Position numbers and translations under genes: made by a program
In this document: positions 1 through 64,000 of the stretch, piece after piece
Layout of the letters: each line of letters starts with the position of its first letter
Position numbering within the stretch: the first letter of the stretch is position 1
Source: Topomyia yanbarensis
Lineage: Eukaryota > Arthropoda > Insecta > Diptera > Culicidae
DNA: 64,000 nt
Reading direction: 5' to 3'
NCBI RefSeq assembly: GCF_030247195.1
Contig: NW_026683351.1
Span: forward strand, 1-64,000
The notes under the pieces: model-generated
The model's input: only the letters and a program-made list of their open reading frames with translations
Database searches by the model: none
Told to the model about the DNA's origin: nothing

Positions 1-345
1 TGAAAAAGGCAGCGGATGCTTCCCCGGTCTATGCCGGTTGTCACTAACACGGGAGATTATCCGATCGATGGTAGAAACAGTTTTTTCACTTCGCAATGTT
101 TTCACTTCCGATGGCAAATTTTATTTTCACTCCCGAACGGCGCTGCCCGACCGAAGGGCAGCGGAGGCTTTCCCGGTCTATGCCGGTTGTCACACTCGCG
201 GGAACCGAAACAAAATGTTAATTTTTACACTTCACTTTTTCTGCTGATTGCTTTTGCGCGCGTATTCAAGAGCGTCTGCTTGCTATGCTCGAGTACTTCA
301 GAGCGTCCGCTCGGCTCGCTTGTCAGAAACAGACTGATGTGATGA
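1..345. other. Unrecognised sequence left of the H1-upstream spacer
   Basis: No gene is recognised. Two imperfect direct repeats of about 46 bp occur at roughly 8-53 and 155-203, sharing the words GGTCTATGCCGGTTGTCAC and GCAGCGGA. From about 346 the sequence becomes near-identical to the DNA upstream of the intact H1 gene (17607 onward), so this stretch occupies the place where an H1 5' UTR and coding region would be expected. It may be the edge of another mobile element or a rearrangement breakpoint. The ORFs here overlap in several frames and show no family features. Confidence 0.5.
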
Positions 346-1476
346 TAACCGAGGGCCCGGTGTCTGTTGTTTAGGATCGTATTCATCGGCTCTGTTTGGG
401 AAAGCGTAGATGACGGTTGAAAGTTACTATTCGATCGGTGCCGGTAAAATTTTACGGACTGTTGTTTTAAATCAACTCGAATCGAATTACTGCTTGTGAA
501 AAGTACACTGGAAGTTTGCTTTCAATTTACTGCACTGTCCGCACCGTCCAAACTAACACCCGCTGAACATTCTATTTTAAGCGTATGGGCGCATATTATC
601 AAATCATGTATCCGACTATGGCGGCACGTGCAAACTGAATTGTGGTAAATAGGTTAATTTGAACCTTCTAGCAATTGGAAAACCTTTTCGGTGCTATCCA
701 ATCGAAAGAAAACTTCTCTCTATATAAAATTATTTCATTTTTGTATATATTTGCTCGAGCGGAAGTGCTCGTAATTTGGCGACCTGCGGAAAACGTTTCG
801 GTCGGCTGGTCCTTTGCTGAAAACTTTCGTTATTAAAATTACTAAAAAGAAAAAGCTAACGGGTGGCAACACAAATTTCGGATTTTTTTTTTTTCGCAAC
901 CTGTCAAAAAAAAAAAGACAAACGATTTGATTGAAATCGAAATTAGAAGATACGTTCTCCATTGTTGACCAAAAATTAGTGAACATTTCAAACCGATCCG
1001 TAATTGGATGCTGTTCGACGAAGTTTCCGTTTGATGTCGGAACAGGCGCGTAGTACGGCGTCTACGTCAACTTTGCTAATGCATTTCGTGATCTTCTACC
1101 AATCAACTGTTTGCAATTCGTGGCTCTCATAACAAAAAAAAACTCCCGCAGAAATCGGCGATAGGGCGACACTGAAGCAAATTGTGAAGCGGGCTGTGAT
1201 TTTTAGGGTACAAATGGGATCGAATGGGCATTCGGGAGCGATTGTGTTTTTTTGGCCAGGCAAACAGCTTTCTTCGTGCAAAACAAAATATTTACGCAAA
1301 ATAATTTTTATCAACCGGCAAGCGGCAATGAGATTGCCGCGTCGAAAGGTGTTGTAAACAGTCGATGACGCAACATTTTCGCTTTTAAAATATTGTACCG
1401 TACACTTTTCGCCGGGGGATCCTGTGTTGCTCGTAGAACCGTACAACGCGCTTGCGAAATGCTTTCTTGTTTCGAC

Positions 1477-1480
<4 letters not shown>

Positions 1481-1520
<40 letters not shown>
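1481..1520. repeat. (GA)n microsatellite
   Basis: About 20 GA dinucleotides. The homologous tract in the second spacer copy (18742-18771) is about 10 bp shorter, so this is a length-variable marker between otherwise near-identical copies. Confidence 0.95.
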
Positions 1521-1524
<4 letters not shown>

Positions 1525-1826
1525 CCTTGAAAAAAAATCCAACATTTTAGTTGCGGATTTTGATTTTAGTGCACTAATCATCAGTGTTATTTCGCATTGC
1601 TTAGGCTAACTCAAAATTCTATTATTTAGAATATACTGATCAACTCGCTACATCGTTCTGTAGCAGACTTCTCGCATACATAGTCGTCGACATGGCTGTG
1701 AGCTAATAAACCGCACGCGTCGACCATCACATCGAAGGTGCTTCAGCGCACGCATCGATGGGAACGATTGTCCCCCGACGCAGATCACAAACTGGTCTTT
1801 TTTACGATTGCTCAATCTCTCTCCCT

Positions 1827-1846
1827 GTGTGTGTGTGTGTGTGTGT
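1827..1846. repeat. (TG)n microsatellite
   Basis: A run of about ten TG dinucleotides in the H1-upstream spacer; a homologous tract lies at about 19077-19097. Confidence 0.9.
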
Positions 1847-2221
1847 TGTAATTGCTTCCTGTTTGATACAGTACTAACTCACCAGCCATCAACTTTACCT
1901 AACTTTCAGACCAGTTAAAGGTACGCAAATTCATAGGTAGACACAGATAGGTGAAAGCGTGGTAAGCTGAAACGAGCGCGCGCGAACAAAAGAGTCGGTC
2001 GGCGGTTCGTTGCTATCGAGAAACGAGCAGTTTTGTCCCATGATACGCAAGCTCAGGAGAAAGAAAAAGGAAATGCGTATATGAAAAAAAAAAGATGGGT
2101 GGGTAATGTCTAGGACATAACCGGAGTGTCGTGACTACTCGTTTGACTTGTAATTCAAATCGAATGATACTCAATGAAATATGTGGGAATGTTTCAAGTT
2201 ATTCTTTATAATAATTATGGT

Positions 2222-2237
2222 GGTTCTGAAAAGAACC
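2222..2237 (-). terminator. Orphan canonical histone 3' stem-loop in the mobile element
   Basis: On the minus strand it reads GGTTCTTTTCAGAACC followed by ACCA: a 6-bp stem and a TTTC loop, the histone mRNA consensus. AAAGAATAACTTG follows about 15 nt downstream, like a U7 target. No histone coding region is recognised upstream. Further copies are near 19450-19465, 25156-25171, 30405-30420 (+), 46098-46113 and 62433-62448; the block at 54141-58432 has a mutated version near 58289. Confidence 0.75.
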
Positions 2238-2735
2238 TTTGTTGTTGGCGTCTGCGTTGATCGGGGATGCGCTGGATTCTAAGCTCGTTGAGACATTCAT
2301 TCATGAAATGAACAAATTTCATATTTTCTTGCTTTGAACTATCAATGTTAAAATCTCTCGAAACAACCATCGGAATCTTTTCCGTACAGAAATGAACACG
2401 CTTAGCGAAAAACTAGGGGCGGGTAATGTCCGGGACATAACCGCGATGCTCATATTCTTAAAATTCTGCTTGTATCTCCTTCAAATGGCTAAATTTTGCG
2501 CATTAAGTTCGATTCACCGGGCTCAGCGAAATTTTCCTGGGGATCCCGTTCGTTAGTATATTCAGCAAAACAATTTTATTACCGAGTTCTCCGCGTTGAA
2601 TACAGGTCAATAATTTCATATAATGATTTCAACATGCAGACAATGTACATGTATGACAGGTGGGAGTGTTCTGAAGTGGTTTTAGTGGAGGTAACAACAT
2701 AAAATCATGTATTGGACATTTTACAATGATTCTCC

Positions 2736-2775
2736 TTAACCCTGCAAAACCACGTGGTTGGCAGCAGAGGGTTAA
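2736..2775. repeat. 40-bp TTAA-ended palindrome
   Basis: Begins TTAACCCT, has ACCACGTGGT at its centre and ends AGGGTTAA, forming an imperfect inverted repeat. It occurs in each copy of the type I 3' module; in the 57542-58432 copy the centre has a substitution. It may be a tiny TTAA-type foldback element or a cruciform-forming site. No protein is associated. Confidence 0.6.
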
Positions 2776-2992
2776 GTTGTTTGGAAGAGATGACAGTTAA
2801 TATATGATAACTAAAAATATAAAATTGTTCTATAAATTGCAAAGTTATTGCCGCGTTGACCTGAAAATTTGTCATTTCATTCATAAAGGAACAATCATTG
2901 AAATTATGTCAATTTATGCTTTGCAAGATTTGAAATAACTTCGAAGTGTGGTCACGACACCCCTGTTATGTCATATACATTACCAACCCATC

Positions 2993-4450
2993 TTTTTCCA
3001 TTTTGCCTTTGTCCTAATAAGGACGGTTTGTGGATAACTATGTTGATACAAGACGGGAATCTTTTAAAACAATTCAAACCTTGCAGACGATTGTTTTTAC
3101 TGCGTACATCCATACGATCTTTCCCCTTTCGCAGCTCACGCCGAATGAGCACACTTTTCATCAAGCTGTTCCTATTTATTGACTTTACAATGCAGATGGA
3201 AGGATGTCCTTTTGTTCGATAAATGAAAATATTTTCATCATTCGTTTTGGTGTAGCTTTCGCTTAGTGGCAGAGTTGCCACATTCACTGATTTTCTTGGA
3301 AGGATTTGCAAAAACCTTCGGGTTTGTAGATTGGAAAAACATTTTCTTATGATTCACTGGTAAAAGTACAGAATTACCAAGTGCAAACTTAATACTAGTT
3401 AATAAAAGAAACTTTCTAATTAAATTCTTTTTCCATTTTGCCTTCGTCCTAATAAGGACGGTTTGTGGATAACTATGTTGATACAAGACGGGAATCTTTT
3501 AAAACAATTCAAACCTTGCAGACGATTGTTTTTACTGCGTACATCCATACGATCTTTCCCCTTTCGCAGCTCACGCCGAATGAGCACACTTTTCATCAAG
3601 CTGTTCCTATTTATTGACTTTACAATGCAGATGGAAGGACGTCCTTTTGTTCGATAAATGAAAATATTTTCATCATTCGTTTTGGTGTAGCTTTCGCTTA
3701 GTGGCAGAGTTGCCACATTCACTGATTTTCTTGGAAGGATTTGCAAAAACCTTCGGGTTTGTAGATTGGAAAAACATTTTCTTATGATTCACTGGTAAAA
3801 GTACAGAATTACCAAGCGCAAACTTAATACTAGTTAATAAAAGAAACTTTCTAATTAAATTCTTTTTCCATTTTGCCTTTGTCCTAATAAGGACGGTTTG
3901 TGGATAACAATGTTGATTCAAGACGGGAATCTTTTAAAACAATTCAAACCTTGCCGACGATTGTTTTTACTGCGTACATCCGTACGATCTTTCCCCTTTC
4001 GCAGCTCACACCGAATGAGCACGGTTTTCATCATGGTGTTCCTTTTTATTGACTTTACAATGCAGATGGAAGGACGTCCTTTTGTTCGATAAATGAAAAT
4101 ATTTTCATCATTCGTTTTGGTGTAGCTTTCGCTTAGTTGCCACATTCACTGATTTTCTTGGAAGGATTTGCAAAAACCTTCGGGTTTGTAGATTGGAAAA
4201 ACATTTTCTTATGATTCACTGGTAAAAGTACAGAATTACCAAGCGCAAACTTAATACTAGTTAATAAAAGAAACTTTCTAATTAAATTCTTTTTCCATTT
4301 TGCATTCGTCCTAATAAGGACGGTTTGTGGATAACTATGTTGATACAAGACGGGAATCTTTTAAAACAATTCAAACCTTGCCGACGATTGTTTTTACTGC
4401 GTACATCCATACGATCTTTCCCCTTTCGCAGCTCACACCGAATGAGTACG
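2993..4450 (-). repeat. Family 1 tandem array, about 435-bp units with histone stem-loops
   Basis: About 3.4 units of roughly 425-435 bp. On the minus strand each unit has a segment resembling H1 C-tail DNA (GCCACTAAGCGAAAGC against GCCACTAAACAGAAAGC in H1), an AATAAATAGG motif, and then a stem-loop CGTCCTTATTAGGACG or a near variant with a 6-bp stem and 4-nt loop. GAAAAAGAATTTAATTAG follows, resembling the purine-rich element after the real histone stem-loops. The first stem-loop is at about 3011-3025. The ORFs overlap on both strands, vary with indels and have no family signature, so I treat the array as non-coding. Confidence 0.75.
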
Positions 4451-4587
4451 CTTTGCAGTCTTCGATGTTTTGGTGGCATTTTTAGTGGCAGTTACTACCG
4501 CTTTTTCAGTGACTGCGTTTCTTAGCCTTTGGCTTTTTGGCCTTCTCACCGCCACCACCTCCACCAACGTTTTTCTGCTTCTCTCCG
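4451..4587 (-). pseudogene. Histone H1 C-terminal-domain pseudogene
   Basis: On the minus strand this aligns with the H1 gene from [14 protein letters not shown] through [16 protein letters not shown] (about residues 125-190). It gives GGGGEKAKKPKAKK, then a stop and frameshift, then AVVTATKNATKTSK. The globular domain and the true C-terminus are missing, and the array follows directly. A TATA-containing histone-like promoter lies upstream at 4588-4950. Copies are at 21679-21801 with 36399-36416 (split), 28489-28626 (+), 34028-34164, 48320-48456 and 54934-55059 (+). It cannot encode a working H1. Confidence 0.8.
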
Positions 4588-4950
4588 ATGGTAGCTGATT
4601 TGATTGGTCGTCCGATGCAGCTTCTCACGACCACGCACGTCTGTTATGCACTGCGTCTTACACACGTCTGGTTTTGAGAAAAACTGCGACACCCCTATTT
4701 ATAGGTTTTATCATTAATGTTGATTCTCATTTAAAGTAGTTTTTGAACTATTTAAACAAATTTTATATAGCAAACAACGTATCGGTAGCAAGCGTTGAAC
4801 GTTTTCCTTCCGATTTATGAAACAAGATTGGCAATCCGTTTAGTAGAAGAAAAGTTATTAACGTTCAAAATGTACGTAACGCTTTCGCTAATATGCACTA
4901 CTATCGCTTTCTCGCTCGTTCTCGTGGCGTGCATGAGCCTTTCCTTTCCG
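4588..4950 (-). promoter_or_regulatory. Captured histone-like promoter
   Basis: On the minus strand, CTATAAATAG (4695-4704) lies about 110 bp upstream of the H1 pseudogene. Further upstream, about 4891-4945 resembles the native H4/H3 intergenic DNA just before the H3 TATA box (45905-45960): both share ACGAGCGAGA and GCGATAGTAGTG in the same order and spacing. The region is also homologous to the leader of the H3 pseudogene in type II elements (about 21860-22130). Histone origin of the distal part is well supported; activity is unknown. Confidence 0.65.
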
Positions 4951-5312
4951 TCCGACTTCTAATGGCTTAACCAAAATTAATATCCCGGCTTTCCCCCACC
5001 AACTGCTCTCGTCAAGCAACCCAATACGAATAATCATAGGAACAAATGATTTGATATTGATAAATGATATTTATTTTTAGTTTTTGTCGATGGCTAACAT
5101 ATTAAATTTTTAAGTGACACAGAATATTTCTTTACATCTTTAGTACTAAGCTATTTGTAATTTATATTGAAATTTTTTAGACTAATTTGTCTTGAAATGA
5201 TGGACCACCTTGGTGGATAGTTTTGTTTAGAAGCAAAGTTGGGAAATAAACTACTTAAAACTACTATATACACCTTAAATCTACTATATACAACTTAACC
5301 TACTATTTACAC

Positions 5313-7967
5313 TTAACCTACTATGTACAAATTGCTTATTAAAGCATATTCTGATGTGCGGCATTTTTCCACGAATTTTGTTCTGATATCCTCGATGCTT
5401 GAGTCGATTTTTGGAACATTTGCCTCCTCATGTAGGTCTGATATTCTGGTGTCAAATGGACGATTTAGGATCATCCTCAACACTCGATTTTGTGCTACCT
5501 GGATCTTGTTCCTGTGAGTTTGAGCACATGATTCCCACACTGGTGTTGCGTAGAAGATCGCGGGTGCTATTATTTGTTTGTAGACAGCCAGTTTGTTCAC
5601 CCCTGAGAGGCGGGATCGGCGGCAAATCAGCGGATACAAACACCTAACCAAAGTGGAGACCTTAACTAGGGTTCTCTGAACATGCGATCGAAAGAGAAGT
5701 TTCTCGTCAAACAGCAGCCCTAAGTAAACTACTTCGGTGGACCACTCAACCCTTATGCCGTCCATGGTTATTGTGCAAGACTCGGGTGGTTTTAATTTTG
5801 GGGACTGTCGATGTAAGAACATAATTGTTTGGGTTTTAGAGGCATTGATTTTAATTTTCCATATATTACAATACTCAGCAAAGGCGTTAAGGCATCGTTG
5901 GAGTTTGTTAGTAATTTCGCGAGGCATTCTTCCTTTGACTGCTATTGCAGTATCATCTGCGAACTGGAAGAACACACAACCGTCCCCGAGAGGAGGAACG
6001 TCGGAGGTGTAGATGCTATACAGCAGGGGACCTAGCAAGCTGCCTTGCGGCACCCCCGCTGGGATGGAGAACGTGTCTGAGAGGCAACCATTTAGTGATA
6101 CCCTAAACGACCTTTGCTGGAGATAGTTACGGGTGATTTTGACTAGATGTGAGGGAAAATTGGAGTTGCAAAGCTTGTATACAAGTCCGTCGTGCCAGAC
6201 ATTGTCAAACGCTTTTTCGACGTCTAGCAAGGCCATGGCTGTAGACTTGGATACAGATTTGTTCCTCCTGATATTATTTATCACCCGTACTAGTTGATGT
6301 GTGGTGGAATGTCCCTTCCTAAACCCAAACTGTTCCGGTAGGAGGATGTTCTGTTCATCGACAAACTTGAGTAAGCGATTGAGAATCAATTTCTCAAACA
6401 ATTTGCTCAGCGCTGAAAGTAGGCTAATTGGTCTGTAGCTGGAAGGTGATGTTGGATCCTTCCCGGGTTTTCGGATTGGTATAATTTTTGCTACCTTCCA
6501 GCTGCTTGGAAAGTAGTGCAGCTCTAGGCATCTGTTGAAGATAGTACTTAGTAGTGTGTAAAATTTGATGTTCAATCTTTTTAGTACCAAGTTGAAAATT
6601 CCATCAAACCCGGGGGCCTTCATATTTTTGGTATATTTCAGCGCTGAGACAATTTGTTCGGATGTTATTCTATCCTCTGCTGGAACGACACAAGGGGAGG
6701 CATCGATATTCTGGACGCATTGCGCAACCTGATTTTCAAGCGGACTTGGGATGTTCGAGCCAATCAAATGCGATGAGGCAATGTGATCACCAATCGCATT
6801 TGACTTCTCTAGTGGGGTAATAAGAAGCGAACGATCAACCCTAAGAGGAGGAACGGGCTTGGGGTGGGTTCTCAGGACTTTAGCAACCTTCCAGAATGGT
6901 CTTGAGCGATCGTCCAGATTTTGGACAACACGTCCGAAACTTTCGTTTCGGAGTGAGTCCATTCTGGAAGCAATCTGCCTGTTCAGATCGGCCATTTCGC
7001 GCTTTTTATTCAGATCACCAGACCTCTGAAACTGGCGTCTACAAACATTTCTTGATCGAATAAGGAATTTAGTGTGGGAATCAATGGCAATAAACTTACC
7101 CCTCACAGGAACTTGTCGAACGTGCATCTGGTCGGCCACGGAAATGGCTCGTTGAAGCGCCTCCAGCGCACGGTCGATGTCTTCTACGGTGTCTAGCTGC
7201 GGGTTTTCATCGATGTTCCTGTCCACCGTGTTGCTGAACTGCACCCAGTTGACGTGGTGGTAATCCTTCCTCATGCAGCTCGGAGCAGGAACCACGTTGA
7301 CACCGATCTCCGTCACCACCGGTTGATGGTCGGAACTGAGGTCGTTGAGAGCCACTGGCTTTGTCATGTTGATGTTCGATAAGAAGAAATCCAGTGTTGA
7401 GGGATTACCCGACGGAGAGATAAACGTTGGTTCATCTGGAAACTGCACTGTATACAGCCCATGCTGCGCGTGATCAAACAGCAGACATCCATTTTGGTTC
7501 CGCTGATAGTTCCGCCAATCCTCGTGTCGAGCGTTCAGGTCTCCTCCGATGACGAAACGAGAGTTTGTACGAGTGATGAGGGTCAGGTCGTTCTTGAATT
7601 TCGCCGCTAAGCCGTTGCTTATGTTGCACTGTCGAGGGCAGTATACTGCAATGAACCGAACGTCTCCAGTTGATGTTTCCACCTCCACACTAAGAGCTTC
7701 GATGACAGAAGTGCGGACGTGGGGCAAGGTGCGGTACTTAATGCCTTTCTTGATGATGACCGCAACACCACCCCCCCTGGAGTTGGTGCGATCAATCCGT
7801 ACGGTGTTATAATCTGGCATCCAAAAGCTGTCACCAGATTTTAGGTGGGTCTCGGTGATTAGTCCCACGTCGATGTTGTGCCTGCGGACGAAGTCAGCAA
7901 GCTCGATTCTTTTTGCCCGTACAGAGCAAGCGTTCCATGTGACGATGGTTAGCGGTTTACACACCAT
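5313..7967 (-). CDS. Element A ORF2: endonuclease / reverse transcriptase
   Basis: An 884-residue LINE polyprotein. An apurinic-like endonuclease fills about residues 1-225, with TWNACS, ITETH, GGDLNARHEDW and LSSDHQPV covering the expected catalytic N, E, D/N and SDH positions. The reverse transcriptase spans about 445-760, with RPISLLSALSKLFEKLI, EQFGFRKGHST, LLDVEKAFDNVW, the GVPQGSLLGP motif and the catalytic FADD. The C-terminal region is Jockey-like and lacks RNase H. The ATG overlaps the ORF1 stop by 11 bp, suggesting reinitiation or coupled translation. The enzyme nicks target DNA and copies the element RNA in place. Confidence 0.95.
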   Translation of the reverse strand: MVCKPLTIVTWNACSVRAKRIELADFVRRHNIDVGLITETHLKSGDSFWMPDYNTVRIDRTNSRGGGVAVIIKKGIKYRTLPHVRTSVIEALSVEVETSTGDVRFIAVYCPRQCNISNGLAAKFKNDLTLITRTNSRFVIGGDLNARHEDWRNYQRNQNGCLLFDHAQHGLYTVQFPDEPTFISPSGNPSTLDFFLSNINMTKPVALNDLSSDHQPVVTEIGVNVVPAPSCMRKDYHHVNWVQFSNTVDRNIDENPQLDTVEDIDRALEALQRAISVADQMHVRQVPVRGKFIAIDSHTKFLIRSRNVCRRQFQRSGDLNKKREMADLNRQIASRMDSLRNESFGRVVQNLDDRSRPFWKVAKVLRTHPKPVPPLRVDRSLLITPLEKSNAIGDHIASSHLIGSNIPSPLENQVAQCVQNIDASPCVVPAEDRITSEQIVSALKYTKNMKAPGFDGIFNLVLKRLNIKFYTLLSTIFNRCLELHYFPSSWKVAKIIPIRKPGKDPTSPSSYRPISLLSALSKLFEKLILNRLLKFVDEQNILLPEQFGFRKGHSTTHQLVRVINNIRRNKSVSKSTAMALLDVEKAFDNVWHDGLVYKLCNSNFPSHLVKITRNYLQQRSFRVSLNGCLSDTFSIPAGVPQGSLLGPLLYSIYTSDVPPLGDGCVFFQFADDTAIAVKGRMPREITNKLQRCLNAFAEYCNIWKIKINASKTQTIMFLHRQSPKLKPPESCTITMDGIRVEWSTEVVYLGLLFDEKLLFRSHVQRTLVKVSTLVRCLYPLICRRSRLSGVNKLAVYKQIIAPAIFYATPVWESCAQTHRNKIQVAQNRVLRMILNRPFDTRISDLHEEANVPKIDSSIEDIRTKFVEKCRTSEYALISNLYIVG

Positions 7968-9207
7968 ACTGGATGATAAATTTTCCTAGCACTTGAATCT
8001 GCTCGGGCTTATTTCGGCACTTGCGAAGCGCACCGGTCATGTTGACGAATATTTCCATCAGTTCATCTGCAGAGAACAGATCGGGGTTGTTGTTTTGTGG
8101 TGTTGGTCTCCGGAATCCAGGGGGGAGGGGTGGAGATCCTTGCTCGGCGGAAGCACTAGGAGTATCTGGACGGAACGCAGATTGCACCTGCGAAGGTAGC
8201 GGCGGAAAATCAGTTGCATTGAAGACTGGAGCTTTTTCCTTCTTGCGACCCGGTTGGTTGATGGCTGCAGCCTGCTTTCGAATGCGTTTGAACTCCTCTC
8301 GTTTCGGACACTGTTTGTCTGTACTTTGATGAGCACATTTGCAGTTGGCGCATTTAAACGGCGCAGTTTTGTCCTTAAGGCAGTCAGACGTGGCATGATT
8401 TTTAGCGCAATTGTTGCAGCGTGGGTTGATGTTACAGTTGCGGGTACCGTGCCCGAAGTTAAGACAACGCTGGCACTGTGTTACGTCACGACGACCGCCA
8501 CGATATGGTTCCCAGCGGATGATGATCGAGAATAAGGTACGGATTGCTTTCAGAGCGTTGAGCGTTACCGTTCCCTTCCGAAAGTGAACTAGGAAAAGGC
8601 TGTCCGGATACTTTTTATCCTCTTCGTCTTTTCTCGTCATCCGGAAAACAGCAGTTGGTTCTAGTTTGTACCGGTCCACGATTTCCCTTTCAATCGTCTT
8701 GACGTCAAAGTTCGGTAGACCCCTGATGACAACCTTGAAGAGCTTATCACCGGGAATGTCATGTGTGAAATATTCCGCTTTGGATTCCTGCAGAAATTTC
8801 ACAACCAGATCGAAATCGTCTTTCTTTTGTAGCATCACCTTGGTTCCAATGCGCGTTAATTTATATTCTGCTTTTACACCCATAGCAGCGAAGTTGCTTA
8901 CGAGCGTCTCAAGCGGCACTTTTTTAACCACCAATGGTGGAAGTTTTATCTTAACTGCATCCTGTACAGCAGCATGGTTTGGAGAAGGCTTTTGCGTGGT
9001 TGGAAGTGGGTCCGGTGGGGCAGTAGTACTGCAAATGCTGACGTCGTCAACCGAACCGAACGATGAACGCTCGCTTCTAGAGCGAACAGAATTTTGTTTC
9101 CTCTTTAGGCTGGCAGCCTGCTGCGATGAATCACTGCCCGACGATAGGATTCCAGCGCCAGGCTTCTTCTTCCTCTTCGGCCTGTTACGGCCCTTCCCTT
9201 TACTCAT
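7957..9207 (-). CDS. Element A ORF1: Gag-like zinc-knuckle protein
   Basis: A 416-residue RNA-binding protein with a basic N-terminus (KGKGRNRPKRKKK), a central region typical of Jockey Gag proteins (about residues 90-230, including VVIRGLP), and three CCHC zinc knuckles at about 247-305 (CQRCLNFGHGTRNC, CNNCAKNHATSDC and a third). A proline-rich stretch and a short helical C-terminus follow. Its expected role is to package element RNA into particles. The start is the first ATG after a 76-nt leader. It is homologous along its length to ORF1 of element B. Confidence 0.92.
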   Translation of the reverse strand: MSKGKGRNRPKRKKKPGAGILSSGSDSSQQAASLKRKQNSVRSRSERSSFGSVDDVSICSTTAPPDPLPTTQKPSPNHAAVQDAVKIKLPPLVVKKVPLETLVSNFAAMGVKAEYKLTRIGTKVMLQKKDDFDLVVKFLQESKAEYFTHDIPGDKLFKVVIRGLPNFDVKTIEREIVDRYKLEPTAVFRMTRKDEEDKKYPDSLFLVHFRKGTVTLNALKAIRTLFSIIIRWEPYRGGRRDVTQCQRCLNFGHGTRNCNINPRCNNCAKNHATSDCLKDKTAPFKCANCKCAHQSTDKQCPKREEFKRIRKQAAAINQPGRKKEKAPVFNATDFPPLPSQVQSAFRPDTPSASAEQGSPPLPPGFRRPTPQNNNPDLFSADELMEIFVNMTGALRKCRNKPEQIQVLGKFIIQYGV

Positions 9208-9297
9208 CTCACGGGTTGAACGAACAAAATAAGAGCGAATGTAAAAACACGTCTATACCGCGCGAACAAATAACGAACACTCCATCATAGGAACAAA

Positions 9298-10132
<835 letters not shown>

Positions 10133-10175
10133 ATTTGGTGTGTGCCCAGAACGAAAAAAAAAAACAGCAACAAAC

Positions 10176-10191
10176 GGTCCTTTTCAGGACC
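10176..10191 (+). terminator. H3 mRNA 3' stem-loop
   Basis: GGTCCTTTTCAGGACC has a perfect 6-bp stem and TTTC loop and is followed by AACCA. A purine-containing AAGAATTATTAG about 20 nt downstream is the probable U7 snRNA target. The stem-loop-binding protein and U7 machinery would cleave between them. Confidence 0.95.
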
Positions 10192-10597
10192 AACCAATCA
10201 TATTTTACTAAGAATTATTAGCAGAAATTTTCCGTTTCCCTCCAAAAATGCTCAGGCACCTGCATGGCTGTGTGTGTGCGTGTGTTAGAAAGCACGCGGA
10301 TGGGGGGATTTTTTGCCAGCACCACCTCGTACCGATCGACAGTAGTAGCGTGTGCAAAACAGAGGACCCATTGAGGGAAAACTTGCGCGGCCGATTTGTG
10401 ATTTAGCACCAATTCGATGAGTGAGAACTTTTGAGAGATAAGAGTGCGGGGTTAAATGAAATCGTCAATGCCATGATAATTATTATTAAGTGTCTGACGA
10501 GCATTGCAAAGAAACTTGTGCAATGCTCACAGAAATGTACGTTGATGATTATCGGAGTGAAAATCAAATTAACTCTTTTTATCAGAAGAAAATAGTC
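10192..10597. other. H3-H2A convergent intergenic spacer
   Basis: About 400 bp between the two convergent stem-loops. It holds the downstream processing elements of H3 and H2A and otherwise shows no gene, repeat or conserved motif. Confidence 0.7.
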
Positions 10598-10613
10598 GCC
10601 CTGAAAAGGGCGG
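10598..10613 (-). terminator. H2A mRNA 3' stem-loop
   Basis: On the minus strand it reads CGCCCTTTTCAGGGCG, a perfect 6-bp stem with a TTTC loop. AAAAAGAGTTAATTTG follows about 18 nt downstream as the probable U7 target. It lies 26 nt past the H2A stop. Confidence 0.93.
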
Positions 10614-10639
10614 TTTTTTCGGCTAGAAAGGAGCGGGAT

Positions 10640-11232
<593 letters not shown>

Positions 11233-11245
11233 TTTTTGCTACCAA

Positions 11246-11279
11246 AGTTCCGTTTGTAACGCGAGCAGATTAAGACGTG
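11246..11279 (+). promoter_or_regulatory. Internal Jockey-type promoter (start site plus DPE)
   Basis: Taking the first element base (A of AGTTCCG) as +1, the downstream promoter element AGACGTG lies exactly at +28 to +34 and matches the RGWCGTG consensus. This is the known arrangement for TATA-less Jockey-type LINE promoters. Element A has the same AGACGTG at +28 counted from the A of its 5' GGAGTG. Confidence 0.75.
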
Positions 11280-11334
11280 TATTTAATAGTTGGAAAGTGG
11301 TAAAGTTGAAAAGTCGTACAGTTGGATCGGCCTC

Positions 11335-12588
11335 ATGGGCAAGCGCAAAAAGAAAATACCGGGTGCTAGCCCCAATTCGGCTAATGTCACAGCTAGCACG
11401 CCAGAGCAATTAACAAAGAAGCAGTGCAATTTTGATGACGTTGAGTCCGTTCTATCGAAAAATCGGTTCAGCATCCTCAGTGAGGAAACGGCCAACAATA
11501 TTAGTGACCTGAACGGGTTCGGGGATACAGATGCAGGCATACAAAAACCCGCAGCACCCCGCCGAGAGAAACTTCCACCAATTGTTGTACAGTCAATTCG
11601 GTTGGACAAATTATCGGAAATCATCAGTTCGATGAAAATCGTTGCAGAGTATAAGCTGACCAGGACAGGGATCAAGGTGATGACCCAGTCGCGCGAGAGT
11701 TACGACAGAATTAGAGGCTATCTGAACAAACATAATGCAGAGTATTTCACCCACGACGTAGTATCTGAAAAACCATTCAAGGTGATTGTCCGAGGTCTAC
11801 CAAACATGAAGACGGATTACATAAAATCAGAGCTGGAGGAGCGGTACAAGCTGAAACCGATTGAAGTGTATGCAATAACCAGAAAGCCGGATGATAAAAA
11901 AACTTACAGAGATAGTTTATACCTTATCCACTTCAAGAAAGGCACTGTTACTCTCGGGGCGCTGAAGGCAGTGCGCTCATTGTTCAACATCATCGTTTCA
12001 TGGGAAGCGTATAGAGGAACATGGAATGACGTCACGCAGTGCATGAGGTGTTTACACTTTGGTCATGGATCTAGGAACTGCCGCATGAAGGTACGATGCA
12101 ATGTGTGCGCTCAACAACACGAAACAAAAAGCTGCCCAGTCGCAGACGTTGCTGCCTACAAATGTGGAAATTGCCTTAAAAATCATCGAGCTACTGATCG
12201 TGCGTGCCCAAAACGCGAGGAATACAAACGTATCCGTAAGGAGGCTTCAAGTAAAAATCAACCAGGACGAAGGCCAACTAAAGGGCCGATGCTGACACCG
12301 GAAAACTTCCCGCCCCTCCCTTTGCAGGGAAACCAACACAACGGTCGTGTTCAGAATTGGAACACTCATCAACCGCCCGGTCCCTCCCCCCAGCAACAAC
12401 AACAAGAGCCCGCAGTCTGGCCCTCTACGAGCAATCGCAACGAAACAGAAGCAGGAAATGCACCAATGTTCACCGCTGAGGAATTGCTACCAATTTTCAG
12501 CACGATGTGGACTAAAATGAATCAGTGTCGCACGCGAGCGGACCAAATCCTTTGTCTTGGTGAATTTCTAATTAAATATGGACATTAG
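11335..12588 (+). CDS. Element B ORF1: Gag-like zinc-knuckle protein
   Basis: A 417-residue protein from MGKRKKKIPGASPN; the ATG at 11335 is chosen because the frame upstream offers only non-ATG codons. A basic N-terminus, the conserved central Gag region with VIVRGLPNMK, and three CCHC knuckles (CMRCLHFGHGSRNC, CNVCAQQHETKSC, CGNCLKNHRATDRAC) are visible, followed by a proline/glutamine-rich tail. Its role is RNA binding and particle assembly for retrotransposition. The stop overlaps the ORF2 start by 11 bp. Confidence 0.92.
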   Translation: MGKRKKKIPGASPNSANVTASTPEQLTKKQCNFDDVESVLSKNRFSILSEETANNISDLNGFGDTDAGIQKPAAPRREKLPPIVVQSIRLDKLSEIISSMKIVAEYKLTRTGIKVMTQSRESYDRIRGYLNKHNAEYFTHDVVSEKPFKVIVRGLPNMKTDYIKSELEERYKLKPIEVYAITRKPDDKKTYRDSLYLIHFKKGTVTLGALKAVRSLFNIIVSWEAYRGTWNDVTQCMRCLHFGHGSRNCRMKVRCNVCAQQHETKSCPVADVAAYKCGNCLKNHRATDRACPKREEYKRIRKEASSKNQPGRRPTKGPMLTPENFPPLPLQGNQHNGRVQNWNTHQPPGPSPQQQQQEPAVWPSTSNRNETEAGNAPMFTAEELLPIFSTMWTKMNQCRTRADQILCLGEFLIKYGH

Positions 12589-15226
12589 TGAATTCAAGAT
12601 TCTCCTTTGGAATGCCCACGCTGTTAAAAACAAAGCCGTGGAACTACTTGACCTGACGGTAAGAGAAGAAGTGCAAATAATCGTCATCACAGAAACATAC
12701 CTGAAGCCCGGTGACAATTTCAGTCTCCCGGGATATACTGTAACAAGGCTCGATCGGACACACTCAAAGGGAGGAGGTGTAGCCATCGCAATCAAACAAC
12801 CAATCAAATTCACGACGCAGCCACACTATCGAACATCCACAATCGAAGCATTGGGAATCGAAATAGACACCACAAATGGACCACTCCTAATTATTGCTGC
12901 CTACTGCCCCCGGCAGTGTTACGAAGGACAAGGTAAAGCGCAACAATTCAAGAACGACCTGGTGAAACTGACGCGGCACAAGAAAAAATTCATCGTAGCA
13001 GGCGACATAAACGCGAAGCATGAAGCATGGGGAAACCATCGCCGAAACAAGAACGGTAATCTACTTTTCGACGAGTTACAATTGGGATACTTCTCGGTTC
13101 AGGCTCCAAACGAACCAACGTATACATCGCCGGCTGGTGCCCCGGCTATCATCGATATTTTCCTCTCAAACGTTACGGTCTCTACACCATCAACAATCAA
13201 CGAGTTGAGCTCCGATCACCTACCAGTCATACTGCGGGTTGGTGGTGAAGCAGCAGTTCGACAGCGTCGAGAACGGAAGGACTACCATCGTGTAAACTGG
13301 GTGGAATTCCAGCGAAGAGTCGACGCCAGAATCGACAGCGAAGCCCAGCTAGAGTCCATCGAAGACATCGACCTTGCGGTGGCAAATCTTCAAAATGCCA
13401 TTGCGACCGCCGAAGAAGAATGCGTCCCTAAGGTAGCTATCGTAAGTAAACAACTCCAACTCGATCCTGAAACGAAAAGTATCATCCGAGCTAGAAATGT
13501 GTTTAGGCGACAGTTCCAGCGTACTGGAGACTTGTCAAAAAGGTCAGCAGCTAATTACCTAACCAGTTTAATAGCCTTTCATGTCCAGGAACTCAAAAAT
13601 TCTAACTTCAGGCAGGAACTTAGTAAAATGAACCCCTACTCAAGGCCATTTTGGAAGGTGGCAAAAGTGCTTAAAAGTAAACCACAACAAATTCCACCTC
13701 TCAAGTGCAATGATAGCCTCCTTGTAGCTCCCTTGGAAAAAGCAAATGCAATAGCAACACAATTGTCCCAAGCTCATCTGTTAGGTAGCAACATAATTAG
13801 CCCCATGGAACAAGCAGTTGCAGACACCTTGTCCATCCTGAATAATACCCCATGCTATGTTCCTGAAAACAGAAAAATCACAACTGAACAAGTAGTGTCA
13901 GCGCTCAAAGGTTCCAGAAACATGAAGGCACCCGGTTTCGATGCAATTTTTAACCTTGTCCTCAAGAAGCTTAGTATATCTTCCCTTGCCCACATAGCAA
14001 AAATTTTCAACAAGTGTCTTGACCTTAATTACTTCCCGTCCTGCTGGAAACTGGCCAAAATTGTCCCAATCTTGAAGCCGGGTAAAGACCCCACAAGCCC
14101 GAAGAGCTACAGACCCATTAGCCTGTTGTCCGCTCTAAGTAAGCTGTTTGAGAGGCTAATACTCGACCGTATCCAGACCCACGTGCTAAATAACAACATC
14201 ATCCCCCCAGAACAGTTCGGTTTCCGTAAAGGACACTCGACATGTCATCAACTATATAGAGTAACGAAGATGATTAAGAGGAACAAAGCTGTTGCTAAGT
14301 CCACCGTCATGGCTCTTCTCGATGTAGAGAAAGCCTTTGACAATGTGTGGCACGAAGGACTGATCTTTAAACTCTACAGATACAATTTCCCAAATTATCT
14401 GATAAAAATGGTACAAAGTTACTTGAAGGATAGAAAATTTCGAGTGTCCCTAGGCGGAGTCCTCTCAGAAAGTCTCCTCATACCTGCTGGCGTCCCTCAG
14501 GGCAGTTTATTGGGTCCCATAATGTACAGCATTTACACATCTGATGTTCCCCGACTTCCGGATGGTTGCTACCTGTCTCTCTTTGCTGACGACTCAGCAA
14601 TAATGGTCAAAGGAAGATCGACCAAAACTACTACTAAAAAGCTGCAGGAATGCCTAAACTCGTTCCAGGAATATGCGTCTACGTGGAAAATCAAGCTGAA
14701 TGCGAGCAAAACACAAGTGATCATTTTCCCATATAATCGCTCCCAACGATTGGTTCCCAATGAAAGCTGTAAAATTGTCATGGGGGGTTCTACGATAGAA
14801 TGGTCCCTTGAAGTTGTATATCTGGGACTCACGATAGACCAGAAACTGCTCTTCCGTTCCCACTTGGAAAAAGTAAAAACAAAATGCAGCAAAATTGTTG
14901 GAGCACTATTCCCCCTAATCAATAGAAACTCTCGAATGTGTTTGAAAAATAAAATGGCAATATACACGCAAATCATTTCCCCTGTTATTTGCTATGCGAT
15001 GCCAATCTGGCAAACAGTAGCAGGATCTTACAAAAGGATCCTACAAGCGTTTCAAAACAAAACGCTACGAATTATATTAGATTTGCCATATAACTCAAGA
15101 ACCAATGAACTGTACAACCTCTCGGGTGTCCAGACCATAGAACAACAAATTACAAATTCTTGTAACAAATTCCAACAAAAATGTTTGCAATCAGAACACG
15201 AAACAATAAATACACTCTTCGAGTAG
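12578..15226 (+). CDS. Element B ORF2: endonuclease / reverse transcriptase
   Basis: An 882-residue protein. The endonuclease carries LWNAHAV, ITETYLKPGD, AGDINAKHEAWGN and LSSDHLPV. The reverse transcriptase carries RPISLLSALSKLFERLI, EQFGFRKGHST, LLDVEKAFDNVWHEG, GVPQGSLLGP and the catalytic FADD. The C-terminal region is Jockey-like without RNase H. The frame is uninterrupted. It provides target nicking and target-primed reverse transcription. The 3' UTR contains AATAAA-like signals shortly before the poly(A) tract. Confidence 0.95.
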   Translation: MDISEFKILLWNAHAVKNKAVELLDLTVREEVQIIVITETYLKPGDNFSLPGYTVTRLDRTHSKGGGVAIAIKQPIKFTTQPHYRTSTIEALGIEIDTTNGPLLIIAAYCPRQCYEGQGKAQQFKNDLVKLTRHKKKFIVAGDINAKHEAWGNHRRNKNGNLLFDELQLGYFSVQAPNEPTYTSPAGAPAIIDIFLSNVTVSTPSTINELSSDHLPVILRVGGEAAVRQRRERKDYHRVNWVEFQRRVDARIDSEAQLESIEDIDLAVANLQNAIATAEEECVPKVAIVSKQLQLDPETKSIIRARNVFRRQFQRTGDLSKRSAANYLTSLIAFHVQELKNSNFRQELSKMNPYSRPFWKVAKVLKSKPQQIPPLKCNDSLLVAPLEKANAIATQLSQAHLLGSNIISPMEQAVADTLSILNNTPCYVPENRKITTEQVVSALKGSRNMKAPGFDAIFNLVLKKLSISSLAHIAKIFNKCLDLNYFPSCWKLAKIVPILKPGKDPTSPKSYRPISLLSALSKLFERLILDRIQTHVLNNNIIPPEQFGFRKGHSTCHQLYRVTKMIKRNKAVAKSTVMALLDVEKAFDNVWHEGLIFKLYRYNFPNYLIKMVQSYLKDRKFRVSLGGVLSESLLIPAGVPQGSLLGPIMYSIYTSDVPRLPDGCYLSLFADDSAIMVKGRSTKTTTKKLQECLNSFQEYASTWKIKLNASKTQVIIFPYNRSQRLVPNESCKIVMGGSTIEWSLEVVYLGLTIDQKLLFRSHLEKVKTKCSKIVGALFPLINRNSRMCLKNKMAIYTQIISPVICYAMPIWQTVAGSYKRILQAFQNKTLRIILDLPYNSRTNELYNLSGVQTIEQQITNSCNKFQQKCLQSEHETINTLFE

Positions 15227-15470
15227 ATAGGTTTAGTTTTAAGTTAGTTAGTAAGTAGTTTTAAGGAACATAAAAATCAACATTTGCTCTAAAGCAAAAC
15301 ACACTAGAAAGAATAAAAAGAACAAATTAAACGAAATCATAAATTAGAAAAACGAAGATGAAAAGTTGACAACTGAATCACTTGATATGTAAATCATACA
15401 CAAATGTAAAATTGAAGAAAATAAATTATAATTGAAGTTAAAAAAAAAAAAAAAAAGTTTTTGCTACCAA

Positions 15471-15526
15471 TCAGTCAGCGCAGTTCGCATCGAGAGCGTT
15501 AACAGCAGCACAACCACGTCGTTACT
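15471..15526 (+). promoter_or_regulatory. H2B initiator and 5' UTR displaced from its TATA box
   Basis: TCAGTC at 15471-15476 matches the arthropod initiator consensus and lies directly after the element B target duplication. Removing the element and one duplication copy would put it about 35 nt downstream of the TATATAAG at 11212. A 5' UTR of about 54 nt leads to the H2B ATG. In the present arrangement the nearest TATA box is 4.25 kb away. Confidence 0.65.
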
Positions 15527-15925
15527 ATGGCACCGAAAGCCAGCGGAAAGGCTGTGAAAAAATCCGGCGGCGGCGGTGGCAAGGCACAGAAGAACATCGC
15601 CACAAAAGCAGGAGGAGGAGAGAATAAGAAGCGAAAGCAACGCCGCAAGGAAAGCTACGCTATCTACATCTACAAGGTGCTGAAGCAGGTCCATCCGGAC
15701 ACCGGTGTCTCGTCGAAGGCGATGAGCATCATGAATAGCTTCGTGAACGACATCTTCGAGCGTATTGCTAACGAAGCATCTCGTCTGGCCCATTACAACC
15801 GACGGTCGACGATCACCTCCCGCGAGGTACAGACCGCCGTTCGTTTGCTGTTACCGGGCGAGCTGGCCAAACATGCCGTATCGGAAGGTACCAAGGCCGT
15901 TACCAAGTATACCAGCTCGAAGTAA
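15527..15925 (+). CDS. H2B: Histone H2B, replication-dependent
   Basis: A 132-residue core histone with the full histone fold: [36 protein letters not shown] and the C-terminal AVTKYTSSK with the ubiquitin-acceptor lysine. The N-terminal tail contains unusual glycine runs (GGGGG and GGG), making it longer than fly H2B. There is no intron and a consensus stem-loop follows. The body is intact, but element B lies between its TATA box and initiator, so transcription may be reduced or depend on the LINE. Confidence 0.96.
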
Positions 15926-15969
15926 ATCGTCGCCCGCCCCGCCGCCGGATGTCACACACCATCGTCATC

Positions 15970-15985
15970 GGCCCTTTTCAGGGCC
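15970..15985 (+). terminator. H2B mRNA 3' stem-loop
   Basis: GGCCCTTTTCAGGGCC followed by ACCA is an exact match to the histone stem-loop consensus. GGTAAAGAGTTG about 15 nt downstream is the probable U7 snRNA target. Confidence 0.96.
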
Positions 15986-16777
15986 ACCAAAACACGTTCT
16001 GGTAAAGAGTTGAATTGAAATGTACACATAGTTTATATAAACATTAGTTGTTGTTGTTTGTTTCATTAGAGCTAAAAAGGTTGTCATTTTTTTCTCTGTC
16101 CATTTTTCAAATCAAATGTGTTTTGCTGTAGTTTGTGGAAGTAGTCTTTCCCCTTACCGCGCTAGTTGACTGTTTTTCGTTAAGACGGAAAACGGTCTTT
16201 TTGTCGTCTATTCTATTCAGTTTAAAACAGCCCATTATATGACCGACCCCCAGCGTGTGAGAAAATTCTGCCGCAAAAAGAACACACTTCTGGATCATAC
16301 TTGTTAATACAATAAACTTCCCAGTCTTCAAACTTTTGATCTTCGTAGAAACCGTACCCAACACAATTTGTAATCTCAAAGTTGATCGATCAATACAATA
16401 CGTTCGCCAATTTAGGCTAAAAAATCGGTAATTATCGTTCGTTCGTTTGTTTATTGTGCCAGCCAATTTTTCTCTGTTTTATTATAGCCAAAATAAGCGC
16501 GTTGTTTGCTAATCAGAGTAATATTATACTTGCTCTGTTTGTTTGCTAGGGCAACAGAAAACCACGGCCTACTATTAATTTACCTGTACGTACGTTTATC
16601 TGAGCAAGAAACCGCGCCTATTTACTATAGTGATTTGTTTAATCAAACTAACGACTGATTTATCTTGCCAATCGGCGGGCCAGTTGAATGCGGGTGTGCT
16701 GCTCAAGCTAGAAAACTCATGGGGGGAACGGAGCATTGACGGAAAATAAGCATCAATCAATTCTTTACAATTTTGTT
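15986..16777. other. H2B-H1 convergent intergenic spacer
   Basis: About 790 bp of AT-rich DNA between the convergent H2B and H1 stem-loops. Apart from the two U7-type downstream elements at its edges I see no gene, repeat or mobile element; the one long minus-strand ORF has no recognisable family features. Confidence 0.65.
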
Positions 16778-16793
16778 AGTCCTGAAAAGGACT
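16778..16793 (-). terminator. H1 mRNA 3' stem-loop
   Basis: On the minus strand it reads AGTCCTTTTCAGGACT, a 6-bp stem with a TTTC loop, with AACA after it. TGTAAAGAATTGATTG about 12 nt downstream is the probable U7 snRNA target. Confidence 0.93.
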
Positions 16794-16827
16794 GTTGTTT
16801 TGGGAGGACGCGCACGTTGTCGGGAAT

Positions 16828-17511
16828 TTACTTCTTGCCGGCGGTGACCTTCTTCGGGGCGGTGGCGGCCTTCTTTGGCTTAGGGGCCTTCGGCTTGTTC
16901 GCTGCAGCCTTCGATGGTTTGGTGGCTTTCTGTTTAGTGGCAGCCGTTACCGCCTTGGCAGGAGCAGCAGCTTTCGTTTTCTTCGCAGCCGATTTCTTAG
17001 CGGCCGGGATCGCCGCCTTTGGCTTGCTGGTCTTCTCACCACCACCACCAGCCGGCGGATTTTTCTTCTCTCCGGATTTAGTAGCCGATTTCTTCGGTTT
17101 TTTCGCTGCACCCGATGGTGGTTTCTTATCGCCGCCAGCCGGTTTCTTTGCTTCGACCGTCACCTTAAACGATCCGGAAGCACCGGTACCCTTGGTCTGG
17201 GTGATGTTTCCCTTCTCGACACCCGTTTTCAAAGCCTTCCGGATAAACGGAGCCAGCCTGGCGACGTCACACATGTAGTTGGCGGCGATGTACTTTTTGA
17301 TCGCCTGCAGTGATGATCCGCTCCGTTCCTTCAGGGTCCGGATGGCAGCCAGAACCATCTCACTCACTGGTGGATGGGTTGAAGATTTTTTCGGTTTCTT
17401 GGCGTCACTCTTGCTAGCCTTGGCCGCCTGCTTCGGTGGTGCTTTGGCAGCTGGCGGAGAGGCGACGACGGCAGGGGCCGTAGCAGCAACGTCGATAGCA
17501 GTTTCAGCCAT
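16828..17511 (-). CDS. H1: Linker histone H1
   Basis: A 227-residue linker histone. A short Ala/Pro/Lys N-terminal tail leads to the winged-helix globular domain (about residues 48-122: [39 protein letters not shown]). A lysine/alanine/proline-rich C-terminal tail includes a GGGGEK stretch and ends [16 protein letters not shown] is the chosen start; the upstream in-frame extension is leader DNA without histone character. It binds nucleosome entry/exit DNA and compacts chromatin. It is the source type for the H1 pseudogenes in the type I elements. Confidence 0.96.
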
Positions 17512-18739
17512 TGCGCGTTCGTTTCGTTTGGTTTTCTTCCACACACAGTTGTAGACGACGAATTGATGGATGGACGATGCACGATGATGCAAGTCTGCGA
17601 ATATGGTAACCGAGGGCCCGGTGTCTGTTGTTTAGGATCGTATTCATCGGCTCTGTTTGGGAAAGCGTAGATGACGGTTGAAAGTTACTATTCGATCGGT
17701 GCCGGTAAAATTTTACGGACTGTTGTTTTAAATCAACTCGAATCGAATTACTGCTTGTGAAAAGTACACTGGAAGTTTGCTTTCAATTTACTGCACTGTC
17801 CGCACCGTCCAAACTAACACCCGCTGAACATTCTATTTTAAGCGTATGGGCGCATATTATCAAATCATGTATCCGACTATGGCGGCACGTGCAAACTGAA
17901 TTGTGGTAAATAGGTTAATTTGAACCTTCTAGCAATTGGAAAACCTTTTCGGTGCTATCCAATCGAAAGAAAACTTCTCTCTATATAAAATTATTTCATT
18001 TTTGTATATATTTGCTCGAGCGGAAGTGCTCGTAATTTGGCGACCTGCGGAAAACGTTTCGGTCGGCTGGTCCTTTGCTGAAAACTTTCGTTATTAAAAT
18101 TACTAAAAAGAAAAGGCTAACGGGTGGCAACACAAATTTCGGATTTTTTTTTTCGCAACCTGTCAAAAAAAAAAAAAAAGACAAACGATTTGATTGAAAT
18201 CGAAATTAGAAGATACGTTCTCCATTGTTGACCAAAAATTAGTGAACATTTCAAACCGATCCGTAATTGGATGCTGTTCGACGAAGTTTCCGTTTGATGT
18301 CGGAACAGGCGCGTAGTACGGCGTCTACGTCAACTTTGCTAATGCATTTCGTGATCTTCTACCAATCAACTGTTTGCAATTCGTGGCTCTCATAACAAAA
18401 AAAAACTCCCGCAGAAATCGGCGATAGGGCGACACTGAAGCAAATTGTGAAGCGGGCTGTGATTTTTAGGGTACAAATGGGATCGAATGGGCATTCGGGA
18501 GCGATTGTGTTTTTTTGGCCAGGCAAACAGCTTTCTTCGTGCAAAACAAAATATTTACGCAAAATAATTTTTATCAACCGGCAAGCGGCAATGAGATTGC
18601 CGCGTCGAAAGGTGTTGTAAACAGTCGATGACGCAACATTTTCGCTTTTAAAATATTGTACCGTACACTTTTCGCCGGGGGATCCTGTGTTGCTCGTAGA
18701 ACCGTACAACGCGCTTGCGAAATGCTTTCTTGTTTCGAC

Positions 18740-18775
<36 letters not shown>

Positions 18776-19321
18776 CCTTGAAAAAAAATCCAACATTTTA
18801 GTTGCGGATTTTGATTTTAGTGCACTAATCATCAGTGTTATTTCGCATTGCTTAGGCTAACTCAAAATTCTATTATTTAGAATATACTGATCAACTCGCT
18901 ACATCGTTCTGTAGCAGACTTCTCGCATACATAGTCGTCGACATGGCTGTGAGCTAATAAACCGCACGCGTCGACCATCACATCGAAGGTGCTTCAGCGC
19001 ACGCATCGATGGGAACGATTGTCCCCCGACGCAGATCACAAACTGGTCTTTTTTACGATTGCTCAATCTCTCTCCCTGTGTGTGTGTGTGTGTGTGTTGT
19101 AATTGCTTCCTGTTTGATACAGTACTAACTCACCAGCCATCAACTTTACCTAACTTTCAGACCAGTTAAAGGTACGCAAATTCATAGGTAGACACAGATA
19201 GGTGAAAGCGTGGTAAGCTGAAACGAGCGCGCGCGAACAAAAGAGTCGGTCGGCGGTTCGTTGCTATCGAGAAACGAGCAGTTTTGTCCCATGATACGCA
19301 AGCTCAGGAGAAAGAAAAAAA
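17512..19321. other. H1 5' UTR, promoter and upstream spacer (copy 2)
   Basis: The first ~95 bp are H1 leader. From about 17607 the sequence matches 346-2093 closely. No clear TATA box is visible near H1. The region contains the shorter (GA)n tract and a (TG)n tract and no other gene. It ends in GAGAAAGAAAAAAA at the start of the type I block; the bases GGAAATGCGTATATG that should follow appear on the far side at 41466, so the block inserted into this A-run. Confidence 0.75.
18742..18771. repeat. (AG)n microsatellite, copy 2
   Basis: About 30 bp of AG dinucleotides, shorter than the homologous tract at 1481-1520. Confidence 0.92.
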
Positions 19322-20220
19322 GATGGGTGGGTAATGTCTAGGACATAACCGGAGTGTCGTGACTACTCGTTTGACTTGTAATTCAAATCGAATGATACTC
19401 AATGAAATATGTGGGAATGTTTCAAGTTATTCTTTATAATAATTATGGTGGTTCTGAAAAGAACCTTTGTTGTTGGCGTCTGCGTTGATCGGGGATGCGC
19501 TGGATTCTAAGCTCGTTGAGACATTCATTCATGAAATGAACAAATTTCATATTTTCTTGCTTTGAACTATCAATGTTAAAATCTCTCGAAACAACCATCG
19601 GAATCTTTTCCGTACAGAAATGAACACGCTTAGCGAAAAACTAGGGGCGGGTAATGTCCGGGACATAACCGCGATGCTCATATTCTTAAAATTCTGCTTG
19701 TATCTCCTTCAAATGGCTAAATTTTGCGCATTAAGTTCGATTCACCGGGCTCAGCGAAATTTTCCTGGGGATCCCGTTCGTTAGTATATTCAGCAAAACA
19801 ATTTTATTACCGAGTTCTCCGCGTTGAATACAGGTCAATAATTTCATATAATGATTTCAACATGCAGACAATGTACATGTATGACAGGTGGGAGTGTTCT
19901 GAAGTGGTTTTAGTGGAGGTAACAACATAAAATCATGTATTGGACATTTTACAATGATTCTCCTTAACCCTGCAAAACCACGTGGTTGGCAGCAGAGGGT
20001 TAAGTTGTTTGGAAGAGATGACAGTTAATATATGATAACTAAAAATATAAAATTGTTCTATAAATTGCAAAGTTATTGCCGCGTTGACCTGAAAATTTGT
20101 CATTTCATTCATAAAGGAACAATCATTGAAATTATGTCAATTTATGCTTTGCAAGATTTGAAATAACTTCGAAGTGTGGTCACGACACCCCTGTTATGTC
20201 ATATACATTACCAACCCATC
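19322..20220 (-). repeat. Type I 3' module, block 2
   Basis: Essentially the same as 2094-2992, including the histone stem-loop (about 19450-19465), the internal CTAG hairpin end and the 40-bp palindrome. Confidence 0.65.
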
Positions 20221-21678
20221 TTTTTCCATTTTGCCTTTGTCCTAATAAGGACGGTTTGTGGATAACTATGTTGATACAAGACGGGAATCTTTTAAAACAA
20301 TTCAAACCTTGCAGACGATTGTTTTTACTGCGTACATCCATACGATCTTTCCCCTTTCGCAGCTCACGCCGAATGAGCACACTTTTCATCAAGCTGTTCC
20401 TATTTATTGACTTTACAATGCAGATGGAAGGATGTCCTTTTGTTCGATAAATGAAAATATTTTCATCATTCGTTTTGGTGTAGCTTTCGCTTAGTGGCAG
20501 AGTTGCCACATTCACTGATTTTCTTGGAAGGATTTGCAAAAACCTTCGGGTTTGTAGATTGGAAAAACATTTTCTTATGATTCACTGGTAAAAGTACAGA
20601 ATTACCAAGTGCAAACTTAATACTAGTTAATAAAAGAAACTTTCTAATTAAATTCTTTTTCCATTTTGCCTTCGTCCTAATAAGGACGGTTTGTGGATAA
20701 CTATGTTGATACAAGACGGGAATCTTTTAAAACAATTCAAACCTTGCAGACGATTGTTTTTACTGCGTACATCCATACGATCTTTCCCCTTTCGCAGCTC
20801 ACGCCGAATGAGCACACTTTTCATCAAGCTGTTCCTATTTATTGACTTTACAATGCAGATGGAAGGACGTCCTTTTGTTCGATAAATGAAAATATTTTCA
20901 TCATTCGTTTTGGTGTAGCTTTCGCTTAGTGGCAGAGTTGCCACATTCACTGATTTTCTTGGAAGGATTTGCAAAAACCTTCGGGTTTGTAGATTGGAAA
21001 AACATTTTCTTATGATTCACTGGTAAAAGTACAGAATTACCAAGCGCAAACTTAATACTAGTTAATAAAAGAAACTTTCTAATTAAATTCTTTTTCCATT
21101 TTGCCTTTGTCCTAATAAGGACGGTTTGTGGATAACAATGTTGATTCAAGACGGGAATCTTTTAAAACAATTCAAACCTTGCCGACGATTGTTTTTACTG
21201 CGTACATCCGTACGATCTTTCCCCTTTCGCAGCTCACACCGAATGAGCACGGTTTTCATCATGGTGTTCCTTTTTATTGACTTTACAATGCAGATGGAAG
21301 GACGTCCTTTTGTTCGATAAATGAAAATATTTTCATCATTCGTTTTGGTGTAGCTTTCGCTTAGTTGCCACATTCACTGATTTTCTTGGAAGGATTTGCA
21401 AAAACCTTCGGGTTTGTAGATTGGAAAAACATTTTCTTATGATTCACTGGTAAAAGTACAGAATTACCAAGCGCAAACTTAATACTAGTTAATAAAAGAA
21501 ACTTTCTAATTAAATTCTTTTTCCATTTTGCATTCGTCCTAATAAGGACGGTTTGTGGATAACTATGTTGATACAAGACGGGAATCTTTTAAAACAATTC
21601 AAACCTTGCCGACGATTGTTTTTACTGCGTACATCCATACGATCTTTCCCCTTTCGCAGCTCACACCGAATGAGTACG
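20221..21678 (-). repeat. Family 1 histone-stem-loop array, block 2
   Basis: Four stem-loops in units of about 425-435 bp, essentially identical to 2993-4450. No coding function is supported. Confidence 0.75.
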
Positions 21679-21801
21679 CTTTGCAGTCTTCGATGTTTTG
21701 GTGGCATTTTTAGTGGCAGTTACTACCGCTTTTTCAGTGACTGCGTTTCTTAGCCTTTGGCTTTTTGGCCTTCTCACCGCCACCACCTCCACCAACGTTT
21801 T
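21679..21801 (-). pseudogene. Histone H1 pseudogene, left part, split by a type II element
   Basis: The C-terminal-domain H1 fragment as at 4451-4587 is broken at its T-run (CAACGTTTT) by the type II element starting at 21802. The remainder resumes at 36399 with TTTTTCTGCTTCTC. The extra Ts mark the insertion point. Confidence 0.75.
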
Positions 21802-21859
21802 GACGTAGGACTTACGTCTTTCTTTACTATACTGGGTGTCATTTCAAAATTTTCAAAAC

Positions 21860-22171
21860 GGATGCGTTACGTACACTTTGAACCTTAATAACTTTTCTCC
21901 TACTAAAGGAATTACTAATATTGTTTCATAAATCGAAAGGAAAACGTTCAACGCTTGCTATTGATACCTTGTTTGCTATGTAAAACTTGTTTAAAAAGTT
22001 CAAAAACTACTTTTAATGCGAATCAACATTAATGCTAGAACCTATAAATATGGGTGTCACAGTTTTTCTTAAAGCCAGACGTGTCTAAGCCACAGAGCAG
22101 AACACACGTACGTGTGCTGCTCAACGAGAAGCTGCATTTGGACTATCAACCAAATCATAGCTACTGCCTTA
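21860..22171 (+). promoter_or_regulatory. Histone-like promoter of the H3 pseudogene
   Basis: CTATAAATA at 22042-22050 is followed by a leader homologous to the one before the H1 pseudogene in type I elements (shared words include GTTCAACGCTTGCTA and TTCAAAAACTACTTT). It is a diverged paralogue of 4588-4870. The distal ACGAGCGAGA / GCGATAGTAGTG region of type I is not present here. Confidence 0.6.
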
Positions 22172-22437
22172 TTGCTGCCAACCAAGAACTGTCGTCGCCC
22201 TGCGTGAAATTCATCGCTCTCAGAAGTGGACAGAGTTACTAATTCACAAGCTGCTCTTCCAGTGCCTGGTCCGTGAGATTGCACAGCATTTCAAAACCGA
22301 TCTACTCTTCCGGAGCTCGGCCGTAATGGCCCTCTAAGAAGCCAGCGAGGCCTGCCTGGTTAGTTTGTTAGAAGATACCAATCTTTGCGCTATCCATACC
22401 AAGCGAATAATCATCATGCCGAGCGGGAAACGGCGAA
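22172..22437 (+). pseudogene. Histone H3 pseudogene
   Basis: This aligns with H3 from about codon 39 onward: [39 protein letters not shown], a stop, then [20 protein letters not shown]. The whole N-terminal tail is missing. A CAA codon has become TAA at 22335-22337, there are many replacements, and the last residues ([12 protein letters not shown]) are deleted. A histone-like stem-loop follows. An inverted copy lies at 33139-33404. It cannot encode a working H3. Confidence 0.88.
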
Positions 22438-22455
22438 ATAATATTCACAACAAAC

Positions 22456-22471
22456 GGTTCTAATTAGGACC
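22456..22471 (+). terminator. H3-pseudogene stem-loop remnant
   Basis: GGTTCTAATTAGGACC keeps a 6-bp stem with one T:G pair but has an AATT loop instead of TTTC. The preceding CAAAC and following CACAAAA resemble the native H3 context at 10171-10196. Confidence 0.75.
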
Positions 22472-22795
22472 ACAAAATCGTTCTCAGAAGAATTACAATT
22501 GAAATTTCCATTTCGTGCTATGGAAAATAACTTCCCTCTTATCGGGTTAGTTATTTTCTATAATAATATCCGAAAAATGTACGATAAAACTAATAAACTG
22601 ACCAAGTTTATTGAAGTTGCCGATTTGTTTTCCAACGTCAATTATTTGCGCTGTGTTGTACGGAACAAACAGATTTTTGCGCGATTCGTTGGGAAATAAT
22701 CAAAACAATTGTGTAGTAGATTCCGTAGATTTTACCGTAAATTTTGATAGATTTTGTAAAAGCATTAATTAGCCTGCTTTGATTGGTGGTTTTTG
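22472..22795 (+). other. Type II internal spacer between H3 pseudogene and array
   Basis: AT-rich DNA of unknown origin with one 66-codon ORF lacking family features. An inverted copy lies at about 32781-33104. Confidence 0.5.
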
Positions 22796-25027
22796 ATAAT
22801 CTTTCAAGAACATTAGTAAATGTGGCAACCCTGCTACTAAGCGAAAGCTACACCAAAAAGAATGATGAAAATATTTCCATTTGTCGCACAAAAGGATGGA
22901 CTTCCATCTGCACTAAGAAGTTTATAAAAGAGATCGCATTGCGATATACAATGCTCATTCGATGTGAGCTGCGAAAGGGGAATGTTCGTGTATGTACGCA
23001 GCAGAAGCGAGTTCGGGCAAGGTTCGAATCGTTAGAAAGGATTCTCGTCTGGTATCACCAAAAATAGTTATCTGCAAACCGTTATTTTTAGGATGAAAAC
23101 ATAATGGAGAAAGAATTGAATTAGAAAGTTCCATTTAACAACTTGCATTGAGTTTGCGCCTGCCAAGTCTGCTGTACTTTATCAGTGACACATATAAACC
23201 AATGTTTACCGAATTAATCTACAAACTACTAAGCGAAAGCCACACCAAAAAGAATGATGAAAATATTTCCATTTGTCGCACAAAAGGATGGACTTCCATC
23301 TGCACTAAGAAGTTTATAAAAGAGATCGCATTGCGATATACAATGCTCATTCGGTGTGAGCTGCGAAAGGGGAATGTTCGTGTATGTACGCAGCAGAAGC
23401 GAATTCGGGCAAGGTTCGAATCGTTAGAAAGGCTTTTCGTCTGGTATCACCAAAAATAGTTATCTGCAAACCGTTCTTTTTAGGATGAAAACATAATGGA
23501 GAAAGAATTGAATTATAAAGTTCCATTTAATAACTTGGATTGAGTTTGCGCCTGTCAAGTCTGCTGTACTTTATCAGTGACACATATAAACCAATGTTTA
23601 TCGAATTAATCTACAAACCCGTAGGTTTTCGCAAATCTTTCAAGAACATTAGTGAATGTGGCAACCCTGCTACTAAGCGAAAGCCACACCAAAAAGAATG
23701 ATGAAAATATTTCCATTTGTCGCACAAAAGGATGGACTTCCATCTGCACTAAGAAGTTTATAAAAGAGATCGCATTGCGATATACAATGCTCATTCGATG
23801 TGAGCTGCGAAAGGGGAATGTTCGTGTATGTACGCAGCAGAAGCGAATTCGGGCAAGGTTCGAATCGTTAGAAAGGCTTTTCGTCTGGTATCACCAAAAA
23901 TAGTTATCTGCAAACCGTTCTTTTTAGGATGAAAACATAATGGAGAAAGAATTGAATTATAAAGTTCCATTTAATAACTTGGATTGAGTTTGCGCCTGTC
24001 AAGTCTGCTGTACTTTATCAGTGACACATATAAACCAATGTTTATCGAATTAATCTACAAACCCGTAGGTTTTCGCAAATCTTTCAAGAACATTAGTGAA
24101 TGTGGCAACCCTGCTACTAAGCGAAAGCCACACCAAAAAGAATGATGAAAATATTTTCATTTGTCGCACAAAAGGATGGACTTCCATCTGCACTAAGAAG
24201 TTTATAAAAGAGATCGCATTGCGATATACAATGCTCATTCGATGAGAGCTGCGAAAGGGGAATGTTCGTGTATGTACGCAGCAGAAGCGAGTTCGGGCAA
24301 GGTTCGAATCGTTAGAAAGGATTCTCGTCTGGTATCACCAAAAATAGTTATCTGCAAACCGTTCTTTTTAGGATGAAAACATAATGGAGAAAGAATTGAA
24401 TTATAAAGTTCCATTTAATAACTTGGATTGAGTTTGCGCCTGTCAAGTCTGCTGTACTTTATCAGTGACACATATAAACCAATGTTTATCGAATTAATCT
24501 ACAAACCCGTAGGTTTTCGCAAATCTTTCAAGAACATTAGTGAATGTGGCAACCCTGCTACTAAGCGAAAGCCACACCAAAAAGAATGATGAAAATATTT
24601 CCATTTGTCGCATAAAAGGATGGACTTCCATCTGCACTAAGAAGTTTATAAAAGAGATCGCATTGCGATATACAATGCTCATTCGGTGTGAGCTGCGAAA
24701 GGGGAATGTTCGTGTATGTACGCAGCAGAAGCGAATTCGGGCAAGGTTCGAATCGTTAGAAAGGCTTTTCGTCTGGTATCACCAAAAATAGTTATCTGCA
24801 AACCGTTCTTTTTAGGATGAAAACATAATGGAGAAAGAATTGAATTATAAAGTTCCATTTAATAACTTGGATTGAGTTTGCGCCTGTCAAGTCTGCTGTA
24901 CTTTATCAGTGACACATATAAACCAATGTTTATCGAATTAATCTACAAACCCGTAGGTTTTCGCAAATCTTTCAAGAACATTAGTGAATGTGGCAACCCT
25001 GCTACTAAGCGAAAGCCACACCAAAAA
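22796..25027 (+). repeat. Family 2 tandem array, 444-bp units with histone-like stem-loops
   Basis: Five units before the nested type I element, with three more after it (34959-36250). Spacing is 444 bp for most units; one early unit is shorter. Each has the H1-tail-like segment GCTACTAAGCGAAAGCCAC, then CGTTCTTTTTAGGATG, which folds as a 6-bp stem with two wobble pairs and a TTTT loop, then GGAGAAAGAATTGAATTA as a U7-like element. The units are homologous to family 1 but well diverged. ORFs of 62-103 codons repeat with the unit and have no family signature. Confidence 0.72.
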
Positions 25028-25926
25028 GATGGGTGGGTAATGTCTAGGACATAACCGGAGTGTCGTGACTACTCGTTTGACTTGTAATTCAAATCGAATG
25101 ATACTCAATGAAATATGTGGGAATGTTTCAAGTTATTCTTTATAATAATTATGGTGGTTCTGAAAAGAACCTTTGTTGTTGGCGTCTGCGTTGATCGGGG
25201 ATGCGCTGGATTCTAAGCTCGTTGAGACATTCATTCATGAAATGAACAAATTTCATATTTTCTTGCTTTGAACTATCAATGTTAAAATCTCTCGAAACAA
25301 CCATCGGAATCTTTTCCGTACAGAAATGAACACGCTTAGCGAAAAACTAGGGGCGGGTAATGTCCGGGACATAACCGCGATGCTCATATTCTTAAAATTC
25401 TGCTTGTATCTCCTTCAAATGGCTAAATTTTGCGCATTAAGTTCGATTCACCGGGCTCAGCGAAATTTTCCTGGAGATCCCGTTCGTTAGTATATTCAGC
25501 AAAACAATTTTATTACCGAGTTCTCCGCGTTGAATACAGGTCAATAATTTCATATAATGATTTCAACATGCAGACAATGTACATGTATGACAGGTGGGAG
25601 TGTTCTGAAGTGGTTTTAGTGGAGGTAACAACATAAAATCATGTATTGGACATTTTACAATGATTCTCCTTAACCCTGCAAAACCACGTGGTTGGCAGCA
25701 GAGGGTTAAGTTGTTTGGAAGAGATGACAGTTAATATATGATAACTAAAAATATAAAATTGTTCTATAAATTGCAAAGTTATTGCCGCGTTGACCTGAAA
25801 ATTTGTCATTTCATTCATAAAGGAACAATCATTGAAATTATGTCAATTTATGCTTTGCAAGATTTGAAATAACTTCGAAGTGTGGTCACGACACCCCTGT
25901 TATGTCATATACATTACCAACCCATC

Positions 25927-26700
25927 TTTTTCCATTTTGCCTTTGTCCTAATAAGGACGGTTTGTGGATAACTATGTTGATACAAGACGGGAATCTTTTA
26001 AAACAATTCAAACCTTGCAGACGATTGTTTTTACTGCGTACATCCATACGATCTTTCCCCTTTCGCAGCTCACGCCGAATGAGCACACTTTTCATCAAGC
26101 TGTTCCTATTTATTGACTTTACAATGCAGATGGAAGGACGTCCTTTTGTTCGATAAATGAAAATATTTTCATCATTCGTTTTGGTGTAGCTTTCGCTTAG
26201 TGGCAGAGTTGCCACATTCACTGATTTTCTTGGAAGGATTTGCAAAAACCTTCGGGTTTGTAGATTGGAAAAACATTTTCTTATGATTCACTGGTAAAAG
26301 TACAGAATTACCAAGCGCAAACTTAATACTAGTTAATAAAAGAAACTTTCTAATTAAATTCTTTTTCCATTTTGCCTTTGTCCTAATAAGGACGGTTTGT
26401 GGATAACTATGTTGATTCAAGACGGGAATCTTTTAAAACAATTCAAACCTTGCCGACGATTGTTTTTACTGCGTACATCCGTACGATCTTTCCCCTTTCG
26501 TAGCTCACACCGAATGAGCACGGTTTTCATCATGGTGTTCCTTTTTATTGACTTTACAATGCAGATGGAAGGACGTCCTTTTGTTCGATAAATGAAAATA
26601 TTTTCATCATTCGTTTTGGTGTAGCTTTCGCTTAGTTGCCACATTCACTGATTTTCTTGGAAGGATTTGCAAAAACCTTCGGGTTTGTAGATTGGAAAAA
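25927..26700 (-). repeat. Family 1 array, left part in block 6
   Basis: Two stem-loop-bearing units interrupted at ATTGGAAAAA by II-b; the array resumes at 33775 with AAAACATTTTC. Confidence 0.7.
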
Positions 26701-26809
26701 CTAGGAGTGGGTAATGTCCGGGACATAACCGCGGTGTTGACGTAGGACTAAACTTGGGCATATCATATGACATTCATGGATAATTTGAACCAATGCACTT
26801 TTTGAATGA

Positions 26810-27696
26810 ATGTTTACGGAAATTTCATGTCGAATGAGATTGCCACATTCACTGATTTTCTAGGACTTGCAAAAACCTTCGGGTTTGTAGATTAATTTGA
26901 TAAACATTTGCTTATATGAATCACTGGTACATGTACAGAAGAATTGACAGGCGCAAACTCAATCCAAGTTATTAAATGGAACTTTCTAATTCAATTCTTT
27001 CTCCATTATGTTTTCATCCTAATAAGAACGGTTTGCAGATAACTATTTTTGGTGATACCAGACGAGAATCCTTTCTAACGATTCGAACCTTGCCCCCGAA
27101 TTCGCTTCTGCTGCGTATATACATGAACCCCTTTCGCAGCTCACATCGAATGAGCATTGTATATCGCAATGCGATCTCTTTTATAAACTTCTTAGTGCAG
27201 ATGGAAGTCCATCCTTTTGTGCGACAAATGGAAATATTTTCATCATTCTTTTTGGTGTGGCTTTCGCTTAGTAGCAGGGTTGCCACATTCTCTAATGTTC
27301 TTGAAAGATTTGCGAAAACCTACGGGTTTGTAGATTAATTCGATAAACATTGGTTTATATGTGTCACTGATAAAGTACAGCAGACTTGACAGGCGCAAAC
27401 TCAATCCAAGTTATTAAATGGAACTTTATAATTCAATTCTTTCTCCATTATGTTTTCATCCTAAAAAGAACGGTTTGCAGATAACTATTTTTGGTGATAC
27501 CAGACGAGAATCCTTTCTAACGATTCGAACCTTGCCCGAACTCGCTTCTGCTGCGTACATACACGAACATTCCCCTTTCGCAGCTCACATCGAATGAGCA
27601 TTGTATATCGCAATGCGATCTCTTTTATAAACTTCTTAGTGCAGATGGAAGTCCATCCTTTTGTGCGACAAATGGAAATATTTTCATCATTCTTTT
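26810..27696 (-). repeat. Family 2 array, 3' part of II-b
   Basis: Two stem-loop units plus a degenerate partial unit next to the II-b 3' end. It matches the sequence leading to 36398 in inverted orientation apart from the missing unit. Confidence 0.65.
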
Positions 27697-28488
27697 GTCG
27701 TGACTAACGACTTACCTTTCAATATAGGGGCCCCTTTTCAAAATTTCGGAAGAAAAATGATGTAAGATTTTGAACGCTTATATCTTTTGTTGTACTGAAT
27801 GGATTTAATCAATTTCTTCGGCATTTTGTCGAAAATATTTGTACCAATGTTGTATTAAATTTTGGAATATGTAGGATATTCATTATCAACGGAAAAATAG
27901 TGTTTTGAAAAATCTTTCGAAAACGTCTCGGAAAAGTGAAAATTTTCAGCCCATCCCGCACAGAGCCGTCAAAATGGTGCAGCAAATGAACAATAAAATA
28001 ATGAAAAGTTTATATAAAGGTCCACTACATGTTTGTTCCTATGATTATTCGTATTGGGTTGCTTGACGAGAGCAGTTGGTGGGGGAAAGCCGGGATATTA
28101 ATTTTGGTTAAGCCATTAGAAGTCGGACGGAAAGGAAAGGCTCATGCACGCCACGAGAACGAGCGAGAAAGCGATAGTAGTGCATATTAGCGAAAGCGTT
28201 ACGTACATTTTGAACGTTAATAACTTTTCTTCTACTAAACGGATTGCCAATCTTGTTTCATAAATCGGAAGGAAAACGTTCAACGCTTGCTACCGATACG
28301 TTGTTTGCTATATAAAATTTGTTTAAATAGTTCAAAAACTACTTTAAATGAGAATCAACATTAATGATAAAACCTATAAATAGGGGTGTCGCAGTTTTTC
28401 TCAAAACCAGACGTGTGTAAGACGCAGTGCATAACAGACGTGCGTGGTCGTGAGAAGCTGCATCGGACGACCAATCAAATCAGCTACC

Positions 28489-28626
28489 ATCGGAGAGAAG
28501 CAGAAAAACGTTGGTGGAGGTGGTGGCGGTGAGAAGGCCAAAAAGCCAAAGGCTAAGAAACGCAGTCACTGAAAAGCGGTAGTAACTGCCACTAAAAATG
28601 CCACCAAAACATCGAAGACTGCAAAG
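28489..28626 (+). pseudogene. Histone H1 C-terminal pseudogene, block 5
   Basis: Reads GGGGEKAKKPKAKK, then a stop and frameshift, then AVVTATKNATKTSK. It is the uninterrupted plus-strand version of the fragment at 4451-4587 and is followed directly by the family 1 array. Confidence 0.8.
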
Positions 28627-29649
28627 CGTACTCATTCGGTGTGAGCTGCGAAAGGGGAAAGATCGTATGGATGTACGCAGTAAAAACAATCGTCGGCAAG
28701 GTTTGAATTGTTTTAAAAGATTCCCGTCTTGTATCAACATAGTTATCCACAAACCGTCCTTATTAGGACGAATGCAAAATGGAAAAAGAATTTAATTAGA
28801 AAGTTTCTTTTATTAACTAGTATTAAGTTTGCGCTTGGTAATTCTGTACTTTTACCAGTGAATCATAAGAAAATGTTTTTCCAATCTACAAACCCGAAGG
28901 TTTTTGCAAATCCTTCCAAGAAAATCAGTGAATGTGGCAACTAAGCGAAAGCTACACCAAAACGAATGATGAAAATATTTTCATTTATCGAACAAAAGGA
29001 CGTCCTTCCATCTGCATTGTAAAGTCAATAAAAAGGAACACCATGATGAAAACCGTGCTCATTCGGTGTGAGCTACGAAAGGGGAAAGATCGTACGGATG
29101 TACGCAGTAAAAACAATCGTCGGCAAGGTTTGAATTGTTTTAAAAGATTCCCGTCTTGAATCAACATAGTTATCCACAAACCGTCCTTATTAGGACAAAG
29201 GCAAAATGGAAAAAGAATTTAATTAGAAAGTTTCTTTTATTAACTAGTATTAAGTTTGCGCTTGGTAATTCTGTACTTTTACCAGTGAATCATAAGAAAA
29301 TGTTTTTCCAATCTACAAACCCGAAGGTTTTTGCAAATCCTTCCAAGAAAATCAGTGAATGTGGCAACTCTGCCACTAAGCGAAAGCTACACCAAAACGA
29401 ATGATGAAAATATTTTCATTTATCGAACAAAAGGACGTCCTTCCATCTGCATTGTAAAGTCAATAAATAGGAACAGCTTGATGAAAAGTGTGCTCATTCG
29501 GCGTGAGCTGCGAAAGGGGAAAGATCGTATGGATGTACGCAGTAAAAACAATCGTCTGCAAGGTTTGAATTGTTTTAAAAGATTCCCGTCTTGTATCAAC
29601 ATAGTTATCCACAAACCGTCCTTATTAGGACAAAGGCAAAATGGAAAAA
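28627..29649 (+). repeat. Family 1 array, block 5
   Basis: Three stem-loops of CGTCCTTATTAGGACG or a near variant, each followed by the GAAAAAG purine element; the last unit runs into the 3' module. Confidence 0.75.
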
Positions 29650-30404
29650 GATGGGTTGGTAATGTATATGACATAACAGGGGTGTCGTGACCACACTTCG
29701 AAGTTATTTCAAATCTTGCAAAGCATAAATTGACATAATTTCAATGATTGTTCCTTTATGAATGAAATGACAAATTTTCAGGTCAACGCGGCAATAACTT
29801 TGCAATTTATAGAACAATTTTATATTTTTAGTTATCATATATTAACTGTCATCTCTTCCAAACAACTTAACCCTCTGCTGCCAACCACGTGGTTTTGCAG
29901 GGTTAAGGAGAATCATTGTAAAATGTCCAATACATGATTTTATGTTGTTACCTCCACTAAAACCACTTCAGAACACTCCCACCTGTCATACATGTACATT
30001 GTCTGCATGTTGAAATCATTATATGAAATTATTGACCTGTATTCAACGCGGAGAACTCGGTAATAAAATTGTTTTGCTGAATATACTAACGAACGGGATC
30101 TCCAGGAAAATTTCGCTGAGCCCGGTGAATCGAACTTAATGCGCAAAATTTAGCCATTTGAAGGAGATACAAGCAGAATTTTAAGAATATGAGCATCGCG
30201 GTTATGTCCCGGACATTACCCGCCCCTAGTTTTTCGCTAAGCGTGTTCATTTCTGTACGGAAAAGATTCCGATGGTTGTTTCGAGAGATTTTAACATTGA
30301 TAGTTCAAAGCAAGAAAATATGAAATTTGTTCATTTCATGAATGAATGTCTCAACGAGCTTAGAATCCAGCGCATCCCCGATCAACGCAGACGCCAACAA
30401 CAAA

Positions 30405-30420
30405 GGTTCTTTTCAGAACC
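30405..30420 (+). terminator. Orphan histone stem-loop in type I 3' module, block 5
   Basis: GGTTCTTTTCAGAACC followed by ACCA matches the consensus exactly, with AAAGAATAACTTG downstream. The upstream sequence shows no confident histone homology. Confidence 0.75.
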
Positions 30421-30548
30421 ACCATAATTATTATAAAGAATAACTTGAAACATTCCCACATATTTCATTGAGTATCATTCGATTTGAATTACAAGTCAAA
30501 CGAGTAGTCACGACACTCCGGTTATGTCCTAGACATTACCCACCCATC

Positions 30549-32780
30549 TTTTTGGTGTGGCTTTCGCTTAGTAGCAGGGTTGCCACATTCACTAATGTTC
30601 TTGAAAGATTTGCGAAAACCTACGGGTTTGTAGATTAATTCGATAAACATTGGTTTATATGTGTCACTGATAAAGTACAGCAGACTTGACAGGCGCAAAC
30701 TCAATCCAAGTTATTAAATGGAACTTTATAATTCAATTCTTTCTCCATTATGTTTTCATCCTAAAAAGAACGGTTTGCAGATAACTATTTTTGGTGATAC
30801 CAGACGAAAAGCCTTTCTAACGATTCGAACCTTGCCCGAATTCGCTTCTGCTGCGTACATACACGAACATTCCCCTTTCGCAGCTCACACCGAATGAGCA
30901 TTGTATATCGCAATGCGATCTCTTTTATAAACTTCTTAGTGCAGATGGAAGTCCATCCTTTTATGCGACAAATGGAAATATTTTCATCATTCTTTTTGGT
31001 GTGGCTTTCGCTTAGTAGCAGGGTTGCCACATTCACTAATGTTCTTGAAAGATTTGCGAAAACCTACGGGTTTGTAGATTAATTCGATAAACATTGGTTT
31101 ATATGTGTCACTGATAAAGTACAGCAGACTTGACAGGCGCAAACTCAATCCAAGTTATTAAATGGAACTTTATAATTCAATTCTTTCTCCATTATGTTTT
31201 CATCCTAAAAAGAACGGTTTGCAGATAACTATTTTTGGTGATACCAGACGAGAATCCTTTCTAACGATTCGAACCTTGCCCGAACTCGCTTCTGCTGCGT
31301 ACATACACGAACATTCCCCTTTCGCAGCTCTCATCGAATGAGCATTGTATATCGCAATGCGATCTCTTTTATAAACTTCTTAGTGCAGATGGAAGTCCAT
31401 CCTTTTGTGCGACAAATGAAAATATTTTCATCATTCTTTTTGGTGTGGCTTTCGCTTAGTAGCAGGGTTGCCACATTCACTAATGTTCTTGAAAGATTTG
31501 CGAAAACCTACGGGTTTGTAGATTAATTCGATAAACATTGGTTTATATGTGTCACTGATAAAGTACAGCAGACTTGACAGGCGCAAACTCAATCCAAGTT
31601 ATTAAATGGAACTTTATAATTCAATTCTTTCTCCATTATGTTTTCATCCTAAAAAGAACGGTTTGCAGATAACTATTTTTGGTGATACCAGACGAAAAGC
31701 CTTTCTAACGATTCGAACCTTGCCCGAATTCGCTTCTGCTGCGTACATACACGAACATTCCCCTTTCGCAGCTCACATCGAATGAGCATTGTATATCGCA
31801 ATGCGATCTCTTTTATAAACTTCTTAGTGCAGATGGAAGTCCATCCTTTTGTGCGACAAATGGAAATATTTTCATCATTCTTTTTGGTGTGGCTTTCGCT
31901 TAGTAGCAGGGTTGCCACATTCACTAATGTTCTTGAAAGATTTGCGAAAACCTACGGGTTTGTAGATTAATTCGATAAACATTGGTTTATATGTGTCACT
32001 GATAAAGTACAGCAGACTTGACAGGCGCAAACTCAATCCAAGTTATTAAATGGAACTTTATAATTCAATTCTTTCTCCATTATGTTTTCATCCTAAAAAG
32101 AACGGTTTGCAGATAACTATTTTTGGTGATACCAGACGAAAAGCCTTTCTAACGATTCGAACCTTGCCCGAATTCGCTTCTGCTGCGTACATACACGAAC
32201 ATTCCCCTTTCGCAGCTCACACCGAATGAGCATTGTATATCGCAATGCGATCTCTTTTATAAACTTCTTAGTGCAGATGGAAGTCCATCCTTTTGTGCGA
32301 CAAATGGAAATATTTTCATCATTCTTTTTGGTGTGGCTTTCGCTTAGTAGTTTGTAGATTAATTCGGTAAACATTGGTTTATATGTGTCACTGATAAAGT
32401 ACAGCAGACTTGGCAGGCGCAAACTCAATGCAAGTTGTTAAATGGAACTTTCTAATTCAATTCTTTCTCCATTATGTTTTCATCCTAAAAATAACGGTTT
32501 GCAGATAACTATTTTTGGTGATACCAGACGAGAATCCTTTCTAACGATTCGAACCTTGCCCGAACTCGCTTCTGCTGCGTACATACACGAACATTCCCCT
32601 TTCGCAGCTCACATCGAATGAGCATTGTATATCGCAATGCGATCTCTTTTATAAACTTCTTAGTGCAGATGGAAGTCCATCCTTTTGTGCGACAAATGGA
32701 AATATTTTCATCATTCTTTTTGGTGTAGCTTTCGCTTAGTAGCAGGGTTGCCACATTTACTAATGTTCTTGAAAGATTAT
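30549..32780 (-). repeat. Family 2 array, 5' part of II-b
   Basis: Inverted copy of 22796-25027 with five stem-loop units. Confidence 0.7.
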
Positions 32781-33138
32781 CAAAAACCACCAATCAAAGC
32801 AGGCTAATTAATGCTTTTACAAAATCTATCAAAATTTACGGTAAAATCTACGGAATCTACTACACAATTGTTTTGATTATTTCCCAACGAATCGCGCAAA
32901 AATCTGTTTGTTCCGTACAACACAGCGCAAATAATTGACGTTGGAAAACAAATCGGCAACTTCAATAAACTTGGTCAGTTTATTAGTTTTATCGTACATT
33001 TTTCGGATATTATTATAGAAAATAACTAACCCGATAAGAGGGAAGTTATTTTCCATAGCACGAAATGGAAATTTCAATTGTAATTCTTCTGAGAACGATT
33101 TTGTGGTCCTAATTAGAACCGTTTGTTGTGAATATTAT

Positions 33139-33404
33139 TTCGCCGTTTCCCGCTCGGCATGATGATTATTCGCTTGGTATGGATAGCGCAAAGATTGGTA
33201 TCTTCTAACAAACTAACCAGGCAGGCCTCGCTGGCTTCTTAGAGGGCCATTACGGCCGAGCTCCGGAAGAGTAGATCGGTTTTGAAATGCTGTGCAATCT
33301 CACGGACCAGGCACTGGAAGAGCAGCTTGTGAATTAGTAACTCTGTCCACTTCTGAGAGCGATGAATTTCACGCAGGGCGACGACAGTTCTTGGTTGGCA
33401 GCAA
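33139..33404 (-). pseudogene. Histone H3 pseudogene, inverted copy
   Basis: Mirror of 22172-22437 in II-b, with the same missing N-terminus, premature stop and C-terminal deletion. Its stem-loop remnant is at 33105-33120. Confidence 0.85.
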
Positions 33405-33774
33405 TAAGGCAGTAGCTATGATTTGGTTGATAGTCCAAATGCAGCTTCTCGTTGAGCAGCACACGTACGTGTGTTCTGCTCTGTGGCTTAGACACGTCTG
33501 GCTTTAAGAAAAACTGTGACACCCATATTTATAGGTTCTAGCATTAATGTTGATTCGCATTAAAAGTAGTTTTTGAACTTTTTAAACAAGTTTTACATAG
33601 CAAACAAGGTATCAATAGCAAGCGTTGAACGTTTTCCTTTCGATTTATGAAACAATATTAGTAATTCCTTTAGTAGGAGAAAAGTTATTAAGGTTCAAAG
33701 TGTACGTAACGCATCCGTTTTGAAAATTTTGAAATGACACCCAGTATAGTAAAGAAAGACGTAAGTCCTACGTC

Positions 33775-34027
33775 AAAACATTTTCTTATGATTCACTGGT
33801 AAAAGTACAGAATTACCAAGCGCAAACTTAATACTAGTTAATAAAAGAAACTTTCTAATTAAATTCTTTTTCCATTTTGCATTCGTCCTAATAAGGACGG
33901 TTTGTGGATAACTATGTTGATACAAGACGGGAATCTTTTAAAACAATTCAAACCTTGCCGACGATTGTTTTTACTGCGTACATCCATACGATCTTTCCCC
34001 TTTCGCAGCTCACACCGAATGAGTACG
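33775..34027 (-). repeat. Family 1 array, right part in block 6
   Basis: Continues the unit interrupted at 26700 and contains one stem-loop before the H1 pseudogene. Confidence 0.65.
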
Positions 34028-34164
34028 CTTTGCAGTCTTCGATGTTTTGGTGGCATTTTTAGTGGCAGTTACTACCGCTTTTTCAGTGACTGCGTTTCTT
34101 AGCCTTTGGCTTTTTGGCCTTCTCACCGCCACCACCTCCACCAACGTTTTTCTGCTTCTCTCCG
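34028..34164 (-). pseudogene. Histone H1 C-terminal pseudogene, block 6
   Basis: Same fragment as 4451-4587, uninterrupted. The TATA-bearing promoter and the element A empty site (near 34615) follow in the 5' direction. Confidence 0.78.
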
Positions 34165-34958
34165 ATGGTAGCTGATTTGATTGGTCGTCCGATGCAGCTT
34201 CTCACGACCACGCACGTCTGTTATGCACTGCGTCTTACACACGTCTGGTTTTGAGAAAAACTGCGACACCCCTATTTATAGGTTTTATCATTAATGTTGA
34301 TTCTCATTTAAAGTAGTTTTTGAACTATTTAAACAAATTTTATATAGCAAACAACGTATCGGTAGCAAGCGTTGAACGTTTTCCTTCCGATTTATGAAAC
34401 AAGATTGGCAATCCGTTTAGTAGAAGAAAAGTTATTAACGTTCAAAATGTACGTAACGCTTTCGCTAATATGCACTACTATCGCTTTCTCGCTCGTTCTC
34501 GTGGCGTGCATGAGCCTTTCCTTTCCGTCCGACTTCTAATGGCTTAACCAAAATTAATATCCCGGCTTTCCCCCACCAACTGCTCTCGTCAAGCAACCCA
34601 ATACGAATAATCATAGGAACAAACATGTAGTGGACCTTTATATAAACTTTTCATTATTTTATTGTTCATTTGCTGCACCATTTTGACGGCTCTGTGCGGG
34701 ATGGGCTGAAAATTTTCACTTTTCCGAGACGTTTTCGAAAGATTTTTCAAAACACTATTTTTCCGTTGATAATGAATATCCTACATATTCCAAAATTTAA
34801 TACAACATTGGTACAAATATTTTCGACAAAATGCCGAAGAAATTGATTAAATCCATTCAGTACAACAAAAGATATAAGCGTTCAAAATCTTACATCATTT
34901 TTCTTCCGAAATTTTGAAAAGGGGCCCCTATATTGAAAGGTAAGTCGTTAGTCACGAC
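34165..34958 (-). promoter_or_regulatory. Promoter and 5' module of block 6 (element A empty site)
   Basis: Contains the captured promoter (CTATTTATAG near 34272-34281, i.e. CTATAAATAG on the minus strand), the ACGAGCGAGA / GCGATAGTAGTG-like distal motif, the uninterrupted ATCATAGGAACAAA site, and the 5' terminal hairpin ending at 34958. Confidence 0.6.
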
Positions 34959-36349
34959 AAAAGAATGATGAAAATATTTCCATTTGTCGCACAAAAGGAT
35001 GGACTTCCATCTGCACTAAGAAGTTTATAAAAGAGATCGCATTGCGATATACAATGCTCATTCGATGTGAGCTGCGAAAGGGGAATGTTCGTGTATGTAC
35101 GCAGCAGAAGCGAATTCGGGCAAGGTTCGAATCGTTAGAAAGGCTTTTCGTCTGGTATCACCAAAAATAGTTATCTGCAAACCGTTCTTTTTAGGATGAA
35201 AACATAATGGAGAAAGAATTGAATTATAAAGTTCCATTTAATAACTTGGATTGAGTTTGCGCCTGTCAAGTCTGCTGTACTTTATCAGTGACACATATAA
35301 ACCAATGTTTATCGAATTAATCTACAAACCCGTAGGTTTTCGCAAATCTTTCAAGAACATTAGTGAATGTGGCAACCCTGCTACTAAGCGAAAGCCACAC
35401 CAAAAAGAATGATGAAAATATTTTCATTTGTCGCACAAAAGGATGGACTTCCATCTGCACTAAGAAGTTTATAAAAGAGATCGCATTGCGATATACAATG
35501 CTCATTCGATGTGAGCTGCGAAAGGGGAATGTTCGTGTATGTACGCAGCAGAAGCGAGTTCGGGCAAGGTTCGAATCGTTAGAAAGGATTCTCGTCTGGT
35601 ATCACCAAAAATAGTTATCTGCAAACCGTTCTTTTTAGGATGAAAACATAATGGAGAAAGAATTGAATTATAAAGTTCCATTTAATAACTTGGATTGAGT
35701 TTGCGCCTGTCAAGTCTGCTGTACTTTATCAGTGACACATATAAACCAATGTTTATCGAATTAATCTACAAACCCGTAGGTTTTCGCAAATCTTTCAAGA
35801 ACATTAGAGAATGTGGCAACCCTGCTACTAAGCGAAAGCCACACCAAAAAGAATGATGAAAATATTTCCATTTGTCGCACAAAAGGATGGACTTCCATCT
35901 GCACTAAGAAGTTTATAAAAGAGATCGCATTGCGATATACAATGCTCATTCGATGTGAGCTGCGAAAGGGGTTCATGTATATACGCAGCAGAAGCGAATT
36001 CGGGGGCAAGGTTCGAATCGTTAGAAAGGATTCTCGTCTGGTATCACCAAAAATAGTTATCTGCAAACCGTTCTTATTAGGATGAAAACATAATGGAGAA
36101 AGAATTGAATTAGAAAGTTCCATTTAATAACTTGGATTGAGTTTGCGCCTGTCAATTCTTCTGTACATGTACCAGTGATTCATATAAGCAAATGTTTATC
36201 AAATTAATCTACAAACCCGAAGGTTTTTGCAAGTCCTAGAAAATCAGTGAATGTGGCAATCTCATTCGACATGAAATTTCCGTAAACATTCATTCAAAAA
36301 GTGCATTGGTTCAAATTATCCATGAATGTCATATGATATGCCCAAGTTT
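34959..36349 (+). repeat. Family 2 array, 3' part of II-a
   Basis: Three further units with stem-loops, the last diverged and partial, then about 100 bp of unique DNA before the asymmetric inverted repeat of the II-a 3' end. Compared with II-b there is one extra 444-bp unit. Confidence 0.68.
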
Positions 36350-36398
36350 AGTCCTACGTCAACACCGCGGTTATGTCCCGGACATTACCCACTCCTAG
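36350..36398 (+). repeat. Type II 3' terminus: inverted repeat, hairpin and CTAG
   Basis: AGTCCTACGTC is the complement of the first 11 bases of the element. A 21-bp hairpin follows at 36369-36389 (GGTTATGTC paired with GACATTACC), then CACTC and the terminal CTAG. The T-run of the interrupted H1 pseudogene comes next. The same end lies at 26701-26750 on the other strand, and a related CTAG-ended hairpin sits inside each type I 3' module. Confidence 0.68.
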
Positions 36399-36416
36399 TT
36401 TTTCTGCTTCTCTCCG
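36399..36416 (-). pseudogene. Histone H1 pseudogene, remaining part
   Basis: Continuation of 21679-21801 on the other side of II-a: TTTTTCTGCTTCTCTCC. Confidence 0.7.
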
Positions 36417-36861
36417 ATGGTAGCTGATTTGATTGGTCGTCCGATGCAGCTTCTCACGACCACGCACGTCTGTTATGCACTGCGTCTTACACACGTCTGG
36501 TTTTGAGAAAAACTGCGACACCCCTATTTATAGGTTTTATCATTAATGTTGATTCTCATTTAAAGTAGTTTTTGAACTATTTAAACAAATTTTATATAGC
36601 AAACAACGTATCGGTAGCAAGCGTTGAACGTTTTCCTTCCGATTTATGAAACAAGATTGGCAATCCGTTTAGTAGAAGAAAAGTTATTAACGTTCAAAAT
36701 GTACGTAACGCTTTCGCTAATATGCACTACTATCGCTTTCTCGCTCGTTCTCGTGGCGTGCATGAGCCTTTCCTTTCCGTCCGACTTCTAATGGCTTAAC
36801 CAAAATTAATATCCCGGCTTTCCCCCACCAACTGCTCTCGTCAAGCAACCCAATACGAATA
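36417..36861 (-). promoter_or_regulatory. Captured histone-like promoter, block 2
   Basis: Same as 4588-5032; CTATAAATAG on the minus strand at 36524-36533. Confidence 0.6.
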
Positions 36862-37141
36862 ATCATAGGAACAAATGATTTGATATTGATAAATGATATT
36901 TATTTTTAGTTTTTGTCGATGGCTAACATATTAAATTTTTAAGTGACACAGAATATTTCTTTACATCTTTAGTACTAAGCTATTTGTAATTTATATTGAA
37001 ATTTTTTAGACTAATTTGTCTTGAAATGATGGACCACCTTGGTGGATAGTTTTGTTTAGAAGCAAAGTTGGGAAATAAACTACTTAAAACTACTATATAC
37101 ACCTTAAATCTACTATATACAACTTAACCTACTATTTACAC

Positions 37142-39796
37142 TTAACCTACTATGTACAAATTGCTTATTAAAGCATATTCTGATGTGCGGCATTTTTCCA
37201 CGAATTTTGTTCTGATATCCTCGATGCTTGAGTCGATTTTTGGAACATTTGCCTCCTCATGTAGGTCTGATATTCTGGTGTCAAATGGACGATTTAGGAT
37301 CATCCTCAACACTCGATTTTGTGCTACCTGGATCTTGTTCCTGTGAGTTTGAGCACATGATTCCCACACTGGTGTTGCGTAGAAGATCGCGGGTGCTATT
37401 ATTTGTTTGTAGACAGCCAGTTTGTTCACCCCTGAGAGGCGGGATCGGCGGCAAATCAGCGGATACAAACACCTAACCAAAGTGGAGACCTTAACTAGGG
37501 TTCTCTGAACATGCGATCGAAAGAGAAGTTTCTCGTCAAACAGCAGCCCTAAGTAAACTACTTCGGTGGACCACTCAACCCTTATGCCGTTCATGGTTAT
37601 TGTGCAAGACTCGGGTGGTTTTAATTTTGGGGACTGTCGATGTAAGAACATAATTGTTTGGGTTTTAGAGGCATTGATTTTAATTTTCCATATATTACAA
37701 TACTCAGCAAAGGCGTTAAGGCATCGTTGGAGTTTGTTAGTAATTTCGCGAGGCATTCTTCCTTTGACTGCTATTGCAGTATCATCTGCGAACTGGAAGA
37801 ACACACAACCGTCCCCGAGAGGAGGAACGTCGGAGGTGTAGATGCTATACAGCAGGGGACCTAGCAAGCTGCCTTGCGGCACCCCCGCTGGGATGGAGAA
37901 CGTGTCTGAGAGGCAACCATTTAGTGATACCCTAAACGACCTTTGCTGGAGATAGTTACGGGTGATTTTGACTAGATGTGAGGGAAAATTGGAGTTGCAA
38001 AGCTTGTATACAAGTCCGTCGTGCCAGACATTGTCAAACGCTTTTTCGACGTCTAGCAAGGCCATGGCTGTAGACTTGGATACAGATTTGTTCCTCCTGA
38101 TATTATTTATCACCCGTACTAGTTGATGTGTGGTGGAATGTCCCTTCCTAAACCCAAACTGTTCCGGTAGGAGGATGTTCTGTTCATCGACAAACTTGAG
38201 TAAGCGATTGAGAATCAATTTCTCAAACAATTTGCTCAGCGCTGAAAGTAGGCTAATTGGTCTGTAGCTGGAAGGTGATGTTGGATCCTTCCCGGGTTTT
38301 CGGATTGGTATAATTTTTGCTACCTTCCAGCTGCTTGGAAAGTAGTGCAGCTCTAGGCATCTGTTGAAGATAGTACTTAGTAGTGTGTAAAATTTGATGT
38401 TCAATCTTTTTAGTACCAAGTTGAAAATTCCATCAAACCCGGGGGCCTTCATATTTTTGGTATATTTCAGCGCTGAGACAATTTGTTCGGATGTTATTCT
38501 ATCCTCTGCTGGAACGACACAAGGGGAGGCATCGATATTCTGGACGCATTGCGCAACCTGATTTTCAAGCGGACTTGGGATGTTCGAGCCAATCAAATGC
38601 GATGAGGCAATGTGATCACCAATCGCATTTGACTTCTCTAGTGGGGTAATAAGAAGCGAACGATCAACCCTAAGAGGAGGAACGGGCTTGGGGTGGGTTC
38701 TCAGGACTTTAGCAACCTTCCAGAATGGTCTTGAGCGATCGTCCAGATTTTGGACAACACGTCCGAAACTTTCGTTTCGGAGTGAGTCCATTCTGGAAGC
38801 AATCTGCCTGTTCAGATCGGCCATTTCGCGCTTTTTATTCAGATCACCAGACCTCTGAAACTGGCGTCTACAAACATTTCTTGATCGAATAAGGAATTTA
38901 GTGTGGGAATCAATGGCAATAAACTTACCCCTCACAGGAACTTGTCGAACGTGCATCTGGTCGGCCACGGAAATGGCTCGTTGAAGCGCCTCCAGCGCAC
39001 GGTCGATGTCTTCTACGGTGTCTAGCTGCGGGTTTTCATCGATGTTCCTGTCCACCGTGTTGCTGAACTGCACCCAGTTGACGTGGTGGTAATCCTTCCT
39101 CATGCAGCTCGGAGCAGGAACCACGTTGACACCGATCTCCGTCACCACCGGTTGATGGTCGGAACTGAGGTCGTTGAGAGCCACTGGCTTTGTCATGTTG
39201 ATGTTCGATAAGAAGAAATCCAGTGTTGAGGGATTACCCGACGGAGAGATAAACGTTGGTTCATCTGGAAACTGCACTGTATACAGCCCATGCTGCGCGT
39301 GATCAAACAGCAGACATCCATTTTGGTTCCGCTGATAGTTCCGCCAATCCTCGTGTCGAGCGTTCAGGTCTCCTCCGATGACGAAACGAGAGTTTGTACG
39401 AGTGATGAGGGTCAGGTCGTTCTTGAATTTCGCCGCTAAGCCGTTGCTTATGTTGCACTGTCGAGGGCAGTATACTGCAATGAACCGAACGTCTCCAGTT
39501 GATGTTTCCACCTCCACACTAAGAGCTTCGATGACAGAAGTGCGGACGTGGGGCAAGGTGCGGTACTTAATGCCTTTCTTGATGATGACCGCAACACCAC
39601 CCCCCCTGGAGTTGGTGCGATCAATCCGTACGGTGTTATAATCTGGCATCCAAAAGCTGTCACCAGATTTTAGGTGGGTCTCGGTGATTAGTCCCACGTC
39701 GATGTTGTGCCTGCGGACGAAGTCAGCAAGCTCGATTCTTTTTGCCCGTACAGAGCAAGCGTTCCATGTGACGATGGTTAGCGGTTTACACACCAT
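37142..39796 (-). CDS. Element A ORF2, copy 2
   Basis: An 884-residue endonuclease/reverse transcriptase. In the translation it differs from the copy at 5313-7967 by one residue that I noticed (Asp to Asn in the ITMDGIRVEW stretch, downstream of the FADD motif). Catalytic motifs are all present. Confidence 0.94.
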   Translation of the reverse strand: MVCKPLTIVTWNACSVRAKRIELADFVRRHNIDVGLITETHLKSGDSFWMPDYNTVRIDRTNSRGGGVAVIIKKGIKYRTLPHVRTSVIEALSVEVETSTGDVRFIAVYCPRQCNISNGLAAKFKNDLTLITRTNSRFVIGGDLNARHEDWRNYQRNQNGCLLFDHAQHGLYTVQFPDEPTFISPSGNPSTLDFFLSNINMTKPVALNDLSSDHQPVVTEIGVNVVPAPSCMRKDYHHVNWVQFSNTVDRNIDENPQLDTVEDIDRALEALQRAISVADQMHVRQVPVRGKFIAIDSHTKFLIRSRNVCRRQFQRSGDLNKKREMADLNRQIASRMDSLRNESFGRVVQNLDDRSRPFWKVAKVLRTHPKPVPPLRVDRSLLITPLEKSNAIGDHIASSHLIGSNIPSPLENQVAQCVQNIDASPCVVPAEDRITSEQIVSALKYTKNMKAPGFDGIFNLVLKRLNIKFYTLLSTIFNRCLELHYFPSSWKVAKIIPIRKPGKDPTSPSSYRPISLLSALSKLFEKLILNRLLKFVDEQNILLPEQFGFRKGHSTTHQLVRVINNIRRNKSVSKSTAMALLDVEKAFDNVWHDGLVYKLCNSNFPSHLVKITRNYLQQRSFRVSLNGCLSDTFSIPAGVPQGSLLGPLLYSIYTSDVPPLGDGCVFFQFADDTAIAVKGRMPREITNKLQRCLNAFAEYCNIWKIKINASKTQTIMFLHRQSPKLKPPESCTITMNGIRVEWSTEVVYLGLLFDEKLLFRSHVQRTLVKVSTLVRCLYPLICRRSRLSGVNKLAVYKQIIAPAIFYATPVWESCAQTHRNKIQVAQNRVLRMILNRPFDTRISDLHEEANVPKIDSSIEDIRTKFVEKCRTSEYALISNLYIVG

Positions 39797-41036
39797 ACTG
39801 GATGATAAATTTTCCTAGCACTTGAATCTGCTCGGGCTTATTTCGGCACTTGCGAAGCGCACCGGTCATGTTGACGAATATTTCCATCAGTTCATCTGCA
39901 GAGAACAGATCGGGGTTGTTGTTTTGTGGTGTTGGTCTCCGGAATCCAGGGGGGAGGGGTGGAGATCCTTGCTCGGCGGAAGCACTAGGAGTATCTGGAC
40001 GGAACGCAGATTGCACCTGCGAAGGTAGCGGCGGAAAATCAGTTGCATTGAAGACTGGAGCTTTTTCCTTCTTGCGACCCGGTTGGTTGATGGCTGCAGC
40101 CTGCTTTCGAATGCGTTTGAACTCCTCTCGTTTCGGACACTGTTTGTCTGTACTTTGATGAGCACATTTGCAGTTGGCGCATTTAAACGGCGCAGTTTTG
40201 TCCTTAAGGCAGTCAGACGTGGCATGATTTTTAGCGCAATTGTTGCAGCGTGGGTTGATGTTACAGTTGCGGGTACCGTGCCCGAAGTTAAGACAACGCT
40301 GGCACTGTGTTACGTCACGACGACCGCCACGATATGGTTCCCAGCGGATGATGATCGAGAATAAGGTACGGATTGCTTTCAGAGCGTTGAGCGTTACCGT
40401 TCCCTTCCGAAAGTGAACTAGGAAAAGGCTGTCCGGATACTTTTTATCCTCTTCGTCTTTTCTCGTCATCCGGAAAACAGCAGTTGGTTCTAGTTTGTAC
40501 CGGTCCACGATTTCCCTTTCAATCGTCTTGACGTCAAAGTTCGGTAGACCCCTGATGACAACCTTGAAGAGCTTATCACCGGGAATGTCATGTGTGAAAT
40601 ATTCCGCTTTGGATTCCTGCAGAAATTTCACAACCAGATCGAAATCGTCTTTCTTTTGTAGCATCACCTTGGTTCCAATGCGCGTTAATTTATATTCTGC
40701 TTTTACACCCATAGCAGCGAAGTTGCTTACGAGCGTCTCAAGCGGCACTTTTTTAACCACCAATGGTGGAAGTTTTATCTTAACTGCATCCTGTACAGCA
40801 GCATGGTTTGGAGAAGGCTTTTGCGTGGTTGGAAGTGGGTCCGGTGGGGCAGTAGTACTGCAAATGCTGACGTCGTCAACCGAACCGAACGATGAACGCT
40901 CGCTTCTAGAGCGAACAGAATTTTGTTTCCTCTTTAGGCTGGCAGCCTGCTGCGATGAATCACTGCCCGACGATAGGATTCCAGCGCCAGGCTTCTTCTT
41001 CCTCTTCGGCCTGTTACGGCCCTTCCCTTTACTCAT
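39786..41036 (-). CDS. Element A ORF1, copy 2
   Basis: A 416-residue Gag-like protein with three CCHC knuckles, identical in translation to the copy at 7957-9207 as far as I can see; it overlaps ORF2 by 11 bp. Confidence 0.92.
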   Translation of the reverse strand: MSKGKGRNRPKRKKKPGAGILSSGSDSSQQAASLKRKQNSVRSRSERSSFGSVDDVSICSTTAPPDPLPTTQKPSPNHAAVQDAVKIKLPPLVVKKVPLETLVSNFAAMGVKAEYKLTRIGTKVMLQKKDDFDLVVKFLQESKAEYFTHDIPGDKLFKVVIRGLPNFDVKTIEREIVDRYKLEPTAVFRMTRKDEEDKKYPDSLFLVHFRKGTVTLNALKAIRTLFSIIIRWEPYRGGRRDVTQCQRCLNFGHGTRNCNINPRCNNCAKNHATSDCLKDKTAPFKCANCKCAHQSTDKQCPKREEFKRIRKQAAAINQPGRKKEKAPVFNATDFPPLPSQVQSAFRPDTPSASAEQGSPPLPPGFRRPTPQNNNPDLFSADELMEIFVNMTGALRKCRNKPEQIQVLGKFIIQYGV

Positions 41037-41126
41037 CTCACGGGTTGAACGAACAAAATAAGAGCGAATGTAAAAACACGTCTATACCGCGCGAACAAAT
41101 AACGAACACTCCATCATAGGAACAAA

Positions 41127-41461
41127 CATGTAGTGGACCTTTATATAAACTTTTCATTATTTTATTGTTCATTTGCTGCACCATTTTGACGGCTCTGTGC
41201 GGGATGGGCTGAAAATTTTCACTTTTCCGAGTCGTTTTCGAAATATTTTTCAAAACACTATTTTTCCGTTGATAATGAATATCCTACATATTCCAAAATT
41301 TAATACAACATTGGTACAAATATTTTCGACAAAATGCCGAAGAAATTGATTAAATCCATTCAGTACAACAAAAGATATAAGCGTTCAAAATCTTACATCA
41401 TTTTTCTTCCGAAATTTTGAAAAGGGGCCCCTATATTGAAAGGTAAGTCGTTAGTCACGAC
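41127..41461 (-). repeat. Type I 5' module, block 2
   Basis: Same as 9298-9632, ending with the hairpin at 41447-41461. To its right AAAAGGAAATGCG restores the H1-H4 spacer. Confidence 0.62.
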
Positions 41462-41634
41462 AAAAGGAAATGCGTATATGAAAAAAAAAGGGAAACCCAG
41501 CGACTGAGCGCGTTGTCGTAACACTGGTCTCTCGCATATCAATCAAAATCGCACACTAAACAGTACGCCCCTGCAACATGAATGAAAATATGAAGGATAC
41601 ATTTCAAACTAATTCTTTTTTCTAAACATTTGGT

Positions 41635-41650
41635 GACCCTGAAAAGGGCC
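41635..41650 (-). terminator. H4 mRNA 3' stem-loop, copy 1
   Basis: On the minus strand it reads GGCCCTTTTCAGGGTC, followed by ACCA; the second stem position is a G:U pair. AAAAAAGAATTAG follows about 14 nt downstream. The second H4 copy has the perfect stem. Confidence 0.92.
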
Positions 41651-41678
41651 TTTTGTGTTGTCGTGAACGGTAGAGGGC

Positions 41679-42020
<342 letters not shown>

Positions 42021-42087
42021 CTAGCACAGCACACCTGCAGCAGTAGCAGCAGCAGCGAGATTCCAATACCGAATGTTGCAATTCGGC

Positions 42088-45016
42088 ATATTTTTTTTTT
42101 TTTTTTTACATTAAAGTTTATTTTATTTTCGGTTTTTATAACAATTTCTGTTCGTTCATACATTTTAATTGATCTGCTATGCTTACATCTTTGGTTGTAT
42201 GTACTTTTGTTGTTTTATAATTTTTGATTGGATGCCAGTTTACATTTTCAATGTCTTCGCATTGTCGGTATATTTCTTAGCCTAATTTCCTAAACCTATA
42301 GTGGAAACAATCCACGAATTGATTCATGCTCTGAATTTATGCATTTTTCCGCAAACTTTTGTTTGATGTTTTGTATTTTTTCTTCTATTGTGTTAATTTC
42401 TGCTATTTCGTGTATGGTTCTGATGCTAGTATACCTGGACAGGTTGTATATCATTCGCAAAAAGGTATTTTGAATGATTTGTAGCTTCTTTATGTGCGTC
42501 GCAGCACAGCTGTCCCATATGGGAGAACCATATAGGATTACTGGGAGAACAATTTGGTTGTAGACTGCTGACTTGTTGATAATTGATAGTCTGGAGTTTC
42601 TGTTTATCAAAGGGTATAATTTTTTGAGAAGTATTTGGCATTTGGTTCTGGTTTTTTCTATGTGTGTTCTAAAGAGAAGTTTGCTATCCAGCGTAAGGCC
42701 TAGGCTTACTACTTCGTTAGTCCATTCAACTGAGTTGCCTTCTACTGAGATTTTACAACCATTGGGAGGTTTTAGCCTCGTTGAGTTATTGTATGGGAAC
42801 AAAATAGCCTGCGTTTTACTGTTATTAATTTTGATTTTCCATTTTTCCATGTAGTTTATGATTGTGTTAAGATAATTTTGAAGTTTCCTAGTCGTGCCTT
42901 TAGTGTTTCTACCTTTTGCCATTATGGACGTATCGTCTGCGTATAGTGATAGGTGGCATTCCTCGGGGGGTTGTGGAATATCTGAAGTGTAGATATTGTA
43001 CAGTGTGGGACCTAGCAGGCTTCCTTGGGGGACACCTGCTGGTATTGAGAAAATTTCTGAGAAAGTGCTGTTTGCTGCTACCTTGAAGCTTCTTTCGGTT
43101 AGATAATTTTTTATAATTTTTATCAAGTAGATCGGAAAATTATATCTGTACAACTTATAGAGAAGACCCTCATGCCAGACATTATCGAAGGCCTTTTCTA
43201 TGTCTAGCTGCACCATTATCGTGGACTTGGATACGGTCTTATTTCGTCGGATGAATTTAGTGACCCTGGAAAGCTGGTGTGAACTAGAATGCTTTTTCTT
43301 AAAACCAAACTGTTCTTCTGGAATGATTCTATTGTTGTTGACATGTTCTAGAAGGCGATCAAGGATGAGCCGCTCGTAGAGTTTGCTCAATGAGGACAGT
43401 AAGCTAATTGGCCTATAGCTGGAGGGCAACGTTGGGTCTTTTCCCGGCTTCCGAATAGGGACAATTTTTGCACATTTCCAGTTGGTCGGGAAATATTGGA
43501 TGTCCATACATTTGTTGAGAATATTGGTCAGGTGAGTCAGGCTTCGATTGCTTAGATTTTTTAAAACAATGTTGAATATGGAATCCAGTCCCGGGGCCTT
43601 CATATTTTTGGAGTTTTTGAGAGCTAATCTAACTTCGTCTAGGGAAATCTTTTTGTTGTTTGGTACATAACAGGGCGTGTTATTGAGTATCACCATTGTT
43701 TCGCGCACTTGTGGTTCCATGGGACTGTTCATAGTATTGCCTAAGTTGTGCGACGCTACAAAGTGTTGTGCAATAGCATTTGATTTTTCTTCAGGGGAGA
43801 TCAGAAGAGATTCATTCACTTTCAACGGGGGGATTTGTTGAGGTTTAGATTTTAGCACTTTCGAAAGTTTCCAGAAGGGATTGGAACGGGAGTCTAGTTT
43901 GTACAGATCGTTTTGAAATTTTTCGTTTTTCAGGCGTTCAATTTTGTCACGAATTATTTCTGTTAGCCTAGCTGCTAGATGTTTCTCGTTTAAATTACCG
44001 GATCTTTGGAATTTTCTTCTGATAGTGTTTCTTTTTGTAATCAGCGTTTTTGTCACTGGGTCAATTTGGAAGGGATTACTCACGTTAGTAGTTGTTCGCG
44101 GGATGCACTCGTTCTCGGCTGCTTCGATGGCACTTTGGAGTGTCGCTAATTCACGGTCGATGTCCTCGCGCGTTGCCAGGGAGACTTCTGTGTTGATTCG
44201 ATGGTCGACTCTTCGTTGGAATTCGACCCAGTTGACGTGGTGGTAATCCTTCCTATGATTTCTTGGCCGACGTAACGGAGTGGATCTAATCTGGAGCTCA
44301 ACGGGATAGTGGTCCGAACTCAGCTCACCAATTGTGACTGGGTCATTGATGTGGGAGTCAGCATTTGTCAGGAATAGGTCGATGGTTGATGGAATTCCGG
44401 ATGGCGATATATATGTTGGGTCCAAAGGAACGTTGATTGTATAGTACCCCAACTGGGAGTCGTTGAACAGCAGCTCTCCATTTTTATTCCGGCGGTGGTT
44501 TCTCCAGGCTTCATGACGAGCATTTAAGTCACCGGCGACGATGAACTTTTTGTTTGTTCTGGTTAACTTTACCAAATCATTCTTAAATTTTCTGCTTGTT
44601 CCGTTGCTGTCAACGCATTGCTTTGGACAGTAGGCCCCAATGATTAGCAATTCTCCTGCATTAGTTGTTACTATTACCCCTAGTGCTTCGATTGTGGTGG
44701 TTTGATAATGTGGTTGAATGTTGTATTTAATGTTGTTTCTTACCGCTATCATCACTCCGCCCCCGCTTGTGTGTGTGCGATCTAGTCTGACGACGATGAA
44801 CCCGGGTAAGTGAAAGTTGGTACCGGGTTTCAGGTGTGTTTCGGTTGCTACGAGGATGTCAATGTTGTGACGAGTCAGCAGATCCTGTAGCTCAAGACTT
44901 TTCCGCATTATGGAGCGGGCATTCCAAAGTAACAATTTGAGATTGTTAGTATCCATAGGTTAGAACTAGGTTGCCAATCAAACGAACTTGTTCCAGGCGG
45001 GTGGAACACTGTTGAA
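42088..45016 (-). mobile_element. Jockey-clade LINE, element C copy 1, 5'-truncated
   Basis: 2929 bp, flanked by a 13-bp target duplication GTTGCAATTCGGC (42075-42087 and 45017-45029). On the minus strand it begins inside the end of ORF1 (about 24 residues remain, with QCSTRLEQVRLIGN), contains a complete ORF2 and ends in a poly(A) tail of about 18 A. Loss of most of ORF1 makes it non-autonomous. It landed in the H4 leader or start site. Confidence 0.92.
42296..44956 (-). CDS. Element C ORF2: endonuclease / reverse transcriptase
   Basis: An 886-residue protein with endonuclease motifs (LWNARSI, ATETHLKPG, AGDLNARHEAW, LSSDHYPV) and reverse transcriptase motifs (RPISLLSSLSKLYERLI, EQFGFKKKHSS, QLDIEKAFDNVWHEG, GVPQGSLLGP, catalytic YADD). 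No interruption is seen despite the missing ORF1. It is AT-richer in codon use than elements A and B and forms a separate family. Confidence 0.93.
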   Translation of the reverse strand: MDTNNLKLLLWNARSIMRKSLELQDLLTRHNIDILVATETHLKPGTNFHLPGFIVVRLDRTHTSGGGVMIAVRNNIKYNIQPHYQTTTIEALGVIVTTNAGELLIIGAYCPKQCVDSNGTSRKFKNDLVKLTRTNKKFIVAGDLNARHEAWRNHRRNKNGELLFNDSQLGYYTINVPLDPTYISPSGIPSTIDLFLTNADSHINDPVTIGELSSDHYPVELQIRSTPLRRPRNHRKDYHHVNWVEFQRRVDHRINTEVSLATREDIDRELATLQSAIEAAENECIPRTTTNVSNPFQIDPVTKTLITKRNTIRRKFQRSGNLNEKHLAARLTEIIRDKIERLKNEKFQNDLYKLDSRSNPFWKLSKVLKSKPQQIPPLKVNESLLISPEEKSNAIAQHFVASHNLGNTMNSPMEPQVRETMVILNNTPCYVPNNKKISLDEVRLALKNSKNMKAPGLDSIFNIVLKNLSNRSLTHLTNILNKCMDIQYFPTNWKCAKIVPIRKPGKDPTLPSSYRPISLLSSLSKLYERLILDRLLEHVNNNRIIPEEQFGFKKKHSSSHQLSRVTKFIRRNKTVSKSTIMVQLDIEKAFDNVWHEGLLYKLYRYNFPIYLIKIIKNYLTERSFKVAANSTFSEIFSIPAGVPQGSLLGPTLYNIYTSDIPQPPEECHLSLYADDTSIMAKGRNTKGTTRKLQNYLNTIINYMEKWKIKINNSKTQAILFPYNNSTRLKPPNGCKISVEGNSVEWTNEVVSLGLTLDSKLLFRTHIEKTRTKCQILLKKLYPLINRNSRLSIINKSAVYNQIVLPVILYGSPIWDSCAATHIKKLQIIQNTFLRMIYNLSRYTSIRTIHEIAEINTIEEKIQNIKQKFAEKCINSEHESIRGLFPL

Positions 45017-45029
45017 GTTGCAATTCGGC

Positions 45030-45969
45030 CCATTGAGTAGCGCTTTTATACTGATGCACACACATTCTCAGTCGCCGCCGCGCTGGCATAGGTAGATTAC
45101 CATGGCTATCTATATGCTTGCAGATGTGTTGGTTTGAAGGGGAAATAGCGCGAACACGAAGTTCACTGTTGCCACTGTTTTAGTATCTTGGGATTGCCGA
45201 AATCTGCTTTAAGCGCGATTCAGACGATACATCAGCTTCCGTCAACGTCAACGGAACGTCACCGTTCCGTCAGGATAAGTTAAATACTTTCCTCTTGCGT
45301 CCGTTCACACATGCCGTACGTCAAAACGTTCCGTGCCGTTGATGCTGTGTGTGAATGCCTCCATTTAACTGCATGTAACTTATCCTGACGGAACGGTGAC
45401 GTTCCGTTGACGTTGACGGAAGCTGATGTATCGTCTGAATCGTCCTTTATCCGGACTAATGCTGACATGGTAGCATTTTCCCTGGAAAACGATTGCCCGG
45501 AAATTGATTCTCCTGAAAAAGAAAGAAAGAAAAAGTAAATCGAAAATAGCAGACTCTACTCTACAAACGGGTTTTTTTAAAAGATTTTTAAAGATTTTCT
45601 ATACATCCGTCTACATGGTACGTTATTTTGGCTTCTATGGTACTTAAATATCGATATCTGATACTGATCTATGATGGAACAAATTGTTACTGTTGAACAA
45701 ACCATTTCTGGTTTGATATTCTTCTACTGTTGGAATTTTATTGATTTCTAGGCGATTTTTTGCTCATACATACAGTTTTTCTTTTTGGGAATATTTTTTA
45801 GCAAATCTGATGAAAAGCTGAAAAATTCAAGCCTGGCAACACTGGCTCCGGAATGGAAATGGTGGGGGAAGTATAGTAGCCGAATCGAACCGTATACAGA
45901 ACGAAAAGGCACATGGCACGGACACGAGCGAGACAGGCGATAGTAGTGTGTACTCGCGACTATAAAAAA
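45030..45969. promoter_or_regulatory. H4/H3 divergent intergenic region, copy 1
   Basis: The minus-strand TATAAAA of H4 is at 45044-45050. At the other end, on the plus strand, ACTATAAAAAA (about 45959-45969) is the H3 TATA box, cut inside its A-run by the type I block at 45970; the rest (AAAAAATCGGTCGG) precedes H3 at 9633. Upstream of that TATA box are ACGAGCGAGA and GCGATAGTAGTG, the motifs recurring in the type I promoter. A foldback MITE lies at 45216-45442. No gene is visible. Confidence 0.7.
45216..45442. mobile_element. Foldback MITE with about 65-bp inverted repeats
   Basis: Begins CGATTCAGACGATACATC and ends with its complement. The arms continue through CCGTCAACGTCAACGGAACG to AGGATAAGTTA. 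The loop is about 90 bp and non-coding. I cannot define a clear target duplication. A second copy at 61551-61777 is part of the surrounding duplication. Confidence 0.8.
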
Positions 45970-46868
45970 GATGGGTGGGTAATGTCTAGGACATAACCGG
46001 AGTGTCGTGACTACTCGTTTGACTTGTAATTCAAATCGAATGATACTCAATGAAATATGTGGGAATGTTTCAAGTTATTCTTTATAATAATTATGGTGGT
46101 TCTGAAAAGAACCTTTGTTGTTGGCGTCTGCGTTGATCGGGGATGCGCTGGATTCTAAGCTCGTTGAGACATTCATTCATGAAATGAACAAATTTCATAT
46201 TTTCTTGCTTTGAACTATCAATGTTAAAATCTCTCGAAACAACCATCGGAATCTTTTCCGTACAGAAATGAACACGCTTAGCGAAAAACTAGGGGCGGGT
46301 AATGTCCGGGACATAACCGCGATGCTCATATTCTTAAAATTCTGCTTGTATCTCCTTCAAATGGCTAAATTTTGCGCATTAAGTTCGATTCACCGGGCTC
46401 AGCGAAATTTTCCTGGGGATCCCGTTCGTTAGTATATTCAGCAAAACAATTTTATTACCGAGTTCTCCGCGTTGAATACAGGTCAATAATTTCATATAAT
46501 GATTTCAACATGCAGACAATGTACATGTATGACAGGTGGGAGTGTTCTGAAGTGGTTTTAGTGGAGGTAACAACATAAAATCATGTATTGGACATTTTAC
46601 AATGATTCTCCTTAACCCTGCAAAACCACGTGGTTGGCAGCAGAGGGTTAAGTTGTTTGGAAGAGATGACAGTTAATATATGATAACTAAAAATATAAAA
46701 TTGTTCTATAAATTGCAAAGTTATTGCCGCGTTGACCTGAAAATTTGTCATTTCATTCATAAAGGAACAATCATTGAAATTATGTCAATTTATGCTTTGC
46801 AAGATTTGAAATAACTTCGAAGTGTGGTCACGACACCCCTGTTATGTCATATACATTACCAACCCATC
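45970..46868 (-). repeat. Type I 3' module, block 3
   Basis: Same as 2094-2992, with the orphan histone stem-loop near 46098-46113. Confidence 0.65.
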
Positions 46869-48319
46869 TTTTTCCATTTTGCCTTTGTCCTAATAAGGAC
46901 GGTTTGTGGATAACTATGTTGATACAAGACGGGAATCTTTTAAAACAATTCAAACCTTGCAGACGATTGTTTTTACTGCGTACATCCATACGATCTTTCC
47001 CCTTTCGCAGCTCACGCCGAATGAGCACACTTTTCATCAAGCTGTTCCTATTTATTGACTTTACAATGCAGATGGAAGGATGTCCGTTTTGTTCGATAAA
47101 TGAAAATATTTTCATCATTCGTTTTGGTGTAGCTTTCGCTTAGTGGCAGAGTTGCCACATTCACTGATTTTCTTGGAAGGATTTGCAAAAACCTTCGGGT
47201 TTGTAGATTGGAAAAACATTTTCTTATGATTCACTGGTAAAAGTACAGAATTACCAAGTGCAAACTTAATACTAGTTAATAAAAGAAACTTTCTAATTAA
47301 ATTCTTTTTCCATTTTGCCTTCGTCCTAATAAGGACGGTTTGTGGATAACTATGTTGATACAAGACGGGAATCTTTTAAAACAATTCAAACCTTGCAGAC
47401 GATTGTTTTTACTGCGTACATCCATACGATCTTTCCCCTTTCGCAGCTCACGCCGAATGAGCACACTTTTCATCAAGCTGTTCCTATTTATTGACTTTAC
47501 AATGCAGATGGAAGGACGTCCTTTTGTTCGATAAATGAAAATATTTTCATCATTCGTTTTGGTGTAGCTTTCGCTTAGTTGCCACATTCACTGATTTTCT
47601 TGGAAGGATTTGCAAAAACCTTCGGGTTTGTAGATTGGAAAAACATTTTCTTATGATTCACTGGTAAAAGTACAGAATTACCAAGCGCAAACTTAATACT
47701 AGTTAATAAAAGAAACTTTCTAATTAAATTCTTTTTCCATTTTGCCTTTGTCCTAATAAGGACGGTTTGTGGATAACAATGTTGATTCAAGACGGGAATC
47801 TTTTAAAACAATTCAAACCTTGCCGACGATTGTTTTTACTGCGTACATCCGTACGATCTTTCCCCTTTCGCAGCTCACACCGAATGAGCACGGTTTTCAT
47901 CATGGTGTTCCTTTTTATTGACTTTACAATGCAGATGGAAGGACGTCCTTTTGTTCGATAAATGAAAATATTTTCATCATTCGTTTTGGTGTAGCTTTCG
48001 CTTAGTTGCCACATTCACTGATTTTCTTGGAAGGATTTGCAAAAACCTTCGGGTTTGTAGATTGGAAAAACATTTTCTTATGATTCACTGGTAAAAGTAC
48101 AGAATTACCAAGCGCAAACTTAATACTAGTTAATAAAAGAAACTTTCTAATTAAATTCTTTTTCCATTTTGCATTCGTCCTAATAAGGACGGTTTGTGGA
48201 TAACTATGTTGATACAAGACGGGAATCTTTTAAAACAATTCAAACCTTGCCGACGATTGTTTTTACTGCGTACATCCATACGATCTTTCCCCTTTCGCAG
48301 CTCACACCGAATGAGTACG
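46869..48319 (-). repeat. Family 1 array, block 3
   Basis: Four stem-loops in units of about 425-435 bp; a few small indels against block 1 (an extra G near 47086 and a short deletion near 47578). Confidence 0.75.
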
Positions 48320-48456
48320 CTTTGCAGTCTTCGATGTTTTGGTGGCATTTTTAGTGGCAGTTACTACCGCTTTTTCAGTGACTGCGTTTCTTAGCCTTTG
48401 GCTTTTTGGCCTTCTCACCGCCACCACCTCCACCAACGTTTTTCTGCTTCTCTCCG
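48320..48456 (-). pseudogene. Histone H1 C-terminal pseudogene, block 3
   Basis: Same fragment, stop and frameshift as 4451-4587. Confidence 0.8.
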
Positions 48457-48901
48457 ATGGTAGCTGATTTGATTGGTCGTCCGATGCAGCTTCTCACGAC
48501 CACGCACGTCTGTTATGCACTGCGTCTTACACACGTCTGGTTTTGAGAAAAACTGCGACACCCCTATTTATAGGTTTTATCATTAATGTTGATTCTCATT
48601 TAAAGTAGTTTTTGAACTATTTAAACAAATTTTATATAGCAAACAACGTATCGGTAGCAAGCGTTGAACGTTTTCCTTCCGATTTATGAAACAAGATTGG
48701 CAATCCGTTTAGTAGAAGAAAAGTTATTAACGTTCAAAATGTACGTAACGCTTTCGCTAATATGCACTACTATCGCTTTCTCGCTCGTTCTCGTGGCGTG
48801 CATGAGCCTTTCCTTTCCGTCCGACTTCTAATGGCTTAACCAAAATTAATATCCCGGCTTTCCCCCACCAACTGCTCTCGTCAAGCAACCCAATACGAAT
48901 A
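48457..48901 (-). promoter_or_regulatory. Captured histone-like promoter, block 3
   Basis: Same as 4588-5032; CTATAAATAG on the minus strand at 48564-48573. Confidence 0.6.
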
Positions 48902-49181
48902 ATCATAGGAACAAATGATTTGATATTGATAAATGATATTTATTTTTAGTTTTTGTCGATGGCTAACATATTAAATTTTTAAGTGACACAGAATATTTCT
49001 TTACATCTTTAGTACTAAGCTATTTGTAATTTATATTGAAATTTTTTAGACTAATTTGTCTTGAAATGATGGACCACCTTGGTGGATAGTTTTGTTTAGA
49101 AGCAAAGTTGGGAAATAAACTACTTAAAACTACTATATACACCTTAAATCTACTATATACAACTTAACCTACTATTTACAC

Positions 49182-51836
49182 TTAACCTACTATGTACAAA
49201 TTGCTTATTAAAGCATATTCTGATGTGCGGCATTTTTCCACGAATTTTGTTCTGATATCCTCGATGCTTGAGTCGATTTTTGGAACATTTGCCTCCTCAT
49301 GTAGGTCTGATATTCTGGTGTCAAATGGACGATTTAGGATCATCCTCAACACTCGATTTTGTGCTACCTGGATCTTGTTCCTGTGAGTTTGAGCACATGA
49401 TTCCCACACTGGTGTTGCGTAGAAGATCGCGGGTGCTATTATTTGTTTGTAGACAGCCAGTTTGTTCACCCCTGAGAGGCGGGATCGGCGGCAAATCAGC
49501 GGATACAAACACCTAACCAAAGTGGAGACCTTAACTAGGGTTCTCTGAACATGCGATCGAAAGAGAAGTTTCTCGTCAAACAGCAGCCCTAAGTAAACTA
49601 CTTCGGTGGACCACTCAACCCTTATGCCGTCCATGGTTATTGTGCAAGACTCGGGTGGTTTTAATTTTGGGGACTGTCGATGTAAGAACATAATTGTTTG
49701 GGTTTTAGAGGCATTGATTTTAATTTTCCATATATTACAATACTCAGCAAAGGCGTTAAGGCATCGTTGGAGTTTGTTAGTAATTTCGCGAGGCATTCTT
49801 CCTTTGACTGCTATTGCAGTATCATCTGCGAACTGGAAGAACACACAACCGTCCCCGAGAGGAGGAACGTCGGAGGTGTAGATGCTATACAGCAGGGGAC
49901 CTAGCAAGCTGCCTTGCGGCACCCCCGCTGGGATGGAGAACGTGTCTGAGAGGCAACCATTTAGTGATACCCTAAACGACCTTTGCTGGAGATAGTTACG
50001 GGTGATTTTGACTAGATGTGAGGGAAAATTGGAGTTGCAAAGCTTGTATACAAGTCCGTCGTGCCAGACATTGTCAAACGCTTTTTCGACGTCTAGCAAG
50101 GCCATGGCTGTAGACTTGGATACAGATTTGTTCCTCCTGATATTATTTATCACCCGTACTAGTTGATGTGTGGTGGAATGTCCCTTCCTAAACCCAAACT
50201 GTTCCGGTAGGAGGATGTTCTGTTCATCGACAAACTTGAGTAAGCGATTGAGAATCAATTTCTCAAACAATTTGCTCAGCGCTGAAAGTAGGCTAATTGG
50301 TCTGTAGCTGGAAGGTGATGTTGGATCCTTCCCGGGTTTTCGGATTGGTATAATTTTTGCTACCTTCCAGCTGCTTGGAAAGTAGTGCAGCTCTAGGCAT
50401 CTGTTGAAGATAGTACTTAGTAGTGTGTAAAATTTGATGTTCAATCTTTTTAGTACCAAGTTGAAAATTCCATCAAACCCGGGGGCCTTCATATTTTTGG
50501 TATATTTCAGCGCTGAGACAATTTGTTCGGATGTTATTCTATCCTCTGCTGGAACGACACAAGGGGAGGCATCGATATTCTGGACGCATTGCGCAACCTG
50601 ATTTTCAAGCGGACTTGGGATGTTCGAGCCAATCAAATGCGATGAGGCAATGTGATCACCAATCGCATTTGACTTCTCTAGTGGGGTAATAAGAAGCGAA
50701 CGATCAACCCTAAGAGGAGGAACGGGCTTGGGGTGGGTTCTCAGGACTTTAGCAACCTTCCAGAATGGTCTTGAGCGATCGTCCAGATTTTGGACAACAC
50801 GTCCGAAACTTTCGTTTCGGAGTGAGTCCATTCTGGAAGCAATCTGCCTGTTCAGATCGGCCATTTCGCGCTTTTTATTCAGATCACCAGACCTCTGAAA
50901 CTGGCGTCTACAAACATTTCTTGATCGAATAAGGAATTTAGTGTGGGAATCAATGGCAATAAACTTACCCCTCACAGGAACTTGTCGAACGTGCATCTGG
51001 TCGGCCACGGAAATGGCTCGTTGAAGCGCCTCCAGCGCACGGTCGATGTCTTCTACGGTGTCTAGCTGCGGGTTTTCATCGATGTTCCTGTCCACCGTGT
51101 TGCTGAACTGCACCCAGTTGACGTGGTGGTAATCCTTCCTCATGCAGCTCGGAGCAGGAACCACGTTGACACCGATCTCCGTCACCACCGGTTGATGGTC
51201 GGAACTGAGGTCGTTGAGAGCCACTGGCTTTGTCATGTTGATGTTCGATAAGAAGAAATCCAGTGTTGAGGGATTACCCGACGGAGAGATAAACGTTGGT
51301 TCATCTGGAAACTGCACTGTATACAGCCCATGCTGCGCGTGATCAAACAGCAGACATCCATTTTGGTTCCGCTGATAGTTCCGCCAATCCTCGTGTCGAG
51401 CGTTCAGGTCTCCTCCGATGACGAAACGAGAGTTTGTACGAGTGATGAGGGTCAGGTCGTTCTTGAATTTCGCCGCTAAGCCGTTGCTTATGTTGCACTG
51501 TCGAGGGCAGTATACTGCAATGAACCGAACGTCTCCAGTTGATGTTTCCACCTCCACACTAAGAGCTTCGATGACAGAAGTGCGGACGTGGGGCAAGGTG
51601 CGGTACTTAATGCCTTTCTTGATGATGACCGCAACACCACCCCCCCTGGAGTTGGTGCGATCAATCCGTACGGTGTTATAATCTGGCATCCAAAAGCTGT
51701 CACCAGATTTTAGGTGGGTCTCGGTGATTAGTCCCACGTCGATGTTGTGCCTGCGGACGAAGTCAGCAAGCTCGATTCTTTTTGCCCGTACAGAGCAAGC
51801 GTTCCATGTGACGATGGTTAGCGGTTTACACACCAT
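49182..51836 (-). CDS. Element A ORF2, copy 3
   Basis: An 884-residue endonuclease/reverse transcriptase with all motifs, including FADD; it carries the Asp version of the ITMDGIRVEW stretch, like copy 1. Confidence 0.94.
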   Translation of the reverse strand: MVCKPLTIVTWNACSVRAKRIELADFVRRHNIDVGLITETHLKSGDSFWMPDYNTVRIDRTNSRGGGVAVIIKKGIKYRTLPHVRTSVIEALSVEVETSTGDVRFIAVYCPRQCNISNGLAAKFKNDLTLITRTNSRFVIGGDLNARHEDWRNYQRNQNGCLLFDHAQHGLYTVQFPDEPTFISPSGNPSTLDFFLSNINMTKPVALNDLSSDHQPVVTEIGVNVVPAPSCMRKDYHHVNWVQFSNTVDRNIDENPQLDTVEDIDRALEALQRAISVADQMHVRQVPVRGKFIAIDSHTKFLIRSRNVCRRQFQRSGDLNKKREMADLNRQIASRMDSLRNESFGRVVQNLDDRSRPFWKVAKVLRTHPKPVPPLRVDRSLLITPLEKSNAIGDHIASSHLIGSNIPSPLENQVAQCVQNIDASPCVVPAEDRITSEQIVSALKYTKNMKAPGFDGIFNLVLKRLNIKFYTLLSTIFNRCLELHYFPSSWKVAKIIPIRKPGKDPTSPSSYRPISLLSALSKLFEKLILNRLLKFVDEQNILLPEQFGFRKGHSTTHQLVRVINNIRRNKSVSKSTAMALLDVEKAFDNVWHDGLVYKLCNSNFPSHLVKITRNYLQQRSFRVSLNGCLSDTFSIPAGVPQGSLLGPLLYSIYTSDVPPLGDGCVFFQFADDTAIAVKGRMPREITNKLQRCLNAFAEYCNIWKIKINASKTQTIMFLHRQSPKLKPPESCTITMDGIRVEWSTEVVYLGLLFDEKLLFRSHVQRTLVKVSTLVRCLYPLICRRSRLSGVNKLAVYKQIIAPAIFYATPVWESCAQTHRNKIQVAQNRVLRMILNRPFDTRISDLHEEANVPKIDSSIEDIRTKFVEKCRTSEYALISNLYIVG

Positions 51837-53076
51837 ACTGGATGATACATTTTCCTAGCACTTGAATCTGCTCGGGCTTATTTCGGCACTTGCGAAGCGC
51901 ACCGGTCATGTTGACGAATATTTCCATCAGTTCATCTGCAGAGAACAGATCGGGGTTGTTGTTTTGTGGTGTTGGTCTCCGGAATCCAGGGGGGAGGGGT
52001 GGAGATCCTTGCTCGGCGGAAGCACTAGGAGTATCTGGACGGAACGCAGATTGCACCTGCGAAGGTAGCGGCGGAAAATCAGTTGCATTGAAGACTGGAG
52101 CTTTTTCCTTCTTGCGACCCGGTTGGTTGATGGCTGCAGCCTGCTTTCGAATGCGTTTGAACTCCTCTCGTTTCGGACACTGTTTGTCTGTACTTTGATG
52201 AGCACATTTGCAGTTGGCGCATTTAAACGGCGCAGTTTTGTCCTTAAGGCAGTCAGACGTGGCATGATTTTTAGCGCAATTGTTGCAGCGTGGGTTGATG
52301 TTACAGTTGCGGGTACCGTGCCCGAAGTTAAGACAACGCTGGCACTGTGTTACGTCACGACGACCGCCACGATATGGTTCCCAGCGGATGATGATCGAGA
52401 ATAAGGTACGGATTGCTTTCAGAGCGTTGAGCGTTACCGTTCCCTTCCGAAAGTGAACTAGGAAAAGGCTGTCCGGATACTTTTTATCCTCTTCGTCTTT
52501 TCTCGTCATCCGGAAAACAGCAGTTGGTTCTAGTTTGTACCGGTCCACGATTTCCCTTTCAATCGTCTTGACGTCAAAGTTCGGTAGACCCCTGATGACA
52601 ACCTTGAAGAGCTTATCACCGGGAATGTCATGTGTGAAATATTCCGCTTTGGATTCCTGCAGAAATTTCACAACCAGATCGAAATCGTCTTTCTTTTGTA
52701 GCATCACCTTGGTTCCAATGCGCGTTAATTTATATTCTGCTTTTACACCCATAGCAGCGAAGTTGCTTACGAGCGTCTCAAGCGGCACTTTTTTAACCAC
52801 CAATGGTGGAAGTTTTATCTTAACTGCATCCTGTACAGCAGCATGGTTTGGAGAAGGCTTTTGCGTGGTTGGAAGTGGGTCCGGTGGGGCAGTAGTACTG
52901 CAAATGCTGACGTCGTCAACCGAACCGAACGATGAACGCTCGCTTCTAGAGCGAACAGAATTTTGTTTCCTCTTTAGGCTGGCAGCCTGCTGCGATGAAT
53001 CACTGCCCGACGATAGGATTCCAGCGCCAGGCTTCTTCTTCCTCTTCGGCCTGTTACGGCCCTTCCCTTTACTCAT
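51826..53076 (-). CDS. Element A ORF1, copy 3
   Basis: A 416-residue Gag-like protein with three CCHC knuckles. One difference is visible near the C-terminus (LGKCIIQYGV instead of LGKFIIQYGV). Confidence 0.92.
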   Translation of the reverse strand: MSKGKGRNRPKRKKKPGAGILSSGSDSSQQAASLKRKQNSVRSRSERSSFGSVDDVSICSTTAPPDPLPTTQKPSPNHAAVQDAVKIKLPPLVVKKVPLETLVSNFAAMGVKAEYKLTRIGTKVMLQKKDDFDLVVKFLQESKAEYFTHDIPGDKLFKVVIRGLPNFDVKTIEREIVDRYKLEPTAVFRMTRKDEEDKKYPDSLFLVHFRKGTVTLNALKAIRTLFSIIIRWEPYRGGRRDVTQCQRCLNFGHGTRNCNINPRCNNCAKNHATSDCLKDKTAPFKCANCKCAHQSTDKQCPKREEFKRIRKQAAAINQPGRKKEKAPVFNATDFPPLPSQVQSAFRPDTPSASAEQGSPPLPPGFRRPTPQNNNPDLFSADELMEIFVNMTGALRKCRNKPEQIQVLGKCIIQYGV

Positions 53077-53166
53077 CTCACGGGTTGAACGAACAAAATA
53101 AGAGCGAATGTAAAAACACGTCTATACCGCGCGAACAAATAACGAACACTCCATCATAGGAACAAA

Positions 53167-53501
53167 CATGTAGTGGACCTTTATATAAACTTTTCATTAT
53201 TTTATTGTTCATTTGCTGCACCATTTTGACGGCTCTGTGCGGGATGGGCTGAAAATTTTCACTTTTCCGAGTCGTTTTCGAAATATTTTTCAAAACACTA
53301 TTTTTCCGTTGATAATGAATATCCTACATATTCCAAAATTTAATACAACATTGGTACAAATATTTTCGACAAAATGCCGAAGAAATTGATTAAATCCATT
53401 CAGTACAACAAAAGATATAAGCGTTCAAAATCTTACATCATTTTTCTTCCGAAATTTTGAAAAGGGGCCCCTATATTGAAAGGTAAGTCGTTAGTCACGA
53501 C
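53167..53501 (-). repeat. Type I 5' module, block 3
   Basis: Same as 9298-9632; terminal hairpin at 53487-53501. Confidence 0.62.
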
Positions 53502-53674
53502 AAAAGGAAATGCGTATATGAAAAAAAAAGGGAAACCCAGCGACTGAGCGCGTTGTCGTAACACTGGTCTCTCGCATATCAATCAAAATCGCACACTAAA
53601 CAGTACGCCCCTGCAACATGAATGAAAATATGAAGGATACATTTCAAACTAATTCTTTTTTCTAAACATTTGGT

Positions 53675-53690
53675 GGCCCTGAAAAGGGCC
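53675..53690 (-). terminator. H4 mRNA 3' stem-loop, copy 2
   Basis: GGCCCTTTTCAGGGCC on the minus strand, perfectly paired, followed by ACCA and then AAAAAAGAATTAG. Confidence 0.95.
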
Positions 53691-53718
53691 TTTTGTGTTG
53701 TCGTGAACGGTAGAGGGC

Positions 53719-54060
<342 letters not shown>

Positions 54061-54599
54061 CTAGCACAGCACACCTGCAGCAGTAGCAGCAGCAGCGAGA
54101 TTCCAATACCGAATGTTGCAATTCGGCATATTTTTTTTTTGTCGTGACTAACGACTTACCTTTCAATATAGGGGCCCCTTTTCAAAATTTCGGAAGAAAA
54201 ATGATGTAAGATTTTGAACGCTTATATCTTTTGTTGTACTGAATGGATTTAATCAATTTCTTCGGCATTTTGTCGAAAATATTTGTACCAATGTTGTATT
54301 AAATTTTGGAATATGTAGGACATTCATTATCAACGGAAACATAGTGTTTTGAATAATCTTTCGAAAACGACTCGGAAAAGTGAAAATTTTCAGCCCATCC
54401 CGCACACAGCCGTCAATATTGTGCAGCAACCGAACAATAAAATAATGAAAAGTTTATATAAAGGTCCACTACATGTTTGTTCCTATGATTATTCGTATTG
54501 GGTTGCTTGACGAGAGCAGTTGGCGGGGGAAAGCCGGCATATTAGTTTTGGTTATGCCATTAGAAGCCGGACGGAAAGGAAAGGCCCATGCACGCCATG

Positions 54600-54933
54600 A
54601 GAACGAGCGAGACAGCGATAGTAGTGAATATTAGCGAAAGCGTTACGTACAATTTGAACCTTAATAACTTATCTTCTACTAAACGGATTGCCAATCTTGT
54701 TTCATAAATCGGAAGGAAAACGTTCAACGCTTGCTACCGATACGTTGTTTGCTATATAAAATTTGTTTAAATAGTTCAAAAACTACTTTAAATGAGAATC
54801 AACATTAATGATAAAACCTATAAATAGGGGTGTCGCAGCTTTTCTCAAAGCCAGACGTGTGTAAGACGCAGTGCATAACAGACGTGCGTGGTCGTGAGAA
54901 GCTGCATCGGACGACCAATCAAATTGGCTACCA
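54600..54933 (+). promoter_or_regulatory. Captured histone-like promoter, block 4
   Basis: GAACGAGCGAGACAGCGATA near 54601-54620 matches native H4/H3 intergenic DNA (45923-45945) more closely than other blocks do. CTATAAATAGG is near 54819-54829. Leader sequence homologous to other type I copies leads to the H1 pseudogene. Confidence 0.6.
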
Positions 54934-55059
54934 CCGGAGAGAGGAAAAACGGTGGTGGCGGTGAGAAGGCCAAAAAGCCAAAGGCTAAGAAACGCAGTCA
55001 CTGAAAAGGCGGTAGTAACTGCCACTAAAAATGCTACCAAAACATCGAAGGCTGCAAAG
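54934..55059 (+). pseudogene. Histone H1 C-terminal pseudogene, block 4
   Basis: The best preserved copy: CCGGAGAGAGGAAAAA, GGTGAGAAGGCCAAAAAGCC and CATCGAAGGCTGCAAAG match the H1 gene closely. The product reads GGEKAKKPKAKKRSH, stop, and then, shifted, KAVVTATKNATKTSKAAK. Confidence 0.85.
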
Positions 55060-57541
55060 CGTACTCATTCGGTGTGAGCTACGAAAGGGGAAAGATCGTA
55101 TGGATGTACGCAGTAAAAACAATCGTCGGCAAGGTTTGAATTGTTTCAAAAGATTCCCGTCTTGTATCAACATAGTTATCTACAAACCGTCCTTATTAGG
55201 ACGAATGCAAAATGGAAAAAGAATTTAATTAGAAAGTTTCTTTTATTAACCAGTATTAAGTTTGCGCTTGGTAATTCTGTACTTTTACCAGTGAATCATG
55301 AGAAAATGTTTTTCTAATCTACAAATCCGAAGGTTTTTGCAAATCCTTCCAAGAAAATCAGTGAATGTGGCAACTCTGCCACTAAGCGAAAGCTACACCA
55401 AAACGAATGATGAAAATATTTTCATTTATCGAACAAAAGGACGGCCTTCCATCTGCATTGTAAAGTCTATAAATAGGAACACCATGATGAAAACTGTGCT
55501 CATTCGGTGTGAGCTGCGAAAGGGGAAAGATGTATGTACGCAGTAAAAACAATCGTCGGCAAGGTTTGAATTGTTTTAAAAGATTCCCGTCTTGTATCAA
55601 CATAGACAAACCGTCCTTATTAGGACGAATGCAAAATGGAAAAAGAATTTAATTAGAAAGTTTCTTTTATTAACCAGTATTAAGTTTGCGCTTGGTAATT
55701 CTGTACTTTTACCAGTGAATCATGAGAAAATGTTTTTCTAATCTACAAATCCGAAGGTTTTTGCAAATCCTTCCAAGAAAATCAGTGAATGTGGCAACTC
55801 TGCCACTAAGCGAAAGCTACACCAAAACGAATGATGAAAATATTTTCATTTATCGAACAAAAGGACGGCCTTCCATCTGCATTGTAAAGTCAATAAATAG
55901 GAACACCATGATGAAAACCGTGCTCATTCGGTGTGAGCTGCGAAAGGGGAAAGATGTATGTACGCAGTAAAAACAATCGTCGGCAAGGTTTGAATTGTTT
56001 TAAAAGATTCCCGTCTTGTATCAACATAGACAAACCGGCCTTATCAGGACGAAGGCAAAATGGAAAAAGAATTTAATTAGAAAGTTTCTTTTATTAACTA
56101 GTATTAAGTTTGCGCTTGGTAATTCTGTACTTTTACCAGTGAATCATGAGAAAATGTTTTTCTAATCTACAAACTCGAAGGTTTTTGCAAATCCTTCCAA
56201 GAAAATCAGTGAATGTGGCAACTCTGCTACTAAGCGAAAGCTACACCAAAACGAATGATGAAAATATTTTCATTTATCGAACAAAAGGACGGCCTTCCAT
56301 CTGCATTGTAAAGTCTATAAATAGGAACACCATGATGAAAACTGTGCTCATTCGGTGTGAGCTGCGAAAGGGGAAAGATGTATGTACGCAGTAAAAACAA
56401 TCGTCGGCAAGGTTTGAATTGTTTTAAAAGATTCCCGTCTTGTATCAACATAGACAAACCGTCCTTATCAGGACGAAGGCAAAATGGAAAAAGAATTTAA
56501 TTAGAAAGTTTCTTTTATTAACTAGTATTAAGTTTGCGCTTGGTAATTCTGTACTTTTACCAGTGAATCATGAGAAAATGTTTTTCTAATCTACAAACTC
56601 GAAGGTTTTTGCAAATCCTTCCAAGAAAATCAGTGAATGTGGCAACTCTGCTACTAAGCGAAAGCTACACCAAAACGAATGATGAAAATATTTTCATTTA
56701 TCGAACAAAAGGACGGCCTTCCATCTGCATTGTAAAGTCTATAAATAGGAACACCATGATGAAAACTGTGCTCATTCGGTGTGAGCTGCGAAAGGGGAAA
56801 GATGTATGTACGCAGTAAAAACAATCGTCGGCAAGGTTTGAATTGTTTTAAAAGATTCCCGTCTTGTATCAACATAGACAAACCGGCCTTATCAGGACGA
56901 AGGCAAAATGGAAAAAGAATTTAATTAGAAAGTTTCTTTTTTAACTAGTATTAAGTTTGCGCTTGGTAATTCTGTACTTTTACCTGTGAATCGTAAGAAA
57001 ATGTTTTTCTAATCTACAAACCCGAAGGTTTTTGCAAATCCTTCCAAGAAAATCAGTGAATGTGGCAACTCTGCCACTAAGCGAAAGCTACACCAAAACG
57101 AATGATGAAAATATTTTCATTTATCGAACAAAAGGACGGCCTTCCATCTGCATTGTAAAGTCTATAAATAGGAACACCTTGATGCGAAGCGTACTCATTC
57201 GGAGTGAGCTGCGAAAGGGGAAAGATGTATGTACGCAGTAAAAACAATCGTCGGTAAGGTTTTAATTGTTTTAAAAGATTCCCGTCTTGTATCAACATAG
57301 TTATCTACAAACCGTCCTTATTAGGACGAATGTAAAATGGAAAAAGAATTTAATTAGAAAGTTTCTTTTATTAACTAGTATTAAGTTTGCGCTTGAGAAT
57401 TTTGTACTTTTACCAGTGAATCATAAGAAAATGTTTTTCTAATCTGCAAACTCGAAGGTTTTTGCAAATCCTTTCAAGAAAATCAGTGAATGTCGCAACT
57501 CTGCCACTAAGCGAAAGCTACACCAAAACGAATGATGAAAA
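55060..57541 (+). repeat. Family 1 array, block 4, about 424-bp units
   Basis: Six stem-loops spaced 424 bp in the middle units. Loops are TATT or TATC, the latter closer to the canonical TTTC; some stems are CGTCCT/AGGACG and some CGGCCT/AGGACG with one mismatch. Each unit also has CTATAAATAGG or AATAAATAGG about 160 bp before the stem-loop and the GAAAAAGAATTTAATTAG element after it. The ORFs of about 70-80 codons recur with the unit and show no protein family. Confidence 0.75.
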
Positions 57542-58432
57542 GATGGGTTGGTGATGTATATGACATAACAGGGGTGTCGTGACCACACTTCGAAGTTATT
57601 TCAAATCTTGCAAAGCATAAATTGACATAATTTCAATGATTGTTCCTTTATGAATGAAATGACAAATTTTCAGGTCAACGCGGCAATAACTTTGCAATTT
57701 ATAGAACAATTTTATATTTTTAGTTATCATATATTAACTGTCATCTCTTCCAAACAACTTAACCCTCTGCTGCCAACCCCGTGGTTTTGCAGGGTTAAGG
57801 AGAATCATTGTAAAATGTCCAATACATGATTTTATGTTGTTACCTCCACTAAAACCACTTCAGAACACTCCCACCTGTCATACATGCACATTGTCTGCTT
57901 GTTGAAATCATTATATGAAATTATTGACCTGTATTCAATGCGGAGAACTCGGTAATAAAATTGTTTTGCTGAATATACTAACGAACGGGATCCCCAGGAA
58001 AATTTCGCTGAGCCCGGTGAATCGAACTTAATGCGTAAAATTTAGCCATTTGAAAGAGATACAAGCAGAATTTTAAGAATATGATCATCGCGGTTATGTC
58101 CCGGACATTACCCGCTCCTAGTTTTTTGCTAAGTGTGTTCATTTCTGTACGAAAAAGATTCCGATGGTTGTTTCGAGAGATTTTAACATTGATATTTCAA
58201 AGCAAGAAAATTGTTCATTTCATGAATGAATGTCTCAACCAGCTTAGAATCCAGCGCATCCCCTATCAACGCAGACGCCAACAATAAAGGTTCTTTTCAA
58301 AACCACCATAATTATTATAAAGAATAACTTGAAACATTCCCACATATTTCATTGAGTATCATTCGATTTGAATTACAAGTCAAACGAGTAGTCACGACAC
58401 TCCGGTTATGTCCTAGACATTACCCACCCATC
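57542..58432 (+). repeat. Type I 3' module, block 4
   Basis: A diverged copy of the module at 2094-2992 in the opposite orientation. The orphan stem-loop is damaged (GGTTCTTTTCAAAACC near 58289-58304) and the palindrome centre has a substitution. Confidence 0.62.
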
Positions 58433-58630
58433 TTTTTTTTTTACATTAAAGTTTATTTTATTTTCGGTTTTTATAACAATTTCTGTTCGTTCATACATTT
58501 TAATTGATCTGCTATGCTTACATCTTTGGTTGTATGTACTTTTGTTGTTTTATAATTTTTGATTGGATGCCAGTTTACATTTTCAATGTCTTCGCATTGT
58601 CGGTATATTTCTTAGCCTAATTTCCTAAAC

Positions 58631-61291
58631 CTATAGTGGAAACAATCCACGAATTGATTCATGCTCTGAATTTATGCATTTTTCCGCAAACTTTTGTTTG
58701 ATGTTTTGTATTTTTTCTTCTATTGTGTTAATTTCTGCTATTTCGTGTATGGTTCTGATGCTAGTATACCTGGACAGGTTGTATATCATTCGCAAAAAGG
58801 TATTTTGAATGATTTGTAGCTTCTTTATGTGCGTCGCAGCACAGCTGTCCCATATGGGAGAACCATATAGGATTACTGGGAGAACAATTTGGTTGTAGAC
58901 TGCTGACTTGTTGATAATTGATAGTCTGGAGTTTCTGTTTATCAAAGGGTATAATTTTTTGAGAAGTATTTGGCATTTGGTTCTGGTTTTTTCTATGTGT
59001 GTTCTAAAGAGAAGTTTGCTATCCAGCGTAAGGCCTAGGCTTACTACTTCGTTAGTCCATTCAACTGAGTTGCCTTCTACTGAGATTTTACAACCATTGG
59101 GAGGTTTTAGCCTCGTTGAGTTATTGTATGGGAACAAAATAGCCTGCGTTTTACTGTTATTAATTTTGATTTTCCATTTTTCCATGTAGTTTATGATTGT
59201 GTTAAGATAATTTTGAAGTTTCCTAGTCGTGCCTTTAGTGTTTCTACCTTTTGCCATTATGGACGTATCGTCTGCGTATAGTGATAGGTGGCATTCCTCG
59301 GGGGGTTGTGGAATATCTGAAGTGTAGATATTGTACAGTGTGGGACCTAGCAGGCTTCCTTGGGGGACACCTGCTGGTATTGAGAAAATTTCTGAGAAAG
59401 TGCTGTTTGCTGCTACCTTGAAGCTTCTTTCGGTTAGATAATTTTTTATAATTTTTATCAAGTAGATCGGAAAATTATATCTGTACAACTTATAGAGAAG
59501 ACCCTCATGCCAGACATTATCGAAGGCCTTTTCTATGTCTAGCTGCACCATTATCGTGGACTTGGATACGGTCTTATTTCGTCGGATGAATTTAGTGACC
59601 CTGGAAAGCTGGTGTGAACTAGAATGCTTTTTCTTAAAACCAAACTGTTCTTCTGGAATGATTCTATTGTTGTTGACATGTTCTAGAAGGCGATCAAGGA
59701 TGAGCCGCTCGTAGAGTTTGCTCAATGAGGACAGTAAGCTAATTGGCCTATAGCTGGAGGGCAACGTTGGGTCTTTTCCCGGCTTCCGAATAGGGACAAT
59801 TTTTGCACATTTCCAGTTGGTCGGGAAATATTGGATGTCCATACATTTGTTGAGAATATTGGTCAGGTGAGTCAGGCTTCGATTGCTTAGATTTTTTAAA
59901 ACAATGTTGAATATGGAATCCAGTCCCGGGGCCTTCATATTTTTGGAGTTTTTGAGAGCTAATCTAACTTCGTCTAGGGAAATCTTTTTGTTGTTTGGTA
60001 CATAACAGGGCGTGTTATTGAGTATCACCATTGTTTCGCGCACTTGTGGTTCCATGGGACTGTTCATAGTATTGCCTAAGTTGTGCGACGCTACAAAGTG
60101 TTGTGCAATAGCATTTGATTTTTCTTCAGGGGAGATCAGAAGAGATTCATTCACTTTCAACGGGGGGATTTGTTGAGGTTTAGATTTTAGCACTTTCGAA
60201 AGTTTCCAGAAGGGATTGGAACGGGAGTCTAGTTTGTACAGATCGTTTTGAAATTTTTCGTTTTTCAGGCGTTCAATTTTGTCACGAATTATTTCTGTTA
60301 GCCTAGCTGCTAGATGTTTCTCGTTTAAATTACCGGATCTTTGGAATTTTCTTCTGATAGTGTTTCTTTTTGTAATCAGCGTTTTTGTCACTGGGTCAAT
60401 TTGGAAGGGATTACTCACGTTAGTAGTTGTTCGCGGGATGCACTCGTTCTCGGCTGCTTCGATGGCACTTTGGAGTGTCGCTAATTCACGGTCGATGTCC
60501 TCGCGCGTTGCCAGGGAGACTTCTGTGTTGATTCGATGGTCGACTCTTCGTTGGAATTCGACCCAGTTGACGTGGTGGTAATCCTTCCTATGATTTCTTG
60601 GCCGACGTAACGGAGTGGATCTAATCTGGAGCTCAACGGGATAGTGGTCCGAACTCAGCTCACCAATTGTGACTGGGTCATTGATGTGGGAGTCAGCATT
60701 TGTCAGGAATAGGTCGATGGTTGATGGAATTCCGGATGGCGATATATATGTTGGGTCCAAAGGAACGTTGATTGTATAGTACCCCAACTGGGAGTCGTTG
60801 AACAGCAGCTCTCCATTTTTATTCCGGCGGTGGTTTCTCCAGGCTTCATGACGAGCATTTAAGTCACCGGCGACGATGAACTTTTTGTTTGTTCTGGTTA
60901 ACTTTACCAAATCATTCTTAAATTTTCTGCTTGTTCCGTTGCTGTCAACGCATTGCTTTGGACAGTAGGCCCCAATGATTAGCAATTCTCCTGCATTAGT
61001 TGTTACTATTACCCCTAGTGCTTCGATTGTGGTGGTTTGATAATGTGGTTGAATGTTGTATTTAATGTTGTTTCTTACCGCTATCATCACTCCGCCCCCG
61101 CTTGTGTGTGTGCGATCTAGTCTGACGACGATGAACCCGGGTAAGTGAAAGTTGGTACCGGGTTTCAGGTGTGTTTCGGTTGCTACGAGGATGTCAATGT
61201 TGTGACGAGTCAGCAGATCCTGTAGCTCAAGACTTTTCCGCATTATGGAGCGGGCATTCCAAAGTAACAATTTGAGATTGTTAGTATCCAT
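58631..61291 (-). CDS. Element C ORF2, copy 2
   Basis: An 886-residue endonuclease/reverse transcriptase with the same translation as 42296-44956, including YADD. It was duplicated with its surroundings rather than inserted independently. Confidence 0.93.
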   Translation of the reverse strand: MDTNNLKLLLWNARSIMRKSLELQDLLTRHNIDILVATETHLKPGTNFHLPGFIVVRLDRTHTSGGGVMIAVRNNIKYNIQPHYQTTTIEALGVIVTTNAGELLIIGAYCPKQCVDSNGTSRKFKNDLVKLTRTNKKFIVAGDLNARHEAWRNHRRNKNGELLFNDSQLGYYTINVPLDPTYISPSGIPSTIDLFLTNADSHINDPVTIGELSSDHYPVELQIRSTPLRRPRNHRKDYHHVNWVEFQRRVDHRINTEVSLATREDIDRELATLQSAIEAAENECIPRTTTNVSNPFQIDPVTKTLITKRNTIRRKFQRSGNLNEKHLAARLTEIIRDKIERLKNEKFQNDLYKLDSRSNPFWKLSKVLKSKPQQIPPLKVNESLLISPEEKSNAIAQHFVASHNLGNTMNSPMEPQVRETMVILNNTPCYVPNNKKISLDEVRLALKNSKNMKAPGLDSIFNIVLKNLSNRSLTHLTNILNKCMDIQYFPTNWKCAKIVPIRKPGKDPTLPSSYRPISLLSSLSKLYERLILDRLLEHVNNNRIIPEEQFGFKKKHSSSHQLSRVTKFIRRNKTVSKSTIMVQLDIEKAFDNVWHEGLLYKLYRYNFPIYLIKIIKNYLTERSFKVAANSTFSEIFSIPAGVPQGSLLGPTLYNIYTSDIPQPPEECHLSLYADDTSIMAKGRNTKGTTRKLQNYLNTIINYMEKWKIKINNSKTQAILFPYNNSTRLKPPNGCKISVEGNSVEWTNEVVSLGLTLDSKLLFRTHIEKTRTKCQILLKKLYPLINRNSRLSIINKSAVYNQIVLPVILYGSPIWDSCAATHIKKLQIIQNTFLRMIYNLSRYTSIRTIHEIAEINTIEEKIQNIKQKFAEKCINSEHESIRGLFPL

Positions 61292-61364
61292 AGGTTAGAA
61301 CTAGGTTGCCAATCAAACGAACTTGTTCCAGGCGGGTGGAACACTGTTGAAGTTGCAATTCGGC

Positions 61365-62304
61365 CCATTGAGTAGCGCTTTTATACTGATGCACACACAT
61401 TCTCAGTCGCCGCCGCGCTGGCATAGGTAGATTACCATGGCTATCTATATGCTTGCAGATGTGTTGGTTTGAAGGGGAAATAGCGCGAACACGAAGTTCA
61501 CTGTTGCCACTGTTTTAGTATCTTGGGATTGCCGAAATCTGCTTTAAGCGCGATTCAGACGATACATCAGCTTCCGTCAACGTCAACGGAACGTCACCGT
61601 TCCGTCAGGATAAGTTAAATACTTTCCTCTTGCGTCCGTTCACACATGCCGTACGTCAAAACGTTCCGTGCCGTTGATGCTGTGTGTGAATGCCTCCATT
61701 TAACTGCATGTAACTTATCCTGACGGAACGGTGACGTTCCGTTGACGTTGACGGAAGCTGATGTATCGTCTGAATCGTCCTTTATCCGGACTAATGCTGA
61801 CATGGTAGCATTTTCCCTGGAAAACGATTGCCCGGAAATTGATTCTCCTGAAAAAGAAAGAAAGAAAAAGTAAATCGAAAATAGCAGACTCTACTCTACA
61901 AACGGGTTTTTTTAAAAGATTTTTAAAGATTTTCTATACATCCGTCTACATGGTACGTTATTTTGGCTTCTATGGTACTTAAATATCGATATCTGATACT
62001 GATCTATGATGGAACAAATTGTTACTGTTGAACAAACCATTTCTGGTTTGATATTCTTCTACTGTTGGAATTTTATTGATTTCTAGGCGATTTTTTGCTC
62101 ATACATACAGTTTTTCTTTTTGGGAATATTTTTTAGCAAATCTGATGAAAAGCTGAAAAATTCAAGCCTGGCAACACTGGCTCCGGAATGGAAATGGTGG
62201 GGGAAGTATAGTAGCCGAATCGAACCGTATACAGAACGAAAAGGCACATGGCACGGACACGAGCGAGACAGGCGATAGTAGTGTGTACTCGCGACTATAA
62301 AAAA
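61365..62304. promoter_or_regulatory. H4/H3 divergent intergenic region, copy 2
   Basis: Copy of 45030-45969: H4 TATA at about 61379-61385 (-), foldback MITE at 61551-61777, ACGAGCGAGA / GCGATAGTAGTG motifs and the left half of the H3 TATA box at about 62294-62304, again cut by a type I block. Confidence 0.7.
61551..61777. mobile_element. Foldback MITE, copy 2
   Basis: Same 227-bp element as 45216-45442, copied with the flanking DNA. Confidence 0.8.
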
Positions 62305-64000
62305 GATGGGTGGGTAATGTCTAGGACATAACCGGAGTGTCGTGACTACTCGTTTGACTTGTAATTCAAATCGAATGATACTCAATGAAATATGTGGGAA
62401 TGTTTCAAGTTATTCTTTATAATAATTATGGTGGTTCTGAAAAGAACCTTTGTTGTTGGCGTCTGCGTTGATCGGGGATGCGCTGGATTCTAAGCTCGTT
62501 GAGACATTCATTCATGAAATGAACAAATTTCATATTTTCTTGCTTTGAACTATCAATGTTAAAATCTCTCGAAACAACCATCGGAATCTTTTCCGTACAG
62601 AAATGAACACGCTTAGCGAAAAACTAGGGGCGGGTAATGTCCGGGACATAACCGCGATGCTCATATTCTTAAAATTCTGCTTGTATCTCCTTCAAATGGC
62701 TAAATTTTGCGCATTAAGTTCGATTCACCGGGCTCAGCGAAATTTTCCTGGGGATCCCGTTCGTTAGTATATTCAGCAAAACAATTTTATTACCGAGTTC
62801 TCCGCGTTGAATACAGGTCAATAATTTCATATAATGATTTCAACATGCAGACAATGTACATGTATGACAGGTGGGAGTGTTCTGAAGTGGTTTTAGTGGA
62901 GGTAACAACATAAAATCATGTATTGGACATTTTACAATGATTCTCCTTAACCCTGCAAAACCACGTGGTTGGCAGCAGAGGGTTAAGTTGTTTGGAAGAG
63001 ATGACAGTTAATATATGATAACTAAAAATATAAAATTGTTCTATAAATTGCAAAGTTATTGCCGCGTTGACCTGAAAATTTGTCATTTCATTCATAAAGG
63101 AACAATCATTGAAATTATGTCAATTTATGCTTTGCAAGATTTGAAATAACTTCGAAGTGTGGTCACGACACCCCTGTTATGTCATATACATTACCAACCC
63201 ATCTTTTTCCATTTTGCCTTTGTCCTAATAAGGACGGTTTGTGGATAACTATGTTGATACAAGACGGGAATCTTTTAAAACAATTCAAACCTTGCAGACG
63301 ATTGTTTTTACTGCGTACATCCATACGATCTTTCCCCTTTCGCAGCTCACGCCGAATGAGCACACTTTTCATCAAGCTGTTCCTATTTATTGACTTTACA
63401 ATGCAGATGGAAGGATGTCCTTTTGTTCGATAAATGAAAATATTTTCATCATTCGTTTTGGTGTAGCTTTCGCTTAGTGGCAGAGTTGCCACATTCACTG
63501 ATTTTCTTGGAAGGATTTGCAAAAACCTTCGGGTTTGTAGATTGGAAAAACATTTTCTTATGATTCACTGGTAAAAGTACAGAATTACCAAGTGCAAACT
63601 TAATACTAGTTAATAAAAGAAACTTTCTAATTAAATTCTTTTTCCATTTTGCCTTCGTCCTAATAAGGACGGTTTGTGGATAACTATGTTGATACAAGAC
63701 GGGAATCTTTTAAAACAATTCAAACCTTGCAGACGATTGTTTTTACTGCGTACATCCATACGATCTTTCCCCTTTCGCAGCTCACGCCGAATGAGCACAC
63801 TTTTCATCAAGCTGTTCCTATTTATTGACTTTACAATGCAGATGGAAGGACGTCCTTTTGTTCGATAAATGAAAATATTTTCATCATTCGTTTTGGTGTA
63901 GCTTTCGCTTAGTGGCAGAGTTGCCACATTCACTGATTTTCTTGGAAGGATTTGCAAAAACCTTCGGGTTTGTAGATTGGAAAAACATTTTCTTATGATT
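62305..64000 (-). mobile_element. Type I Helentron-like element, left part (block 7)
   Basis: 3' module (62305-63203) and the first two stem-loop units of a family 1 array, running off the window. Sequence and left flank match block 3. Confidence 0.6.
63204..64000 (-). repeat. Family 1 array, block 7 (partial)
   Basis: About 1.8 units, essentially identical to 2993-3789. Confidence 0.75.

Follow-up and report, generated by a model that had tools for sequence, protein, structure and literature searches.

The stretch of Topomyia yanbarensis DNA analyzed here (the window; 64,000 nucleotides) is a histone gene array in which mobile elements lie one inside another, and these elements themselves carry parts of histone genes. 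What kind of elements are they, how did they accumulate in the array, and why would a transposon carry pieces of histone genes? Two families, type I and type II, were distinguished, and both are nearly certainly non-autonomous Helentrons (HINEs).

Nested elements in the histone gene array

Positions 19322 to 41461 correspond to exactly one type I element on the minus strand, with its 5' end at 41461 and its 3' end at 19322. Four further elements lie within it, giving the nesting order I>II>I>II>I. The elements of the window are as follows.

19322..41461, minus strand: L0, type I HINE, broken up by retrotransposon A and L1
21802..36398, plus strand: L1, type II HINE, within the T-run of the H1 fragment of L0
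25028..34958, minus strand: L2, type I HINE, within the 444-bp repeats of L1
26701..33774, minus strand: L3, type II HINE, within the repeats of L2
27697..30548, plus strand: L4, type I HINE without interruption, 2,852 bp (from ends and alignment)
2094..9632, minus strand: copy c, type I element containing retrotransposon A, its 5' end adjoining AAAAAA upstream of H3
45970..53501, minus strand: copy d, type I element likewise containing retrotransposon A (from its ends)
54141..58432, plus strand: copy b, type I, within the poly(A) tail of retrotransposon C
62305..64000, minus strand: copy f, 3' part of a type I element continuing past the window edge (from its 3' end)

Each nested element sits in a T-run that is also present unoccupied in the window. 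The unoccupied site of L0 (CATTTCCTTTTTCTTTCTCC) was found in the sequence flanking copy c at its 3' end, that of L1 (CCAACGTTTTTCTGC) at 4560-4590, that of L2 and L4 (CATTCTTTTTGGTGT) at 30980-31010, that of L3 (AAATGTTTTTCCAATC) at 28860-28890 and that of copy b at 42080-42125, which shows insertion into T-runs for all of these. The total number of Ts at L0 to L4 exceeds that of the unoccupied site, so that a duplication of Ts is indistinguishable from Ts belonging to the element, an ambiguity also reported for published Helentrons (PMC4067079). L3 together with L4 is a copy of L1 with L2, positions 21797-26701 and 33779-28875 being 100% identical over 4,905 bp.

We propose that the elements piled up in the array by inserting into T-runs, including those of the elements themselves, and that recombination between copies probably added to the pile-up. 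The layout might instead be due mainly to segmental duplication, gene conversion or misassembly of the histone array, as suggested by the long identical blocks, by the unplaced 76-kb contig (C130) on which the window lies, and by the flanks of copies c, d and f, which do not match, as is expected from exchange between type I copies. This is unlikely, however, as the boundaries are element-exact and accompanied by unoccupied sites, and dispersed copies carry unrelated flanks. Copy c seems to have left an H3 gene disconnected from the upstream portion of its TATA box, and Helentron insertions of this kind show how elements can shuffle a histone array.

In the genome, the 20-mer at the type I 5' end has 810 exact copies (reversed control, 0). 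Type I was dense in and near the histone arrays on C3 and on unplaced contigs, in a set that was scored and not random. Among the 100 of the 810 matches that were listed, all on C1, none fell in the C1 histone arrays (155.6 and 164.4-164.5 Mb). Of the reinsertion into the histone locus that a preliminary description had proposed, the nesting within the array of the window thus stands, while strict targeting of histone arrays is not supported.

Termini and target sites

The 5' end of type I (GTCGTGACTAACGAC) occurs in six exact copies in the window, compared with an expectation of 0.06 from shuffles when up to two mismatches are allowed. That of type II (GACGTAGGACTTACGTC) occurs in two exact copies, each of which also matches the other strand with three mismatches, giving four matches in total against 0.08 expected in shuffles at up to three mismatches. 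The terminal features are located as follows.

27697..27711, plus strand: type I 5' palindromic subterminal repeat GTCGTGACTAACGAC (pattern search)
21802..21818, plus strand: type II 5' palindromic subterminal repeat GACGTAGGACTTACGTC (pattern search)
30505..30548, plus strand: type I 3' end, with subterminal repeat, hairpin and CCATC, followed by a T-run

The 3' end of type I reads TAGTCACGAC..GGTTATGTC-CTA-GACATTACCCACCCATC and that of type II GTCCTACGTC..GGTTATGTC-CCG-GACATTACCCACTCCTAG, each followed by a T-run. Both types thus have palindromic subterminal inverted repeats near both ends, as 10-base inverted copies, and a palindrome (GGTTATGTC..GACATTACC) that precedes the 3' end, and they terminate in CCATC (type I) or CTAG (type II) with T-runs at their flanks. 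The rolling-circle architecture claimed earlier for the two families, with its 5' ends, inverted copies and 3' hairpins, and likewise the claimed CTAG and CCATC ends and A/T-run targets, were therefore recovered. The boundaries also hold elsewhere in the genome: in seven of seven type I copies fetched at both ends, all on chromosome 1 and picked because both ends had matches, the likeness stops at the same two termini, beside T-runs, and the flanks differ.

Autonomous partners and element class

Outside the window, the genome contains six elements, each 11-14 kb long, with the type I 5' end and a matching 3' end; these are the autonomous partners that the preliminary description had suggested looking for. 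The type I ends flank a Rep gene in six of seven stretches, just the 3' end being seen in the seventh, and a frame of 1681 codons is whole in six of the seven (five of the six with both ends). It encodes Rep, a PIF1 helicase and a C-terminal endonuclease (PF14214, PF05970 and PF03372), and the protein shares 48% identity over 99% of the query with a protein from Galendromus occidentalis, which we take to be Metaseiulus, the mite of the founding Helentron paper. Relatives with about 65% protein identity occur in Aedes albopictus. The first 1,840-1,955 bp of type I in the window, including the H1 piece, are 96-98% identical to the partner in six of the seven stretches, and the last 184 bp are 78-79% identical. 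The 3' end of type II was found letter-identical behind an endonuclease-bearing frame, the type II partner being matched at its 3' end only.

Structure, partners and unoccupied sites together show that types I and II insert into T-runs and transpose by rolling-circle replication, with related elements that share their ends supplying the Rep, helicase and endonuclease; the strand-transfer chemistry we infer from the protein family. That they derive from a terminal inverted repeat (TIR) transposon, a MITE, a SINE or a retrotransposon, as their inverted subterminal repeats and the presence of retrotransposon A inside type I might suggest, is refuted by the partner, which shares their ends and encodes Rep, helicase and endonuclease in place of a TIR transposase, and is further countered by the 3' hairpin and by the 14-bp duplication that A has of its own inside type I, leaving this origin next to no probability. 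The same duplication rejects types I and II as derivatives of A, a reading that arose because a 15-mer lies upstream of the open reading frames of A. As a separate observation, retrotransposons in this DNA insert just downstream of TATA boxes.

Canonical Helitrons insert between A and T and have no subterminal inverted repeats. Like the Topomyia elements, they have a Rep-helicase, a 3' hairpin and a CTAG end, here seen in type II; the Topomyia elements differ from them in the insertion of types I and II into T-runs and not between A and T, their subterminal repeats, the endonuclease domain and the CCATC end of type I.

Histone-derived sequences

Both types contain pieces resembling the histone genes of the host, together with a promoter and tandem repeats.

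22166..22422, plus strand: H3 coding fragment in type II, codons about 39-122, frame broken
28470..28623, plus strand: H1 C-terminal coding fragment in type I, two matched pieces
28191..28487, plus strand: TATA promoter and leader common to types I and II, with TATAAATA near 28375
28127..28193, plus strand: piece like the host H3 promoter, in type I (alignment)
30400..30445, plus strand: histone 3'UTR stem-loop and downstream element (RF00032) in type I, 39.9 bits
22451..22495, plus strand: H3-type 3'UTR with a weaker stem-loop in type II, 21.1 bits
28623..29651, plus strand: type I tandem repeats, 427-bp unit
23226..25029, plus strand: type II tandem repeats, 444-bp unit

In comparison with host histone DNA from the window, the H3 fragment of type II matches at 83% over 257 bp (E 5e-70) and the two pieces of the H1 fragment of type I match with E-values of 5.6e-7 and 1.4e-5, the best of 40 type I shuffles reaching 0.025. 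The assignment of an H1 fragment to type I and an H3 fragment to type II in the preliminary description is thus borne out, as is its view that the TATA promoters are homologous (84% over 299 bp). Type I further contains a piece like the H3 promoter (77% over 48 bp to 45912-45959, E 0.001) and one like the H4 3'UTR (E 1e-4); among 40 type II shuffles one reached 7e-6 and another 0.001, so that these two E-values are weak alone. Host histone promoters were rejected as the origin of the whole promoter of types I and II, as only the 48-bp piece matched. Over 79 aligned positions around its stem-loop, type I is 72% identical to an H4 3' end, while the stem-loop of type II lies below the RF00032 gathering score of 34 bits. 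In a third Helentron family, pieces of H4, H2B and H3 were identified.

A histone stem-loop downstream of transposase genes

Of 16 transposase-bearing copies, 14, representing four of six families, have a histone 3' stem-loop downstream of the transposase gene (two stretches lacking the endonuclease end were left out, and one stretch was counted together with its extension). The stem-loop was present in the 1681 family (8/8 copies), the 1695-type (3/3), the 1673 family (1/1) and the type II partners (2/2, with three and two stem-loops), and no stem-loop was found within about 2 kb after the stop codon in the 2400-aa family or within about 750 bp in the family at C1:135.1 Mb. As the endonuclease stretch is 89-91% alike among three of the four positive families, these represent two deep lineages and not four. 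The frames of several positive copies are broken, so that activity of these copies cannot be assumed.

The best stem-loop lies on the same strand as the gene and scores above 34 bits in all but one of the 14 positive copies (33.9 bits in that one), with 37-41 bits in the type I-like families compared with 24-30 bits in the host H3, H2A, H2B and H1 genes. It precedes the 3' subterminal repeat and follows the stop codon, at a distance of 178-181 nt from the latter in the tails of the 1681 family and the 1695-type. A purine-rich downstream element was found in all five partner tails scanned and in type I of the window, lying 30-31 nt after the start of the stem-loop in the partners and 33-34 nt in host H3, H2B and H4, the spacing pattern having missed H1 and H2A. 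Replication-dependent histone mRNA 3' ends (RF00032) share with these tails the 6-bp stem, the 4-base loop, the flanks and the purine-rich downstream element. Where the 3'UTRs can be aligned, differences in the stem keep standard pairs (GGUUCU/AGAACC and GGUCCU/AGGACC), with one G-U in type II. Canonical poly(A) signals are present in the 1564 and full 1673 tails; AATAAA is absent from the 1681 and 1695-type tails, which is uninformative at such length and base composition.

Possible expression in S phase

The U7 system acts at the 3' ends of replication-dependent histone mRNAs. Among the parts of replication-dependent histone genes that types I and II and their partners carry (H1 and H3 coding, 3'UTR and promoter-like pieces), one, the stem-loop with its U7-type downstream element, looks kept for use. 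In the mechanism that we propose, the SLBP/U7 machinery would cleave the transposase pre-mRNA into a histone-type mRNA without poly(A), and transposase production would then fall in S phase, a time at which replicating DNA is available. From the sequences we lean slightly toward the view that the transposase mRNA is produced in S phase, with a 3' end of the histone type. We see an even chance for the wider proposal that a rolling-circle transposon lineage took over replication-dependent histone expression, with SLBP/U7-finished transposase mRNA, transposition tied to S phase, and type II partners that expanded the signal to two or three copies of the stem-loop. Histone genes are not known to contain introns; the transposase gene probably has an intron, with a further exon upstream, which distinguishes it from histone genes and counts against this mechanism.

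A TATA box is present in each of six putative transposase promoters, which represent about four lineages. E2F-like sites were found at the strict pattern TTTSSCGC in one of the six (reached by 4-7% of shuffles each), at WTTSSCSS in four (17-28%), at TTSSCGS in six (17-23%), and at TTTTGGCGS, a pattern picked after looking, in four (0.3-1.7%). These sites support S-phase control weakly and were rejected as proof of it. The search for a U7 snRNA gave no match, its control being equally silent.

The stem-loop may instead be a functionless passenger, histone genes being captured because they are abundant and open. The H3 and H1 fragments are broken, and such decay of coding pieces makes passive carriage possible; the type II stem-loop of the window scores under the cut-off, and two families have none. 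Moreover, in the 1695-type and 1673 tails the 26-base stem-loop stretch is 81% identical (21/26) between families, compared with 80% and 73% in the surroundings, and pairing aside is thus not clearly more alike than these. Against a passenger stand the recurrence of the stem-loop at the same position in both deep lineages, scores exceeding those of host genes, the pair-preserving differences, the near-host spacing of the downstream element, and the two or three stem-loops of the type II partners; we consider a passenger possible, though doubtful. It is very unlikely that the stem-loop acts on DNA, or blocks transcription before the 3' terminus, without SLBP/U7: in the tails read to the end it does precede the 3' subterminal repeat and hairpin by a short distance, but its loop, flanks and downstream element fit the histone RNA model and not just any hairpin.

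Comparison with known systems

Among the domain models that bear on this comparison, smart00428 is presumably that of H3. The Helentron-Cq-32A of Culex quinquefasciatus carries two histone fragments (Thomas et al. 2014, PMC4067079), of which the first was assigned to the H4 superfamily (84% over 244 bp) and the second to H15, linker histone (83% over 87 bp); as smart00428 was cited for the first and its cited parent spans 408 bp, we read it here as H3. Contrary to the preliminary description, capture of histone genes by a Helentron is already known, and the Topomyia case is a new member. Helentron-Cq-32A and HINE-Cq-32A resemble the Topomyia elements in their palindromic subterminal repeats, terminal 3' palindrome and T-run insertion; likewise, the HINE is about half tandem repeats and the Helentron has two histone fragments (PMC4067079). 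For Culex, a HINE >95% identical to its partner is reported. Compared by description only, the passages on Helentron-Cq-32A mention a stem loop at the 3' terminus, but neither a histone stem-loop following the transposase nor nesting in a histone array, H4, H2B or promoter pieces, or multiple stem-loop tails. DINE-1 and Cg_HINE share subterminal inverted repeats, a 3' palindrome, central tandem repeats and a non-coding nature with types I and II, whereas the passages describing them give no histone content (PMC4067079; PMC7492417).

No report of a histone stem-loop after a Helentron transposase was found in a literature search that was blind to the unhyphenated 'stem loop', as in PMC4067079. 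In a viral contig collection, the 3' hairpin and stem-loop patterns had no matches, the protein of retrotransposon A had no relative, and the Helentron alignment retrieved four distant helicases (25-28%); a search of a genome contig collection gave 34 loci, bacterial by title.

If the proposed link to S phase is true, what Helentrons gained from histone genes would be a cell-cycle switch and not a protein, which would also explain why histone genes were captured in Culex. A transposase gene would then possess a histone-type 3' end, and the link of rolling-circle transposition to replication would become testable.

Autonomous relatives of the histone-bearing elements

The genome contains 112 matches to PF14214. 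Seven of these loci were taken as 20-kb stretches, two for an upstream type I 5' end and the others for carrying long frames that belong to the same family. The preliminary description had proposed looking for an autonomous partner with the same ends, and one was found for type I: in six of the seven stretches the gene lies between two element ends, type I on the 5' side and type I-like on the 3' side, and these elements span 11-14 kb. A 1681-codon frame with the domains PF14214, PF05970 and PF03372 is whole in six stretches and broken at C1:40.7 Mb. Over the first 1,840-1,955 bp, which include the H1 fragment, promoter and repeats, type I of the window is 96-98% identical to the partner in 6/7 stretches; over the final 184 bp the identity is 78-79%. 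It follows that type I derives from the autonomous element, to which the 5'-side histone pieces belong. The type II 3' end occurs, letter-identical, downstream of an endonuclease-bearing frame in stretch L069, by position the 1564-aa frame, and its beginning is also present in L134. A third Helentron family, with ends GAAGTAGAATAC, was identified in L049 (C3:178.57-178.58 Mb). It carries a broken H4 gene and a stem-loop, as well as oppositely oriented H2B and H3 pieces inside repeats, and three histone stem-loops above the cut-off were detected at this locus (C3:178.57 Mb). The 1673-aa element and this third family have a 3' subterminal repeat in common. The transposase gene probably has an upstream exon, the candidate being a 96-aa frame that ends in a splice-like sequence and recurs, with 52 matches, next to further copies and families. 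Histone genes typically lack introns, and such an exon would therefore argue against a simple histone-like transposase gene.

A putative histone-type 3' end on the transposase gene

Downstream of the gene, the Rfam histone stem-loop (RF00032) was found at 41.3 bits in all seven stretches and in an eighth copy, L131. In other families the scores were 37.4 bits in L067, L070 and L130, 40.0 bits in L068, 25.7, 25.7 and 33.9 bits for three stem-loops in L069, and 25.7 and 34.2 bits for two in L134. In total, 14/16 copies and 4/6 families carry a stem-loop, L132 and L135 being excluded from the count for want of a recognisable endonuclease end. No stem-loop was found in two families: the 2400-aa family, with ~2 kb downstream of the stop searched and a frame that continues into what by eye looks like an OTU stretch, and the C1:135.1 Mb family, with ~750 bp searched. 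In the endonuclease stretch, three stem-loop-positive families are 89-91% alike; for the type II partners the value is ~50%. The host histone stem-loops score 24.3 (H1), 27.5 (H2A), 30.2 (H2B), 30.4 (H3) and 34.6-42.8 bits (H4). The distance from the stop to the stem-loop start is 178-181 nt in the 1681 and 1695-type tails, where an AAGAAT or AGAGAAT element begins 30-31 nt downstream of that start; in host H3, H2B and H4 the corresponding spacing is 33-34 nt.

All stem differences preserve standard pairs. The 26-base stem-loop stretch of the 1681 family is identical at 21/26 positions to that of the 1695-type (surroundings 80%), at 21/26 to 1673 (73%) and at 18/26 to 1564 (70%), so that its letters do not clearly exceed their surroundings in conservation. 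Compared with type I of the window, 25/26 positions are identical with surroundings at 74%, and here the stretch is more conserved. In L068, the 1673-aa element, a long inverted repeat (~480-580) separates the transposase stop from the stem-loop. The tandem repeat units of type I (window 28740-28800 and others) contain a histone-stem-loop-like hairpin, GTCCTTATTAGGAC, after ACAAAC. The hairpin region matches the H3 3' end at 83% over 24 bp (E 1.8), and the repeats may derive from a histone 3'UTR.

Beyond the observed ends, partner, target, dispersal and placement of the stem-loop and downstream element, the protein family suggests that transposition would proceed by rolling-circle transfer. 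The 3' end of the transposase RNA would be processed by SLBP/U7 and the transposase expressed in S phase; for the latter, E2F-like sites give weak support.

Nested elements in the window

The window is stretch 1-64000 of C130, an unplaced 76-kb contig (genome 1.168 Gb), and holds intact frames for H3, H2A, H2B, H1 and two H4 genes. Its H1 protein is 99% identical to histone H1 of Topomyia yanbarensis, with 74% of the length covered. Both terminus pairs given in the preliminary description are borne out in its sequence. Judged by its ends, 19322-41461 is a single type I element, L0, on the minus strand, with four elements inside.

Elements nested in L0, delimited by their ends
21802-36398, plus strand, type II inside L0
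25028-34958, minus strand, type I within the preceding element
26701-33774, minus strand, type II within the preceding element
27697-30548, plus strand, innermost type I, within the preceding element

The unoccupied form of all four inner insertion sites is present elsewhere in the window, and that of the L0 site in the flank of copy c, a further type I element. The inner type II/type I pair is an inverted copy of the outer pair, with 100% identity over 4,905 bp; a type II element and its type I passenger therefore moved into a type I copy as a single unit. Type I contains two internal 3' ends, one a diverged type I end in inverted orientation and one of the CTAG type (window 29652-29717 and 30190-30229), and is therefore itself composite.

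Seven chromosome-1 copies, picked because matches covered both ends, all have identical boundaries and differing T-run flanks. The type I 5' 20-mer has 810 exact matches. Among the full-length matches listed for the type I 3' kilobase (40 scored out of 2,398 candidates, giving no measure of enrichment), 8/40 are on the histone contigs C603 and C130 and 13/40 in C3:145.88-146.79 Mb; two of these 13 listed matches fall among that region's listed histone genes, and another lies 7 kb past them.

Retrotransposons and promoter flanks

Three retrotransposons, which we take to be Jockey-like, were identified in the window.

Retrotransposons with endonuclease and reverse transcriptase domains
5047-9283, minus strand, retrotransposon A
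11246-15457, plus strand, retrotransposon B
42088-45016, minus strand, retrotransposon C

In promoter orientation, each has a 13-14 bp target duplication that begins exactly 21 bp past where a TATA box starts. Type I copy b is located in the poly(A) tail of C, and the tail without insertion is found at 42080-42125. Retrotransposon A has 20 genomic matches, 16 of them outside C130. Among the 13 of these 16 that were read, TATAWA lies 29-42 bp upstream in nine (7/11 distinct flanks); at a single fixed distance its frequency is 0.0014 of window positions. The targets resemble histone and Helentron promoters. These observations suggest that insertion is guided to transcription start sites. Upstream of one A copy (L118, C470:178500-178590), type I-like sequence adjoins a fuller H3-like promoter with TATA, a hint that the captured H3 promoter exists in a more complete form.

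The flanks of copy c come from different places, the region immediately upstream of H3 versus the H4-H1 spacer, as do those of copy d, the H4 downstream spacer versus a stretch ending CTATAAAAAA. We infer recombination between type I copies, and the H3 TATA box as a putative former type I insertion site. The H3 gene adjoining copy c begins from AAAAAATCGG, without a TATA box (window 9633-9722), and the counterpart stretch ending CTATAAAAAA (window 45940-45970) adjoins copies d and f. Type I seems to have split the H3 TATA box.

Relation to described Helentrons

Histone capture followed by reinsertion into the histone locus had been put forward as probably not a described family. The capture has a precedent: like the Topomyia elements, Helentron-Cq-32A of Culex, with eight copies, contains histone fragments according to Thomas et al. 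(2014; PMC4067079), who call such capture undocumented in other organisms. Our literature search, with poor coverage of subscription journals and, for Helentrons, of unhyphenated 'stem loop', returned no paper joining Helitrons or Helentrons with the histone stem-loop or SLBP; papers listed as linking the stem-loop binding protein and histone mRNA to transposable elements and transposase were, by title, not on Helitrons. Within the reach of these searches, histone capture in Topomyia is a further case of a documented phenomenon, and the histone-type 3' end on a transposase gene is a variation not described before.
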